Below, one piece after another: positions 1-64,000 of a DNA stretch of 64,000 nucleotides. The DNA is from Cyclina sinensis (Eukaryota; Mollusca; Bivalvia; Venerida; Veneridae), in contig JAAONU010000013.1 of NCBI GenBank assembly GCA_012932295.1, forward strand, positions 5,440,603 to 5,504,602, in the 5' to 3' direction. A program made the translations under genes and the position numbers. The notes beneath the pieces were generated by a model. It searched no databases. It saw only the letters and a program-made list of their open reading frames with translations, and had not been told where the DNA came from. Within the stretch, counting starts at the first letter, position 1, and each line of letters opens with the position of its first letter.

Positions 1-517
1 GGAACCATTGCCGATTGTCCTAGATCGGGATGTCCCGGTGTGACAATGCCAAGACGGGACTATGCATCTTACCCACCTTCGTAATTGCCACCATATTGCA
101 ACCGAAATGAAATGGCTGTTAATACTGTAGGCAATCATAATCACGACATTCATGCATAAACTGTAAGAAACCAACTCCGTGATCACGGTCTGCAATCTCA
201 TCACCTTTAAGTTGGTTTGCCCCTTACTCCAACCAAATGCATCGATGGAGGAGTGACAAATGCCCAACGGAGGCATATGAGACATTGATAAGTGAGACTA
301 TTTCATTTTGTGATTTAGATGGGTACCATCAAATCTGCTTCAATCGCTAGTACATGTGTGTTAATTACAGGTTAGAATCTTATGAAATTTGGATAATTTG
401 TTGATTGAAGATTAATTGTTAAACATATATAAATTATTTTATAGAGCATTCAAATATGTGTAAGTAATAGACCCAGAAAGTTCACCCTGCATGTCTTTTT
501 TGGTTGAGTATATAATG
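1..517. other. Unassigned sequence
   Basis: No open frame with recognisable content, no tandem repeat and no element terminus is seen here. It lies 3' of the last plexin exon in the window (relative to the minus-strand gene) and is most simply intron. Confidence 0.4.
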
Positions 518-2146
518 AACAAGAGGGCCAAAATGGCCCTGGATCGCTCACCTGGGTACTTTGGCTGTAGATTTGCTGTTAAGCAGTATTTCGTTTTTTT
601 AATTGAAAACATGTAAGTGCCTACAAACCAAATATGTAAAATATCGGTCAATAAATAAAGGCTCTATGACAGAAAGGAGAAATATCGATTATAAGCTATG
701 GTGACCTTGACCCAGTGACCTCAAACCCTACCCATGGGTAGACATCCATGCAAGGAACCTATATACTGAATATCAAAGATATTGGTCTATAAATGAAGGC
801 TCTATGAGGTACAGTAGATAAATCTATTTTTAGCCTCCGTGACCTTTAACCTAATCTAATAATTTCAAAAAGCTTGATAAAGCTTGCTTCATGCCAAATT
901 TTAAAACTCTAGGCCTTGTGGTTTCATACAAGAAGATTTTTAAAGATTTTCTTCTATATTGCTATTTAAAACTTGTGACCCCTACCGCAGGGCCGATAGT
1001 GACCCCAGGGACATTTTTCAAACAAACTAGGTAGGGGTCCATGAGACAATGCTGCATACCAAATATCTAAGCTGTAGGCATTGAGGTTTCCAATTAGAAG
1101 ATTTTTAAAGATTGCCTTTTTTACATATAAAGGGCCCCCAGGGCGGGGCCAATTTTGACCCCAGGGCCAACATATATACAATACTGGTAAAGGTTCTCTA
1201 CACAATACTCCACACCAAATATCTAAGGTCTAGTCCTATTAGTTTGGAAGAAAAATGATTTTTCATGTTTTTCCTATATAACTATATGTAAACCAAGAGA
1301 ACTCTGGGGCGTGGCCAATTTTGACCCAGGGGACATTATTTGAACAAACTTTGAAGACATCCACTAGACAATGCTGCATACCAAATATCTAAGCTGTAGG
1401 CATTGAGGTTTCCAGTTAGAAGATTTTTAAAGATTCCCTATTACATATTAAGGGCCCCCAGGGCGGGGCCAATTTTGACCCAAGGGCCAACATATAAACA
1501 ATACTGGTAAAGGTTCTCAACACAATACTCCACACCAAATATCTAAGGTCTAGTCCTATTAGTTTGGAAGAAAAATGATTTTTCATGTTTTTCCTATATA
1601 ACTAAATGTAAACCAAGAGAACCCTGGGGCGTGGCCAATTTTGACCCAGGGGACATAATTTGAACAAACTTGGTAGACATCCACTAGACAATGCTACAAA
1701 CCAAATATCTAAGCTGTTGGCATCGTGGTTTCTGAGAAGAAGATTTTTAAAGATTTCCTATATAGGCCTATGTAAAATCAATCGACCCCCAGGGTGGGGC
1801 CAAATTTGACCCCAGGGGCATAATTTGACCAAACTTGATAGAGGTCCACTAGACAATGCTACATACCACATTTTAAGGCTCAGGGCCTTGTGGTTTCAGA
1901 CAAAAAAGATTTTCAAAGTTTTTCCTTTAAGTTGCCATAGCAACCAGAGTTCTTGATGGAATTGAATTCTTTGAATAACTTTGGTAGAGCTTCATGCAAG
2001 GAACATCTCAGGCAAGTTTCATTAAATTTGGCCCAGAGGTTTCAGAGGAGATGTCGTTTGAATGAAATTGTTGACGGATGACGGACGCCGGACAAAGACC
2101 GGTCACAATAGCCCACCATGAGCCAAAGGCTCAGGTGAATTAAAAA
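518..2146 (-). mobile_element. Family A Helentron-like (HINE) element
   Basis: The low-coordinate terminus starts AACAAGAGGGCCAAAATGG, which forms a hairpin with the following CCCT, and then carries the subterminal motif CGCTCACCTG. The core consists of diverged ~160-bp monomers arranged as ~318-bp dimers, each with a CCCCAGGGCGGGGCC-like box. The high end has a GACGGATGACGGACG tract, a hairpin TGAGCC-aaa-GGCTCA (2119-2133) and CAGGTGAATTAAAAA. Strand is given in Helentron sense, meaning the hairpin-bearing low-coordinate end is treated as the 3' end; this is inferred from the coding composite at 13080-15090. No protein is encoded. Confidence 0.75.
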
Positions 2147-3078
2147 GAAAGTCTTTTCTATCAATCCTGAATCAAGAGCATTTTTTTCTTATTTGCCACC
2201 ACATAAACTGTCATGTGGAATATGGAATAAAAACATTATTCATATTGATATCATTACGCCAATCTTCATTTGTTCCTATAGACATTTACAGCTTAACCAC
2301 TTTGCTCCCCATTTATCAAGTATCATATCCCTCTCTAAGTTACTTCTGTTTATTCATCACAATTTGATCCAGATATTTTGGTTGTTCAGGCAAAACAAGT
2401 TATTTGTCTCTCCTACTACGGAGACATTTGATTCCCTTTTTTTACATAACAAAAAAGTATAACTTTACATTCATTTCAAAGTGTTATTTTCCATACAATG
2501 TTTTTATGTTCTTCCTGTGATGTCCATGTTGCATAAAGGGCAAAAATCATCATAAAGACTGGGACTGAGAGAAGAAAAAAACTGTGCAAGAACAGGTTAC
2601 ATGAATGGCAAATATAAATAACAGTGAAATTTAACTTTGATAGAAGAAAATCAAACACTGGCAAAATTAATTTGACAATTTCATGACGCTAAACAAAATC
2701 GTGTCTATTGACTGCCCGTGGCATATCACTTAATTGGTTTATTGTCGCACGCCGTGTATTCGTCTTGCAAACTGCTAAGATACCACACGACACCCCATTG
2801 TGTTTTAATTACCTTAATCCATTATGTTTATAGAGTCTATATAAGAATATCTTGCCCCATTGTAAATCAATTAGCAGTGTCAAACATGGCAATTATGGGG
2901 TACACGGTAACTTCCGCAAATAATCCTATAATAGTTTTAACGCAATACTAAAAGAATATCCAATCAAAATGTGAGTACTCAAACGATGTATCCAATCAAT
3001 GATTTTCTAAAACAACCATTATAATTTTAATGTGTCAAACAATCATTCTTTTCTAGAATTCCAAAGCATTCATATTAA
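2147..3078. other. AT-rich unassigned stretch
   Basis: No repeat unit, terminus or recognisable coding sequence is seen. The open frames at 2193-2462 and 2718-2951 have low-complexity translations with no domain and are probably chance. Confidence 0.4.
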
Positions 3079-3532
3079 AACAAGAGCCATGTTACACATG
3101 GTTAATCCCCCCGCCGGGAAGAAGCTACCTGAAGGTTGTACTTTCAAACACTCAATGTAATAATGTTTGAAGAAAATCCCACAAAAAATAGGCAAGGTAG
3201 AGTTACTGTTCTTGCAAACTGCACTTCCTACCAATGTGCTATGTCAGTGTATTAAGTTTGAAGAAAATCGCTCAAGCACTTTTTGAGTTATGCTTTGGAC
3301 AAAGTTTTTCAATTAAATCTGATAAAGGGGAATAATTCTAAAAGTAGGCAAGGTAGAGTTATTATTCTTACACACTGCACCTCCTCCAAATGTCCTCTTT
3401 CAGTATATGAAGTTTGAAGAAAATCACTCAAGTACTTTTGGAGTTATGATCCCGACAAAACTGGAATGGACGCACGCATGGACGGACAGAGACCATTTCT
3501 AATATCCCCTCCTCCTTTCGCGGGGATAATAA
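3079..3532 (-). mobile_element. Family B HINE-like element, short complete copy
   Basis: The low terminus has the hairpin CCATGT-tac-ACATGG followed by the subterminal motif TCCCCCCGCC. The core holds about two copies of the ~156-bp unit marked by GGCAAGGTAGAGTTA. The high end has a GCATGGACGGACAGAGACC tract and then CCCCTCCTCCTTTCGCGGGGATAATAAG, quoted here only to show the ATCCCC/GGGGAT stem; its G-run is the inverse of the low motif. The family is defined from this copy and from the array at 3590-4447. Confidence 0.7.
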
Positions 3533-3589
3533 GTTCAAGAATTCAAGAATTAGATAAACATGTATATGCTGGGATTTTTAAAATGTAAA

Positions 3590-4447
3590 CAAGTAAATCT
3601 GATAAAGGGGAATAACTCTAAAAAATAGGCAAGGTAGAGTTATTGGACATGCACACTGCACTACCTACCAATGTGCTCTGTCAGTGTATGAAATTTGAAT
3701 AAAATCCCTCAAGTAGTTTTGGAGTTATGCTCCAGACAAAATTTATTAAGTAATTCTGATAAAGGGGAATAACTCTAAAAATAGGCAAGGTAGAGTTATT
3801 GGACTTGCACACTGCACTACCTAACAATGTGCTCTGTCAGTGTATGAAATTTGAATAAAATCCCTCAAGTAGTTTTAGAGTTATGCTCTGGACAAAATTT
3901 ATCAAGTAATTCTGATAAAGGGGAATAACTCTAAAAAAAGGCAAGGTAGAGTTATTGGACTTGCACACTGCACTACCTACCAATGTGCTCTGTCAGTGTA
4001 CTGAGTTTGAATAAAATCCCTCAAGTAGTTTTGGAGTTATGCTCCGGACAAAATTTATCAAGTAATTCTGATAAAAAGGAATAACTCTAAAAAAAGGCAA
4101 GGTAGAGTTATTGGACTTGCACACTGCACTACCTACCAATGTGCTCTGTCAGTGTATGAAGTTTGAATAAAATCCCTCTAGCAGTTTTGGAGTTATGCTC
4201 CGGACAAAATTTATCAAGTAAATTTGATAAAGCGGAATAACTCTAAAAAAAGGCAAGGTAGAGTTATTGGACTTGCACACTGCACTACCTACCAATGTGC
4301 TCTGTCAGTGTATGAAGTTTGAATAAAATCCCTCAAGTAGTTTTGGAGTTATGCTCCGGACAAAGATTGTTTCGGACGGACGCACAGACTCACGGACGGA
4401 CGAAGGGCATTCCTAATATCCCCTCAGCCTTTGGCGGGGGGATAAAA
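3590..4447 (-). repeat. Family B tandem array (156-bp unit) with high-end terminus
   Basis: Five units begin with GATAAAGGGGAATAACT or close variants at 3601, 3758, 3914, 4070 and 4226, so the period is 156-157 bp. Each contains GGCAAGGTAGAGTTATTGGA and a TTTGGAGTTATGCTCCGGAC block. The array ends with a GGACGGACGCACAGACTCACGGACGG-type tract (4374-4400) and the terminus GGCGGGGGGATAAAAA. The hairpin-bearing low terminus is missing, so this copy is truncated, or is the continuation of 3079-3532 after an internal interruption. Confidence 0.75.
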
Positions 4448-5380
4448 ATAAGAACCATTCTCAGCAACATGCCTCCTAAAATAGCATACGACGTGTGGAA
4501 ATACTTCACGTGATCGGAAAGCAAAACAGCGAAAAACAAACAGGCAGAATCATTTTGAAGTCTATTAAAACTTCCAACACGTTTGAAATCATTGTTTTGT
4601 CTTATTTTGTTTGCGCTCACATAGTACCGTAAGCTGCATAAATACATGTACCAGTATCAGAGACACTATATACCATTATTATATGTCTCTGCCAGTATGA
4701 AAGAATAGATTAATAAAATAACATTTTGATATACGGTGATATTAAAATGATATCTTTAAAAAAGTTTAAATGACATCATATTTAGAAAGTAAAAAGGACA
4801 GACCATGAAAAAAATAAAGAAACAATAAACGGACGAATGACGTTTTCGTTAGAAACTTAGACTTGCCGCACATGCGTATTGGCGGGAAAATATACTTCAG
4901 TGGCCACGAGGAAACTAAAAACGGTCAACAACATGTCTTTGTATTATCATCTTTTTTTACAAGTAGATACAAAAACAGTTATTGTTTTGTGAAACTGTCT
5001 TATCACCTGTAATATGACTACCGGAACAATATGTAAAACATACATCAAATGTTAAGCCTAGGAATTGGAACATTGAGATCGTCTTGTCGTCGACTTTATA
5101 CGAGTATCCGGATAGTATCCGGATAGTCTATACGAGTATCCGGATACCGTTTTAGGTATTCGTTTACATCCCTAGCAAATATACATGTAGCCACATGAAA
5201 AAGTAACTGACGGGAAAATGTCCACATGAACAAAATTATGATGAATGGCAAATGTTTGTAAGGCTAATGTCTGTGAATGTAGGCAGTCATTTAGGGCAGA
5301 TAGTGGTAAATATTAACAGAAACTACTCACTTAGATAAATTTGAAGATAAAAAGAAGTTATCACAGGACAGCATACTTAC
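4448..5380. other. Unique intron sequence with a small repeat
   Basis: No transposon structure is seen. A short local repeat of TATACGAGTATCCGGATA occurs at about 5098-5150. The sequence next to exon 5381-5542 supplies its splice donor. Confidence 0.4.
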
Positions 5381-5542
5381 ATTAACCTCAGGGAATGGGT
5401 TCTTGGAATTGGCAGGTGCTGGTTGTTCACTTGGAGGTGAACACTTCAAGGAGTCCTCTGTTAACTCTATAATTGTACAATCAGCAACACCAACTGTCAC
5501 TCTAAAATCATCCTTGGTAGCAACTAAATTTAAATATTCCCC
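5381..5542 (-). CDS. Plexin-family receptor, exon 5 of 5 in window (last IPT/TIG domain)
   Basis: A 162-bp internal exon of 54 codons, phase 0 at both ends. On the minus strand the acceptor TTTTTTCAG precedes GGGGAATAT, and the donor is GTAAGT after GAGGTTAAT. It starts GEYLNLVATKDD and contains VGVADCTIIELTEDSLKCSPP, which is the second half of an IPT/TIG domain: the strand pair and the two cysteines before a pro-rich end match the last IPT of plexins. It joins in frame to exon 9949-10230 (QLVLK + GEYLNL, the plexin LILKGRNL position). Plexins are single-pass semaphorin receptors that signal through a cytoplasmic GAP-like domain. The membrane segment should lie in the next exon, outside the window. 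The open frame extends both ways into intron, so the raw ORF limits are not the exon. Confidence 0.85.
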
Positions 5543-5619
5543 CTGAAAAAAACAAGTACATTCTAGTTCATTAGGTCCTGCAATTATAAAACAAGTAAGA
5601 CTATTGCAAATCAATAGAA
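5543..5619. other. Intron edge between exon and family J element
   Basis: Pyrimidine-rich (on the minus strand) acceptor flank of the exon; nothing else is seen. Confidence 0.5.
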
Positions 5620-8600
5620 GTCCCTACCAGAAAGGGCATTGTCACACTAAATAGAACAAATTCAAATACTGACAAAAAGTTAGCTGAAATCAATAGTTTG
5701 TTTTAATGATAGATGAAGGTATGTTTTATACAACAGATAATCAAAAGATCACATGCCTATTAAGTGGCGGTTATGTTATAAATAAAATATTCACATGTAA
5801 TACAAATAAATACCTCAATTTTTCAAGACAAAGAACAGCCACATAAATGCATCTTGCTGTATGATCTGTAACACTTGACTAAAGTTGTATTGGTTCTACG
5901 CAAGTTCAAAAGTAATTGGAAGAAAAACACTCAAGAGAATAAACAATTTGCTATATTTTTTAAAGTAAAAAGGGGCACAATTTTGTCAATATAAGGGAAA
6001 GAGTTATGAAACATATTGTGTAAACTAATAATAACACCAATAAAGTTTGAATAAAGTCTCCATCAAATGCATCAATAGGTTCCAGGAATATTCAGGGAAA
6101 TGTAGATTTTTGGAATATTTTCAGAGTGAAGAAGGGGGATAACTTTGTGAAATCAGTCGTAAAATGTTGTGAAATGTGAAATGTGTAACAAGTTTAAAAT
6201 CTATAGAGCTTCAAAAGTATATCATCATTTTTGTAATATATCAAGACTATATGCTGCCATAGCAATCTAATTTCTAAATAAAGGAAAAGAAAAATAATTT
6301 GCATAATCTTCATACTGCCATTTATCCATGTTTCAAGTTTCATAAAAATATTCCAAGAACTTTTTGAATTATCACAGGATCCAGTTTTTGCTAACTAAGA
6401 CAGACTGAAAGAGATGGGAATGTATTGTCTAAACTAATAATAACACCAATAAAGTTTGTATAAAATCTCAATCAAATGCATCAATAGGTTCCAGAAATAT
6501 TCAAGGAAATGATGTTTAATGTGAAAAAGAGGGATAACTTTGTGAAATCAAAGGTCAGAGTTATGGGACATGACATGTGAACTGGTCTTCAGAGTATCAA
6601 AACATGTAACAAGTTTAAACAAGAGGGCCATGATGGCCCTGAATCGCTCACCTGATAGACCATGAAACGATATTGTAGACATAATGAGGAGAGAATTGGT
6701 GAAAGAAGGGCATGTGTCCACACTTGCTGATTGGTGAAGTTTTAACTTTACATGAACTGTTTTAATAATTTCCAGTTTACCTCATTTCGTCTAGATGATA
6801 AATACATGGAAAATGTTAACATTTCAAAGTCATTAGACTTTCGATACATTTTTTTTTTCTTTGTAAGTTAACATGAAACTATTGTATGAAGTACAAATTG
6901 AAATATGGATATCTGAAACAGGTGTAATGTTTTCATTTTGGCTGAAGGTAGTTTCCTTCAGAAATGTACAGTCTAGAAGTGACTTTTGTGTTAGGGTATA
7001 TGCTATTTTGAGACAGTATTTAAGTTACATAATGGTATGCAGTTAACCTGTGTTGGTAAATTCTGTACCAGTACAGAATTTGAGAGCACGTTATGACACA
7101 CAAGATAGGTGATCCACAGACCATGGACTGTACGTACTGAACTCAGCAGTTGGGAAGACCGAAGCAAACTTTGCAGACTAAGATCAGATGGCTATATAAA
7201 CTATATATAAAATGAATTGACTATGGGGCGGGGTCAATTTCACCCCGGGGATCATGATTTGAGCAAACTTGGTTAAGGTCTACTAGGTCATGCTACATGC
7301 AAAATTTCTAAGCTCTAGGCTTTCTGGTTCTGGAGTAGAAGATTTTTTGAAGTTTTTCCTATATAAACTCTATATAAAATCAACTGACCCCCAGGCGGGG
7401 TCAATTTGACCCCGAGGATCATGATTTGAGCAAACTTGGTAGAAGTCTACTAGTTAATGCTACATGCAAAATATCTAAGCTCCAGGCCTGCAGTTCTGGA
7501 GAAGAAGATTTTTAAAGTTTTTCCTATATAAACTATATATAAAATGAATTGACTATGGGGCGGGGTCAATTTGACCCCGGGGATCATGATTTAAGCAAAC
7601 TTGGTAAAGGTCTACTAGGTAATGCTACATGCAAAATATCTAAGCTCCAGGCTTTGTGGTTCTGGAGAAGAAGATTTTTGAAGTTTTTCCTATATAAACT
7701 CTATATAAAATCAATTGACCCCCGGGCGGGGTCAACTTGACCCCGGGGATCATGATTTGAGCAAACTTGGTAGAAGTCTACTAGGTAATGCTACATGCAA
7801 AATATCTAAGCTCCAGGCTTTGTGGTTCTGGAGAAGAAGATTTTTGAAGTTTTTCCTATATAAACTCTATATAAAATCAATTGACCCCCGGGGCGGGGTT
7901 AATCTGACCCCGGGGATCATGATTTGAGCAAACTTGGTTAAGGTCTACTTGGTTATGCTACATGCAAAATATCTAAGCTCTAGCCTTTTCCTATATAAAT
8001 TCTAAGTAAAATCTATTTACCCCCGGGGCTGAACCAGTTTGACCCCGGAAGTCATGATTTGAGCAAACTTGACAGAGGTCCCCTAGATGATGCTTCATAC
8101 CAAATATGAAAGCTCTGGGCCTTGTTATTTCAGACAAGAAGATTTTTGAAATTTCCATTTTAAAAACACCTTTTAGGGCCTCACAGCCATATTGTGCATT
8201 GGACCGGAACCATTTGAGCAAACTTGGTAAAGGGACATCTAAGGACCATTAGTATGAAGTTATTTTAAAATTGGGCCAGGGGTTTAGGAGGAGATGTCAT
8301 TTAAAGAAAATGTTGACGACGGACGACGGACGGACGACGGACGCCGGACACAAGGGTATCCTAATAGCTCACTCTGTCACTGCGTGACAGGTGAGCTAAA
8401 AATTGATATCTATAGAGCTTCAAAAGTATATCACCATTTTTGCAATATTTCAAGTCTATTTTTTGTCATAGCAATCGAATTTCTCAAAATAAGAACAAAA
8501 TAAAATGATGTGCATAATCTCCATATTGCCATCTATCCATGTTTCAAGTTTCATGAAAATACTGCATGTACTTTTTGAATTATTGCAGAATCCAGTTTTT

Positions 8601-8672
8601 GCTGAATGGAAGGGCAGATGGATGGACAGGGGGCAAACCTATTGTCCTTTCTGATAAACCAGTAGGGGACAA
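5620..8672 (-). mobile_element. Family J HINE-like element interrupted by a family A copy
   Basis: The low terminus carries GTCCCTACCAGAAAGG (about 5621-5636). The high end carries CCTTTCTG and GTAGGGGAC (about 8637-8669), the same sequence inverted but split by a few bases. The core is a diverged array: the block CACCAATAAAGTTTG...GGTTCCAG occurs near 6040 and again near 6440. The block TATAGAGCTTCAAAAGTATA occurs near 6203 and again near 8412, now on the far side of the nested family A element (6618-8402). A degenerate GATGGATGGACAGG tract precedes the high end. No coding capacity. Confidence 0.6.
6618..8402 (-). mobile_element. Family A HINE nested in family J
   Basis: The low terminus AACAAGAGGGCCATGATGG with its hairpin leads into CGCTCACCTG. 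The core has about five units of roughly 165 bp with a CCCCGGGGCGGGGTCAATTTG-like box, truncated here to under 20 bases as GGGGCGGGGTCAATTT. The high end has (GACGGAC)n at 8317-8350, the hairpin GTCAC-tgc-GTGAC (8376-8388) and CAGGTGAGCTAAAA. Flanks GTAACAAGTTTAA and ATCTATAGAGC are continuous in the uninterrupted J repeat near 6186-6205, which serves as an empty site. No clear target duplication. Confidence 0.75.
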
Positions 8673-8859
8673 AAAGACCATCTTGTTTCAAACAAGTATA
8701 AAATGGCCACTTCACTAGTTTTGTAAGCAAAATACAAAGACTTAGCTTAAAATCTGACTTCATAAATAAATATTGAACTTGTACTACTAAATATAAGGAT
8801 TTCTGTACCTCTTGTCATCTGGTTGAAAACAATCTAAGAACTATCTAGAACTGCCACTG
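8673..8859. other. Short unassigned spacer
   Basis: Nothing recognisable between element J and element D. Confidence 0.4.
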
Positions 8860-9175
8860 TCATGGCGTGAATACCCCCGCATAGTGCTTTGTCAGAATCA
8901 ACAGGGGTCATTTAGAGGTCATGGACAACCTCCCTGCCAAATCTGAGGGTAGCAAGCCAGTACATTGCTTAGTTATGTATTCTAGATGTTTTTTAGTGGC
9001 AAAGATCAAAGTAACCATTACCTTTGACCTACTACCTCAAAACTGAAACTGCCATGTGGGCCAAAGGATTATTAAGTTATTGGGCGGACAAGGAAAATCT
9101 GACAGACAGATGGACAGACGGACAAGTTGATTCCATTATACCCCCCTTACAACTTCGTTGTGTGGGGGTTAAACA
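8860..9175 (-). mobile_element. Family D HINE-like element, short
   Basis: The low end has CCACTGTCATGG followed by AATACCCCCGCATAG. The high end has a GACAGACGGACAAG tract, then ATACCCCCC...GTGTGGGGGTTAAAC, so the C-run and G-run form both a terminal stem and an inverted copy of the low motif. One or two core units (CCTTTGACCTACTACCTC) lie between. Confidence 0.55.
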
Positions 9176-9912
9176 AATTTTCTTTTTATCACATGTTTTT
9201 TAATGGATTTAAGTCATTTTTACTGATTTATGCCACGTAACTGGGAGGTCAAGTTTTTGGTCATGACTTGAGTGAAAGCCACTTTAACCATGACCTTTGA
9301 CCTAGTGACCTCAAAATCAGTTGGGGTCATGTTCTAGTCATGACCAACCTCCATACCAAATATGAAGACTGAGGGTCAAAGGATTCTTCAATTATTGGAC
9401 AGACAAGCTTTTTTTAGTCAAAGCTCCTGTGACCATGACCTTTGACCCAGTGACCTCAAAATAAATAGGGGTCATCTACTGGTCATGACCAACCTCCAGA
9501 CCAAATATGAAGACTGTGGGTCAAAGGATTCTTAAGTTATTGGGCTGACAAGCTTTTGTAGTCAATGCCCATGACCTTGACCTTTGACCCAGTGACTTCA
9601 AAATCAGTAGGGGTCATGTTCTAGTCATGACCAAACTCCTTACCAAATATGAAGACTGAGGGTCAAAGGATTCTTAAATTATTGGGCGGACAAGCTTTTT
9701 TTAGTCAAAGCTCCTGTGACCATGACCTTTGACCCAGTGACCTCAAAATCAATAGGGGTCATCTTATGGCCATGACCAATCTCCAGACCAAATATGAAGA
9801 CTGTGGGTCAAAGGATTCTTAAGTTATTGGGCGGACATGGAAAAACCAACGGACGGCCGGACAAGCTGATTCCAGTATACCCCCCACAACTTCGTTGTAC
9901 GGGGGTATAAAT
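9176..9912 (-). repeat. Family D tandem array (~144-bp unit) with high-end terminus
   Basis: CCAAATATGAAGACTG occurs at 9356, 9501, 9643 and 9788, giving periods of 142-145 bp. Each unit has TGACCTTTGACCYAGTGACC and GGGTCAAAGGATTCTTAA. The array ends with GACGGCCGGACAAGC and ACCCCCCACAACTTCGTTGT followed by ACGGGGGTATAAA, the same terminus as at 9175. It stops 37 bp from the donor of the plexin exon at 9949. Confidence 0.75.
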
Positions 9913-9948
9913 AAAGTCTAATGATGAGTATGACCCTAACAATCTTAC

Positions 9949-10230
9949 CTTCAGAACAAGCTGCTGTTGTTTTGTTCCATACAGTACAACACCATGATCA
10001 TTTCCAAATTTATGAATCAATGGATCTTGGAAGTAGGTTAACTCAAAAGTCTTCATAACACCATCCAACTTCACAATTATCTTAAAAGTCTTGCAATTTG
10101 AGCAAGTTTCTCTCTTCCTCCTTGAAGAATTTTGTTTCAACCTTGTAACCAGTTCTTTTTTCTGTGCCTCACAAAGTTTTGGGACCTTACAAAGAGTTCT
10201 TGTATCTGAAACAATTTCACAGTCATCAGC
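9949..10230 (-). CDS. Plexin-family receptor, exon 4 of 5 in window (IPT region)
   Basis: A 282-bp exon of 94 codons, phase 0 at both ends. The chosen acceptor is GGTATTTCAG before GCTGATGACTGT; the donor is GTAAGA after CTTGTTCTGAAG. A second AG at 10285-10286 would add 18 codons (EDPLFPETI...) in the same frame. I prefer the shorter start because it joins NDTRK directly to ADDCEIVSDTRTLCKVP, the plexin pattern C-x-V-x-(N/S)DT-x-x-x-C-x-(A/V)P. The C-terminal part FELTYFQDPLIHKF matches the plexin FLYYPDPVLEPL segment between consecutive IPT domains. Residues 37-40 are RRKR followed by E, a candidate furin site (10111-10122). It lies in the extracellular stalk-like IPT region. Confidence 0.87.
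10111..10122 (-). other. Candidate proprotein convertase site RRKR in plexin ectodomain
   Basis: Codons AGG AGG AAG AGA encode RRKR, followed by ETCSNC. The R-x-K/R-R consensus of furin is met. Vertebrate B-type plexins are known to be cleaved at a basic site in the ectodomain; whether this one is used is inference. Confidence 0.45.
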
Positions 10231-10928
10231 CTGAAATACCAAAAAAGATCCATTTAGTATTGTTTCAGGAAACAAAGGGTCTTCCTGAGAATTAAAATTC
10301 AAGGAAGAAATTTATATGAATATGTGAGAACGTATATGATGCTGTCTTCACTTAAATTGGTCAATTAACTTAGCCAGCAATGTACACATATAAACTGTCA
10401 ACAAATCTGAAAACATTGCAATGCAATCAGACTAATATTTACAAAAACTTCAAGATTTTTAACTATATACATTAATTCCTTGTGTATTCTCCTTATAACA
10501 AGATGGCCATGATGACCCTTTATCGGTCATCTGAGAACCATTGCAGATATTGTTCAATATTTCCCTGCTGAAACTTACAGAAATAGATTACAGATTAGTA
10601 TGTAAGGTTAAAACAAGTTTTCAAAATTGTCCATGTGTTTAAAATATCTTTCAACCAACTAACTAAAACGAGTAAGGTCCACTAAAGGAAAATTTCTGTG
10701 ATATAACTTTGAAACTTGACCAGGGGTTTCTTAGGAGATTATTTTCAAAGTATTCAAAACAGAAAAATTGTGAAAACTTGCCCAACTACTGTCAATTTTT
10801 TTTTTAAACAAATCAACATGGCTTTGGGGAATTTCATAAATGCTACCACAGCAAGATGAAGAAATTTGATTAAAGCCATATAACAAACATGTAAAATCAT
10901 TATGAAACTACAAATGGGTTTTTGATTG
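10231..10928. other. Intron sequence with a relic family A terminus
   Basis: Mostly unique AT-rich intron. At 10498-10540 AACAAGATGGCCATGATG followed by CGGTCATCTGAG is a decayed family A low-end terminus without a body. Confidence 0.5.
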
Positions 10929-13077
10929 AACAAGAGGGCCATGATGGCCCTGGATCGCTCACCTGAGTACTTTGGCTGTAGGTTTGCTGTTAAGCAGTAT
11001 TTCATTTTTTATTTGAAAATATGTAAGTGCCTACAAACCAAATATGTAAAATTTCAGTCAATAAATAAAGGCTCTATGATAGAAAGTAGAAATATCTATT
11101 ATAAGCTATGGTGACCTTGACCCAGTGACCTCAAACCCCAACCATGGGTAAAGGTCCATGCAAGGAACCTCTATATTGAATATCAAAGATGTTGGTCTAT
11201 AAATGAAGGCTCTATGAGGTACAGTAGATAAATCTACTTTTAGCGTCCGTGACCTTTAACCTAATCCAATAATTTGAAAAAGCTTGATAAAGCTTGCTTC
11301 ATGCCAAATTTTAAAATTCTAGGTCTTGTGGTTTCAGACAAGAAGATTTTTAAAGATTTTCTTCTATATTGTTATTTAAAACTTGTGACACCTCGGGCGG
11401 GGCCAATAGTGACCCCAGGGATATTTTTCTAACAAACTTGGTAGAGGTCCACTAGACAATGCTACACACCAAATATCTAAGCTCTATAACTTACGGTTTC
11501 TGACAAGAAATTTTTTTTAGATTTTCTTATATAACTCTATGTAAAACTAGTGGCCCCTGGGGCGAGGCCATTTTTGACCCAGAGGCCAGGATTTGAACAA
11601 ACTTGGTAGAGGTCCACTAGACAATGCTACACACCAAATATCTAAGCTCTATAACTTACGGTTTCTGATAAGAAGATTGTTTTAAGATTTTCCAATATAA
11701 CTCTATGTAAAACAAGTGACCCCCGGGGCGGTGCCATTTTTGACTCAGAGGCCAGGATTTGAACAAACTTGGTAGAGGTCCACTAGACAATGCTACATAC
11801 CAAATATCTTAACTGTAGGCCTTCTTGTTTTTGACAAGAAGGTTTTTTGTTTTTCCTATATATCTCTATGTAAAACAAGTGACCCCGGGGCGGGGCCATT
11901 TTTGACCCAGAGGACAGGATTTGAACAAACTTGGTAGAGGTCCACTAGACAATGCTACACACAAAATATCTAAGCTCTATAACTTACGGTTTCTGACAAG
12001 AAGATTTTTTAGGATTTTCCTATATAACTCTATGTAAAACCAGTGGCCCCTGGGGTGGGGTCATTTTTGACCCAGAGGCCAGGATTTGAACAAACTTGGT
12101 AGAGGTTCACTAGACAATGCTACACACCAAATATCTAAGCTCTATAATTTACGGTTTCTGACAAGAAGATTTTTTAAGATTTCCCTATATAACTCTATGT
12201 AAAACTAGTGGCCCCTGGGGCGGGGCCATTTTTGACCCAGAGGAAAGGATTTGAACAAACTTGGTAGAGGTCCACTAGACAATGCTACACACCAAATATC
12301 TAAGCTCTACAACTTACGGTTTCTGACAAGAAGATTTTTTAAGATTTTCCTATATAACTCTATGTCAAACTAGTGGCCCCTGGGGCGGGGTCATTTTTGA
12401 CCCAGAGGACAGGATTTGAACAAACTTGGTAGAGGTCCACTAGACAATGCTACACACCAAATATCTTAGCTCTATAACTTACGGTTTCTGACAAGAAGAT
12501 TTTTTAAAGATTTTTCTATATAACTCTATGTAAAACAAGTGACCCCCGGGGCGGGCCATTTTTCACCCAGAGGCCATGATTTGAATAAACTTGGTAGAGG
12601 TCCACTAGACAATGCTACATACCAAATATCTTAACTCTAGGCCTTGTGGTTTCTGACAAGAAGATTTTCAATTCTTCCCTATATAACTCTATGTAAAATC
12701 AACTGACCCCTGGGGTGGGGTCAGTTTTGTCCCCAGGGACATAATTTGAACAAACTTGGTAGAGGTCCACTAGATGATGCTTCATACCAAATATCAAAGA
12801 TCCAGGCCTTGTGGTTTCGGAGAAGAAGATTTTTAAAGATCCAACTTATAAAATCTATTTTTAGCTCCAGTGAACCAGAAATGCAATGGACCAGAACCAT
12901 TTGAACAATCTTGGTAGAGCTTCATGCAAGGAACATCCCAGGCAAGTTTCATTAAATTTGCTCCATTGGTTTCAGAGGAGATGTCGTTTGAATGAAAAGT
13001 TGACGACGGACGGACAACGGACAAAGACCGATCAGAAAAGCTCACCCTAAGCACTTTGTGCTCAGGTGAGCTAACAA
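10929..13077 (-). mobile_element. Family A HINE with nine-unit 165-bp core
   Basis: The low end AACAAGAGGGCCATGATGG leads into CGCTCACCTGAG. The core units are marked by GTCCACTAGACAATGCTACA at 11447, 11612, 11778, 11940, 12106, 12270, 12435, 12600 and about 12764, so the period is 162-166 bp. Between the terminus and the core lie about 450 bp shared with the other copies at 518, 18783, 23413, 40375 and 59739. The high end has GACGACGGACGGACAACGGAC, the hairpin AGCAC-ttt-GTGCT (13050-13062) and CAGGTGAGCTAACAAAAA. Confidence 0.85.
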
Positions 13078-13381
13078 AAACATATGTCTCCCCCCAGCCA
13101 GTTGTTGCAGGCAGTATTGAGTCAGATGATTGTAAAATAAGGGGGATATTTTTGTCAAATGTACATGATGAACAAGAAACTCATACTCTGTCAAGAAAGG
13201 ATTGAGCAGAAACCTTGTTTCATATTGTACAAAATGGTTGTATTCATTCAGTCTAGTACCTGTAGCATGTTGGAATCATGTCGATGGCAGTGCTGTTACA
13301 TAGATGTGGGCAAAAAACAGTTACAAGGTGTCTTCTTCAAGCAGTCAAGTTTAATCTATTTCCATTGAAAAAGAGAAAAGT

Positions 13382-14515
13382 TAATCATGATAGCTGTAGT
13401 ATGTTGGAACTACTCCACAATGTACAACAGGAGCACTCTTAACATATGTATGATCAATCAGTTTGTTTTCTAGTTGTGGGGTTCGAAATTACTTGAAGAT
13501 TTCCAGTGAATGCTTGATTTAGTTGAACATTTGACAGTTCCAAAGTATTTACATTAAAATCTCCAGCAACTACTACAGTTGAAGTTGTTATGCCTCTCAA
13601 CAACTTTTGAAGGTCTTTGAGAAACTTATTGAGTGGAAAGTCTGGAGGCCGATACACACTAAAGATAGACAATGATGGTGCTTTGATATGAATACCAATA
13701 CATTCAATGTTGGAAGCTGATGTGTCGATGACTGTGTAATCATAATCTTGGTGTACAAGTATGGCAACTCCTCCTTTAACATTGCAGCAATGACTACCTC
13801 CAAGGTTAGGGCAATGTCGGACTTCTAAGTGATGAGTTTCTAGTACACTCTGTAAAGTCATATTACTTGTTGTCCATGTTTCCTGGAGAGCAATGACGTC
13901 AGATTGTCGAATGCAGCCACTGTTAATTATATCTTTGAAATGTGGTAAATAGCCTTCACAGTTTTGACTGGATATCAAGATTTTTGTTGGGTCAGTGATA
14001 TTTTCAAAAACATGTAGTTTTTTCCAGTTAGGTAGTGTTTCAGCGTGTGCCATGGTTTGAAGCTGTTTATTGATCTTTGGATCAGAATATATAACAGATG
14101 TGTCAAAGTCAGTGTCAAGAAGGTACAGACCATTTCCAGATGTAACCCTTGAGAGTGCCACATAGGCCATAACTGCTTTAAATATGCCTTTTAATGAAAC
14201 TGTAGCTTGCTTTGTTGTTAAGCCTTGAGTTTTGCGGATGGTAACTGCCCATGCCAACACAAAAGGGAACTGGTGTCGTGTGACTTGATATGGTGATTTC
14301 GAAACAACTTCTGTTTGCTGGGTGATTTAGGTTGAGTTTTAGTTAACATTTGGTGGAGGTGTAGTTTTTGATCTGCAAGCTGAACCTATTTTCTCTTGGT
14401 CAAATAAAACACAGATTGCAGCTGGTAAGCCTAGAGGCATCTGGCCTTTAATGATTGCAGTTACTGTGCCAATTTGTCCATTTGTGAGTCCATCTGCGAC
14501 ATCAATATTTTAATG
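13382..14515 (-). pseudogene. Helentron Rep/helicase-endonuclease, C-terminal remnant
   Basis: The minus strand encodes the end of a PIF1-like helicase fused to an exonuclease-endonuclease-phosphatase (EEP) domain, a fusion characteristic of Helentrons (Helitron2). The helicase part starts NIDVADGLTNGQIGTVTA (about 14514), and motifs TIRKTQGLT and YVALSRVTSGNGLYLLD follow. The endonuclease part has VIALQETWT, SVYRPPDFP and VVVAGDFNVN. After PTTRKQTD a one-base shift is needed to continue into LIDHTYVKSAP...VPTYYSYHD; the usual S-D-H catalytic end reads S-Y-H here. Stops at about 14325-14345 and the shift near 13455 make it a pseudogene. The Rep nuclease and the helicase N-terminal half are gone, replaced by the 157-bp array, which abuts at 14515. 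Confidence 0.82.
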
Positions 14516-15040
14516 ATACAGAGCAGACACGATTTTGTGGCATTTGACATTTAATCTCCAAGTGTGACCTTGACCTTGAGACACCACTCCCGCAAAGTGG
14601 ATTTTGCACGTCGCCTTGATGAGGTGAACATCTGACCCAAGTTTCATAAAAATCCTTCAAGGACTTTTGAAGATACAGAGCGGACACGATTTTGTGGCAT
14701 TTGACATTTAACCTCCAAATGTGACCTTGACCTTGAGACACCACACCCGCAAAGTGGGTTCTGCACGTTGCCTTGATGAGGTGAACATCTGACCCAAGTT
14801 TCATTAAAATCCTTCAAGGGCTTTTGAAGATACAGAGCGGACACAATTTTGTGGCATTTGACATTTAACCTCCAAATGTGACCTTGACCTTGAGACACCA
14901 CACCCGCAAAGTGGGTTCTGCACGTCGCCTTGATGAGGTGAACATCTGACCCAAGTTTCATAAAAATCCTTCAAGGGCTTTGGAAGATACAGAGCGGACA
15001 CGATTTTGTGACTGACAGATGGACGGACAGACAGACAGAC
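14516..15040 (-). repeat. Family C tandem array (157-bp unit)
   Basis: The motif ACACGATTTTGTGGCATTTG recurs with its GAT at 14531, 14688, 14845 (as AAT) and 15002, exactly 157 bp apart. Units include TGACCTTGACCTTGAGACACC and AAGTTTCATAAAAATCCTTC. Because 157 is not a multiple of three, the long minus-strand open frames over this array are chance readings in shifting frames. A GACGGACAGACAGACAGAC tract closes the array. Confidence 0.9.
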
Positions 15041-15090
15041 AACCAGGGGAAAAACAATCTGTCTCCCCCATTTTTGGGGGGAGACATAAT

Positions 15091-15485
15091 TCTGCCAGCA
15101 GATTTCTGATGTTTTACCAAATGACCTAGTTTTTGACCAAAGATGACCCATAATTGAATCTGACCTAGGTATCATCAAAACAAACGATCTCACAAGTTGT
15201 CATTTGAACTAAAATTGTTGCCTCTAGGTGTCATGAAGGTTTTCCTCTGATTTTGCCTGGTGACCTTGATTTTTATCCCACATGACCAAGTTTCCATCTT
15301 GACTTAGATATAATCAAGATAAGAATCCTGACCAATTTTCAGAATGATTGGATAATAAATGTGACCTGTAGAGTGTTAACAATGTAAATGTAGATGGACG
15401 ACAGATGCCATATGACATAGCTGCACATCCAGTGATCACAATAGTTCACCCTGAGCATATGCCCAGATGAGCATAAAAAAAAATA
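15091..15485 (-). repeat. Degenerate family A fragment (145-bp core type)
   Basis: Contains ATGACCTAGTTTTTGACC, ATGACCCATAATTGAA and AGAGTGTTAACAA, as in the family A copies at 42417-50568. A decayed terminus follows: GATGGACGACAG, AGTTCACCCTGAGCATATGC and GATGAGCATAAAAAA. It is much more diverged than the other copies, so it is probably old. Confidence 0.55.
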
Positions 15486-15804
15486 AAATAAATAAAATCT
15501 AGATAATTTTTTAATATGGTGTGTAAGTCCCAGAGGAGGTTGCAAAATAATGTCCATACATTAAGTGGGTGCTATACACCACCAATGAAGACAACACATT
15601 TGAACTCTCCAGCATGTGAACACAAGAAACTGGTGGAACCATGTTATGTTCCCTTTATAGGATTTAGAACTTACTAGAGGAAAACAATGAAATGAATCTT
15701 ATTGTGCTGAAAGCAAACAGAATGAAACAGAACTTAATAACAGGTAGATAAATGGATGGTGTGACTTTATAAACAAACTTTATGAGTATCATTAAGTAGA
15801 GGAT

Positions 15805-15958
15805 ATTTGTTTGTTTTTGTGGAAGATGAGAATTTATTTCATCGAGTGAACACCATATGTGATATTTTCACGAGTGGTGCAGCCACGAGTGAAAATATCA
15901 ACATATGGTGTTCACGAGATGAAATAAATTCCCATCTTCCACTAAAAAACAAACAAAT
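15805..15958. repeat. 154-bp near-perfect palindrome
   Basis: The arms TTTGTTTGTTTTTGTGGAAG... and ...CTTCCACTAAAAAACAAAC pair along about 75 bp with a few mismatches and small indels. They meet at about 15881 (TTTCACGAGTGGTGCAGCCACGAGTGAAA region, loop GGTGCAGCC). The interior includes CACCATATGTGATATTTTCAC and its inverse. It could be a foldback/MITE-type element or a single inverted duplication. The open frame that spans it (15807-16118) is a by-product. Confidence 0.85.
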
Positions 15959-16457
15959 TTTCTTTTTATTTTATGCCAACACGTCAAAAATGGGTTTTTT
16001 TATGACATTTTTAATCAGGGCCTTCAATAAATTCCCCATGGTGAGCCCCAAATCAGTTAATGCGTACTTTGGTTACTCCGCACACAAAAAAAGTGCAGAC
16101 AATCTCCAATACATATGATAACTTTACTTCTGCTGAAACAAACTGAATACACTTTCATCAAATAATATTTATTTTTGTCTACACAGTTTATCAATATTTA
16201 TTGAATTTTGCCATACATACTTTAATTATAAAAGCGGATTAATACTCAATATTCAATAGTTCGGGCACAAACATGTATTATCAAAATGGTAATTAACTGA
16301 TTCAAAACAGTGTATTATCACTTTTATCTCACTGATATTTCCCTATATTTCATTGGTAGGCATAAAATAAAATCAGTTAATAGAATGACATACTGCATTG
16401 TAAGTATGCAATTGCTTTTAACAAAAGTAGTTGCCTTAATGTAAAATGTACATTAAA
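15959..16457. other. Unassigned AT-rich sequence
   Basis: Nothing recognisable: no terminus, no tandem unit and no coding motif. Confidence 0.4.
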
Positions 16458-17440
16458 CTAGAACTGTGTCCATAAGACACAGATGCCCCCACTATGCATA
16501 AGTGCTCATAAACAAGAGCATGTATATTCTGTATGTAAGATTTAGATGGGGAACAATTTTTTTTTGTAGTTGCCAAGTTTGAACCAAATATCTGCAGTAG
16601 AAAGGGAAGAAATAGTGAAAATGAGAAGCAAGCCCTAAAACTTTAACCTGATAGCCATGCCGCAAGTACAATAGACCTCCTTATTCTTTGAATAGTCGAC
16701 ATAAAAATGTTGTAAATATTTATGTACTATGAGGAATAACATAAGTGAAGACGAAGAAAGAGACACACAAGTAATTACATGTTGCTGATATTAAAGTAAG
16801 CAGGTAAAATTTAAAAAATATTACACTTGAAAGTTAACTACAGAATAAAGTATAGAAACCCCAGGTGTGTCAGGTCCCGTAAAAAACATTACCCTTCCTT
16901 TACTATCATCTACACATTAAGGTTGTTCATCCCTGAAAGTTTAAGCAAAATCTGCCATCCGGTTTATGAGGAGTTGCGTTCACAAATTTATTTCACTTAA
17001 TGGTATATTGTGAAAAAATCAACAAATGGCCATAATTCTGTTAAATTTGGTCGAAGCAAAACTTCCTTCATTTACTATCATCTACACATTAAGGTTGTTC
17101 ATTCCTAAAAGTTTCAGCAAAATCTGCCATCCGGTATATGAGGAGTTGCGTTCACAAATTTATTTGGCTATATGGTATATAGTGAAATAATCAACAAAGG
17201 GTCATAATTCCATTAAATTTGGTCGAAGCAAAACTTCCTTCCTTGACTATCATCTACACATTAAGGTTGTTCATCCCTGAAAGTTTAAGCAAAATCTGCC
17301 ATCTGGTTTAAGAGGAGTTGCGTTCACAAAATTTCGGGACGTACATACGTACAGACGTACAGTCGTAATTTTACACGGTCGTACGGGCTGACGAACAAGT
17401 GCAACGCTATATGCTCCCTCTTTGTGGGGCATAAAAACTC
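16458..17440 (-). mobile_element. Family G HINE-like element
   Basis: The low end has the hairpin TGTGTC-cataa-GACACA (16465-16481) followed by ATGCCCCCAC (16483-16492). The core has three units of 172 bp marked by ACTATCATCTACACATTAAG (about 16902, 17074 and 17246). The high end has an ACGTACATACGTACAGACGT tract in the place of GACGGACGG, then GTGGGGCATAAAAA (17424-17437), the inverse of the low motif. Confidence 0.75.
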
Positions 17441-17624
17441 ATCAAATCAATATGAAATGGCTCAGAAGCTATTACAAAGGGCGTACAAGTTAATGGTCCA
17501 GACGAAAAATAAGTGAATCTGGGACAATTGCCCCACCCACCACCCAGAACATTTGCCCTCCCCAATCAAAATGTTCCGTACATTAGTTCATTCTCACATA
17601 CATCATAATGTTCAAAATTAAATT
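17167..17624 (-). repeat. Source-like copy of a ~455-bp duplicated segment
   Basis: The last family G core unit, the G terminus and about 185 bp of sequence beyond the terminus (AAACTCATCAAATCAATATG to AATGTTCAAAATTAAATT) recur at 24897-25351 with few differences. The part beyond the terminus is not repetitive elsewhere in the window. Confidence 0.8.
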
Positions 17625-18177
17625 TTAGCAAATGTAATAAAGGTAAAGATGTTGATTTAACATAAAAGATAATAAGAAAGTGCTCTGGAAGGCTTAAGGT
17701 ATAACCTCGCTACAGTTGCTATCATTTTTTATCATGTATAAGACTAATCATACTGGTAGAGAAAAAAGAAAGTAGATAAGTCTATCTACTACAGTAACTG
17801 AAAAACACAAAATTCTTGGATTTACTTTTTGCTGTTTCTAATTTTGGCGATTTTGGTTGGGTGCAAATATAGCGAAAATAAGGTAAGCAAGAAAACCCTG
17901 ATATATGGTATTACTGGACATTTGACCCCCCTTCACTGTAATATCACCTTAATTTAATGTATTGTTCATGAAACACTGGATATGGTTTGATAAAACAATT
18001 GCAATTTCAATGTTTAAGATTTTGTAGTGCCTGATAACATCTCTTCTATATTTTTATATTGTTCATTGTAAAATAATAACTGAACTTAGGAAAAATCTGA
18101 TATTATTTAACTTCCAATTGAAAAGAAAATACTGCAAAATTAACATTCACTTAATGAAAAATAAATATATTTGTAAA
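17625..18177. other. Unassigned intron sequence
   Basis: No repeat or gene is seen; AT-rich. Confidence 0.4.
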
Positions 18178-18300
18178 CAAGAGATGTTTGTAGACATGCC
18201 CCCTAGTGCCTTATTCCTAGAGGCAACCATAAAACACTAGGAAGGTAAAAGGGAAAGGGACGATTGTGGCTTCTAATATCAAAAGCTACTGGCCATGGCA
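18178..18300 (-). repeat. HINE terminus relic related to family F
   Basis: AACAAGAGATGTTTGTAGAC followed by ATGCCCCCTAGTGCC resembles the family F low terminus (AACAAGAAATGTTTGTAAAA, then ATGCCCCCA). No core or opposite end is found, so it is a truncated relic. Confidence 0.5.
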
Positions 18301-18426
18301 TTTCAATATCCTCCCTTCAGATTTCATGGGCAGGGGATAATCAAGTTTCATGAATAAATAATAATGAAATGGGAATGTAAAGTAAACACATACTTTCACT
18401 CTTGATAACTATGTTACCACACTTAC

Positions 18427-18514
18427 CTTTCTTGTGTCATTGCAGTCATACTGCACTACTCCTTTATTACTATTGTTCATTCCGTTTCCTATCACTGTTA
18501 AAACTGTCCCACCA
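18427..18514 (-). CDS. Plexin-family receptor, exon 3 of 5 in window (IPT start)
   Basis: An 88-bp exon: one base completing the codon split from exon 30683-30865, then 29 codons, ending in phase 0. The acceptor is CATTTTGACAG before TGGTGGG; the donor is GTAAGT after ACAAGAAAG. With the upstream AG the first codon is AGT (S), giving SGGTVLTVIGNGMNNSNKGV, the glycine-rich opening strand of an IPT/TIG domain (SGGT-x-L-T-V-x-G), and then VQYDCNDTRK. It is too short to be an obvious open frame, but phase and homology fit precisely between its neighbours. Confidence 0.85.
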
Positions 18515-18782
18515 CTGTCAAAATGAAAAAAATATGTTATATAGTCAAGCTAACCATACAGTCTAATCAAAATTGTCTTTGACTCATTGACAATGCCTGT
18601 CTTCCATAACTCATTTACCTATTTAACAATCTGGCAATTATTTTAAATAGCTATGAAAACTAAACATTTCAGTATTAATTAGGTTATTACATGTATGAAA
18701 TAAGTATGCAAACATTTAAACATGTGTGTAGTAAAAGTTGCACACACAATATTATACTAAACAAGGCATGTATGAAAAACCA
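18515..18782. other. Intron flank, unassigned
   Basis: Unique AT-rich sequence between the exon acceptor and the next family A element. Confidence 0.5.
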
Positions 18783-20009
18783 AACAAGAGGGCCATGATG
18801 GCCCTGGATAGCTCACCTGAGTACTTTGGCTGTAGGTTTGCTGTTAAGCAGTATTTCATTTTTTAATTGAAAATATATAAGTGCCTACAAACCAAATATG
18901 TAAAATATCAGTCAATAAATAAAGGCTCTATGACAGAAAGTAGAAACATCTATTATAAGACCTTGACCCAGTGACCTCAAACCCTACCCATGGGTAGAGG
19001 TCCATGCAAGGAACCTATATATTGAATATCAAAAATATTGGTCAATAAATGAAGGCTTTATGAGGTACAGTAGATAAATATATTTTTAGCCTCCATGACC
19101 TTGAGCCTAATCTAATAATTTGAAAAAGCTTGATTCATGCCAAATTTTAAAATTCTAGGCCTTGTGGTTTCAGACAAGAAGATTTTTAAAGATTTCCTTT
19201 TTTACATATTAAGGGCCCCTGGGGCGGGGCCAATTTTGACCCCAGGGCCAACATTTAAACAATATTGGTAAAGGTTCTTTACACAATACTTAACACCAAA
19301 TATCTTAGGTCTACACCAATTTGTTTTGGAGAAAAATTATTTTTCATGCTTTTCCTATATAAATTTATGTAAACCAAGAGAACCCTGAGGCGTGGCCAAT
19401 TTTGACTCAGGGAACATAATTTGAACAAACATGGTAGACATGCACTAGACAATGCTACATACCAAATACCTAAGCTGTAGGCATTGAGGTTTCCAGGAAG
19501 AAGATTTTTAAAGATTGCCTTTTTTACATATTAAGGGCCCCCTGGGGCGGGGCTAATTTTGACCCCATGGACAACATATAAACAATACTGGTAAAGGTTC
19601 TCTACACGGTACTCCACATCAAATATCTAAGGTCTAGTCCTATTAGTTTCAGAGAAAAATGACTTTTAATGTTTTTCCTATATAACTATATGTAAACCAA
19701 GAGAACCCTGGGGCATGGCCAATTTTGACCTGGGGGACATAATTTGAACAAACTTGGTAGACATCCACTAGACAATGATACATACCAAATATCAAAACTG
19801 TAGGCATTGCGGTTTCTGAAAAGAAGATTTTTAAAGATTTCCTACTTTACATATTAAGGGCCACCGGGATGGGGCCAATTTTGACCCCAGGGCCAACATA
19901 TAAACATACTGGTAAAAGTTCTCTTCACAATACTCCACATAAAATATCTAAGGTCTAGTCCTATTAGTTTTGGAGAAAACTGATTTTTCATGTTTTTCCT
20001 ATATAACTA

Positions 20010-20036
20010 CCGTACATATGCGGCCATAAGTCGGCC
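20010..20036 (+). repeat. Left terminal inverted repeat of pogo-like element
   Basis: Begins CCGTACATATGCGGCCATAA and pairs with 22819-22845 over 27 bp with two mismatches. Confidence 0.92.
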
Positions 20037-20850
20037 AAAAACAGTTCCAAAAATTGTCCATAAAAGTCAACTCGACTTATGGTCGAGTAACTAAAAAATA
20101 TTGATCTGATTTGGGCCTTTTTTGAGAGAGTTCTGTTAGCGGTGATGCGGCTCATTTTTCAGTACTGACTGGTTAAGAAACAAAGATATAATGTTTAAAG
20201 AAAAAAACTAATTAAAATGTTTTCAGGGGTGTTCGATAATAATGTTCAATTATTTTAATCAGCGGCCGATATAAAGGAAAATCATATTTAGCAATTAGCA
20301 GAAAACATTTCCCTTTGTTGATGACGAATATAAACTTACAGAGTCGCTAAAAATATTTACCCTTCTCGATATATCCATGTGAAAAACAAAGTGTCAACAG
20401 GTGCTAAGACAATGTACATCGACATGCCTTTGATCTTTTGTCAGGGCAGCTGTTCTTACGTCATGCTCCGGATGTTTGTATTGGTTAATGATATGCACAA
20501 TATTTTAGCGCCGACCAAACGAAGACCAATCAAAATTAATTACTCAATCGTAAGACACTCCCGTAGCCTATCGCGTTTGATTAGCTCTATTGCATAGACT
20601 TTTTTAATTGGATGAAGGCGTGGTCGTAATAATTTATGCACACTTCCTTATAATTAATGCACACTGTTTCGAAAATATATAAAAAAAATCTGCAGAAAGT
20701 TTTTACACATCTATTTGTTTTGACCGTTATAAAACTGTAATTACACGCACATATCGGATCATCTGTGACGATTGATTTGTTATAAAAACTGTGACATTAG
20801 TAAAGCTTTTAAAGAACCACACATACTGGATTATCTAAAACTGTAACAAA

Positions 20851-22200
20851 ATGCCTAAACGGAAGCGTATTGCTTATGACAATGCATTTAAAATTCGTGT
20901 AATAGAATTTGCCGAAAGTTCAAATAAATGTGCTGCTGAACGCGAGTTTGGGGTCAGTGAAAAACTTGTGCGTGACTGGCGTAAATCAAAAGACAGGATT
21001 TTAGATGGCCCTAAGGGTCAGAAACGTCGAGTCGTGCGTGTGAGTCCATATGATGGGCTAGAGACTGACTTGATTAAATGGCTACTAGAATTAAGAGAAA
21101 GTGGATTTGTTGTGACGAGAAATGCCATCAAAATTAAGGCATTGCATCTGGCGAAGGATGCTAAGTATTCAATCGAGACAGGTGTGTTTAAGGCATCGGC
21201 AGGTTGGTGCTCCCGTTTCATGAACAGGCATGGACTTTCACTTCGTCAAAGGACACACATTGCACAGAAGCTGCCGCCGGACGTAGAGAACCACGTAACA
21301 TCATTCCATCAATTTGTGATACGTGAACGTAAACAGTTTGATTTTGAACTGTCTCAAATTGGAAACATGGACGAGACGCCTATGTTTTTTGATCTTTCGG
21401 GAAATACAACCGTCAACAGAATAGGAGAAAAGACTATCTCAGTGAAAACCTCAGGTAACGAGAAGTCTCATTTTACAGTGATTCTTTCATGTATGGCCGA
21501 TGGAACTAAATTAAAGCCAGCAGTTGTCTTAAAAAGAAAAACGATCCCAAAAGAAAGTTTCCCATCTGGAATATGTGTCTATGTACAGCCTAAGGGTTGG
21601 GTTGATGAACATGTATTGGATCAGTGGCTAAATGATGTGTGGTTTTCTCGGCCTGGAGGCCTTATTCATAATAAGTCTTTGCTTGTGTGGGACATGTTTC
21701 GTGCCCATCTAACGGATAAAGTGAAAGGTAGACTAAGTGAAAAGGGCACAAGACAAGCTGTGATTCCGGGAGGTTGCACATCAGTGTTGCAGCCTCTGGA
21801 TGTGTCTCTTAATAAACCATTCAAGAGCAATATATGTTGTAGCTGGAATGAGTGGATGATAAACGGTCCGCGTGAAACTACTAAGGCTGGGAATCTTAAA
21901 AGACCGAGTCTTGTGAAAGTGTGTGAATGGATTGTAAATGCATGGAATGCTATCCCGAAAGAAATGGTCATGAAGTCTTTTCTTAAATGTGGCATCTCAA
22001 ACTCACTGGATGGTACGGAAGATGATGCTTTGTACGAGGAATTCACATCAAACTGTGCACGTTATAGTGACTGTGTTGAGGAAAATGTTGAGGAAAATGT
22101 TGAGTCTGATGACTCCTATGTGTACGACCCAGCACTGACTGATGAACAAGTCAGAGAACTGTTCAACAGTGACAATGAAAGCGATTTTGAGGGATTCTAA
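20851..22200 (+). CDS. Pogo-like DDE transposase, 449 aa, intact
   Basis: Cut-and-paste transposase expected to bind the element's terminal repeats and catalyse excision and integration at TA in the nucleus. Residues ~1-50 (basic MPKRKR, then AFKIRVIEFAE and VRDWRKSK) resemble a Brinker-type helix-turn-helix, as in POGK-like proteins. Residues ~70-140 (GWCSRFMNRHGLSLRQRT) are a CENP-B/Tc5-type DNA-binding domain. Residues ~165-380 are the DDE_1 endonuclease. The catalytic acidic residues are all present: D174 in NMDET, D281 in VWDMFRAH and D317 in LQPLDVS, with 35 residues between the last two (DD35D). The C-terminus is acidic (EENVESDD, NESDFEGF). The ATG has A at -3 and follows about 840 bp of leader; no introns. 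AATAAA signals lie downstream at 22451 and beyond. No stops or frameshifts, so it is plausibly functional. It has no relation to the host gene. Confidence 0.93.
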   Translation: MPKRKRIAYDNAFKIRVIEFAESSNKCAAEREFGVSEKLVRDWRKSKDRILDGPKGQKRRVVRVSPYDGLETDLIKWLLELRESGFVVTRNAIKIKALHLAKDAKYSIETGVFKASAGWCSRFMNRHGLSLRQRTHIAQKLPPDVENHVTSFHQFVIRERKQFDFELSQIGNMDETPMFFDLSGNTTVNRIGEKTISVKTSGNEKSHFTVILSCMADGTKLKPAVVLKRKTIPKESFPSGICVYVQPKGWVDEHVLDQWLNDVWFSRPGGLIHNKSLLVWDMFRAHLTDKVKGRLSEKGTRQAVIPGGCTSVLQPLDVSLNKPFKSNICCSWNEWMINGPRETTKAGNLKRPSLVKVCEWIVNAWNAIPKEMVMKSFLKCGISNSLDGTEDDALYEEFTSNCARYSDCVEENVEENVESDDSYVYDPALTDEQVRELFNSDNESDFEGF

Positions 22201-22339
22201 ATGAACTGTGATTAGAGTGATATGAAGGAACTTAAATGGAAATCAACTGGTGGCACTACGGTTTAACGATTTTAGTTAACACTAATTTTGCAAATCATGT
22301 AAAAATGTTCATACTGTGTGCAAGCAATGATTATGAAAG

Positions 22340-22620
22340 ACACTTTTATGTTTTTAAATAGTAAATGATATCTTACTCTGAGTTTGATCACTAAAAGATA
22401 TTTTTATGAAAATAACATTTTTCAGTGTTGAATATTTTGTTTTTTACTACAATAAATAATATTCTGTGTTTGAACTATAAAAGACATTGATTATGAAATA
22501 AAAAGTTTTAGTGTTGAGTGTTTTATGTTTTTAAAAAATAAACAATAAAGGATTTTTTTTAGTTTGATCAATAAAAGATATTTATTATGAAATAAAAATT
22601 TGTAGTGTTAAATGTTTGGT
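22340..22620 (+). repeat. Imperfect ~75-bp repeats in the pogo 3' region
   Basis: Four diverged units contain AAAAGATATTTATTATGAAA or similar, followed by AGTGTTGAATRTTTTGTTTT-like text. Several include AATAAA. This is non-coding sequence between the transposase stop and the right terminus. Confidence 0.6.
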
Positions 22621-22818
22621 TTTCATTTGTTCTAAATATATACTTAGAAACAGCCCTGCATAAAGATAAATTTTCCTGCATAAAATGCCCTTTACATCAA
22701 CTAGAAATGCCTCAAAACTTTAAGGAGATGTGGAGAAAAATTACCCCCGACTTATGGAAGAGTCAAGGCAAAATACCAACTTTTTTTAGTCATAATATAC
22801 CCCTCGACTTATGGACGA

Positions 22819-22845
22819 GGTCGACTTATGGCCGCATATATACGG
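22819..22845 (-). repeat. Right terminal inverted repeat of pogo-like element
   Basis: Its reverse complement begins CCGTATATATGCGGCCATAA and matches the left repeat except at two positions. It is followed directly by the duplicated TA. Confidence 0.92.
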
Positions 22846-24504
22846 TATATGTAAACCAAGAGAACCCTGGGGCTTGGCCAATTTTGACCAAGGGGACATA
22901 ATTTGAACAAACTTGATAGAGGTCTACTAGACAATGCTACATACCAAATATCTAAGCTGTAGGCATTGTGGTTTCTGAGAAGAAAATTTTTAAAGATTTC
23001 CTATATAAGTCTATGTAAAATGAAGTGACTCCTGGGGCGGGGCCAATTTTCACCCCAGTGAAATAATTTTAACAATTTTTGTAGAGTTCCACTAGAGGGT
23101 GCTAAATACCAAATATCTAAGCTCTAGGACTTGTGGTTTCAGACAAGAAGATTTTCAAAGTTTTTCTTTGAAGTTGCCATAGCAACCAGAGTTCTTGATG
23201 GAATTGAATTCTTTGAACAACTTTGGTAGGGCTCAATGCAAGGAACATCCCATGCAAGTTTCATCAAATTTGACCCAGAGGTTTCAGAGGAGATGTTGTT
23301 TGAATGAAATTGTTGACAGACGACAGACAAAGACCAGTCACAATAGCCCACCATGAGCCTGAGGCTCAGGTGAGCTAAAAAGGGCAATAATCCAGTGGAA
23401 ACTGATCTGAGAAACAAGAGGTCCATGATGGCCCTGGATCGCTCACCTGAGTACTTTGGCTGTAGGTTTGCTGTTAAGCAGTATTTTATTTTTTTTTTAT
23501 TGAAAATATGTAAGTGCCTACAACAAAAATATGTAAAATATCAGTCAATGAATAAAGGCTCTATGACAGAAAGTAGAAATATCTATTATAAACTATGGTG
23601 ACCTTAACCTTGACCCAGTGACCTCAAACCCTATTCATGGGTAGAGGTCCATGCAAGGAACCTATATACTGAATATCAAAGCTATTGGTCTATAAATAAA
23701 GGATCAATGAGGTACAGAAGATAAATGTATTTTTAGCCTCTGTGACCTTTATCCTAATCTAATAATTTGAAAAAGCTTGCTGCATGCCAAACTTTAAAAT
23801 TCTAGCCCTTGTGGTTTCAGACAAGAAGATTTTTAAAGATTTTCTTCTATATTGCTATTTAAAACTGACACCTCGGGCAGGGTCAAAAGACCCCAGGGAC
23901 ATTTTTTCTAAAAAACTTGGTAGAGGTCCTCTAGACAATGCTGCATACCAAATGTCTTAACTCTAGGCCTTGTGGTTTCTGACAAAAAGATTTTTCATGT
24001 TTTTCCTATATAATTCTATGTAAAACATGTGACCCCAAGGGCAGGGCCTATTTTGACCAAGGGGCCATGATGTGAACAAACTTGATAGAGGTCCATTAAT
24101 GCTGCACACCAAATATCTTAACTTTATGCCTTGTTGTTTATAACAAGAAGATTTTTAAACATTTTCCAATATAACTCAATGTAAAACAAGTGACCCCTGG
24201 GGTGGGGCCATTTTTGACCCAGTGGCAATGATCTGAAAAAACTTGGTAGAGGTCTACTAGACAATGGTACATACCAAATATCTAAGCACTATGATTTACG
24301 GTTTCTGACAAGATTTTTAATTTTTTCCTATGTAACTCAATGTAAAACAAGTGACCCCTGAGGTGGGGCCATTTTTGACCCAGTGGCAATGATCTGAACA
24401 AACTTGGTAGAGGTCCACTAGATGATGCTTTATACCAAATATCAAAGCTCCAGGCCTTGTGGTTTCAGAGAAGATGATTTTTAAAGGTCCAACTTTTTAA
24501 AAAA

Positions 24505-24710
24505 AAGTAGGTCAGTAGGACAAAAATGTAGGTCATGCTATGAGGTGTTTGAAATTGGAACAAAAAATTGTACACATGGTCCAAATTTCATTGCCATTGC
24601 TCCAAAAACAAAAAGTAGGTCAGTAGGTCAAAAATATAGGTCATGTGATGACATTTTTGAAATCAGAACGAATAACTGTGCACATGGTCCAAAATTCATT
24701 GCAGTAGTTA
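24505..24710 (-). repeat. K repeat: AGGTCA-rich ~110-bp unit, two copies
   Basis: Each unit contains AGTAGGTCAGTAGGTCAAAA, ATAGGTCATG, ACATTTTTGAAAT and TGTGCACATGGTCCAAATTT. The same unit recurs at 28212-28410, 46968-47082, 50569-50760 and 53655-53960. Confidence 0.8.
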
Positions 24711-26432
24711 AACAAGAGGGCCATGATGGCCCTATATCGCTCACCTGAGTATGACTGCTTTTAACAAAGTTGCTATGGACCTGGTTAATTGACCCCAGAT
24801 GACCAATATTTGAACTTGACAAAGAAATTATTGAAACAATCTTTCTGACAAATTTCAAGGTTATTTGGACTGAAAGTGTAGCCTCTGAAGTACAGAGTTA
24901 TATGGTATATAGTGAAAAAATCAACAAAGGGTCATAATTCCGTTAAATTTAGTCGAAGCAAAAATTCCTTCCTTTACTATCATCTACACATAAAGGTTGT
25001 TTATCCCTGAAAGTTTAAGCAAAATCTGCCATCCGGTTTAAGAGGAGTTGCGTTCACAAAATTTCGGGATGTACGTACAGATGTACGGTCATAATTTTAC
25101 ACGGTGGTACGGACTGACTGACAAGTGCAACGCTATATGCTCCCACTTTGTGAGTGCATAAAAACTCATCAAATCAATATAAAAAGGCTCAGAAGCTATT
25201 ACAAAGGGTGTACAAGTTAATGGTCTTGATGAAAAATAAGTGAATCTGGGACAATTGCCCCACCCACCACCCAGAACATATGCCCTCCCCAATCAAAATG
25301 TTCCGTACATTAGTTCATTCTCACATACATCATAATGTTCAAAATTAAATTATTTGGACTGAAAATGTTACTTCTCCTTCTACAAGAAGATTTTCAAATT
25401 TTCACTATATAAGGCTATGTAAAACCAATGACCCCTGGGTGGGGCCAAATTTGACCCCAGGGGTATAATTTGATGAACTAGACAATGCTACATACCAAAT
25501 CTTAAGGCTAAGGCCCATGTGGTTTCAGACAAGAAGATTTTCAAAGTGTTCCCAATGCAAAATCAATTGACCCCCGGGTTGGAGCCAAATTTGACCCCAG
25601 GGGCATAATTTGAACAACTTTGGTAGAGGTCCACTAGACAATGCAACATACCAAATCTTAAGGCTCAGGGCCTTATGGTTTCAGACAAGAAGATTTTCGA
25701 AGGTTTTCCTACATAAGCCTATGTAAAACCGATGACCCCAGGGTGGGGCCAAATTTGACCCGAGAGGTGTAATTCGAATAAACTTGGTAGAGGTTTACTA
25801 GACAATGCTACATATCAAATATCTAAGCTCCAGGCCTTACGGTTTCTGACAAGAAGATTTTTAAAGTTTTTCCTATATAACTCTATGTAAAACAAGCTAC
25901 CCCTGGGGCGGGGCCATTTTTGACACAGAGGCCATGATTTGAACAAACTTGGTAGAGGTCCACTAGACGATGCTGCACACCAAATATCTTAGCTCTATGC
26001 CTTACGGTTTCTGACAAGAAGATTTTTAAAGTATTTCCTATATAAGTCTATGTAAAACAAGTTACCCCTGGGGCGGGGCCATTTTTGACCCCAGGATCAT
26101 AATTTGAACACACTTGGTATAGGTCCACTATATGATGCTTTAAACCAAATATCAAAGCTCCAGGCTTTGTGGTTTCTGACAAAAAGATTTTGAAAGTTCC
26201 AACTTTTAAAATCTGTTTTTAGCCCCTGTGACCCAGAAAGGCAATGAACTGGAACCATTTGAACAAACTTGGTAGAGCTTCAAGCAAGGAACATTCTAGA
26301 CAAGTTTCATTTTAAAATTTTGCCCAGTGGTTTCAGAGGAGATGTCATTTGAATGAATTGTGGACGACGGACGGATGTCGGACAATCAAGGATCCTAAAA
26401 GCTCACATAAGCATGCTCAGGTGAGCTAAAAA
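24711..26432 (-). mobile_element. Family A HINE (inner), carrying an inserted family G segment
   Basis: The low end AACAAGAGGGCCATGATGG is followed by the 145-bp-type start (TATGACTGCTTTTAACAAAG). At 24897-25351 it is interrupted by the duplicated family G terminus plus flank, then returns to 165-bp core units. The high end has GACGACGGACGGATG, a shortened stem AGC-at-GCT and CAGGTGAGCTAAAAATG. Confidence 0.72.
24897..25351 (-). repeat. Second copy of the 455-bp segment from 17167-17624
   Basis: It begins in a family G core unit (ATATGGTATATAGTGAAAAA), passes through the G terminus (here CACTTTGTGAGTGCATAAAA) and continues for about 190 bp of flank identical in order to 17438-17624. It interrupts ATTTGGACTGAAA sequence of the family A core. 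Confidence 0.85.
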
Positions 26433-27430
26433 TGAGAAAAAAAAATTTTCAGAGGGGGGGAGGGGGGGAGTGACCCGATGACCCCACTGTGGTCACATTG
26501 CATACTACCAAATATCTAAGCTTCAGGCCTCGCAGTTTGTGACAAGAAGACTTTTAAACTTTTTTCCTATATAACTCTTTGTAAAACATGTGACCCCTGG
26601 GGAGGGGCTAGTTTTGACCCAGGGGCCATGATTTGAACAATCATGGTAGAGGTCTACTAGACAATGCAAAACACCAAATATCTAAGCTCCATGTCTTGTA
26701 GTTTCTTACAAGAAGATTTTTAAAGTTTTCCCTATATAACTCTATGAAAATCAAGTATGCCCTGGGCAGGGTCAGTTCTAACCCCAGGGTCATAATTTGA
26801 AGAATCTTTGTAGAGGTCCACTAAATGATGCCTCATACCAAATATCTAAGCTCCAGGCCTTGCAGTTTCTGACAAGAAGATTTTTTAAAGAATTTAGTAT
26901 ATAACTCTATGTAAAACATGTGACCCCTTGGGCGGAGCCAATTTTGTCCCAGGGGCCATGATTTGAACAATCTTGGTAGAGATCCACTAGACAATGCAAA
27001 ACACCAAATATCTAAGCTCCATGCTTTTGCAGATTTTTAAAGTTGTCCCTATATAACTCTGTGTAAATCAAGTGACCCCCCAGGGCGGGGCCAGTTCTCA
27101 CCCCAGGGTCATAATTTAAACAATCTTTGTAGAGGTCCACTAGATGATGCCTCATACCAAATTTCTAAGCTCCAGGCCTTGTGGTTTCAGACAAGAAGAT
27201 TTTCAAAGTTTTTCCTTTAAGTTGCCACAGCAACCAGAGTTCTGCATGGAATTGAATTCTTTGAATAACTTTGGAAGAGCTTCATGCAAGGAACATCCCA
27301 TGCAAGTTTCATTGAATTTGGCCCAATGGTTTCAGAGATGTAGTTTGAATGAAATTGTTGACGCCTCACGACGCACATTGGGGTATGACAAAAGCTCACT
27401 CTGGCACTTTGTGCCAGGTGAGCTAAAAAG

Positions 27431-28211
27431 GGAGATAATTCAAAAACGGGGCAAATAGAGTTATGGTTCTTTGGCACTGCACTCCATGTCAATGCCCTCT
27501 ACCACTGTGTGCAGTTTAAACAAATTACATCCAAGGGTTTTTAGGTTATGTTCCAGACAAGATTTTTCTAAATAGGGAGATAATTCAACAATGGGGAAAA
27601 ATAGAGTAATGGTTCTTTAGCACAGCACTCCATGTCAATGCCCTTTACCACTGTGTGTAGTTTAAAGAAATTATGTCCAAGGGTTTTCAGGTTATCCTCC
27701 GGACAAGATTTTTCTAAAAGGGGAGATAATTCAAAAACGGGGCAAAATAGAGTTATGGTTCTTTGGCACTGCACTCGGCATCAATGCCCTCTACCATTGT
27801 GTGCAGTTTAAACAAATTATATCCAGGGGTTTGCAAGTTATGCTCTGAACAAGATTTGTCTAAAAGGGGAGATAATTCAAAAAAGGGGCAAAATAGAGTT
27901 ATGGTTCTTTGGTACTGCACTCTGCGTCAATGCCCTCTACCATTGTGAGCAGTTTAAACAAATTATGTCTAAGGCTTTTCAGGATATGCTCAGGACAAGA
28001 TTTTCTCAAATAGGAGATAATTCAAAAACGGGGCAAAATAGAGTTATGGTTCTTTGGCACTGCACTCCGCATCAATGCCCTTTACCACTGTGTGCAGTTT
28101 AAACAAATTATATCCAGGGGTTTTCAAGTTATACTCTGGACAAAAGAAGACGGACGGACGAACAGACGGAAGGACAAAGCCGCAACTATATGTTGCCCTT
28201 CGGGAAGCATA
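27431..28211 (-). repeat. Family H tandem array (~146-bp unit) with high-end terminus
   Basis: GGGAGATAATTCAA or a variant recurs, with its GATAATTCAA at 27433, 27578, 27725, 27870 and 28017 (145-147 bp apart). Units carry AATAGAGTTATGGTTCTTTG. The high end has GACGGACGGACGAACAGACG and the stem GCCC-tt-CGGG with AAGCATAAAAA. The opposite terminus is absent. Confidence 0.8.
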
Positions 28212-29305
28212 AAAAGTAGGTCAGTAGGACAAAAATATAGGTCATGCAATAACATTTTTGAAATAGAAATGAAAAACTGTGCACATGGTCCAAATTTCAT
28301 TGCTGTAGCTAAAAAACAAAAAAGTAGGTCAGTAGGTCAAAAATATAGGTGAAGTTTTTGTAATCATCTTGAAAAACTGTACAAATGCTCCAAATTTTAT
28401 TGCCATAGCAAAAAACTTAAAAAATGAGAAAAAATGTTTGGTTTTTTTTCAGGGGGGGGGGGGGGGAAGTGACACCCAGGGGAGGGGGGGGGGGGCATGA
28501 CCCCACTGTGATCACAGTGCATACTACCAAATATCTAAGCTCCAGGCCTTGCAGTTTGTGACAAAAAGAGTTTTAAAGTTTTTTGCTATATAACTCTTTG
28601 TAAAACATGTGACCACTTGGGCGGGGCCAGTTTTGACACAGGGGCCATGATTTGAACAATCTTGGTAGAGGTCTACTAGACAATGCTCAACACCAAATAT
28701 CTAAGCTCCATGCCTTGTAGTTTCTTACAAGAAGATTTTTAAAGTTTTCCCTATATAACTCTTTGTAAATGAAGTAAGCCCTGGGCAGGGTCAGTTCTGA
28801 CCCCAGGGTCATAATTTGAACAATCTTTGTAGAGGTCCACTAGATGATGCCTCATACCAAATATCTAAGCTCCAGGCCTTGCAGTTTCTGACAAGAAGAT
28901 TTTTAAAGAATTACCAATATAACTCTTTGTAAAACATGTCACCCTTGGGTAGAGACAATTTTGACCCAGGGGCCATGATTTGAACAATCTTGGTAGAGGT
29001 CTACTAAATGATGCCTCATACCAGATATCTAAGCTCCAGGCCTTGTGGTTTCAGACAAGAAGATTCTCAAAGTTTTTCCTTTAAGTTGACATAGCAACCC
29101 GTTCTGCATGGAATTGAATTCTTTGAACAACTTTGTAAGAGTTTCATGCAAGGAACATCCCATGCAAGTTTCATTGAATTTGTCCCAGTGGTTTCAGAGG
29201 AGATGTCGTTTGAATGAAATTGCTGACGCCTCATGACGCACAACACACTCTGTACATTATGACAAAAGCTCACTCTGGCACTTTGTGCCAGGTGAGCTAA
29301 AAAGT
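28212..29305 (-). mobile_element. Family A HINE body lacking its low-end terminus
   Basis: Starts with two K units (28212-28410), then AAAAAATGAGAAAAAATG, a poly-G tract, 165-bp core units, and the high end with hairpin GGCAC-ttt-GTGCC and CAGGTGAGCTAAAAAG. It is collinear with 24505-27430 (minus the nested copy) and with 53655-55014. Confidence 0.7.
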
Positions 29306-30330
29306 GACACCCAGGGCTAGGCCTATTTTGACCCAGGGGCTATGAATTGAACAAACTTAGAAGATGTCCACTAGACAATGCTATACACCAAATATCTTAG
29401 TTCTATGCCTTACAGTTTCTGTCAAGAAGATTTTTAAAGTTTTTCCAATATAATTCTATGTAAAACAAGTGACCCCTGGGGCAGGGCCATTTTTGACCCA
29501 GAGGTCATGATTTGAACAAACTTGGTATAGATCTACTAGACAATGCTACACACCAAATATCTAAGCTCCAGGCCTTGCAGTTTGTGAAAAGAAGATTTTT
29601 AAAGATTTTTGCTATATAATTCTTTGTAAAACGTGACCACTTGGGCGGGGCCAGTTTTGACCCAGGGGCCATGATTTGAACAATCTTGGTAGAGATCCAC
29701 TAGACAATGCTACACACCAAATATCTAGGCTCCATTCTTTACAGTTTCTGACAAGAAGATTTTTAAAGTTTTTCCTGTATAACTCTATGTAAAACAAGGG
29801 ACTCCTGGTGCTGGGCCATTTTTGACCCAGAATTTTTGACCCAGAAGCCATGATTTGAACAAACTTGGTTGAGGTCCACTAGACAATGCTACACACCAAA
29901 TATCTTAGCTCTATGCCTTATGGTTTCGGACAAGAAGATTATTAAAGTTTTTCCTATATAACTCTATGTAAAATAAGGGACCCCTGGGATGGGGCCATTT
30001 TTGACCCAGGAACATTATTTGAAGAAAGTTGGTAGAGGTCCACTAGATGATGCTTTTTACCAAATATCAAAGCTCCAGGCCTTGTGGTTTCAGAGAAGAT
30101 GATTTTTAAAGATCCAACTTTTAAAATCTGTTTTTAGCTCCTGTGACCCAGAAATGCCATGGACCGGAACCATTTAAACAAACTTGGTAGAGTTTCATGC
30201 AAGGAACATCCTAGGCAAGTTTAATTAAATCTGACCCAGTGGTTTCAGAGAAGATGTCGTTTGAATGAATTGTGGACAACAGACGGACAGAAGCCGGACA
30301 GTCACCGATCCTAAAAGCTAAAAGTTCTTT
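29306..30330 (-). repeat. Family A 165-bp core array with truncated end
   Basis: Six or so 165-bp units with CCACTAGACAATGCTACACA and TTTTTGACCCAGAGG-type boxes. It ends at GACGGACAGAAGCCGGACAG and CCGATCCTAAAAGCTAAAAG; the terminal hairpin and CAGGTGAGC are missing. Confidence 0.75.
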
Positions 30331-30500
30331 ATATCTTGCACAACGACTCATCATGGTCTGTCATGTGAGAGTTTGGTTCAACTCCATTCATGAGTGTAGG
30401 AGTTGCGCACACAAAAAATGGTATGTACATACAGATGGACAGACAAATGTGTGCAAATCTATATGCCCCCACACTATATGGTGGGGGAAATAAAAACCTG
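30331..30500 (-). repeat. HINE terminal fragment of the F/G type
   Basis: Has AGTTTGGTTCAACTCCATTC, GTTGCGCACACAAA, ACATACAGATGGACAGACAA, then ATGCCCCCACACTATATGGT followed by GGGGGAAATAAAAAC. Only the core end and the high terminus are present. Confidence 0.6.
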
Positions 30501-30682
30501 AAACCCCTCGTGTGAAACCAAGGACCATCTAAAGAGTGATGATTAAAAGAACACAAACTTAAAATTAGGTTTTTAAGGTCATTTAGTTTTCTCAAAAAAA
30601 GAGACAATAGGCTATTTTCCATTACTATGAGACTTTCATCCAACCCTAGAAAATGGATGCTAAGCAGAAAAACTATACTCAC

Positions 30683-30865
30683 CTTATAAATCCTCTTCTT
30701 TTTTTTCCTCCTTCACCTCCAGTTATATCAGTAATATTTGGATCAGGTAAGACAGCAAAGTTAATTCGTTGACCTGATTTTTCTCCATCTATTTCCCAAG
30801 CTATCTGTGTTATATTCTTCATAAATTTATAGGTACCAGTCACACATACAATAGTGAAGCTTATA
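30683..30865 (-). CDS. Plexin-family receptor, exon 2 of 5 in window (IPT region)
   Basis: A 183-bp exon, phase 2 at both ends: one leading base, 60 codons, two trailing bases. The acceptor is ATTTGTTTTCAG before TATAAGC; the donor is GTGAGT after TTTATAAG. With AA from the upstream exon the first codon is AAT (N), giving NISFTIVCVTGTYKFMKNIT, then FAVLPDPNITDITG and a lysine/arginine-rich GGKKRRGFI. The PDPNITDI stretch matches the plexin EDP-x-I-x-x-I-x-P link between the second and third IPT domains. It has N-glycosylation sequons (NIS, NIT). The apparent MFLFVFSISF start is intron read through and is not a signal peptide. Confidence 0.85.
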
Positions 30866-33081
30866 CTGAAAACAAATAAAAACATTATTAAAAATTCTTT
30901 TATTAACTGTTTTATATTTGGGAAATGCAGCTAAAATCATGTACCGAATAGTAGGAAGATTGAAAATGTTTGTCTGGTTTTAAGAACCAAGAAACTTTGG
31001 CAGATACAATATTTCGAGTTTTTCATATAGGTGATTATTTCCCAGCAACATACTTTTGTGGAAAATAACTATTCACCAATTACGTGAAAGTTAAATTGTA
31101 GCATCAAAATAACTAATCTGCCAATGTTATCACAGAAATGATCTTCAAATATTCTTTGAATATAACACACCATATTTTTTAAAACATGACATTAGAATCA
31201 AAATCACAGACAATCGTGAGAAATAATGTTTACTAAATAATTTAAAACATCTAATACTTAATTCATTTAAATGCTGATAGCATGTTTAATGTTATATCTA
31301 AATTTTATAGTCATTCAAGACTTCTAATTGACCATTACATAAGCTGATAAGTAACAGTTTGCTATTTTAACCCTGTACAAGTCAAAACAGGTGTTAATAG
31401 GAGAATATGAGAATAAATGGCAAACAGTTGATGTGTCACTAAACTGTACTCTTTTATACAAATGTTCTTGTATAACAATATAAACAAGAAACATCGCAAT
31501 GTGACGAAACAAGGTTTTCAACATTAATGTTTCACAGAAGCATTGTCATCAAGTTTCATGGTTTTTCTTCTGTTTCAGTATACTTTTGCCATGAAATAAC
31601 TGAGCCGGAAAAACACTGATCTATTGTGACAGATTAGGCCAAGGCTATACTTGTTTCTTGTCTTTAAAACAAACTGTTTTTGTTTGTTTCTCTGTTTTTT
31701 TTAGATGAATTCAATTTTGTAATTAAATGATTGTTCCTATATCAGGTTAATATCTCAAACTTAATCACCATTGAGATGGATTGTTAATTTAGTAAGAAAC
31801 TCTGTTAACAGTTTAAAAAAAAATTTTTTTCGACTTTGATCAGTCAAAAAAAACAAAAACACAGGTTTAAATATATACACCTGGCCTAAGTATGAAGATC
31901 ATAAGTGAATGCTATATATGTACTATACACTATCTTTATTGGAAAAAAGCTGTTAGACTTAAGTATGCTAAAATGAACATAATATTATGATGGTGCTTAT
32001 TGACACGATTATTTTTATTATTACATAATCCTGGTATTTTTTATTATGAATTAATCTAAACACATATTTACATGAAATAATGACACATTGAGTTTTTTTT
32101 TTCTTTTTTTTTAAGAGAGAAAAAAAACACGGCTAATGATTCAAGGATATTTTGTGTGTAGGGAATTATTATTTTGTTTAATTATTGAAAGGCGGTGTTC
32201 ACTATATTTTTTAATGGTGATAGCGATAGTGCTGCGACAATCATAGTGATATTTGGTTGAAATGTTTAACCCTTGCTAAGACTGTTTATTATAAATTTGT
32301 ATGAATTCCTATTGATTCATTTAGAATAACAAGGTTATCTCCCTTAAAGAAAAATATTGCTGAAACATTGTCATTTTTTTTAGAAATGGAAGATTGTATA
32401 TAAAACTTTAATGAAAATTGATGTTACTCCACACTTACAACGGCGATAGTTACTTTTGACCTTGTAATACAGCTACTATATGTATATACATGAAATATTT
32501 AGAGTATTAACAAATGATCTGCACCATCTTTGAAAAAAAAAAATTAACCAATTTTCTATTTTGAATGATGCTAAAAAAGTAATGATTTAATAACTTTGAA
32601 ATTTATTTTATGTAGAAGGGTCCTTCATTCTTCATCCAATATTTTATCCAAACATGAGACTTTCATATAAAGAGAAAGAAAAACAAATGTTGCAGGGGAT
32701 TATATATAATTGTCAAGATTATGAAGACTCCTTTTCTCTGTTACTTGACAGCACCATAATCATACAAATAACGTGACAAAGAAATATAGCGAATTATAGT
32801 ATAGAAATCAAACTTTTAGTCGTCAATGAAACGACAATGATTTTGTCTTCTTGTTCTTTTTTTTCGTTTTTTGTTGTTTATTTTGTTTGTTTTTTTGTAA
32901 CCACCGTTTTTGATGTTTATTTTCCTCCAGCTCTCCTGAAAATACTAATGTAATATGATCCAAAAAACAACCTTTATTAACTTCTCATTCTTATCTTTAT
33001 TTCATCTTCTATTAACCTTTTGCTTCCCAAGATTGAATAATAGCTACTATAACAATTTTCTTTTCATAAAAATGTGTATTT
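30866..33081. other. Unique AT-rich intron with one HINE terminus relic
   Basis: Long homopolymer-rich sequence without transposon bodies. At about 31482-31520 ACAAGAAACATCGCAATGTG followed by GACGAAACAAGGTTTTCAAC is a decayed family E low-end terminus with no core. This is the longest apparently unique stretch in the window. Confidence 0.5.
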
Positions 33082-33354
33082 ATGAGCCAGACCCTCTTTC
33101 AATATATGAATTTAAACTTTAGTACTTTTAATGTAAAGGGACAAGCGTCAAAAGAGAAACGTTTAAAAATATTTAATTATTTAAAAGAAAAACAAAACAC
33201 AATCCTTTTTCTACAGGAGCTTCATTGTGTTCCAGATGATCATGACTCTTGGAAGAAACAATGGGGTGGGGATATATATATATATATATTAGTGGAAATA
33301 GCAGTAACAGTAAAGGACTTGGTATTTTTATTAGCCAAAATATTATTTACAATA
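33082..33354 (+). pseudogene. LINE endonuclease, N-terminal part
   Basis: Encodes MNLNFSTFNVKGQASKEKR and TILFLQELHC, the opening N-V-x-G and catalytic Q-E-x-H region of an APE-type endonuclease. A (TA)n-like stretch (ATATATATATATAT near 33275) shifts the frame before GLGIFISQNIIYN. It is broken at 33354 by the TA-flanked element. Confidence 0.85.
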
Positions 33355-35049
33355 CAGTATGCTCAGCGCGATTTTGCAAAACCCGCGAGACCCCGCCGAT
33401 GAGACTCATCGCGGACGAAATTTTGCACAAAATTTGTCCGCGAGACCCCGCGGACTGAAAATGTTCACCACCGCGGACATGAATCTGTGGCCGTAAGCGT
33501 TCCCCCCGCGGAACGCCGCGGTAAATCGCGGCAGAACGCGGTGGTCAATCACCGCGGATCGCGGTGAAAACTGTAGCTTTTTACGATTAATTATTAAAAC
33601 TTTACTACTTAAAATATGTATAATTTGATTTTGTAATACAAAAAATTATGTAGATACAATTGTTGTTTGTACATCTTGTTGTTCTCTCGTTATTGAATTA
33701 CTATGAACAAAAATACTCTAAATCGCATCAAATCATAGTCGTATTAAATTCGAAAATAGAGTAGATATGCAAGTTCATGGTTGTGAAAACCACTTTTAAG
33801 TCAAATACTGAATAACCTCGGTGTACGGCATGTACGAAAAAGTAACAAGAGACAACAATGAAACGTCAACTTTTGTTTCTTACACCATGAAAACTTAATC
33901 CTTGTCAATATCTCCTTACAAAACTAGGTGTTACTATTTATAGATTTTCCGAAAATGAGAACTGAAATTAGAGAGCAAGCATCCAAAAGCATGCAGCATT
34001 AGATCATGTGATGTGGAAAAGGCGGTAAAATACTGGGATTTTTTTATGGAAAATTACTCAGGCTTGCTGTCAAAGGTTAGCTCTTGAATTACAACCAATA
34101 AAAATACGGTGTTGTATCACGTGTAAAGATCATAGGTCACGGCAATTGTAATTGACAGGTTGTTCCTTTGAGGCTACATATAGGTTTCACAACAATATTA
34201 AAAGATTGTGAAATTCATACCCAAATGATAGAAATGTTGAGCCACTGAAATTTACAAGTGTTTGTTATGCATCGAAAAAATATATTTATACAAGATCTGT
34301 AGATTTCACTTTCAAACCAGAGCTCAGACTGGTTTATAAACTAGTTTGATAAAAGGTAATTTAGTTTGTATTTAGGTATGTTATTCACACAGGTGTCAGC
34401 TGTGATTTTGAGTTAATCTGAAGACATGGCGCCCTTTGTAAAAAGTTGAAAGCCGCTATTAAGTGACGTAATTTCTTTGACAGTTAAAACAGTTCACTTA
34501 AAATAACCCCCGATAACTAGCATGTGTAACAAGTAATTGTTGTTAAGAATGTTCTAATTTGTGACGGTTTTGGATAGTTCAAAGGAACAAGGATGCTGTA
34601 GTATAGTCTGTAGTATGTAGTTTGTGTCTATCGACGCGGTCACTCCAAATTTTACAATCAAAACAAAGGTAACGTTTTTCATTTTAAATGCCGTTTCAAT
34701 ATTTTTACATCTAAAATTTTAACTAATGTTATTACCATTTAAGTATTTTGGTTGAATTAAAGTCATCTTGTAAAATAAGAACATGGTGAAAATTTTACAA
34801 AATAAACATTTATTTTTGAGCTATAGTTATAATGGCCGCCACGTTCCGCCGCGAGAAACAGGTAACCGATTTTATCGATAATTTAAATATAATCTTTGGT
34901 TTTTTGTCCGCGGTGGATACAACTGGACACTGCAGATCGCGGCAGAAATTAGCTCTCTCATCGCGGACGTCCGCCGCGTTTGTCCGCGATAAGAAAAAAT
35001 TGTCCGCGGTGGTATTGCGGAAAAGGCAGAACCCGCGCTGAGCGTACTG
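33355..35049. mobile_element. Non-autonomous TA-target DNA element (MITE-like), 1695 bp
   Basis: The termini CAGTATGCTCAGCGCG (33355-33370) and, inverted, CAGTACGCTCAGCGCG (35034-35049) differ at one of 16 positions. TA lies on both sides (33353-33354 and 35050-35051). Removing the element and one TA restores the LINE reading frame (IIYN to KLEYKEII), which confirms the boundaries. About 200 bp at each end are very GC- and CpG-rich with repeated CCGCGG/TCGCGGAC words in both orientations; the middle (33570-34830) is AT-rich. No transposase is seen. The CAGT start and TA target suggest mobilisation by a pogo/Tc1-type enzyme, but that is inference. Confidence 0.85.
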
Positions 35050-35361
35050 TAAGCTAGAATATAAAGAAATAATAAGTGGTCGACTGCAAGATTAGGTGAA
35101 AAAATACTTGTACTGATAAATGTTTACGGACCAAATAATGAAGATGTAACCTTTTTTAATATTCTTGAAGAAACAATTATTGCATATAATAGTGAAACAC
35201 TTCTCATTGGAGGGGATTTTAATACTATTCTTGACTACAAAACAGACAAATTAAATGGTAAAAATGATAAAATTTCAAAGCGCTCTGAGAAGCTTAACAA
35301 AATAATTGAAAATAATGGATTATTTGACATTTGGCGTATACTTAATCCAAAAATAAATAAA
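35050..35361 (+). pseudogene. LINE endonuclease, middle part
   Basis: Continues the frame of 33354 after one TA: KLEYKEIISGRLQ, one stop, then KYLVLINVYGPNNED and LLIGGDFNTILD (the catalytic GDFN motif), ending DIWRILNPKINK. It is interrupted at about 35361 by the family E element. Confidence 0.85.
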
Positions 35362-36909
35362 CACAAGAAGCGCCGCAATGCGACGAAAACCAGGTTTTCA
35401 ACGACCAAGTATAGATGTGACAGGAATTAGGAAGAAATATGGCTGTGAAGTAAAAATGATGCTGTTATTTTGGTACCAACACAGAAAGTTGGTTTCAATA
35501 GTTCAAAATAAATATAAATCAGATAGCTGAGTAGCAATGCCAGGCTGTATTTTCATGTAAGCTACACACATGCCAAATTGAGTATCAATAGGCCAAAGTG
35601 TGCCGAAGTTATTGAGTAGAAGCTGAAAATTCTATTGTAAGCAAGTGACCTTGACTTTGCTCCCAGATATCTAAGTAGCAATCCTAAGCTGCATCTTAAT
35701 ATAAGCTACCCACACAGCAAGTTTGGTGTCAACAGGTCAAAGCAAACTCAAGTTATTACATGAAGACTGAATTTCTTTTTTAAAGCAACAGAGACCTTGA
35801 CCTTGTTCAAAGACACCTGGGTAGCCATCCAAGTTGCATCTTTATATCAGCTACCCACATACTAAATTTGGTGTCAATAGGTCTAAGCAAACTCAAGTTA
35901 TTATGCAGAGACTGAATTTCTATTTTTAGCAACAATGACATTTACCCTGATCACAGACATCTGGCTAGCAATCCCAAGTAGAGTCTTGATATATGCTACC
36001 CACACACCAAATTTGCTGTCAAGAGGTCACAGCTAACTCAAGTTATTATGTGGAAACTGAATTTCTATTTTTAGCAACAGTGACCTTGACCTTGTTCATA
36101 GACACCTTGGTAGTAATGCCAAGCTGTCTCTTGATATAAGCTACCCATACACCAAGCTTATAATGTTGTCAATAGGCCAAAGCAAACTCAAGTTATTGAG
36201 CAAAAACTGAATTTCTATTTTTAGCAACAGTGACCCTGACCTTGATTTGAACGGAAACTGAATTTCTATTTTTAGCAACAGTGACCTTGAGCTTGACCAC
36301 AGACACCTGGGTAGCAATCCCAAGCTGCCTCTTGATATAAGCTACCCATACACTAAGTTTGGCGTCAATAGGCCAAAGCAAACTTCAGTTATTGAGCAGA
36401 AACTGAATTTCTATTTTTAGCAACAGTGACCTTGACCTTCATCACAGACACTTGGGTAGCAATCCCAAGCTGCCTCTTGATATAAGCTACCCATTAACCA
36501 AGTTTGGGGTCAATAGGTCAAAACAAACTCAAGTTATTGAGCAGAAACTGAATTTCTATTTTTAGCAACAGTGACCTTGACCTTGATCACAGTCAACTTG
36601 GTAGCAATCCCAAGCTGCCTCTTGATATAAGCTACCCATACACCAAGTTTGGAGTCAATAGGTCAAAGCAAACTCAAGTTATTGAGCGGAAACTGAATTT
36701 CTATTTTTAGCAACAGTGACCTTGACCTTGATCACAGACACCTGGGTAGCAATCCCAAGCTGCCTCTTGATATAAGCTACCCATATACCAAGTTTGGCAT
36801 CAATAGGCCAAAGCAAACTCAAGTTATTGAGCGGAAACCAAAAGTTGACGCCCGCCTGCCGACTTCAGCATTACAATAACCAGTTTTCGTTGAAAACCTG
36901 GTTAAAAAA
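35362..36909 (-). mobile_element. Family E HINE-like element inserted in the LINE
   Basis: The subterminal inverted repeat is a perfect 15 bp: AACCAGGTTTTCAAC (35388-35402) and GTTGAAAACCTGGTT (36889-36903), the latter followed by AAAAAA. The low end starts CACAAGAAGCGCCGCAATGC. The core has ~145-bp units marked by TTTTTAGCAACAGTGACCTT at about 36069, 36219, 36415, 36560 and 36705, with one short partial unit near 36270. Flanks are continuous LINE coding sequence: NPKINK before, and YTWHSNHRPP after about six A residues. No target duplication is evident. Confidence 0.85.
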
Positions 36910-39800
36910 TACACATGGCATTCAAATCATAGACCCCCTATATTTTGCAGGTTAGACTTCATTCTTATCTCTTCAGATTTGCTTCATTACGTAATGTAAT
37001 AAAAATGTAATATAATGACAGGTTACCGCTCGGACCATTCAATAGTTAGTGTTCAAATTCAAGAATTAAAAAAAAAATAGGGGGCCGAGTTATTTTAAGA
37101 TTAATAGTAGTCTTCTTCTTCATGAAGAATTTCAGAAAAATATTCGAAAAGCAATCAAAGAAATAGCTGAAATAAACAAAGAAGCGAACCCAAACACATT
37201 ATGGGCAATAATCAAAGGATATAGCAATTAAATATTCAGTAAAACACAAAAAGAAACAAAACGAATTAACATCGCAATTAGAAAAGAAAATTAAAGAATT
37301 AGAAGAAAAAATATATAATGACCCAAATAATGAAATTTTAGCAAACAGGTTGACCCAAGAAAAAAATGAGCTTGATAAAATTCTTGACGAAAAAATCAAT
37401 GGAATACTACTTTGGGCAAAAGCCGAATGGGTTGAAGGAGCAGAAAAAAATACAAAATACTTCGCTAACCTAGAAAAGAAAAAAACTGAAGGGAAAACTA
37501 TTAAAAATCTTAGAATTAACGATAAAGAAATAACAAATCACGAAGATATTTTAAAATATACAAAACAATTTTATGAAGAACTATATAAGAAAGACAATAA
37601 TTTAAATGATAACGATGAATTCTTTCCAGCGGACCACCAGAACAAATTAGATGAACAAGGTAAAGATATATGTGAAGGTCTGTTGAATGAAGAAGAAATC
37701 GGTATTGCACTGAAAGAAATGAAAAATATGAAAAGCCCAGGCTCAGACGGAATTACAGTAGAATTTTATAAGCTATTTTGGAAAGACAGTAAAACATTTT
37801 TGATACAATCTTTAAATTACTCTTTTTAAATTGGTAAACTATCTGAGCTTTAAACACAAGGAATAATTGCACTACTTCCAAAAAAAGGATAAAAATCTGA
37901 ATGATATTAATAGCTGGAGACCTATATCCCTTTTAAACGTAGACTATAAAATAGCCTCAAAAGCAATTGCCAATAGAATTAAAAAAGCCATAGTCCAAAT
38001 TCTTAAAAAGGTCAGACAGGTTTCATTAAAAGCCGATACATTGGTGAAAATGTAAGAATTATATATGACGTCATAGAAAAACTGAATGAAAATGATGAAA
38101 AAGGTCTTATCTTCTTTTCAGATTTTCATAAAGCCTTTGACAGCCTTGATCATCCATTTATTTTTAAATGTCTTAAATACTTTAATTTTGGTGATTCTCT
38201 AGTAAATTGGGTAAAGTTATTTTATTCAGATGCTAAAAGTTGTATTTCTAATAACCGATATTTTTCTGAATTCTTTGATATCCAAAAGGGGGTAAGTCAA
38301 GGCTGTTCTCTTTCACCTTACATTTTCATAATTTGTATTGAAGTTCTTTCAATGGCTATAGGAAACAACCAAAATATTAAAGGGATATATTTGTCAAATG
38401 TTGAGGTCAAACAAACTCTCTTTGCAGATGACGCTAGTTTCTTTTTAGATGGATCCAAACGATCTTTTGAAACGTTAATAACTATGTTAGATAAATTTAG
38501 TGATATTTCCGGTTTACGGTTAAATCAGACAAAATGTGATGTAATGAGGGTCGGCTCTCTTAAGAATTCTACTAACAAATTTTGCCATGAAAAACTTTTT
38601 AATTGGTCAAATCAAGCAGCAACTTTAGGTATCACTTTTACGAATAACAAAACAAGCATTCACAATTTGAATCTCAAACCAAAAATAGCGCAGTTTAAAC
38701 ACACATTGCTTACATGGAAAAGATGGAAACTATCACTCATTGGCAAAATAACGGTTCTTAAAACGTTTGCATTCCCAAAACTAATATATCCACTAACAGT
38801 CGCAAAATAACGGTTCTTAAAACGTTTGCATTCCCAAAACTAATATATCCACTAACAGTCTTAACGAATCCTCCCATTGTAGTTGTACATGAAATAAATA
38901 GATTAATGTTTGACTTTTTGTGGGACTCGAAACCTGATAAAATAGCAAGAGATATTATAATACAAGACTATGAAAATTGTGGTCTATCTATGATAGACTT
39001 AAATTCAATGTTAATATCATTAAAAGCCAGCTGGGTGAAAAGAATCATATTTGAAAACCATTCTACGCTTAAAACTATATACATAAATGAGTTACAAAAG
39101 AGAGGAGGTTTATTATTTTTTAAAAGTAATTGTAACAGTGAGCATGCAAAACGATTAAGTAATAGTTATACTTTTCTGAAAGAAATCCTGTCTGCATGGT
39201 GTAGCTTAAATTTTTGTTCTGAGATTACTAATTACATGAAACAAATAATTTGGAATAATTCCTATATTGTAAATACACATGATACACCTTTTTTCTATAA
39301 ACAATGGTATGAGTTGGGCATTATATACATTGACCAGATATTTAACTTAAAAAATTATCGGTATTATCCTTTTTCTCAATTGCAGAGACTGTACAATGTG
39401 CCAGTTTCAGATTTTCTCAAATATCACACATTACTCTCATGTATAAAAAAATCGTGGAAGGAACAAATAATTAACAAGAATACCTAGTATTGAGGATAAA
39501 ACCAAAAACAAAAATAAATAAGATGCTTTATAACATCGAAGTAAAGAAAAAATTAAATAAACGAAACATCAAAGTATTACAGAAATGGATGCAAACCGAT
39601 ACAGACTGGAAAGAAATATTTATAACACCCATAACCTGTACAATAGACACAAAACTAAGAGAATTTCAGTATAAGTATATAATGAGGATTGTTCCAAATA
39701 ATGTCTTTCTATTTAAATGTAAACTTTTGTAATATGGCCACAGAAACAGTTAAACATATGTTTTGGGAATGCTACATAATTCAGAAGTTCTGGGTTGAAT
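36909..39800 (+). pseudogene. LINE endonuclease C-terminus, reverse transcriptase and C-terminal region
   Basis: Starts YTWHSNHRPPIFCRLDFILI and GYRSDHSIVSVQ (the endonuclease D-H end). The reverse transcriptase follows: KSPGSDGITVEFYKLFW (about 37728), SWRPISLLNVDYKI (37909), FFSDFHKAFDSLDHPF (about 38116), GVSQGCSLSP and the active-site FADD at 38421-38432. After it come LKTFAFPKLIYP, FLWDSKPDKIARD (38912) and a Cys-His-like MATETVKHMFWEC near 39733. At least two in-frame stops near 37829-37855, several frameshifts and a 59-bp tandem duplication show that it is dead. Confidence 0.88.
38743..38860 (+). repeat. 59-bp exact tandem duplication inside the LINE
   Basis: GCAAAATAACGGTTCTTAAA and the rest of the unit occur at 38743-38801 and again at 38802-38860 without differences that I can see. 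It shifts the reading frame. Such identity suggests that it arose after the element died or that it is an assembly artefact. Confidence 0.9.
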
Positions 39801-40072
39801 TGCATTGATACCTTAATATAACGGGAATACAAACTAGGCCTTTGACTTTCCAGATGATTTCTTTCGGTACTTTTGAAATAGAACCAGAACCAAAGAGAAG
39901 AAATATTATTAATTATCTGATGATTTTGGCTAAATACTATATTTTTAAAAGTAAGTGTAATAAACTTTTGCCATCTTTTGTCAATTTTGTACCTTTATTA
40001 CATCAAAAGATTCATGTAGAAAAAATAATCACAACACAGAAAAATAAGTTAGGTATATTTAATAATAAATAG

Positions 40073-40374
40073 AGTGACTTTCTGTCTAAATAAATTACTA
40101 ATAGTTATGATAATTACGAAAAGGTTAAGCTAAATGATAATATGAAATTGGAAAGAAAAAAGAGAAGATATCTCTCTCTCCCTCTCTCCCTCTCTCTTTC
40201 TCTCATGTTTTTTTAACAGAAACAAATCCTATCAGCACTGAGTATAATTCCATTTGTGTATTTGCTACATTTTTGAGTGTTTTGAATGCTATTAAATATA
40301 TTATGTAAAATGTATTATGTGTGTCAAACACTCTAAAACATGTGCTTACTTTTTGTATTTGTGTCGAAAGGAAT
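40073..40374. other. LINE 3' region and CT microsatellite
   Basis: 40171-40204 is a (TC)n/(CCCTCTCT)n tract. The boundary between the LINE 3' end and intron is unclear, and no poly-A tail is obvious. Confidence 0.5.
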
Positions 40375-43300
40375 AACAAGAGGGCCATGATGGCCCTGGA
40401 TCGCTCACCTGAGTACTTTGGCTGTAGGTTTGCTGTTAAGCAGTATTTCATTTTTTAATTAAAAATATGTAAGTGCCTACAAACCAAATATGTAAACTAT
40501 AAGTCAATAAAGGCCCTATGACAGAAAGTAGAAATATCTATCATAAGCTATGGTGACCTTGACCTTGACCCAGTGACCTCATACCCTACCCATGGGTAGA
40601 CGTCCATGCAAGGAACCTATATACTGAATATCAAAGATATTGGTCTATAAATGAAGGCTCTATGAGGTACAGTAGATAAATCTATTTTTAGTCTCCGTGA
40701 CCTTTAACCTAATCTAATAATTTCAAAAAGCTTGATAAAGCTTGCTTAATGCCAAATTTTAAAATTCTAGGCCTTGTGGTTTCAGACAAGAAGATTTTTA
40801 AAGATTTTCTTCTATAATGCTATTTAAAACTTGTGACCCCTCGGGCAGGGCCAATAGTGACCCCGGGGACATTTTTCAAACAAACTAGGTAGAGTTTCAC
40901 TAGACAATGCTGCATACCAAATATCTAAGCTGTAGGCATTGAGGTTTCCAGTAAGAAGATTTTTAAAGATTGCCTTTTTTACATTTTAAGGGCCCCCGGG
41001 GCGGGGCCCATTTTGACCCCAGGGCCAACATATAAACAATACTGGTAAAGGTTCTCAACACAATACTCCACACCAAATATCTAAGGTCTAGTCCTATTAG
41101 TTTGGAAGAAAAATGATTTTTCATGTTTTTCCTATATAACTACATATAAACCAAGAGAACCCTTGGGCGTGGCTAATTTTGACCAAGGGGACATAATTTG
41201 AACAAACTTGGTAGACATTCACTAGACAATGCCGCATACCAAATATCTAAGCTGTAAGCATTGAGGTTTCCAGTAAGAAGTTTTTTAAAGATTGCCTTTT
41301 TTACATGTTAAGGGCCCCCGGGGCAGGGCCAATTTTGACCCTGGGGCCAACATATAAACAATACTGGTAAAGGTTCTCAACACAATACTCCACACCAAAT
41401 ATCTAAGGTCTAGTCCTATTAGTTTCGGAGAAAAATGATTTTTCATGTTCTTCCTATATAACTATATGTAAATCAAGAGAACCCCGGGGCGTGGCCAATT
41501 TTGACACAGGGGACATAATTTGAACAAACTTGAAAGAGGTCTACTAGACAATGCTACATACCAAATATCTAAGCTGTAGCCATTGTGGTTTCTGAGAAGA
41601 AGACTTTTAAAGATTTCCTATATAAGCCTATGTAAAATCAATTGACCCCCGGGGTGGGGCCTATTTTGACCCAGTGGCTATGATTTGAACAAACTTAGTA
41701 GAGGTCCACTGGACAATGCTGCACACCAAATATCTAAACTCTAGGCCTTGCGGTTTCTGACAAGAAGATTTCCTATATAACTCTATATAAAACATTTGAC
41801 CTCTGGGGCAGGGCCATTTTTGACCCAGAAGCCATGATTTGAACAAACTTGGTAGAGGTCCACTGGACAATGCTGCATACCAAATATCTAAACTCTAGGC
41901 CTTGCAGTTTCTGAGAAGAAGATTTTTTAAAGGTTTTCCTATATAACTCTATGTAAAACATGTGACCCCCAGGGCTGGGCCATTTCTGACCCAGGAGCCA
42001 TGATTTGAACAAACTTGGTAAAGGTCCACTGGACAATGCTGCACACCAATATCTAAACTCTAGGCCTTGTGGTTTCTGACAAGAAGATTTTTTAAGTTTT
42101 CCCTATATAAATCTATGTAAAATCAACTGACCCCTGGAATGGGGTCAGGTTTGACCCCACGGTCATAATTTGAACAAACTTAGTAGAGGTCCACCTGATG
42201 ATGCTTCATACCAAATATCTAAGCTCCAGGCCTTGTGGTTTCGGAGAAGAAGATTTTTAAAGTTCCAACTTTGAAAATCTATTTTTAGCTCCTGTGGCCT
42301 AGAAATGCAATGGACCTGAACCATTTGAACAATTTGGTAAAGCTTCATGCAAGTAACATTCCTGCCAAATTTCAGCAAGATTGGCCCAGCAGTTCAGGAG
42401 AAGAAGTTGTTTGAAGAACAAGAGGGCCATGATGGCCCTGTATCGCTCACCTGAGTATGACTGCTTTTAACAAAGTTGCTATGGACCTGGTTAATTGACC
42501 CCAGATGACCCATATTCGAACTTGACCTAGAAATTATTGAAACAATCTCTTTGACAAATTTCAAGGTTATTTGTACCGAAAATGTTACCTCTAGAGTGTT
42601 AACAAGGTTTTTCCATATTTGGGCTCTATGACCTAGTTTTTTAATCTAGATGTCCCATATTCGAACTTGAGCTAGAAATTATCAAAACAATCTCTCTGAC
42701 AAATTTCCAGGATATTTGGACTGAAAAAGTAGCCTCTAGAGTGTTAACAAAGTTTTTCGATATTTAGGCTCTGTGACCTAGTTTTTGACCCCAGATAACC
42801 CATATCCAAACATGAGCTACAAATCATCAAAACAACCTTTCTGACAAATTTCCAGGACATTTGGACCTAAAATGTAGCCTCTAGAGTGTTTACAAAGTTT
42901 TTCGATATTTGGGTTCTGTGACCTAGATGTTTTGACTTCAGATGACCCATATTCAAACTTGAGCTAGAAACCATAGAATTAAGCTTTCTGACAAATTTCC
43001 AGCTTATTTGGAATTAAAATGTTACCTCTAGAGTGTTAGCAAGGTTTTTCCATATTTGGGCTCTGTGACCTAGTTTTTGACCCAAGATGACCTATACTCT
43101 AAATGGAACTAGAAATCATCAAAGAAACCTGTCTGACAAATTTCCAGGATATTTGGACTGAAAATGTAACCTCTGGAGTGTTAAAAAGCTTTTTACATAT
43201 TTGGACCATGTGACCTAGTTTTTGATCCCAGATGACCCATATCCAAATCTGAGCTAGAATTCCTTGAAACAACCTTTCTGACAAATTTCAAGGACATTTG

Positions 43301-44500
43301 GACTAAAAATGTAACCTCTAGAGCATTAACAAGGTTTTTCTACTTTCAGGCTCTGTGACCTAGTTTTTGACCCAAGAAAACCTATATTCAAAACTGAGCT
43401 AGAAATCATCGCTAGAACCTTTCTGACAAATTTCCAGGTTATTTGGACTGAAAATGCTACCTTTAGAATGTTAACAAGGTTTTTCCATATTCTGACTCTG
43501 TGACCTAGTTTGTGACCCGATATGACCCATTTTCGAACCTGATCAAGAAATCTTCAAGGCAACCTTTCTGACAAATTTCCAGATTATTTGGGCTGAAAAT
43601 GTAACCTCTAGAGTGTTAACAAGATTTTTCTATATTTGGGCACTGTGACCTAGTTTTTGAACAAAGATGACCCATATTTGAACTTGTGCTAGAAATCTTT
43701 GAAGCAACCTTTCTGACTAATTTCCAGATTATTTGGGCTGAAAATGTAACCTCTAGAGTGTTAACAAGATGTTTCTATTTTTGGGCTCTGTGACCTAGTT
43801 TTTGAACCCAGATGACCCATATTCAAACTTGAGTTAGAAATCATAGAAGCAACCTTCCTGACAAATTCCCAGATTATTTGGTGCAAAAATGTTACCTTTA
43901 GAGTGTTAACAAGGTTTTACAATATTTGGGCTCTGTGACCTAGTTTTTGACCCCAGATGACCCATATTTAAACTTGACCTAGAAATCGTCAAAGCAACCT
44001 TTCTGACAAATTTCCAGATTATTTGGGCTAAAAATCTAGAGTGTTAACAAGATTTTTCTATTTTTGGGCTCCGTGGCCTAGTTTTTGAACCCAGATGACC
44101 CATATTTGAACTTGAGCTAGAAATCATCGATAGAACCTTTCTGACAAATTTCCAGGATATTTGGACTGAAAAAGTAGCCTCTAGAGTGTTAACAAGGTTT
44201 TTCTATATTTGGGCTCTGTGACCTAGTTTTCCAACCCTGATAACCCATGTTCGAACTCGTCCGAGATATTAATGAGACAAACATCTTGACCAAGTTTCAT
44301 GACAATTGAGGCAAAAATGTGACCACTAGAGTGTTAACAAACTAATTGTGGACGGACGACGGACAAAAGGTGATCAGAAAAGCTCACTCTGTCACTACGT
44401 GACAGGTGAGCTAAAAAGTTGATGACGCACGGACGGACGATGGACATTAGGCAATCACAAAAGCTCACCTTGAGCACTATGTGCTCAGGTGAGCTAAAAA
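40375..44500 (-). mobile_element. Family A HINE (outer), split by an inner family A copy
   Basis: The low end AACAAGAGGGCCATGATGG is followed by ~318-bp dimers (40850-41580), then 165-bp monomers to 42330. The element stops at GAAGTTGTTTGAAG and resumes after the inner copy with GTTGATGACGCACGGACGG. In intact copies GTTTGAATGAAA and GTTGACGACGG are adjacent, so this is a nested insertion. The high end has hairpin AGCAC-tat-GTGCT and CAGGTGAGCTAAAAATGG. Confidence 0.82.
42417..44417 (-). mobile_element. Family A HINE (inner) with 145-bp core type
   Basis: The same termini as other A copies flank a different core: ~145-bp units marked by GCTCTGTGACCTAGTTTTTG (about 42623, 42768, 42913, 43060, 43204, 43350 and on to 44215). 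The high end has GGACGGACGACGGAC, hairpin GTCAC-tac-GTGAC (44391-44403) and CAGGTGAGCTAAAAAG. Copies at 47083 and 48829 have the same core. Confidence 0.85.
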
Positions 44501-44726
44501 TGGTAAAAAAAAAAGTTTCATGGTGCATACTGTGAACTTTTTTTAAATGAAATGTTTTTGGTGGAATCATGGTCTTTTTTATCTTTTACATGTATAATAA
44601 ATAGATGAACATTAATTTGTATCTTTCATAGTTCTACAGATCTGAAATGCTAATTGTATCCAATTATATGCACATTATTGCAAACAACAAACTTTTTTAT
44701 TCATAATACCAATCTATTCATATAAG
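44501..44726. other. Short unique spacer
   Basis: AT-rich, nothing recognised. Confidence 0.4.
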
Positions 44727-45692
44727 GAAACAAGAGGGCCATGATGGCCCTAAATCGCTCACCTGAGTCTCATTGCTCATGTTACAAGTATCGTTATTGG
44801 TTGTTATGGGTGTTCGTTGTTTGCAAGTCTTTGCAAGTCTTTGCAGTAAATTTGAAGACTCTGGGTTTAATGGTACTCAAACTTTTGAGCAGAAACAGTT
44901 TTACTCTACAGGTCCCAGTGAACTTGTCCTTTGACCTACAGACCACAAAAACAATAGGGTTCTTCTAATATAATTTCCCTATGAAGTTTTAAGGTTCTGG
45001 GTGTAATGGTACTCCAATTACTGAGCAGAAATAATTTTCACTCTTCAGGTCCCTGTGACCTTGACTTTGGACCTACTGACCCTTAAAGTAATAGGGTTCT
45101 TTTACTGATCAAAGACAATCATCCTTTGAAGTTTGAAGGCTCTGGGTGAAATGGTACTCCAGTTACTGAGCAGAAACAGTTTTCACTCTAGAGGTCCCTG
45201 TGAACTTAACCTTTGACATATGGAACCTAAAAATAATAGGTTCTTCTAATACAATTATCCTATAAAGTTTGAAGGCTCTGGGTGTAATGGTACTACAGTT
45301 ACTCTGCAGAAATAGTTTTCACTCTACAGGTCCCTGTGACCCTGACCTTTGACATACTAGCCCCAAAAACAACATGGTTCTTCTATTTAGTAAAGGCAAT
45401 CATCATATGAAGTTTGAAGGCTTTGGGTGAAATGGTACTCCTGTTATTGAGAGGAAACATTATTCACTCTAGAGGACCTTGACCTTTGAAATACTGACCA
45501 AAAAAAACAAAAGGGTTTTTTCTGCTTGATAAGGGCAATAACCCTGTGAAGTTTGAAGGCCTTGGGTAAACTGGTACTCAAGTTATTGAAAGGAAACTAA
45601 GTATGACAGACAGACAGACAAACAGACACCCATGGACAGTGCAAAAACAATATGTCTCCATCAGAAGGGCGGGTTTAGTGGGAGACATAACA
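44727..45692 (-). mobile_element. Chimeric HINE: family A low end, family C high end
   Basis: Starts AACAAGAGGGCCATGATGG and CGCTCACCTGAG (family A). The core is ~145-bp units with GAAGTTTGAAGGCTCTGGGT and TCACTCTAGAGGTCCCTGTG. The high end has GACAGACAGACAGACAAACA, ATATGTCTCC and GTGGGAGACATAAC, the family C terminus. The two ends do not match each other. Confidence 0.6.
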
Positions 45693-45962
45693 ATGAACAT
45701 TTTTTGCTTATATAAGTCCTTGTATAAAATCAAATGACTCCCCCCACCCCGCCTCCCAGGGTGGGGTCAGTTTTGACCCCAGGGTCATGATTTGAATAAA
45801 CCTGGTAAAGGTCCACTAAACAAGTCTACACACCAAATATCTAAACTCTAGGCCTTGCAGTTTCTGACGAGAAGATTTTTTTAAAGTTTTCCCTATATAA
45901 AACATGTTGGGGCTATGATTTGAACAAACTTTGAAGAGGTCCTCTATGTATTGGTGCAGAAT
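45693..45962 (-). repeat. Family A 165-bp core fragment
   Basis: Contains CCAGGGTGGGGTCAGTTTTG, GGTCCACTAAACAAGTC and ACCAAATATCTAAACTCTAG. Neither terminus is present. Confidence 0.65.
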
Positions 45963-45977
45963 TTAGTTTAGGCTGGT

Positions 45978-46093
45978 CAGTGGTTGGATTCAATTTTAGT
46001 TGTCTCCATTGGTTTGTGTGTGTGTATATATATATAGTGGTTGGATTTAATTTTAGTTGTCTCCAATGGTTTGTGTGTATATATATATAGTGG
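45978..46093. repeat. ~60-bp tandem duplication with TG/TA microsatellite
   Basis: Two copies of GTGGTTGGATTYAATTTTAG, TTGTCTCCAWTGGTTTGTGT and a (TG)n(TA)n run, followed by GTGGTT. Confidence 0.8.
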
Positions 46094-46967
46094 TTTCATA
46101 CTGCTGTTCAGTTAGTTTCCGGTTCTTTTGGAAGGCATATTCTTTGTATGTGGAAGTCGTTGGAAAATCTGCATCATCGCAGCGTAATATTCAGGTTTGA
46201 AGTTTACTTGTGTCTGAATTGTTTCTTTGGTGTTTTATCTTCGATTTTGTTGCTCTATTTTGAACAGTCATGTTATATTTAATACTTTATTTCGGAATTA
46301 AATTCAGGCTATCAATTGATTTCAAATTGCTTTGGAATGACACTTCTTACTTTCACGTTACAATTTTATAACAGTTTTACATGCAGTCACAGTGTGTGGA
46401 CGTGCGGAAAGAGCAGAGATTACCTTGTGCTTGTTGTGTGAGAGAAGTCATTAGGAGCTTATCCTTTGTGAGTATTTTATGTTTTGTATTGTATTTTCCG
46501 TAATCATAATTTGGACATTCAGTTGAAAACAATTCATCTGTTTTCATGTAAGGTTGTGCTCTTAGGTTCATATTTCTTTTATTTGTAAATATTATATAAA
46601 AAAAAGTTCTAAGAGATGAAAGCATTATATATTTAAGATAAATGTATATTCACCTATTTCAGTCTGTTGCACATGTAATAGTTAGAAATTTATTGTAACT
46701 TGTGTGTGTGTTCTTTTTGTGTACTTACAGGACGTAAACACAACCGCAGCATATCCAGTCTGTAACAATAGTAATAACCTTATATATTACATGTGATCAT
46801 CTAGAAGTAAAAGAAAATGAAGTGACCATTTGTTTGGTATTCTTTCCAAAATACCTCCTTGGTTTACATCTACACAATGCTATATACAAAATATCTAAGC
46901 TCTAGGCCTTTTGGTTTCTGATGTGAAAATTTCTTACTATATTTATATATAAATTTCATACCATAGC
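46094..46967. other. Unassigned unique sequence
   Basis: No element structure. TGTGTACTTACAG near 46720-46732 looks like a plus-strand splice acceptor, but no coding exon follows that I can recognise. Confidence 0.35.
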
Positions 46968-47082
46968 TCCAAAAACAAAAAGTAGGTCAGTAGGTCAAAA
47001 ATATAGGTCATGTGATGACATTTTTGAAATTGAAACGAAAAACTGTGCACATGGTCCAAATTTCATTGCTGTAGCTTTAAAA
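46968..47082 (-). repeat. K repeat unit (AGGTCA-rich)
   Basis: AAAAAGTAGGTCAGTAGGTC and GCACATGGTCCAAATTTCAT. It abuts the family A element at 47083. Confidence 0.75.
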
Positions 47083-48813
47083 CACAAGAGGGTCATGATT
47101 GCCCTGTATCGCTCACCTGAGTATGACTGCTTTTAACAAAGTTGCTATGGACCTGGTTAAATGACCCCAGATGACCCATATTCCAACTTGACCTAGAAAT
47201 TATTGAAACAATCTCTTTGACAAATTTCCAGGATATTTGGACTGAAAAAGTAGCATCTAGAGTGTTAACAAGGTTTCTCGATATTTAGGCTCTGTGACCT
47301 AGTTTTTGACCCCAGATAACCCATATCAAAACTTGAGCTAAAAATCACCACGACAACCTATCTGACAAATTTCCAGGACATTTGGACTTAAAATGTAGCC
47401 TCTAGAGTGTTAACAAAGTTTTTCCATATTTGGGCTCTGTGACCTAGTTTTTGACCCAAGATGACCCATACTCCAAACTGAGCTAGAAATCATCAAAAAA
47501 ACTTGTCTGACAAATTTCCAGGATATTTGGACTGAAAATGTAACCTCTGGAGTGTTAAAATGGTTTTAACATTTTAGGGCTCTGTGACCTAGTTTTTGAT
47601 CCCAGATGACCCATATCCAAATTTGAGCTAGAAATCATTGAAACAACCTTTCTGACAAATTTCAAGGACATTTGGACTAAAAATGTAACCTCTAGAGCTT
47701 TTACAAGGTTAACGTTTTTCTACTTTCGGGCTCTGTGACCTAGTTTTTGACCCCAGAGAACCTATATTCAAAACTGAGCTAGAAATCATCCATAGAATCT
47801 TTCTGACAAATTTCCAGGTTATTTGGACTGAAAATGCTACCTTTAGAATATTAACAAGGTTTTTCCATATTTGGACTCTGTGACCTAGTTTGTGACCCCA
47901 GATGACCCATACTCGAACTTGATCTAGAAATCCTCAAGGCAATTTTTCTGACAAATTCCAGATTATTTGGGCTGAAAATGTAACCTCTAGAGTGTTAACA
48001 AGATTTTTCTATTTTTGGGCTCTGTGACCTAGTTTTTGAACCCAGATGACCCATATTTGAACTTGTGCTAGAAATCTTTGAAGCAACCTTTCTGACAAAT
48101 TTCCAGATTATTTGGGCTGAAAATGTAATCTCTAGAGTGTTAACAAGATGTTTCTATTTTTGGGCTCTGTGACCTAGTTTTTGAACCAAGATGACCCATA
48201 TTTGAACCTGAGCTAGAAATCATAGAAGCAACCTTCCTGACAGGTTTCCAGATTATTTGGTCTAAAAATGTTACCTCTAGAGTGTTAACAAGGTTTTTCA
48301 ATATTTGGGCTCTGTGACCTAGTTTTTGACTCCAGATGACCTATATTTGAACTTGACCTAAAAATCATCAAAGCAACCTTTCTGACAAATTTCATGATTA
48401 TTTGGGCTGAAAATGTAACCTCTAGAATGTTAACAAGATTTTTCTATTTTTGGGCTCCGTGACCTAGTTTTTGAACCCAGATGACCCATTTTTGAACTTG
48501 AGCTAGAAATCATCATTAGAACATTTCTGACAAATTTCCAGGATATTTGGACTGAAAAAGTAGCCTCTAGAGTGTTAACAAGGTTTTCCTATATTTGGGC
48601 TCTGAAACCTAGTTTTCCAACCCTGATAACCCATGTTCGAACTCGTCCGAGATATTAATGAGACAATCATCCTGACCAAGTTTCATGACAATTGAGGCAA
48701 AAATGTGACCACTAGAGTGTTAACAAACCAATTGTTAACGGACGGACGGACGACGGACAAAAGGTGATCAGAAAAGCTCACTCTGTCACTACGTGACAGG
48801 TAAGCTAAAAAAA
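47083..48813 (-). mobile_element. Family A HINE, 145-bp core type
   Basis: The low end CACAAGAGGGTCATGATTGC carries two changes in its hairpin. The core has about eleven 145-bp units marked by GTGACCTAGTTTTTGA. The high end has GACGGACGGACGGACGACGG, hairpin GTCAC-tac-GTGAC and CAGGTAAGCTAAAAAAAG. It is inserted in K repeat sequence. Confidence 0.82.
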
Positions 48814-48828
48814 GTAGGTCAGAAGGTC

Positions 48829-50568
48829 AACAAGAGGGCCATGATGGCCCTGTATCGCTCACCTGGGTATGACTGCTTTAAACAAAGTTGCTATGGACCT
48901 GGTTATTTGACCCCAGATGGCCCATATTCAAACTTGACCTAGAAATTATTGAAACAATCTCTTTGACAAATTTCAAGGTTATTTGTACTGAAAATGTTAT
49001 CTCTAGAGTGTTAACAAGATTTTTTCCATATTTGGGCTCTATGACCTAGTTTTTGACCCCAGATTACCCATATCCAAACCTGAGCTACAAATCATCAAAA
49101 CAACCTTTCTGACAAATTTCCAGGACATTTGGACTGAAAATGTAGCCTCTAGAGTGTGAACAAAGTTTTTCAATATTTGGGCTCTGTGACCTAAATGTTT
49201 TGACTTCAGATGACCCATATTCAAATTTGACCTAGAAACCATAGAATTATGCTTTCTGACAAATTTCCAGGTTATTTGGAATTAAAATGTTACCTCTAGA
49301 GTGTTAACAAGTTTTTTTCCATATTTTGGCTCTGTGACCTAGTTTTTGACCCAAGATGACCCATACTCCAACTTGAGCTAGAAATCATCAAGAAAACCTG
49401 TCTGACAAATTTCCAGGATATTTGGACTGAAAATGTAACCTCAGGAGTGTTAAAAAGTTTTTTACATATTTGAACCATGTGACCTAGTTTTTGATCCCAG
49501 ATAACCCATAACCAAATCTGAGCTAGAAATCTTTGAAACAATCTTTCTGACAAATTTCAAGGACATTTAGACTAAAAATGTAACCTCTAGAGGATTAACA
49601 AGGTTTTTCTACTTTTGGGCTCTGTGACCTAGTTTTTGACCCCAGAAAACCTATATTCAAAACTAAGCTAGAAATCATCGATAGAACCTTTCTGACAAAT
49701 TTCCACGTTATTTGGACTGAAATTGCTACCTTTAGAATGTTAACAAGGTTTTTCCATATTTGGACTCTGTGACCTAGTTTGTGACTCCAGATGACCCATA
49801 TTCGAACTTGATCTAGAAATCCTCAAGGCAACTTTTCTGACAAATTTCCAGATTATTTGGGCTGAAAATGTAACCTCTAGAGTGTTAACAAGGTTTTTCC
49901 ATATTTGGGCTCCGTGACCTAGTTTTTGACCCCAGATGACCCATATTTAAATTTGACCTAGAAATTGTCAAAGCAACCTTTCTGACAAATTTCCAGATTA
50001 TTTGGGCTGAAAATGTAACCTCTAGAGTGTTAACAAGGTTTTTCCATATTTGGGCTCTGTGACCTAGTTTTTGACCCCAGATGACCCATATTTGAACTTG
50101 ACCTAGAAATTGTCAAAACAACCTTTTTGACAAAATTCCAGATTATTTGGGCTGAAAATGTAACCTCTAGAGTGTTAACAAGATTTTTCTATTTTTGGGC
50201 TCCGTGACCTAGTTTTTGAACCCAGATTACCCATATTTGAACTTGAGCTAGAAATCATCAATAGAACCTTTCTGACAAATTTCCAGGATATTTGGACTGA
50301 AAAAGTAGCCTCTAGAGTGTTAACAAGGTTTTTCTATATTTGGGCTCTGTGACCTAGTTTTCCAACCCTGATAACCCATGTTCGAACTCGTCCGAGATAT
50401 CAATGAGACAAACATCCCGTGCAAGTTTCATGACAATTGAGGCAAAAATGTGACCACTAGAGTGTTAACGAACTAATTGTGGACGGACGGACGGACGGAC
50501 GGACGACGGACGACGGACAAAAGGTGATCAGAAAAGCTCACTCTGTCACTACGTGACAGGTGAGCTAA
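48829..50568 (-). mobile_element. Family A HINE, 145-bp core type, nested in a K repeat
   Basis: It interrupts the K unit between AGAAGGTCA and AAATATAGGTCATG, which are contiguous in other K units, so the boundaries are secure and there is no target duplication. The core has twelve or so units. The high end has (GGAC)n at 50482-50517, hairpin GTCAC-tac-GTGAC and CAGGTGAGCTAAAA. It is very similar throughout to 47083-48813 and 42417-44417. Confidence 0.85.
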
Positions 50569-50761
50569 AAATATAGGTCATGCTATAACGTTTTTGAAAT
50601 TGAAACAAAAAACTGTACACATGGTCCAAATTTCATACCATAGCTCCAAAAACAAAAAGTAGGTCAGAAGGTCAAAGATATAGGTCATCTGATGACATTT
50701 TTGAAATTGAAACGAAAAACTGTGCACATGGTCCGAATTTCATTGCTGTAGCTAAAAAACA
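50569..50761 (-). repeat. K repeat units resuming after the nested element
   Basis: ATATAGGTCATGCTATAACG, then AAGTAGGTCAGAAGGTCAAA and TGTGCACATGGTCC. Confidence 0.75.
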
Positions 50762-51582
50762 AACAAGAAATGTTTGTAAAACATAAATGCCCCCATGCAG
50801 CACCTGATTGCTTGTGGCTGGGCCATGCATTCTCTAGTTATTGATCGGAAACCGTTTTTAGGATCAAGGTCCCTGTGACCTAATGACCTCAAAGTCAATA
50901 GGGGTCATCTACTGGTGATGACCTACCAGTATACTAAGTTTGGTGAACCTTGGTCAAAGCGTTCTCTAGTTACTGATCGGAAACCGTTTAAGGATGAAGG
51001 TGCCCTGTAAGCTTGACCTTTGACCTAATGACCTCAAATCAATAAGGGTCATCTACTGGTGATGACCAACCAGCATACCAAGTTTGGTGAACCTAGGTGA
51101 AAGCATTCTCAAATTATTGATTGGAAACCGTTTTTAGATTGAAAGTCTCTGTAATCTTGCCCTTTAACCTAATGACCTCAAAGTCAATAGGGGTCATCTA
51201 CTGGTGATGACCAACCAGCATACTAAGTTTGGTTAACCTAAGTCAAAGTATTCTCTAGTTATTGATCGGAAACCGTTTTTAGGATGAAGGTCCCTGTGAG
51301 CTTGACCTTTGACCTAATGACCTCAAAATCTATCAAGTCATCTACTGTTGATGGCCAACCAGGAAACCAAGTTTGGTGAACCTAAGTCAAAGTGTTCTCT
51401 AGTTATTGATCGGAAACCGTTTTAAGGATGAAGGTCCCTGTGATCTTGACCTTTGACCTAATGACCTCAAAATCAATAGGGTCATCTACTGGTGATGACC
51501 AACCTGCACACCAAGTTTGGTGAACCTAGGTCAAAGCGTTCTCTAGTTATTGATTGGAAACAAAGTGTCTACCGACTGACCG
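50762..51582 (-). mobile_element. Family F HINE-like element, high end lost
   Basis: The low end AACAAGAAATGTTTGTAAAA has hairpin ATGTTT-gta-AAACAT and then ATGCCCCCATG. Five or six ~145-bp units carry TGACCTTTGACCTAATGACC and CCAAGTTTGGTGAACCTA. It stops at GTCTACCGACTGACCGA and joins directly to family A core, so the GGGGGGCAT terminus is missing. Confidence 0.78.
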
Positions 51583-52870
51583 AATTCTAGGCCTTGTGGT
51601 TTCATACAAGAAGATTTTTAAAGATTTTCTTCTATACTGCTATTTAAAACTTGTGACCCCTTGGGAAGGGTTAATAGTGACCTCAGGGAGATTTTTCTAA
51701 CATACTTAGTAGAGATCCATGCTGCAAAACAAATATCTTAACTCTAGGCCTTGTGGTTTCTTATAAGGAGATTTTTTCCTATATAATTCTATATAAAATA
51801 CGTGACCCCTAGGGCAGGGCCTATTTTGACCAAGGGGCCATGATTTGAACAAACTTGATAGAGGTCCGTTAGATAATGCTGCCGCCAAATATCTTAACTC
51901 TAGGCCTTGTAGTTTATGACAAGAAGATTTTTTAAAAGTTTTTCCTATATAACTCTATTTTAAATATGTGACCCCTTGGGCGGGGCAGTTCTGACCCCAA
52001 GGTCATAATTTTTGACCTAGGGTCAATGACTTGAACAAACTTTGTAGAGGTCCTCTAGACAATGCAACATACAAAATATCTTAACTCCAAGTCTTATGGT
52101 TTCTTATGTGACGATTTTTAAAACCTCCCTTTATAACTCTATGTAAACAAATGACCCCCAGGGCTTGGCCTATTTTGACCCAGTGGCTCTGATTTGAACA
52201 AACTTAGTAGAGGTTCACTAAACAATGCTACACACCAAATACCTAGGCTATATGCCTTACAGTTTCTGACAAGAAGATATTTAAAGTTTTTCCTTCATGA
52301 CTCTATGTAAAACAATTGACCCCTGGGATGGGGTTATTTTTGACCCAGAGGCCATGATTTGAACAAATTTGGTAGAGGTCCACTAGACAATGCTGCACAA
52401 CAAATATCTTAACTCTAGGCCTTGTTGTTTCTGACAAGAAGATTTTTGAAGTTTTTCCTATATAAGTCTATAAAAATCAAGTGACCCAAGGGGTAGGGCC
52501 AGTTTTGACCACAGGGTCATGATTTGAACAAACTTGGTAGAGGTCCACTAGATGATACTTTATACCAAATATCAAAGCTCTAAGCCTTGTGGTTTCGGAG
52601 AAGATGAGTTTCAAAGATCCAACTTTGAAATCTGTTTTCAGCTCCTGTGACACAGAAATGCAATAGACCAGAACCACTTGAACAAACTTGGTAGAGCTTC
52701 ATGCAAGGAACATCCCAGGCAAGTTTCATCAAATTTGGCCCAGTGGTTTCAGAGGAGATGTCATTTAAATGAATTGTGGACGATGGACGGACAACAGATA
52801 GAGGGACGACGGACAACCACCGATCCTAGAAGCTCACATGAGCACTATGTGCTCAGGTGAGCCAAAATTG
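51583..52870 (-). repeat. Family A 165-bp core and high end, low end lost
   Basis: About seven core units (CTAGGCCTTGTGGTTTC, GACCCCTAGGGCAGGGCC). The high end has GATGGACGGACAACAGATAG and GGACGACGGAC, hairpin AGCAC-tat-GTGCT and CAGGTGAGCCAAAATT. Confidence 0.78.
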
Positions 52871-53580
52871 AAGATGTTGGTTTCGTCGTAAGTGTTGTTT
52901 TTCTACGTTTGAATCATATCTGTAAATCAATAAAATTCAAGTCATTTTAAGAGAAAGGTCATAAGTTTTAATCAAATCATTAAAAAAGTTATAACTATTA
53001 AAGCATAACAATAACTTGACTTTCATGGTCAAGGTAATGTTAAGGTCAAATTCAAAATTTAATAACAAATAATGTGTCAGTTCTGTCATAAGTGTTGATT
53101 ATTCAAGTATGAATCAAATATGTATAAAAAAGAGAAAGTTATGACAATTTTAGCAAATTTCATTCATTTAATCTTGATGGTAAAGGTCATTTTAAGGTCA
53201 AGGTCATACTTGAATCATTCAACATGTCAATTTTGTCATAAGTGTTGTTTTGTCCAAGTATGAATTAAATACATATAAAAAAAAGAAAATGTTATGACAA
53301 TTTAAGCAAAATTCAATCATTTGACCTTGGTGGTCAGTCATTTTAAGGTCAAGGTCATACCTGAATTATTCAACATCTTCGTTTTGTGATAAGTGTTATT
53401 TTATCAAAGTATGAATCAAATCCATAAATAAATAACAAAGTTATAACAATTTAAGCATAATACTTTAACTTGACTTTCACAGTCAATATCATTTAAAGGT
53501 CAAATTCCAACTTGAATAATAAAACATGTCCGTTTTGTCATATGTGTTGTTAAGTACAAATATGAATCAAATCAGTACAG
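52871..53580 (-). repeat. L tandem array (~150-bp unit), first part
   Basis: Units carry TTTTAAGGTCAAGGTCATAC, TTGTCATAAGTGTTGTTTTG and CAAGTATGAATCAAAT. The array is cut at 53580 by a family A element and continues at 55015. Confidence 0.75.
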
Positions 53581-55014
53581 ACAAGAGGGCCAATGGCCCT
53601 TAAGTGCTCACCTGGGTTCAAAGATGAAAGAAATTTGCCATAGATTTAAAACAATTAAGTAGGTCAGTAGGTCAAAAATATAGGTCATGCTATGACATTT
53701 TTGAAATCAGTACAAAAAACTGTACACATGGTCCAAATTTCATTGCCATAGCTCCAAAAACAAAAGGTATGTCAGTAGGTCAAAAAAATAGGTAATGCAA
53801 TGACATTTTTTAAATCTAAACGAAAAACTGTGCACATGGTCCAAATTTCATTGCTGTAGCTAAAAACCAAAAAAGTAGGTCAAAATATAGGTCAAGGAAT
53901 AATGATTTTGAAATCATCTTGAAAACTGTACAAATGGTCCAAATTTTATTGCCAAAACGAAAGACCAAAAACTTTGGGCGGGGGAGGGTGGGGGCGGGGG
54001 GGGGGGGGGAAGTGACCCCCAGGGGAGGGGGGATGACCCCATTCTCACAGTGCATAGTACCAAATATCTAAGCTCCAGGCCTTGCAGTTTTTGACAAGAA
54101 GATTTTTAAAGTTTTTTCACTATATAACTCTATGTAAAACATGTGACCCCTGGGGCAGGGCCAGTTTTGACCCAGGGGCCATGATTTTAAAATCTTGGTA
54201 GAGGTCTTCTAGACAATGCTCAACACCAAATATCTAAGCTTCATGCCTTGTTGTTTCTAACAAAAAGATTTTTAAAGATTTTCTTATATAACTCTATGTA
54301 AAACATGTGACCCCTGGGGCAGGGCCAGTTTTTATCCAGGAGCCATGATTTGAACAAACTTGGTAAAGGTCCACTGGATAATGCTGCACACCAAATATCT
54401 TAACTCTAGGCCTTGTGGTTTCTTAGAAGAAGATTTTTTAAATGTTTTTCCTATATAACTCTATGTAAAACATGTGACTTCTGGGGCGGGGCCATTTTTG
54501 ACCCAGGAGCCATGATTTGAACAAACTTGGTAAAGGTCCACAGGACATTGATGCACACCAAATATCTTAACTCTAGGCCTTGTAGTTTCTGACAAGAATA
54601 TTTTTAAAGTTTTCCTATATAAGTCTTTGCAAAAACCAGAGACCACTGGGGTGGGGCCAATTTTGACCCTAGGGGAATAATTTGAACAACTTTTGTAGAG
54701 GCCTACTAGAGGATGCTACATACCAAATATCTAAGCTTTAGGGCTTGTGGTTTCAGACAAGATTATTTTCAAAGTTTTTCCTTTCAGTTGCCATAGCAAC
54801 CAGAGTTTTCTTGATGGAATTGGTTTCTTTGAACAACTTTGGAAGAGCTTCATGCAAGGAACATCCCATGCAAGTTTCATTGAATTAAGCCCAGTGGTTT
54901 TAGAGGAGATGTTGTTTGAATGAAATTGTTGACGCCTCATGATGCACACCACACGACGCACATTGGGGTATGACAAAAGCTCGCTCTGGCACTTTGTGCC
55001 AGGTGAGCTAAAAA
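53581..55014 (-). mobile_element. Family A HINE nested in the L array
   Basis: The low end ACAAGAGGGCCAATGGCCCT (hairpin with a shorter loop) leads into GTGCTCACCTGG. Then come K units (53655-53960), a long G tract (53976-54035) and 165-bp core units. The high end has hairpin GGCAC-ttt-GTGCC and CAGGTGAGCTAAAAAG. The L array text GAATCAAAT...AAGTTATGACAATTTAAG continues across it. Confidence 0.8.
53976..54035. repeat. G-rich tract (potential G-quadruplex)
   Basis: Runs of three or more G separated by A, T or C, including one run of about fourteen G. Equivalent tracts lie at 26449-26471 and 28449-28495, each at the same position after AAAATGAGAAAAAA in family A elements (the G run at 53976 follows AACTTTGGGC). 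Confidence 0.8.
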
Positions 55015-55316
55015 GAGCAAGTTATGACAATTTAAGAAAGATTAAATCATTTGACCTTGACAATCAAGGTCATTTTAAGGTCAGGGTCATACCTGAATTA
55101 TTCAACATGTTGGTTTTGTCATAAATGTTGTTTTGTCCAAGTATGAATCAAATCCAACTACAAATAACAAAGTTATTGCCAATTTTAGCCAAGTTCAAAA
55201 ATCTAACCTTGAAGGCACAGGTCATTTATGAGTACAGGTCAAGTTCAGTCTAGTCTACTTTAAGGTCTTGTCCAAAAAGTTGTTGTGTCCATGTATGAAG
55301 ACAATCCATTAAGAAA
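55015..55316 (-). repeat. L tandem array, second part
   Basis: AAGTTATGACAATTTAAGAA, TTTTAAGGTCAGGGTCATAC and GTATGAATCAAATCC, collinear with 52871-53580. Confidence 0.7.
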
Positions 55317-55786
55317 TGTGTCTGTAAGACACAGATGCCCTCACTCAACCTAGCTACTCATACAGCTAGCATTATGGCAAAACTCAAAATACTGTCTCCA
55401 ACACTGCGACCAATGGATGAATATTATCCTTCACAATTCTGTATGCATAGATGGACATCCATGGAGTTTGCAGATAGTAAACAGGTTTTTTCTTGTCTAA
55501 TTTGTACTAATTTGTACTAAGTTCCAAAGTTATATGTTCTGTAAGTTAGGCTGTTTATAAAATGTCCATTGTCATCTAAATAGCAAACAATATTAAGCAA
55601 TTGTAATGTTGGATCAAAATTTCACCATTTCCATACTTAAATGTTGAATTCTGCTTAAGCTGGTGCTAATGGGCGTGGACGGTAACTTGCACTTTCCATT
55701 ACTGTCCATGAACATGCTCAATCAAACATAGTCTGCAATTTGACCATTGGAACAGCGATAAGCTCACTAAGAAGATGGAAATTTTT

Positions 55787-56062
55787 TTAGGAATCAAACT
55801 GTAGGGCAACAATGCTGTGGTCTGAGTAGTAGGTTGACAGGCAGGTTAATCTGGGTTGTAGAATATTAATCTGTATGTAGACAAGGTCAAATGTAGAACC
55901 ACCTCTGTGAGTTGGGAGCTGCAAACACTGGGAATAGTTATTCAATTTCTGTGACTGTCTTCTATAATTTGTAGAATTAAAAGCTAAGTTGAAATCTCCA
56001 AGCAGTAAATCTGGAGAAGTTTGGTCTGCAATATGTGTTAGATCATTAATAAAGTCTGTGGA
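55787..56062 (-). pseudogene. Helentron-type EEP endonuclease, C-terminal fragment
   Basis: An open minus-strand stretch of 91 codons ending at a stop: TDFINDLTHIADQ, then LLLGDFNLAFNS (catalytic GDFN), LQLPTHRGGSTFDLVYI and STYYSDHSIVALQFDS (catalytic S-D-H). This is the second half of an exonuclease-endonuclease-phosphatase domain. It begins abruptly where the tandem array starts (56063), so the N-terminal half is missing. It is less decayed than the copy at 13382-14515, whose S-D-H reads S-Y-H. A LINE endonuclease is the alternative, but the hairpin terminus and matching layout favour a Helentron. Confidence 0.72.
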
Positions 56063-56480
56063 AACCCCAGGTGCACAAAATTTACATGCTGATCAACATT
56101 CCTGTAAAGTTTCTTGACTGTAGGTGCAGCACTTTTGCAGATACAGGTGACACAAGTTGAAAATTGCAAATTTTTAGTATGAGGGGCCATAACTCTAACA
56201 ATACGGAATAAATCTATATAGGAAAACCCAGGTGCACAATTTTACATGCTGATCAACATTCCTGTAAAGTTTCTTGACTGTAGGTTCAGCGCTTTTGCAG
56301 TTACAGGCGACACAAGTTGAAAATTACTATTTTTGACTAAGTAAGGGGCCATAACTCTAACAGTTCCAAATAAATCTATATGGGAAACCCCAGGTGCACA
56401 ACTTCACATGCTGATCAACATTCCTGTAAAGTTTCTTGACTCTAGCTTCAGGGCTTTTGGAGCTCTAGGCGATACAAATT
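56063..56480 (-). repeat. ~162-bp tandem array
   Basis: CCCAGGTGCACAAYTTTACATGC-like text recurs at about 56067, 56228 and 56391, with TGATCAACATTCCTGTAAAG and GGGGCCATAACTCTAACA in each unit. Confidence 0.8.
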
Positions 56481-56500
56481 TTATGGGACGGGCAAGGGCA

Positions 56501-56786
56501 AATTTAAATGCTCCCCCCCGACCCCCCCCATAAAATTATTATCAATTTTAAAGTTTTCAGAGGGAACAGGAACAGCAAAAACACCATGACTGTAGCAATA
56601 AAAAGTCCAGCTAAAAATGCCAAAAGTAGAGCCTATACATATGTATTTCTTTTCTTTCTCCTTGCCAGGTAACACAAAGAACATTAAACAGTGTACACAT
56701 TTTAATAACTATTTATCAATCCAAACATCTAGTCTGCGATTTATTTCAAAAAGACTTTATTCAATGTGACAAAGATAACAGCTTAC
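56501..56786. other. Intron flank, unassigned
   Basis: Contains C runs near 56511-56530 and otherwise unique sequence leading to the exon donor. Confidence 0.45.
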
Positions 56787-56962
56787 TTTGAGACTACATG
56801 AAGTGATACATTTGGATACACTGTTGCTTGTGTACAATATTGGTCACCCAGTTTAACCTTCCAGTCACGACTGCCAATTCCCAAATTTTCTCCCTTAATG
56901 GTAATAACTGTACCACCTGACTTTGGGCCTTTTGAAGGTTCGATCCCAGAAACATTTACTTT
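56787..56962 (-). CDS. Plexin-family receptor, exon 1 of 5 in window (IPT/TIG domain start)
   Basis: A 176-bp exon starting in phase 0 and ending in phase 2. The acceptor is TTTCTTTTCAG before AAAGTAAATGTT; the donor is GTAAGC after GTCTCAAA. It encodes KVNVSGIEPSKGPKSGGTVI, TIKGENLGIGSRDWKVKLGD and CTQATVYPNVSLHVVS. The P-x-x-GP-x-SGGT-x-I-T-I-x-G-x-NLG pattern is the signature of a plexin IPT/TIG domain (second of the series, judged from spacing to the later EDP-like link). The apparent start MISFQ is intron. Upstream exons with the Sema and PSI domains are expected beyond 64000 or in unrecognised short exons. Confidence 0.9.
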
Positions 56963-57637
56963 CTGAAAAGAAATCAAAAGAGCTACAGTGACAATTGTTT
57001 ACTTGCTCAAACAACAATTGTAATTTTACTGAAATCCAATTCAAAAGAACAGAAGCAACAAGAAAATGCTACAAGCAAAATATCCAAGCCAATATCTTTT
57101 TCCTTTTAGTAGCAATTCCATGTGGCCAGGACGTCACTTAAGACATCAATACCAAGACAGAACTGTCAACATTGGCTCTGCTTGAAAATAGAATACTACC
57201 TGTAAGTAATTTATTTCTTTATAGGTTTCTATGTGACATGAGTCAGTCTAGGGAGAAAATATAAGCTTTCCACTGAAAAGTGGATCTCCATCTGCAGCTG
57301 AGCCATTTTCTCAAGCACTGCATGAAACCTTGGATACAAACAAATTCCATGGTTTCACTTAGTGCCTGAAAAAAAACAGCTCAGCTGCTGGTGGACATCA
57401 TATATATACTAATAATATCTATGTATACTGATTTCCATACAGACATGTGATCATACAGAAGGACTTTATAATGATTGAAGGAGGATAATTCTTAATTTCT
57501 TATTAACCCTGGGGGTCCTTATTTTAACCAACAAGCTAGAGGTTCATAAACCTTATGGTTTATGAATAATCAGCAACATTAAAGTTTCTGCATGATGCCA
57601 ACAATGCCATCAATGTAATAGCTTAACTGCTTTCTTC
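56963..57637. other. Unassigned intron sequence
   Basis: No element or coding exon is recognised. Confidence 0.4.
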
Positions 57638-59693
57638 AACAAGAAATGTTTGTAAAACATAAATGTCCCCCAGCAGCACCTAATTGCTTGTGGTTGGGCC
57701 AAGCTTTCTATAGTTATTGATCAGAAACCATTTTAAGGATCAAGGTCCCTGTGGCCTTAACCTTTGACCTAACGACCTAAAAATCAATAGGGGTCATCTA
57801 TTGATGATGACCAACCAGCATACCAAGTTTGGTGAATCTAGGTCAAAGCCTTCTGAAGTAATTGATCAGAAACAGTTTTTAGGTTGAAAGTCTCTGTGAC
57901 ATTGACCTTTGACCAAATGACCTCAAAATCAATAGGGGGTCATTTACTGTTGATGACCAACCAGCATACCAAGTTTGGTGAACCTAGGTCAAAGCATTCT
58001 CTAGTTTTTGATCAGAAACAGTTTTTAGGATGAAAGTCTCTGTGATCTTGACATTCGACCTAAAGACCCTAAAGTCAATAGGGTCATCTACTGGTGATGA
58101 CCAACCAGCATACCAAGTTTGGTGAACCTAGGTCAAAGCGTTCTCTAGTTATTAATCAGAAACCATTTTTGAGGTGGAAGTCTCTGTGATCATAACCTTT
58201 GACCTAATGATATTAAAGTCAAGGGGTCATCTACTGGTGATGACCAATCAGCATACCAAGTTTGGTAAACCTAGGTCAAAGCATTCCCTAGTTACTGACT
58301 GGAAACCGTTTTTAGGATGAAGGTCCCTGTGAGCTTGACCTTTGATCTAATGACCTCAAAAATTGATAGGGGTAATCTACTGGTGATGACCAACCAGCAC
58401 ACCAAGTTTGGTGAACCTAGGTCAAAGCGTTCTCTAGTTATTGATCGGAAACCATTTTTAGGATGGTCAGTCTCTATGATCTTGACCTTTGACTTAATAA
58501 CCTGGAAGTCAATAGGGATTATCTAGTGCTGATGATTAACCAGCATACCAAGTTTGGTGAACCTAGGTCAAAGCGTTCTCTAGTTATTGATCTGAAACCG
58601 TTTTTAGGATGAAGGTGCCTGTGATCTTGACCTTTGACCTAATGACCTCAAAATCAAAAGGGGTCATCTACTAGTGAAGACCAACCAGCATACCAAATTT
58701 GGTGAACCTAGGTCAAAGCGTTCTCTAGTTATTGATCAGAAACAGTTTTTAGGATGAAGGTCCCTGTGAGCTTGACCTTTGACGTTATGACCTCAAAATC
58801 AAAGGGGGTGATCTACTGGTGATGACCAACCAGCTAAACAAGTTTGGTGAACTTAGGTCAAAGCATTCTTTAGTTATTGATTGGAAACCGTTTTTAGGAT
58901 GAAAGTCCCTGTGAGCTTGACCTTTCACCTCAAAATCAATAGGGGTCATCTACTTGTGATGACCAACCAGAATACCAAGTTTGGTGAACCTAGGTCAAAG
59001 CGTTCTCTAGTTATTGATCGAAAACTGTTTTTAGGATGATAGTCTCTGTGATCTTGACCTTTGACCTAATGACCTCAAAGTCAATAGGGGTCATCTACTA
59101 TTGATGATCAACCAGCATACTAAGTTTGGTGAACCTAGGTCAAAGCGTTCTCTAGTTATTGATCGAAAACCGTTTATAGGATGGAAGGATCTGTGATCTT
59201 GACCTTTGACATAATGACCTCAAAATCAATAGGGGTCATTTACTGCTGACGATCAACCAGCATACCAAGTTTGGTGAACCTAGGTCAAAGCATTCTCTAG
59301 TTATTGATCGAAACCATTTTTTGGATGGAGGTGCCTGTGAGCTTGACCTTTGACCTAATGACCTCAAAATCAATATGGGTCATCTACTGCTGATGACCAA
59401 CCAGCACACCAAGATTGGTGAACCTAGGTCAAAGCGTTCTCTAGTTATTGATCGGAAACCGTTTTAAGAATGAAAGTCCCTGTGAGCTTGACCTTTGACC
59501 TAATGATCTCAAAATCAAAAGGGGTCATCTACTAGTGAAGACCAACCAGCATACCAAGTTTTGTGAACCTAGGTCAAAGTGTTCTCTAGTTATTGATCGG
59601 AAACGAAGTGTTTACCGACCCACCAACTGACGGACCGACAGACATTTGCAAAACTATATGCCCTCTCATCTTCGATGGGGGGCATAAAAATAG
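57638..59693 (-). mobile_element. Family F HINE-like element, complete, about 13 units
   Basis: The low end AACAAGAAATGTTTGTAAAA has hairpin ATGTTT-gta-AAACAT and then ATGTCCCCCAGC. The core is about thirteen ~146-bp units with ACCAACCAGCATACCAAGTT, GGTGAACCTAGGTCAAAGCG and TTATTGATCGGAAACCG. The high end has ACTGACGGACCGACAGAC and ATGGGGGGCATAAAAA. Units carry TGACCT direct repeats, several of them perfect DR1 spacing. Confidence 0.85.
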
Positions 59694-59738
59694 ACAAGCT
59701 AGACGTAAGTATCAAAATTTACTAAGGCCAATAACTCA

Positions 59739-62700
59739 AACAAGAGGGCCATAATGGCCCTGGATCACTCACCTGAGTACTTTGACTGTAGGTTTGCTGC
59801 TAAGCAGTATTCCATTTTTTAATTGTAAGTGTCTACAAACCAAATATGTAAAATATCAGTCAATAAATAAAGGCTCTATGACAGAAAGTAGAAATATCTG
59901 TTATAAGCTATGGTGACCTTGACCTTGACCCAGTGACCTCAAACCCTACCCATGGGTAGACGTCCATGCAAGGAACCTATATACTGAATATCAAAGATAT
60001 TGGTCTATAAATGAAGCCTCTATGAGGTACAGTAGATAAATCTATTTTTAGCCTCCATGACCTTTAACCTAATCTAATAATTTCAAAAAGCTTAATAAAG
60101 CTTGCTTCATGCCAAATTTTAAAATTCAAGGCCTTGTGGTTTCAGACAAGAAGATCTTTATAGATTTTCTTCTATACTGCTATTTAAAACTTATGACCCC
60201 TCGGGCGGGGCCAACAGTGATCCCAGTGACATTTTTCAAACAAACTAGGTAGAGGTCCACTAGACAATGCTGCATACCAAATATCTAAGCTGTAGGCATT
60301 GAGGTTTCCAGTAAGAAGATTTTTAAAGATTGCCTTTTTTACTTATTAAGGACCCCCGGGGCGTGGGCCAATTTTGACCCCGGGGCCAACATATAAACAA
60401 TACTGGTAAAGGTTCTCAACACAATACTCCACACCAAATATCTAAGGTCTAGTCCTATTAGTTTCCGAGAAAAATGATTTTTCATGTTTTTCCTATATAA
60501 CTATATGTAAATCAATAGAACCCTGGGGTGTGGCCAATTTTGACCCAGGGGACATAATTTGAACAAATTTGATAGAGGTCCACTAGACAATGCTGCATAC
60601 CAAATATCTAAGCTGTATGCATTGAGGTTTCCAGTAAGAAGATTTTTAAAGATTGCCTTTTTTACATATTAAGGGCCCCCGGGGCGGGGCCAATTTTGAT
60701 CCCGGGGCCAACATATAAACAATACTGGTATATGTTCTCAACACAATACTCCACATTAAATATCTAAGGTCTAGACCTATTTGTTTTGGAAAAAATTGAT
60801 TTTCATGTTTCTCCTATATAAATCTATGTAAACCAAGGGAACCCTGGGGCGTGGCCAATTTTGACCCAAGGAACATAATTTGAACAAACTTGGTAGACAT
60901 CCACTAGACAATGCTACATACCAAATATCTAAGCTGTAGGCATTCAGGTTTCTAGTAAGAAGATTGATAAAAATTGCCTTTTTTACATATTAAGGTCCTG
61001 GAGAGGGGCCAATTTTGACCCCGGAGCCAAAATATAAACAATACTGGTAAAGGTTCTCTACACAATACTCCACACCAAATATATAAGGTCTAGTCCTATT
61101 AATTTCGCAGGAAAATGACTTTTCATGTTTTTCCTATATGTAAACCAAGAGAACCCTGGGGAGTGCCTAATTTTGAACCAGGGGACATAATTTGAACAAA
61201 CTTGGTAGACATCCTTTAGACAATCCTACAAACCAAATATCTAAGTTGTAGGCATTGAGGTTTCCAGTAAGAAGATTTTTAAAGATTTCCTTTTTTAAAT
61301 ATTATGGGCCCCCGGGGCGGGGCCAATTTTGATGCCGGGGCAACCATATAAACAATACTGGTAAAGGTTCTCTACACAATACTCCACACCAAATATCTAA
61401 GTTCTAGTCCTATTAGTTTCAGAGAAAAATGATTTTTCATGTTTTTCCTATATAACTATATGTAAACCAAGAGAACCCAGAGGCGTGGTCAATTTTGACC
61501 CAGGGGACATAATTTGAACAAACTTGGTAGACATCCACTAGAAAATTCTATATACCAAATATCTAAGCTGTAGGCATTAAAGTTTCCAGTAAGAAGATTT
61601 ATAAAGATTGCCGTTTTTACATATTAAGAGCCCCTGAGGAGGGGCCAATTTTGACCCTGGGGCCAACATATAAACAATACTGGTAAAGGTTCTCTACACA
61701 ATACTCCACACCAAATATCTAAGGTCTAGTCCTATGAGTTTCGGAGAAAAAATGATTTTTCATGCTTTTCCTATATGTAAACCAAGAGAACCCTGGGGCG
61801 TGGCTAATTTTGAACCAGGGGACATAATTTGAACAAACTTGGTAGACATCCTTTAGACAATGCTACATATCAAATATTTAAGCTGTAGGCATTGAGCTTT
61901 CCAGCAAGAACATTTTTAAAGATTTCCTTTTTTACATATTAAGGGCCCCCGGGGCGGGGCCAATTTTGAAGCCGGAGCCAACATATAAAAAATACTGGTA
62001 AAGGTTCTCTACACAATACTCCACACCAAATATCTAAGGTCTAGTCCTATTAGTTTCAGAGAAAAATGATTTTTCATGTTTTTCCTATATAACTATATGT
62101 AAACCAAGAGAACCCTGGGGCTTGGCCAATTTTGACCCAGGGGACATAATTTGAACAAACTTGGTAGACATCCACTAGACAATGCTACAAACCAAATATA
62201 TAAGCTGTAGGCATTGAGGTTTCCAGTAAGAAGATTTTTAAAGATTGCCTTTTTTACATATTAAGGGCCCCTGAGGAGGGGCTAATTTTGACCCCGGGGC
62301 CAACATATAAATAATACTGGTAAAGGTTCTCTACAAAATACTCCACACCAAATATCTAAGGTCTAGTCCTATGAGTTTCGGAGAAAAATGATTTTTCATG
62401 TTTTTCCTATATAACTATATGTAAACCAAGAGAACCCTGGGGCGTGGCTAATTTTGACCCAGGGGACATAATTTGAACAAACTTGATAGACATCTACTAG
62501 ACAATGCTACATACCAAATATCTAAGCTGTAGGCATTGAGGTTTCCAGTAAGAAGATTTTTAAAAATTGCCTTTTTTACATATAAAGGTCCTGGTGAGGG
62601 GCCAATTTTAACCCCGGAGCCAACATATAAACAATACTGGTAAAGATTCTCTACACAATACTCCACACCAAATATCTAAGGTCTAGTCCTATAAGTTTCG

Positions 62701-64000
62701 GAGAAAAATGATTTTTCATGTTTTTCCTAATATGTAAACCAAGAGAACCCTCAGGGGCGTGGCTAATTTTGAACCAGGGGACATAATTTGAACAAACCTG
62801 GTAGACATCCTTTAGACAATTCTACATATCAAATATCTAAGCTGTAGGCATTGAGGTTTCCAGTAAGAACATTTTTAAAGATTTCCTTTTTTACATACTA
62901 AAGGTCCCCGGGGCGGGGCCAATTTTGACGCCGGAGCCAACATATAAACAATACTGGTAAAGGTTCTCAACACAATACTCCACACCAAATATCTAAGGTC
63001 TAGTCCTATTAGTTTCAGAGAAAAATGATTTTTCATGTTTTTCCTATATAACTATATGTAAACCAAGAGAACCCTGGGGCATGGCAAATTTTGACCCAGG
63101 GGACATAATTTGAACAAACTTGGTAGACATCCTTTAGACCATGCTACACACCAAATATCTAAGCTGTAGACATTGAGGTTTCCAGAAAGATTTTTAAAGA
63201 TTGCCTTTCTTACATATTAAGGGCCCCTGAGGAGGGGCCAATTTTGACCCCGGGGCCAACATATAAACGATACTGGTAAAGGTTCTCAACACAATACTCC
63301 ACACCAAATATCTAAGGTCTAGTCCTATGAGTTTCGGAGAAAAATGATTTTTCATGTTTTTCTTATATAACTATATGTAAACCAAAAGAACCCTGTGGCG
63401 TGGCCAATTTTGACCCAGGGGACAAATTTGAATAAACTTGATAGACATCCACTAGACAATGCTACATACCAAATATCTAACTTGTAGGCATTGAGGTTTC
63501 CAGTAAGACGATTTTTAAAAATTGCCTTTTTTAAATATTAAGAGCCCCTGAGGAGGGGCCAATTTTGACCCCGGGGCCAACATATAAACAATACTGGTAA
63601 AGGTTCTCTACACAATACTCCACATCAAATATCTATGGTCTAGTCCTATGAGTTTCAGAGAAAAATCATTGTTCATGTTTTTCCTATATGTAAACCAAGA
63701 GAACCCTGTGGCTCGGCTAATTTTGAACCAGGGGACATAATTTGAACAAACTTGGTAGACATCCTTTAGACAATGCTACATATCAAATATCTAAGCTGTG
63801 GGCATTGAGGTTTCCAGTAAGAACATTTTTAAAGATTTCCTTTTTTACATATTAAGGGCCCCCAGGGCGGGGCCAATTTTGACCCAGAGGCCAACATATA
63901 AACAATACTGGTAAAGGTTCTCTACACAATACTCCACACCGAATATCTAAGGTCTAGTCCTACAAGTTTCAGAGAAAAATGATTTTTCATGTTTTTCTTA
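59739..64000 (-). mobile_element. Family A HINE with long dimeric array, running off the window
   Basis: The low end AACAAGAGGGCCATAATGG is followed by CACTCACCTGAG and the usual 450-bp lead. From about 60180 the core is ~318-bp dimers, each with one GGGCCCCCGGGGCGGGGCC-type or variant box at about 60352, 60672, 60990, 61305, 61626, 61941, 62264, 62585, 62905, 63218, 63541 and 63857. The other half of the dimer has GAGAACCCTGGGGCGTGGCC. The high terminus is not reached. Confidence 0.85.

What the first reader, a model, noticed from the sequence alone, without database searches (positions are those of the whole stretch)
518..64000. At least ten HINE-like families share one architecture but have unrelated, internally matched termini
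Seen: families differ completely in terminal sequence, yet in complete copies the low-end motif is the inverse of the high-end motif: A CGCTCACCTGAG / CTCAGGTGAGC, B TCCCCCCGCC / GGCGGGGGGA, C ATGTCTCCCCCC / GGGGGGAGACAT, E 15 of 15 bp, F ATGCCCCCA / GGGGGGCAT, G ATGCCCCCAC / GTGGGGCAT, J split 16 bp. The hairpin lies outside the low motif, a tandem core follows, then GACGGACGG, then TAAAA. Known: Helentrons and HINEs have subterminal inverted repeats and a 3' hairpin. Inference: one mobilisation system has diversified through paired changes of both ends, as if each family needs end-matching for transposition. This is the best candidate for an under-described system here.
Basis: partly seen in the sequence, partly recalled or inferred. 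Interest (0 to 1): 0.85.

Follow-up and report, generated by a model that had tools for sequence, protein, structure and literature searches.

The report
Nested jumping genes with matched ends
This stretch of animal DNA is crowded with short copies of a known kind of jumping gene (HINEs, the protein-less relatives of Helentrons) whose two ends usually match within a family; two of the copies still hold scraps of what looks like the Helentron enzyme, which hints at what moved them.

Summary
The window holds a nest of HINEs (non-autonomous Helentrons), read 5' to 3' on the minus strand. By hand I listed 28 5' ends and 23 3' ends, all in one orientation (both strands checked). Eight end types have both ends (A, B, C, E, F, G, K, L; letters mine); H, X and J show a 5' end only. 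In a 7-family matrix the diagonal holds 67 of 84 identities, reached by 1 of 5040 permutations. Pairing by position alone joins same-class ends in 18 of 22 cases, shuffled mean 7.4. Several partners were picked partly because they match, so these tests flatter the case. K fails, G matches over 7 bp, 4 of 22 positional pairs are mixed, and the C-rich ends are not unrelated. The architecture is published: Cg_HINE of oyster (PMC7492417), Helentrons (PMC4067079). The extra result: elements C (helicase plus endonuclease) and K (endonuclease) hold broken Helentron-type coding sequence beside a tandem array, and differ enough (22 of 77 shared columns) to favour several Helentron lineages over one system. 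The genome-wide test could not be run.

The parts
519..2140 (-). HINE of end family A
   Evidence: ends read; array 1044-1761
3080..4443 (-). HINE of family B; a second, inner B-like 5' end lies at 3530
   Evidence: 11 of 12 end identities
6619..8398 (-). HINE of family A
   Evidence: paralogous site 6184-6264 with only 14 nt on the left side, not recovered under the stricter rule
8838..9908 (-). HINE of family E; inner E-like 5' end at 9171
10930..13073 (-). HINE of family A, inserted at the 3' palindrome of element C (inference)
   Evidence: 7-bp stem across the joined flanks (one fold, no control)
13074..15087 (-). element C: HINE with broken Helentron coding sequence
   Evidence: ends 12 of 12 identical
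13384..14509 (-). broken Helentron reading frame in C: PIF1-type helicase C-terminus fused to an endonuclease/exonuclease/phosphatase domain; three open pieces in two frames
   Evidence: PF03372 3e-07; relatives; tblastn; tree; frames
14508..15010 (-). 157-bp tandem array of C, starting where Helentron homology stops
   Evidence: tblastn hits of P0002-P0005 end at 14509
16455..17432 (-). HINE of family G (ends match over 7 bp)
18784..23377 (-). HINE of family A, holding a Tc5/pogo-like DDE transposase frame (20839-22200)
24712..26428 (-). HINE of family A
24899..25351 (-). copy of 17169-17624 (5' half of G plus 192 bp of its flank) inside the A element
   Evidence: 93.4% over 457 columns, flank part 96.4% over 192
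35363..36904 (-). HINE of family L, inserted in a LINE endonuclease frame
   Evidence: end motif identical over 16 bases; LINE frames left and right
40376..44496 (-). HINE of family A, outer
42418..44413 (-). HINE of family A nested in the former
   Evidence: joined flanks resemble other A elements
44730..45688 (-). mixed pair: A-type 3' end, C-like (J) 5' end; chimera or nested elements that lost ends
47084..48807 (-). HINE of family A in a 107-bp repeat
48830..50567 (-). HINE of family A in a 107-bp repeat
53581..55010 (-). HINE of family A in a 151-bp repeat
55313..56531 (-). element K: HINE with endonuclease remains of Helentron type; 5' subterminal repeat degenerate
55787..56092 (-). endonuclease C-terminal remains in K
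   Evidence: PF14529 0.0016, under its curated cut-off; 28% over 90 columns with P0001, z 14.5; z 3.7 with the window's LINE piece
56060..56477 (-). 162-bp tandem array of K, starting 7 bp from the end of the P0001 match at 56053
57638..59685 (-). HINE of family F
59740..64000 (-). HINE of family A, cut by the window end

Best explanation
Shown: a cluster of HINEs, non-autonomous Helentrons, many nested in one another, in one orientation. A typical copy has, 5' to 3' on the minus strand: T-run, subterminal repeat with an adjacent inverted arm (usually a hairpin), GTCC-like microsatellite, tandem array, unique stretch, a second copy of the subterminal repeat in inverted sense, a palindrome, and a terminus near YTCTWG. 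Two copies (C, K) hold broken coding sequence of Helentron type within 7 bp of the array. Inferred: several old Helentron lineages, each with a Rep that recognises its own subterminal repeat, gave rise to deletion derivatives. The Rep nicks at the 5' end, peels one strand, stops at the 3' palindrome, and the single strand or circle is inserted in T-runs without target duplication, the fused endonuclease probably nicking the target. Arrays grew or were swapped next to the 5' end while the matched end pair was kept, because both ends must be recognised by the same protein or pair with each other.
For: End matrix and permutation; positional pairing 18 of 22, 0 of 20000 shuffles as high; partner 3' end the unique best place in 8 of 17 pairs; 5' hairpin with at most 10 of 200 shuffles as stable in 21 of 26 5' ends; GTC-rich stretch at 22 of 28 5' ends against 9.7% of 4000 random positions (but one search used such stretches to find many of these ends); YTCTWG at 9 of the 10 3' ends printed (picked by eye, no control); helicase-endonuclease fusion in C, which groups with P0001-P0005 at 99/91 in a tree of few columns; coding remains next to the array in both C and K; L splits a LINE frame; cores shuffle against ends.
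Against: K's 5' end neither matches its 3' end nor folds; G matches over 7 bp; 4 of 22 positional pairs are mixed, and 6 5' ends and 1 3' end stay unpaired. Partners of E, F, G, L and others were chosen partly for their match, so searches are not blind. Junction-spanning paralogues were found for 5 of 21 joined flanks but also for 21 of 200 random joins, so that test is weak. The Rep domain was not sought with a query of its own: the tblastn queries held none, and the 15 of 16 stop-to-stop frames of 110 aa or more scanned against Pfam showed no Rep; shorter frames were not scanned apart from the pieces. K's remains could be LINE-like (z 3.7). Nothing was tested genome-wide.
Confidence: 0.78

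Rival explanations
1. One reading: a single mobilisation system whose end pairs diversified by matched changes under selection for end-to-end pairing.
For: Ends match within families while cores are exchanged; microsatellite, palindrome position and a YTCTWG-like 3' terminus are shared by families with different repeats.
Against: C and K agree at 22 of 77 shared protein columns while C and P0001, from another source, agree at 35, so more than one protein lineage seems involved; positions 10-13 of some A 5' repeats change without the 3' end following.
Confidence: 0.22
2. Self-templated copying: the 5' repeat is complementary both to its neighbouring arm and to the 3' repeat, so mispaired single strands during transposition are repaired and changes spread between the copies without selection for matching.
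For: The 5' repeat, its inverted arm and the 3' repeat are three versions of one sequence in most families.
Against: In the A elements with 5' repeat GCTCACCTGTCAC the arm follows the 5' repeat but the 3' repeat does not beyond 9 bp; no direct evidence of repair.
Confidence: 0.2
3. The matching of the C-rich families is mostly low-complexity similarity and common descent, with partners picked because they match, not a specific pairing.
For: Off-diagonal identity among B, C, E, F, G averages 7.3 of 12; F and G are nearly interchangeable; G has 25 places as good as its 3' end.
Against: The true pairing is still the best of 120 permutations in that set; B, C, E, F have a unique best place; A and L are not C-rich.
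Confidence: 0.12

Closest known systems
Cg_HINE elements of Crassostrea gigas (PMC7492417)
   Same: 11 elements, each with a consistent pair of flanks around tandem arrays of mostly 140-180 bp units; 5' subTIR, inverted arm, microsatellite (GTCY, GTCC or GTCK in several), 3' subTIR, palindrome; T-rich insertion sites; families with related flanks and unrelated cores.
   Different: There the authors could not relate any of 10 autonomous elements to the HINEs; here two array-bearing elements hold Helentron-type coding remains. They report both orientations genome-wide; this window has one. No sequence comparison with Cg_HINE was made here.
Helentrons and HINEs of mite, mosquito and Drosophila (PMC4067079)
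   Same: 12-15 bp subTIRs, 3' stem-loop, T-run insertion, Rep/helicase with fused endonuclease, families defined by at least 11 bp identical subTIRs; DINE-1 also has the inverted arm and microsatellite.
   Different: Several pairs here have fewer than 11 identical bases in a row (G 7, E 9, some A 9).
Pearl elements of bivalves (known to me from passages in PMC7492417; original not seen)
   Same: short arrays of about 160-bp repeats inside elements later re-classed as non-autonomous Helentrons
   Different: sequence comparison not done here
FoHeli Helitron2 elements of Fusarium (PMC5148889, passages only)
   Same: asymmetric terminal inverted repeats that are part of hairpins in one group; [quoted passage not shown]
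   Different: fungal elements with their own transposase; an endonuclease is not mentioned for FoHeli in the passages seen

Membership tests
HINE (non-autonomous Helentron) | subterminal inverted repeats at both ends | tested here: met
   clear in A, B, C, E, F, L, weak in G, not met in K
HINE (non-autonomous Helentron) | palindrome near the 3' end, outside the subTIR | tested here: met
   read by eye for A, B, E, F, G, K, L; in C only across the joined flanks of an inserted A element
HINE (non-autonomous Helentron) | insertion in T-rich sequence without target duplication | tested here: inconclusive
   T-runs at most 5' ends; a few paralogous sites without duplication, but random joins also hit at 21 of 200
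HINE (non-autonomous Helentron) | shares ends with an autonomous Helentron of the same genome | tested here: inconclusive
   C and K hold coding remains between their own ends; no intact partner was found in the window and the genome search did not complete
Helentron (element C) | PIF1-type helicase fused to endonuclease | tested here: met
   endonuclease by Pfam; helicase part by likeness to PIF1 proteins such as P0004, not by a Pfam match of its own
Helentron (element C) | Rep (HUH) domain with Helentron motif 2 | not tested
   homology starts inside the helicase at 14509, but no query held a Rep domain; C is filed as a remnant
canonical Helitron | 5' TC and 3' CTRR, no inverted repeats | tested here: not met
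   5' ends begin AGCTC, ATG, ATA, ATC or AACC and inverted repeats are present; the 3' ends of E and G do contain CTAG

The most novel reading that the evidence does not exclude
The subterminal repeat works as an address: each Helentron lineage reads its own, the 5' repeat can pair either with its neighbouring arm or with the 3' repeat, and this switch decides between start and finish of strand peeling. Elements may change cargo arrays freely as long as the three address copies agree. C and K are caught in the act of turning from coding Helentrons into array-bearing HINEs, and the one-way orientation in the host gene reflects how the single strand is inserted.
Probability: 0.15. Interest if true: 0.65.

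Novelty: new member of a known kind. Interest (0 to 1): 0.4.

Why it matters
HINEs carry satellite-like arrays through oyster and other bivalve genomes, and the 2020 oyster study left open which enzymes move them (PMC7492417). Elements C and K give end sequences joined to Helentron-type protein remains, so partners can be sought by end and by protein together. If different end families follow different Rep lineages, the question of what Helentron subterminal repeats do becomes testable by swapping ends in a laboratory transposition assay.

Tried and rejected
A pattern scan of viral contigs for the A 3' end found 0 stretches (its note says that records of the window's own genome may be left out). 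Paralogous empty sites: one search joined 25 trial pairs, joined 21 with better boundaries; 5 of 21 had a junction-spanning hit against 21 of 200 random joins. Two 5' ends on one element (44413 and 44496) rejected in favour of nesting; for B (3530, 4443) and E (9171, 9908) nesting with a lost 3' end and a composite cannot be told apart. A LINE origin of K's endonuclease is disfavoured, not excluded: z 14.5 against P0001, 3.7 against the window's LINE piece. T-run asymmetry as the cause of the single orientation: A-runs of 4 or more outside elements are 299 of 520, too mild alone, but nested insertions are not independent.

Selection and rows left out: ends were located by eye. The matrix holds 7 of 8 two-ended families (L was found later), one chosen copy per end. 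One search, an earlier automatic comparison, had some ends badly cut (for example 48787) and was replaced. One search folded 26 of 28 5' ends (30318, which lost its hairpin, and 25157 left out). One search took 17 pairs. Class labels were given by hand, where the C 3' end was moved to 10925 because an A element interrupts it. Confidence in the best explanation was lowered from 0.82 to 0.78 on re-reading, for this selection and the short C-K overlap.
Full report
What was checked. The quoted motif pairs were sought in the window and the tandem arrays mapped. Most are real. Two quoted positions are not ends of the kind stated: 28490 is a run of G, and 30463 is the inner arm of a 5' hairpin. Family letters below are mine.

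Anatomy. Read on the minus strand, the elements begin at the high coordinate. One search prints 22 3' ends and 27 5' ends. A typical 5' end has a T-run, a subterminal repeat, a short loop, an inverted arm, then a GTCC-like stretch. A typical 3' end has a second copy of the repeat in inverted sense, a palindrome, and a terminus that reads YTCTWG in 9 of the 10 3' ends printed (K reads TTCTTA; the motif was picked by eye and has no control; the degenerate 3' end near 10501 reads ATCTTG). A GTC-rich stretch lies inside 22 of 28 5' ends against 9.7% of 4000 random positions, but one search used such stretches to find many of these ends. Of 26 5' ends folded as DNA, 21 have at most 10 of 200 mononucleotide shuffles as stable; B4441, a15475, G, H and K do not.

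Are the ends matched? In a matrix of seven families with both ends, identities over 12 outer-end-anchored bases were 11, 11, 12, 10, 10, 8 and 5 for A, B, C, E, F, G and K, off-diagonal mean 5.7; only the true pairing among 5040 permutations reaches the diagonal sum. Without A and K the contrast is 10.2 against 7.3, best of 120. Family L, found afterwards at 35388 and 36904, matches over the 16 bases compared. Pairing the 23 3' ends and 28 5' ends by position alone, as brackets, gives 22 pairs of which 18 join the same class; shuffled labels give 7.4 on average, at most 14 in 20000. The four mixed pairs are 18176-27425, 24712-25157 (25157 lies in a captured piece of G, see below), 44730-45688 and 50766-52863. 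These tests are not blind: several partners were chosen partly because they match. A control for that is: of 17 pairs, the 3' end is the unique best place for 8 (B, C, E, F, L, A6619, A10930, A18784), one of two or three for 5, one of 13 for A47084, of 25 for G and of 680 for K; A519 was misregistered by two bases. In an automatic local comparison of all listed ends neither G's nor K's own 3' end was the clear best. In A elements with 5' repeat GCTCACCTGTCAC the hairpin pairs 13 of the first 14 bases, but the 3' end matches over 9 bases at most.

Ends and cores. Consensus units of 26 arrays were compared, with 400 shuffled pairs as control, highest 28. Twelve arrays next to A-type 5' or 3' ends share one core of about 165 bp (or double that); A42418 and A47084/48830 share an unrelated 145-bp core; the element opening at 44730 with an A-type 3' end has a core like those of E and F. 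B and H share a core (scores 79 and 81) although their ends differ. L is like F50770 (51) and barely like C, F57638 and 44730 (30-32); C, K and B are at the edge (29-33). So cores are exchanged between end families, as reported for group 2 of the oyster elements (PMC7492417).

Nesting. A42418-44413 lies in A40376-44496. A10930-13073 may lie in the 3' palindrome of C: the joined flanks form a 7-bp stem, suggestive only. L lies in a LINE: the left frame runs ...NPKINK up to the element and the right frame resumes KYTW. A24712 carries a copy, 93.4% over 457 columns, of 17169-17624, including 192 bp of sequence flanking element G at 96.4%; capture by the A element is the simplest reading, though both could come from a third copy. 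Junction-spanning paralogues were found for 5 of 21 joined flanks (A24712, A42418, A47084, A48830, A53581) and for 21 of 200 random joins, so that test by itself proves little.

Helentron remains. The 290-aa frame 13454-14326 on the minus strand matches Exo_endo_phos (3e-07). Its relatives P0001 and P0002 cover 100% and 81% of it at 42% and 37% identity; both have the endonuclease by Pfam, P0002 under the cut-off. The helicase part rests on likeness to PIF1 proteins such as P0004 (67% over 31% of the query). Two further open pieces, 14339-14509 (same frame, beyond a stop) and 13381-13488 (another frame), continue the homology, so the gene is broken by at least one stop and one frame change and cut off at 14509. 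The tandem array begins at 14508, and hits of P0002-P0005 end at 14509. In a tree of the helicase stretch with all 62 proteins, C groups with P0001-P0005 at 99/91 (66 columns, and the program warns of few columns and long branches). Element K holds an endonuclease C-terminal piece (55787-56092): PF14529 0.0016, under the curated cut-off, but 28% over 90 columns with P0001, z 14.5; the match ends at 56053 and the array begins at 56060. Searching the window with P0001-P0005, C and K gave no other row below E 0.071 outside C and K. Over 77 columns shared by the C pieces, K and P0001, C agrees with P0001 at 35, K with P0001 at 23 and C with K at 22; direct C-K alignments reach z 1.9. Ten further frames of 110 aa or more gave no Pfam match (with, 15 of 16 such frames scanned). 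A Rep domain was not sought with a query of its own.

Orientation and setting. Both strands were searched for ACAAGAG (17 plus, 1 minus, the latter without the module), for GGAC-type stretches (1 minus, not HINE-like) and for end modules. Minus hits were 3 for the A 3' module, at palindromes of listed ends; 9 for the A 5' module with up to 3 substitutions (5 at the 3' repeats of listed A elements; 42296, 30145 and 12872 inside A elements, 15284 a loose match; shuffled mean 1.15); 1 for the ATG class, at the X hairpin; none for the others. So no end in the opposite orientation was recognised. TIG-domain pieces on the minus strand suggest that the window lies in a gene read in the same direction. 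T-run asymmetry outside elements is mild, 299 of 520. Treating about ten root insertions as independent gives p about 0.002-0.004; that number is my estimate. The oyster study reports both orientations genome-wide, so this may be local.

Literature. PMC7492417 (Results, and part 1 of 2 of the Discussion; passages) describes the same architecture in 11 elements and states that autonomous partners could not be related to the HINEs. PMC4067079 (abstract, two of three parts of Results, Discussion, passages) defines Helentrons and HINEs and classes families by the subTIR. PMC5148889 passages report inverted repeats within hairpins and joined ends in related fungal elements. Passages of PMC11136912, PMC12628747, PMC8268682 and PMC10294476 and search listings (20 of 1,127 listed; 20 of 28; 20 of 39; 10 of 10) showed me no bivalve array-bearing HINE linked to Helentron coding sequence; that is a statement about what I saw there only. 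That the host is a bivalve is inferred from likeness to those descriptions; no call names the organism.

Verdict. What is worth keeping is the link between end types and Helentron-type protein remains, and the three-copy relation of 5' repeat, arm and 3' repeat.

Noticed in passing
1-64000: All 28 5' ends and 23 3' ends listed point one way, the sense of what looks like a TIG-domain gene on the minus strand.
   Followed up: partly
24899-25351 and 17169-17624: An A element holds a copy of half of element G with 192 bp of G's flank, in the same orientation.
   Followed up: partly
20839-22200: 453-aa DDE transposase frame (DDE_1, HTH_Tnp_Tc5) inside the A element 18784-23377.
   Followed up: partly
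33070-39487: LINE-like frames on the plus strand (reverse transcriptase at 38007-38810, weak endonuclease at 35065-35430), split by HINE L; three other plus-strand frames of this stretch had no Pfam match.
   Followed up: partly
15805-15958: Self-complementary stretch of about 154 bp, 88.6% matched to its own reverse complement.
   Followed up: no
30274-30319: A-type 5' end that keeps its microsatellite but seems to have lost its hairpin between two AGCT words.
   Followed up: no
53000-53572 and 55011-55317: 151-bp repeat array interrupted by the A element 53581-55010.
   Followed up: partly
5340-5600, 9808-10311, 30560-30900, 56783-56998: Likely exons on the minus strand; TIG domain at 5340-5600 (0.0003) and 56783-56998 (2.2e-10); no Pfam match for the other two.
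   Followed up: partly
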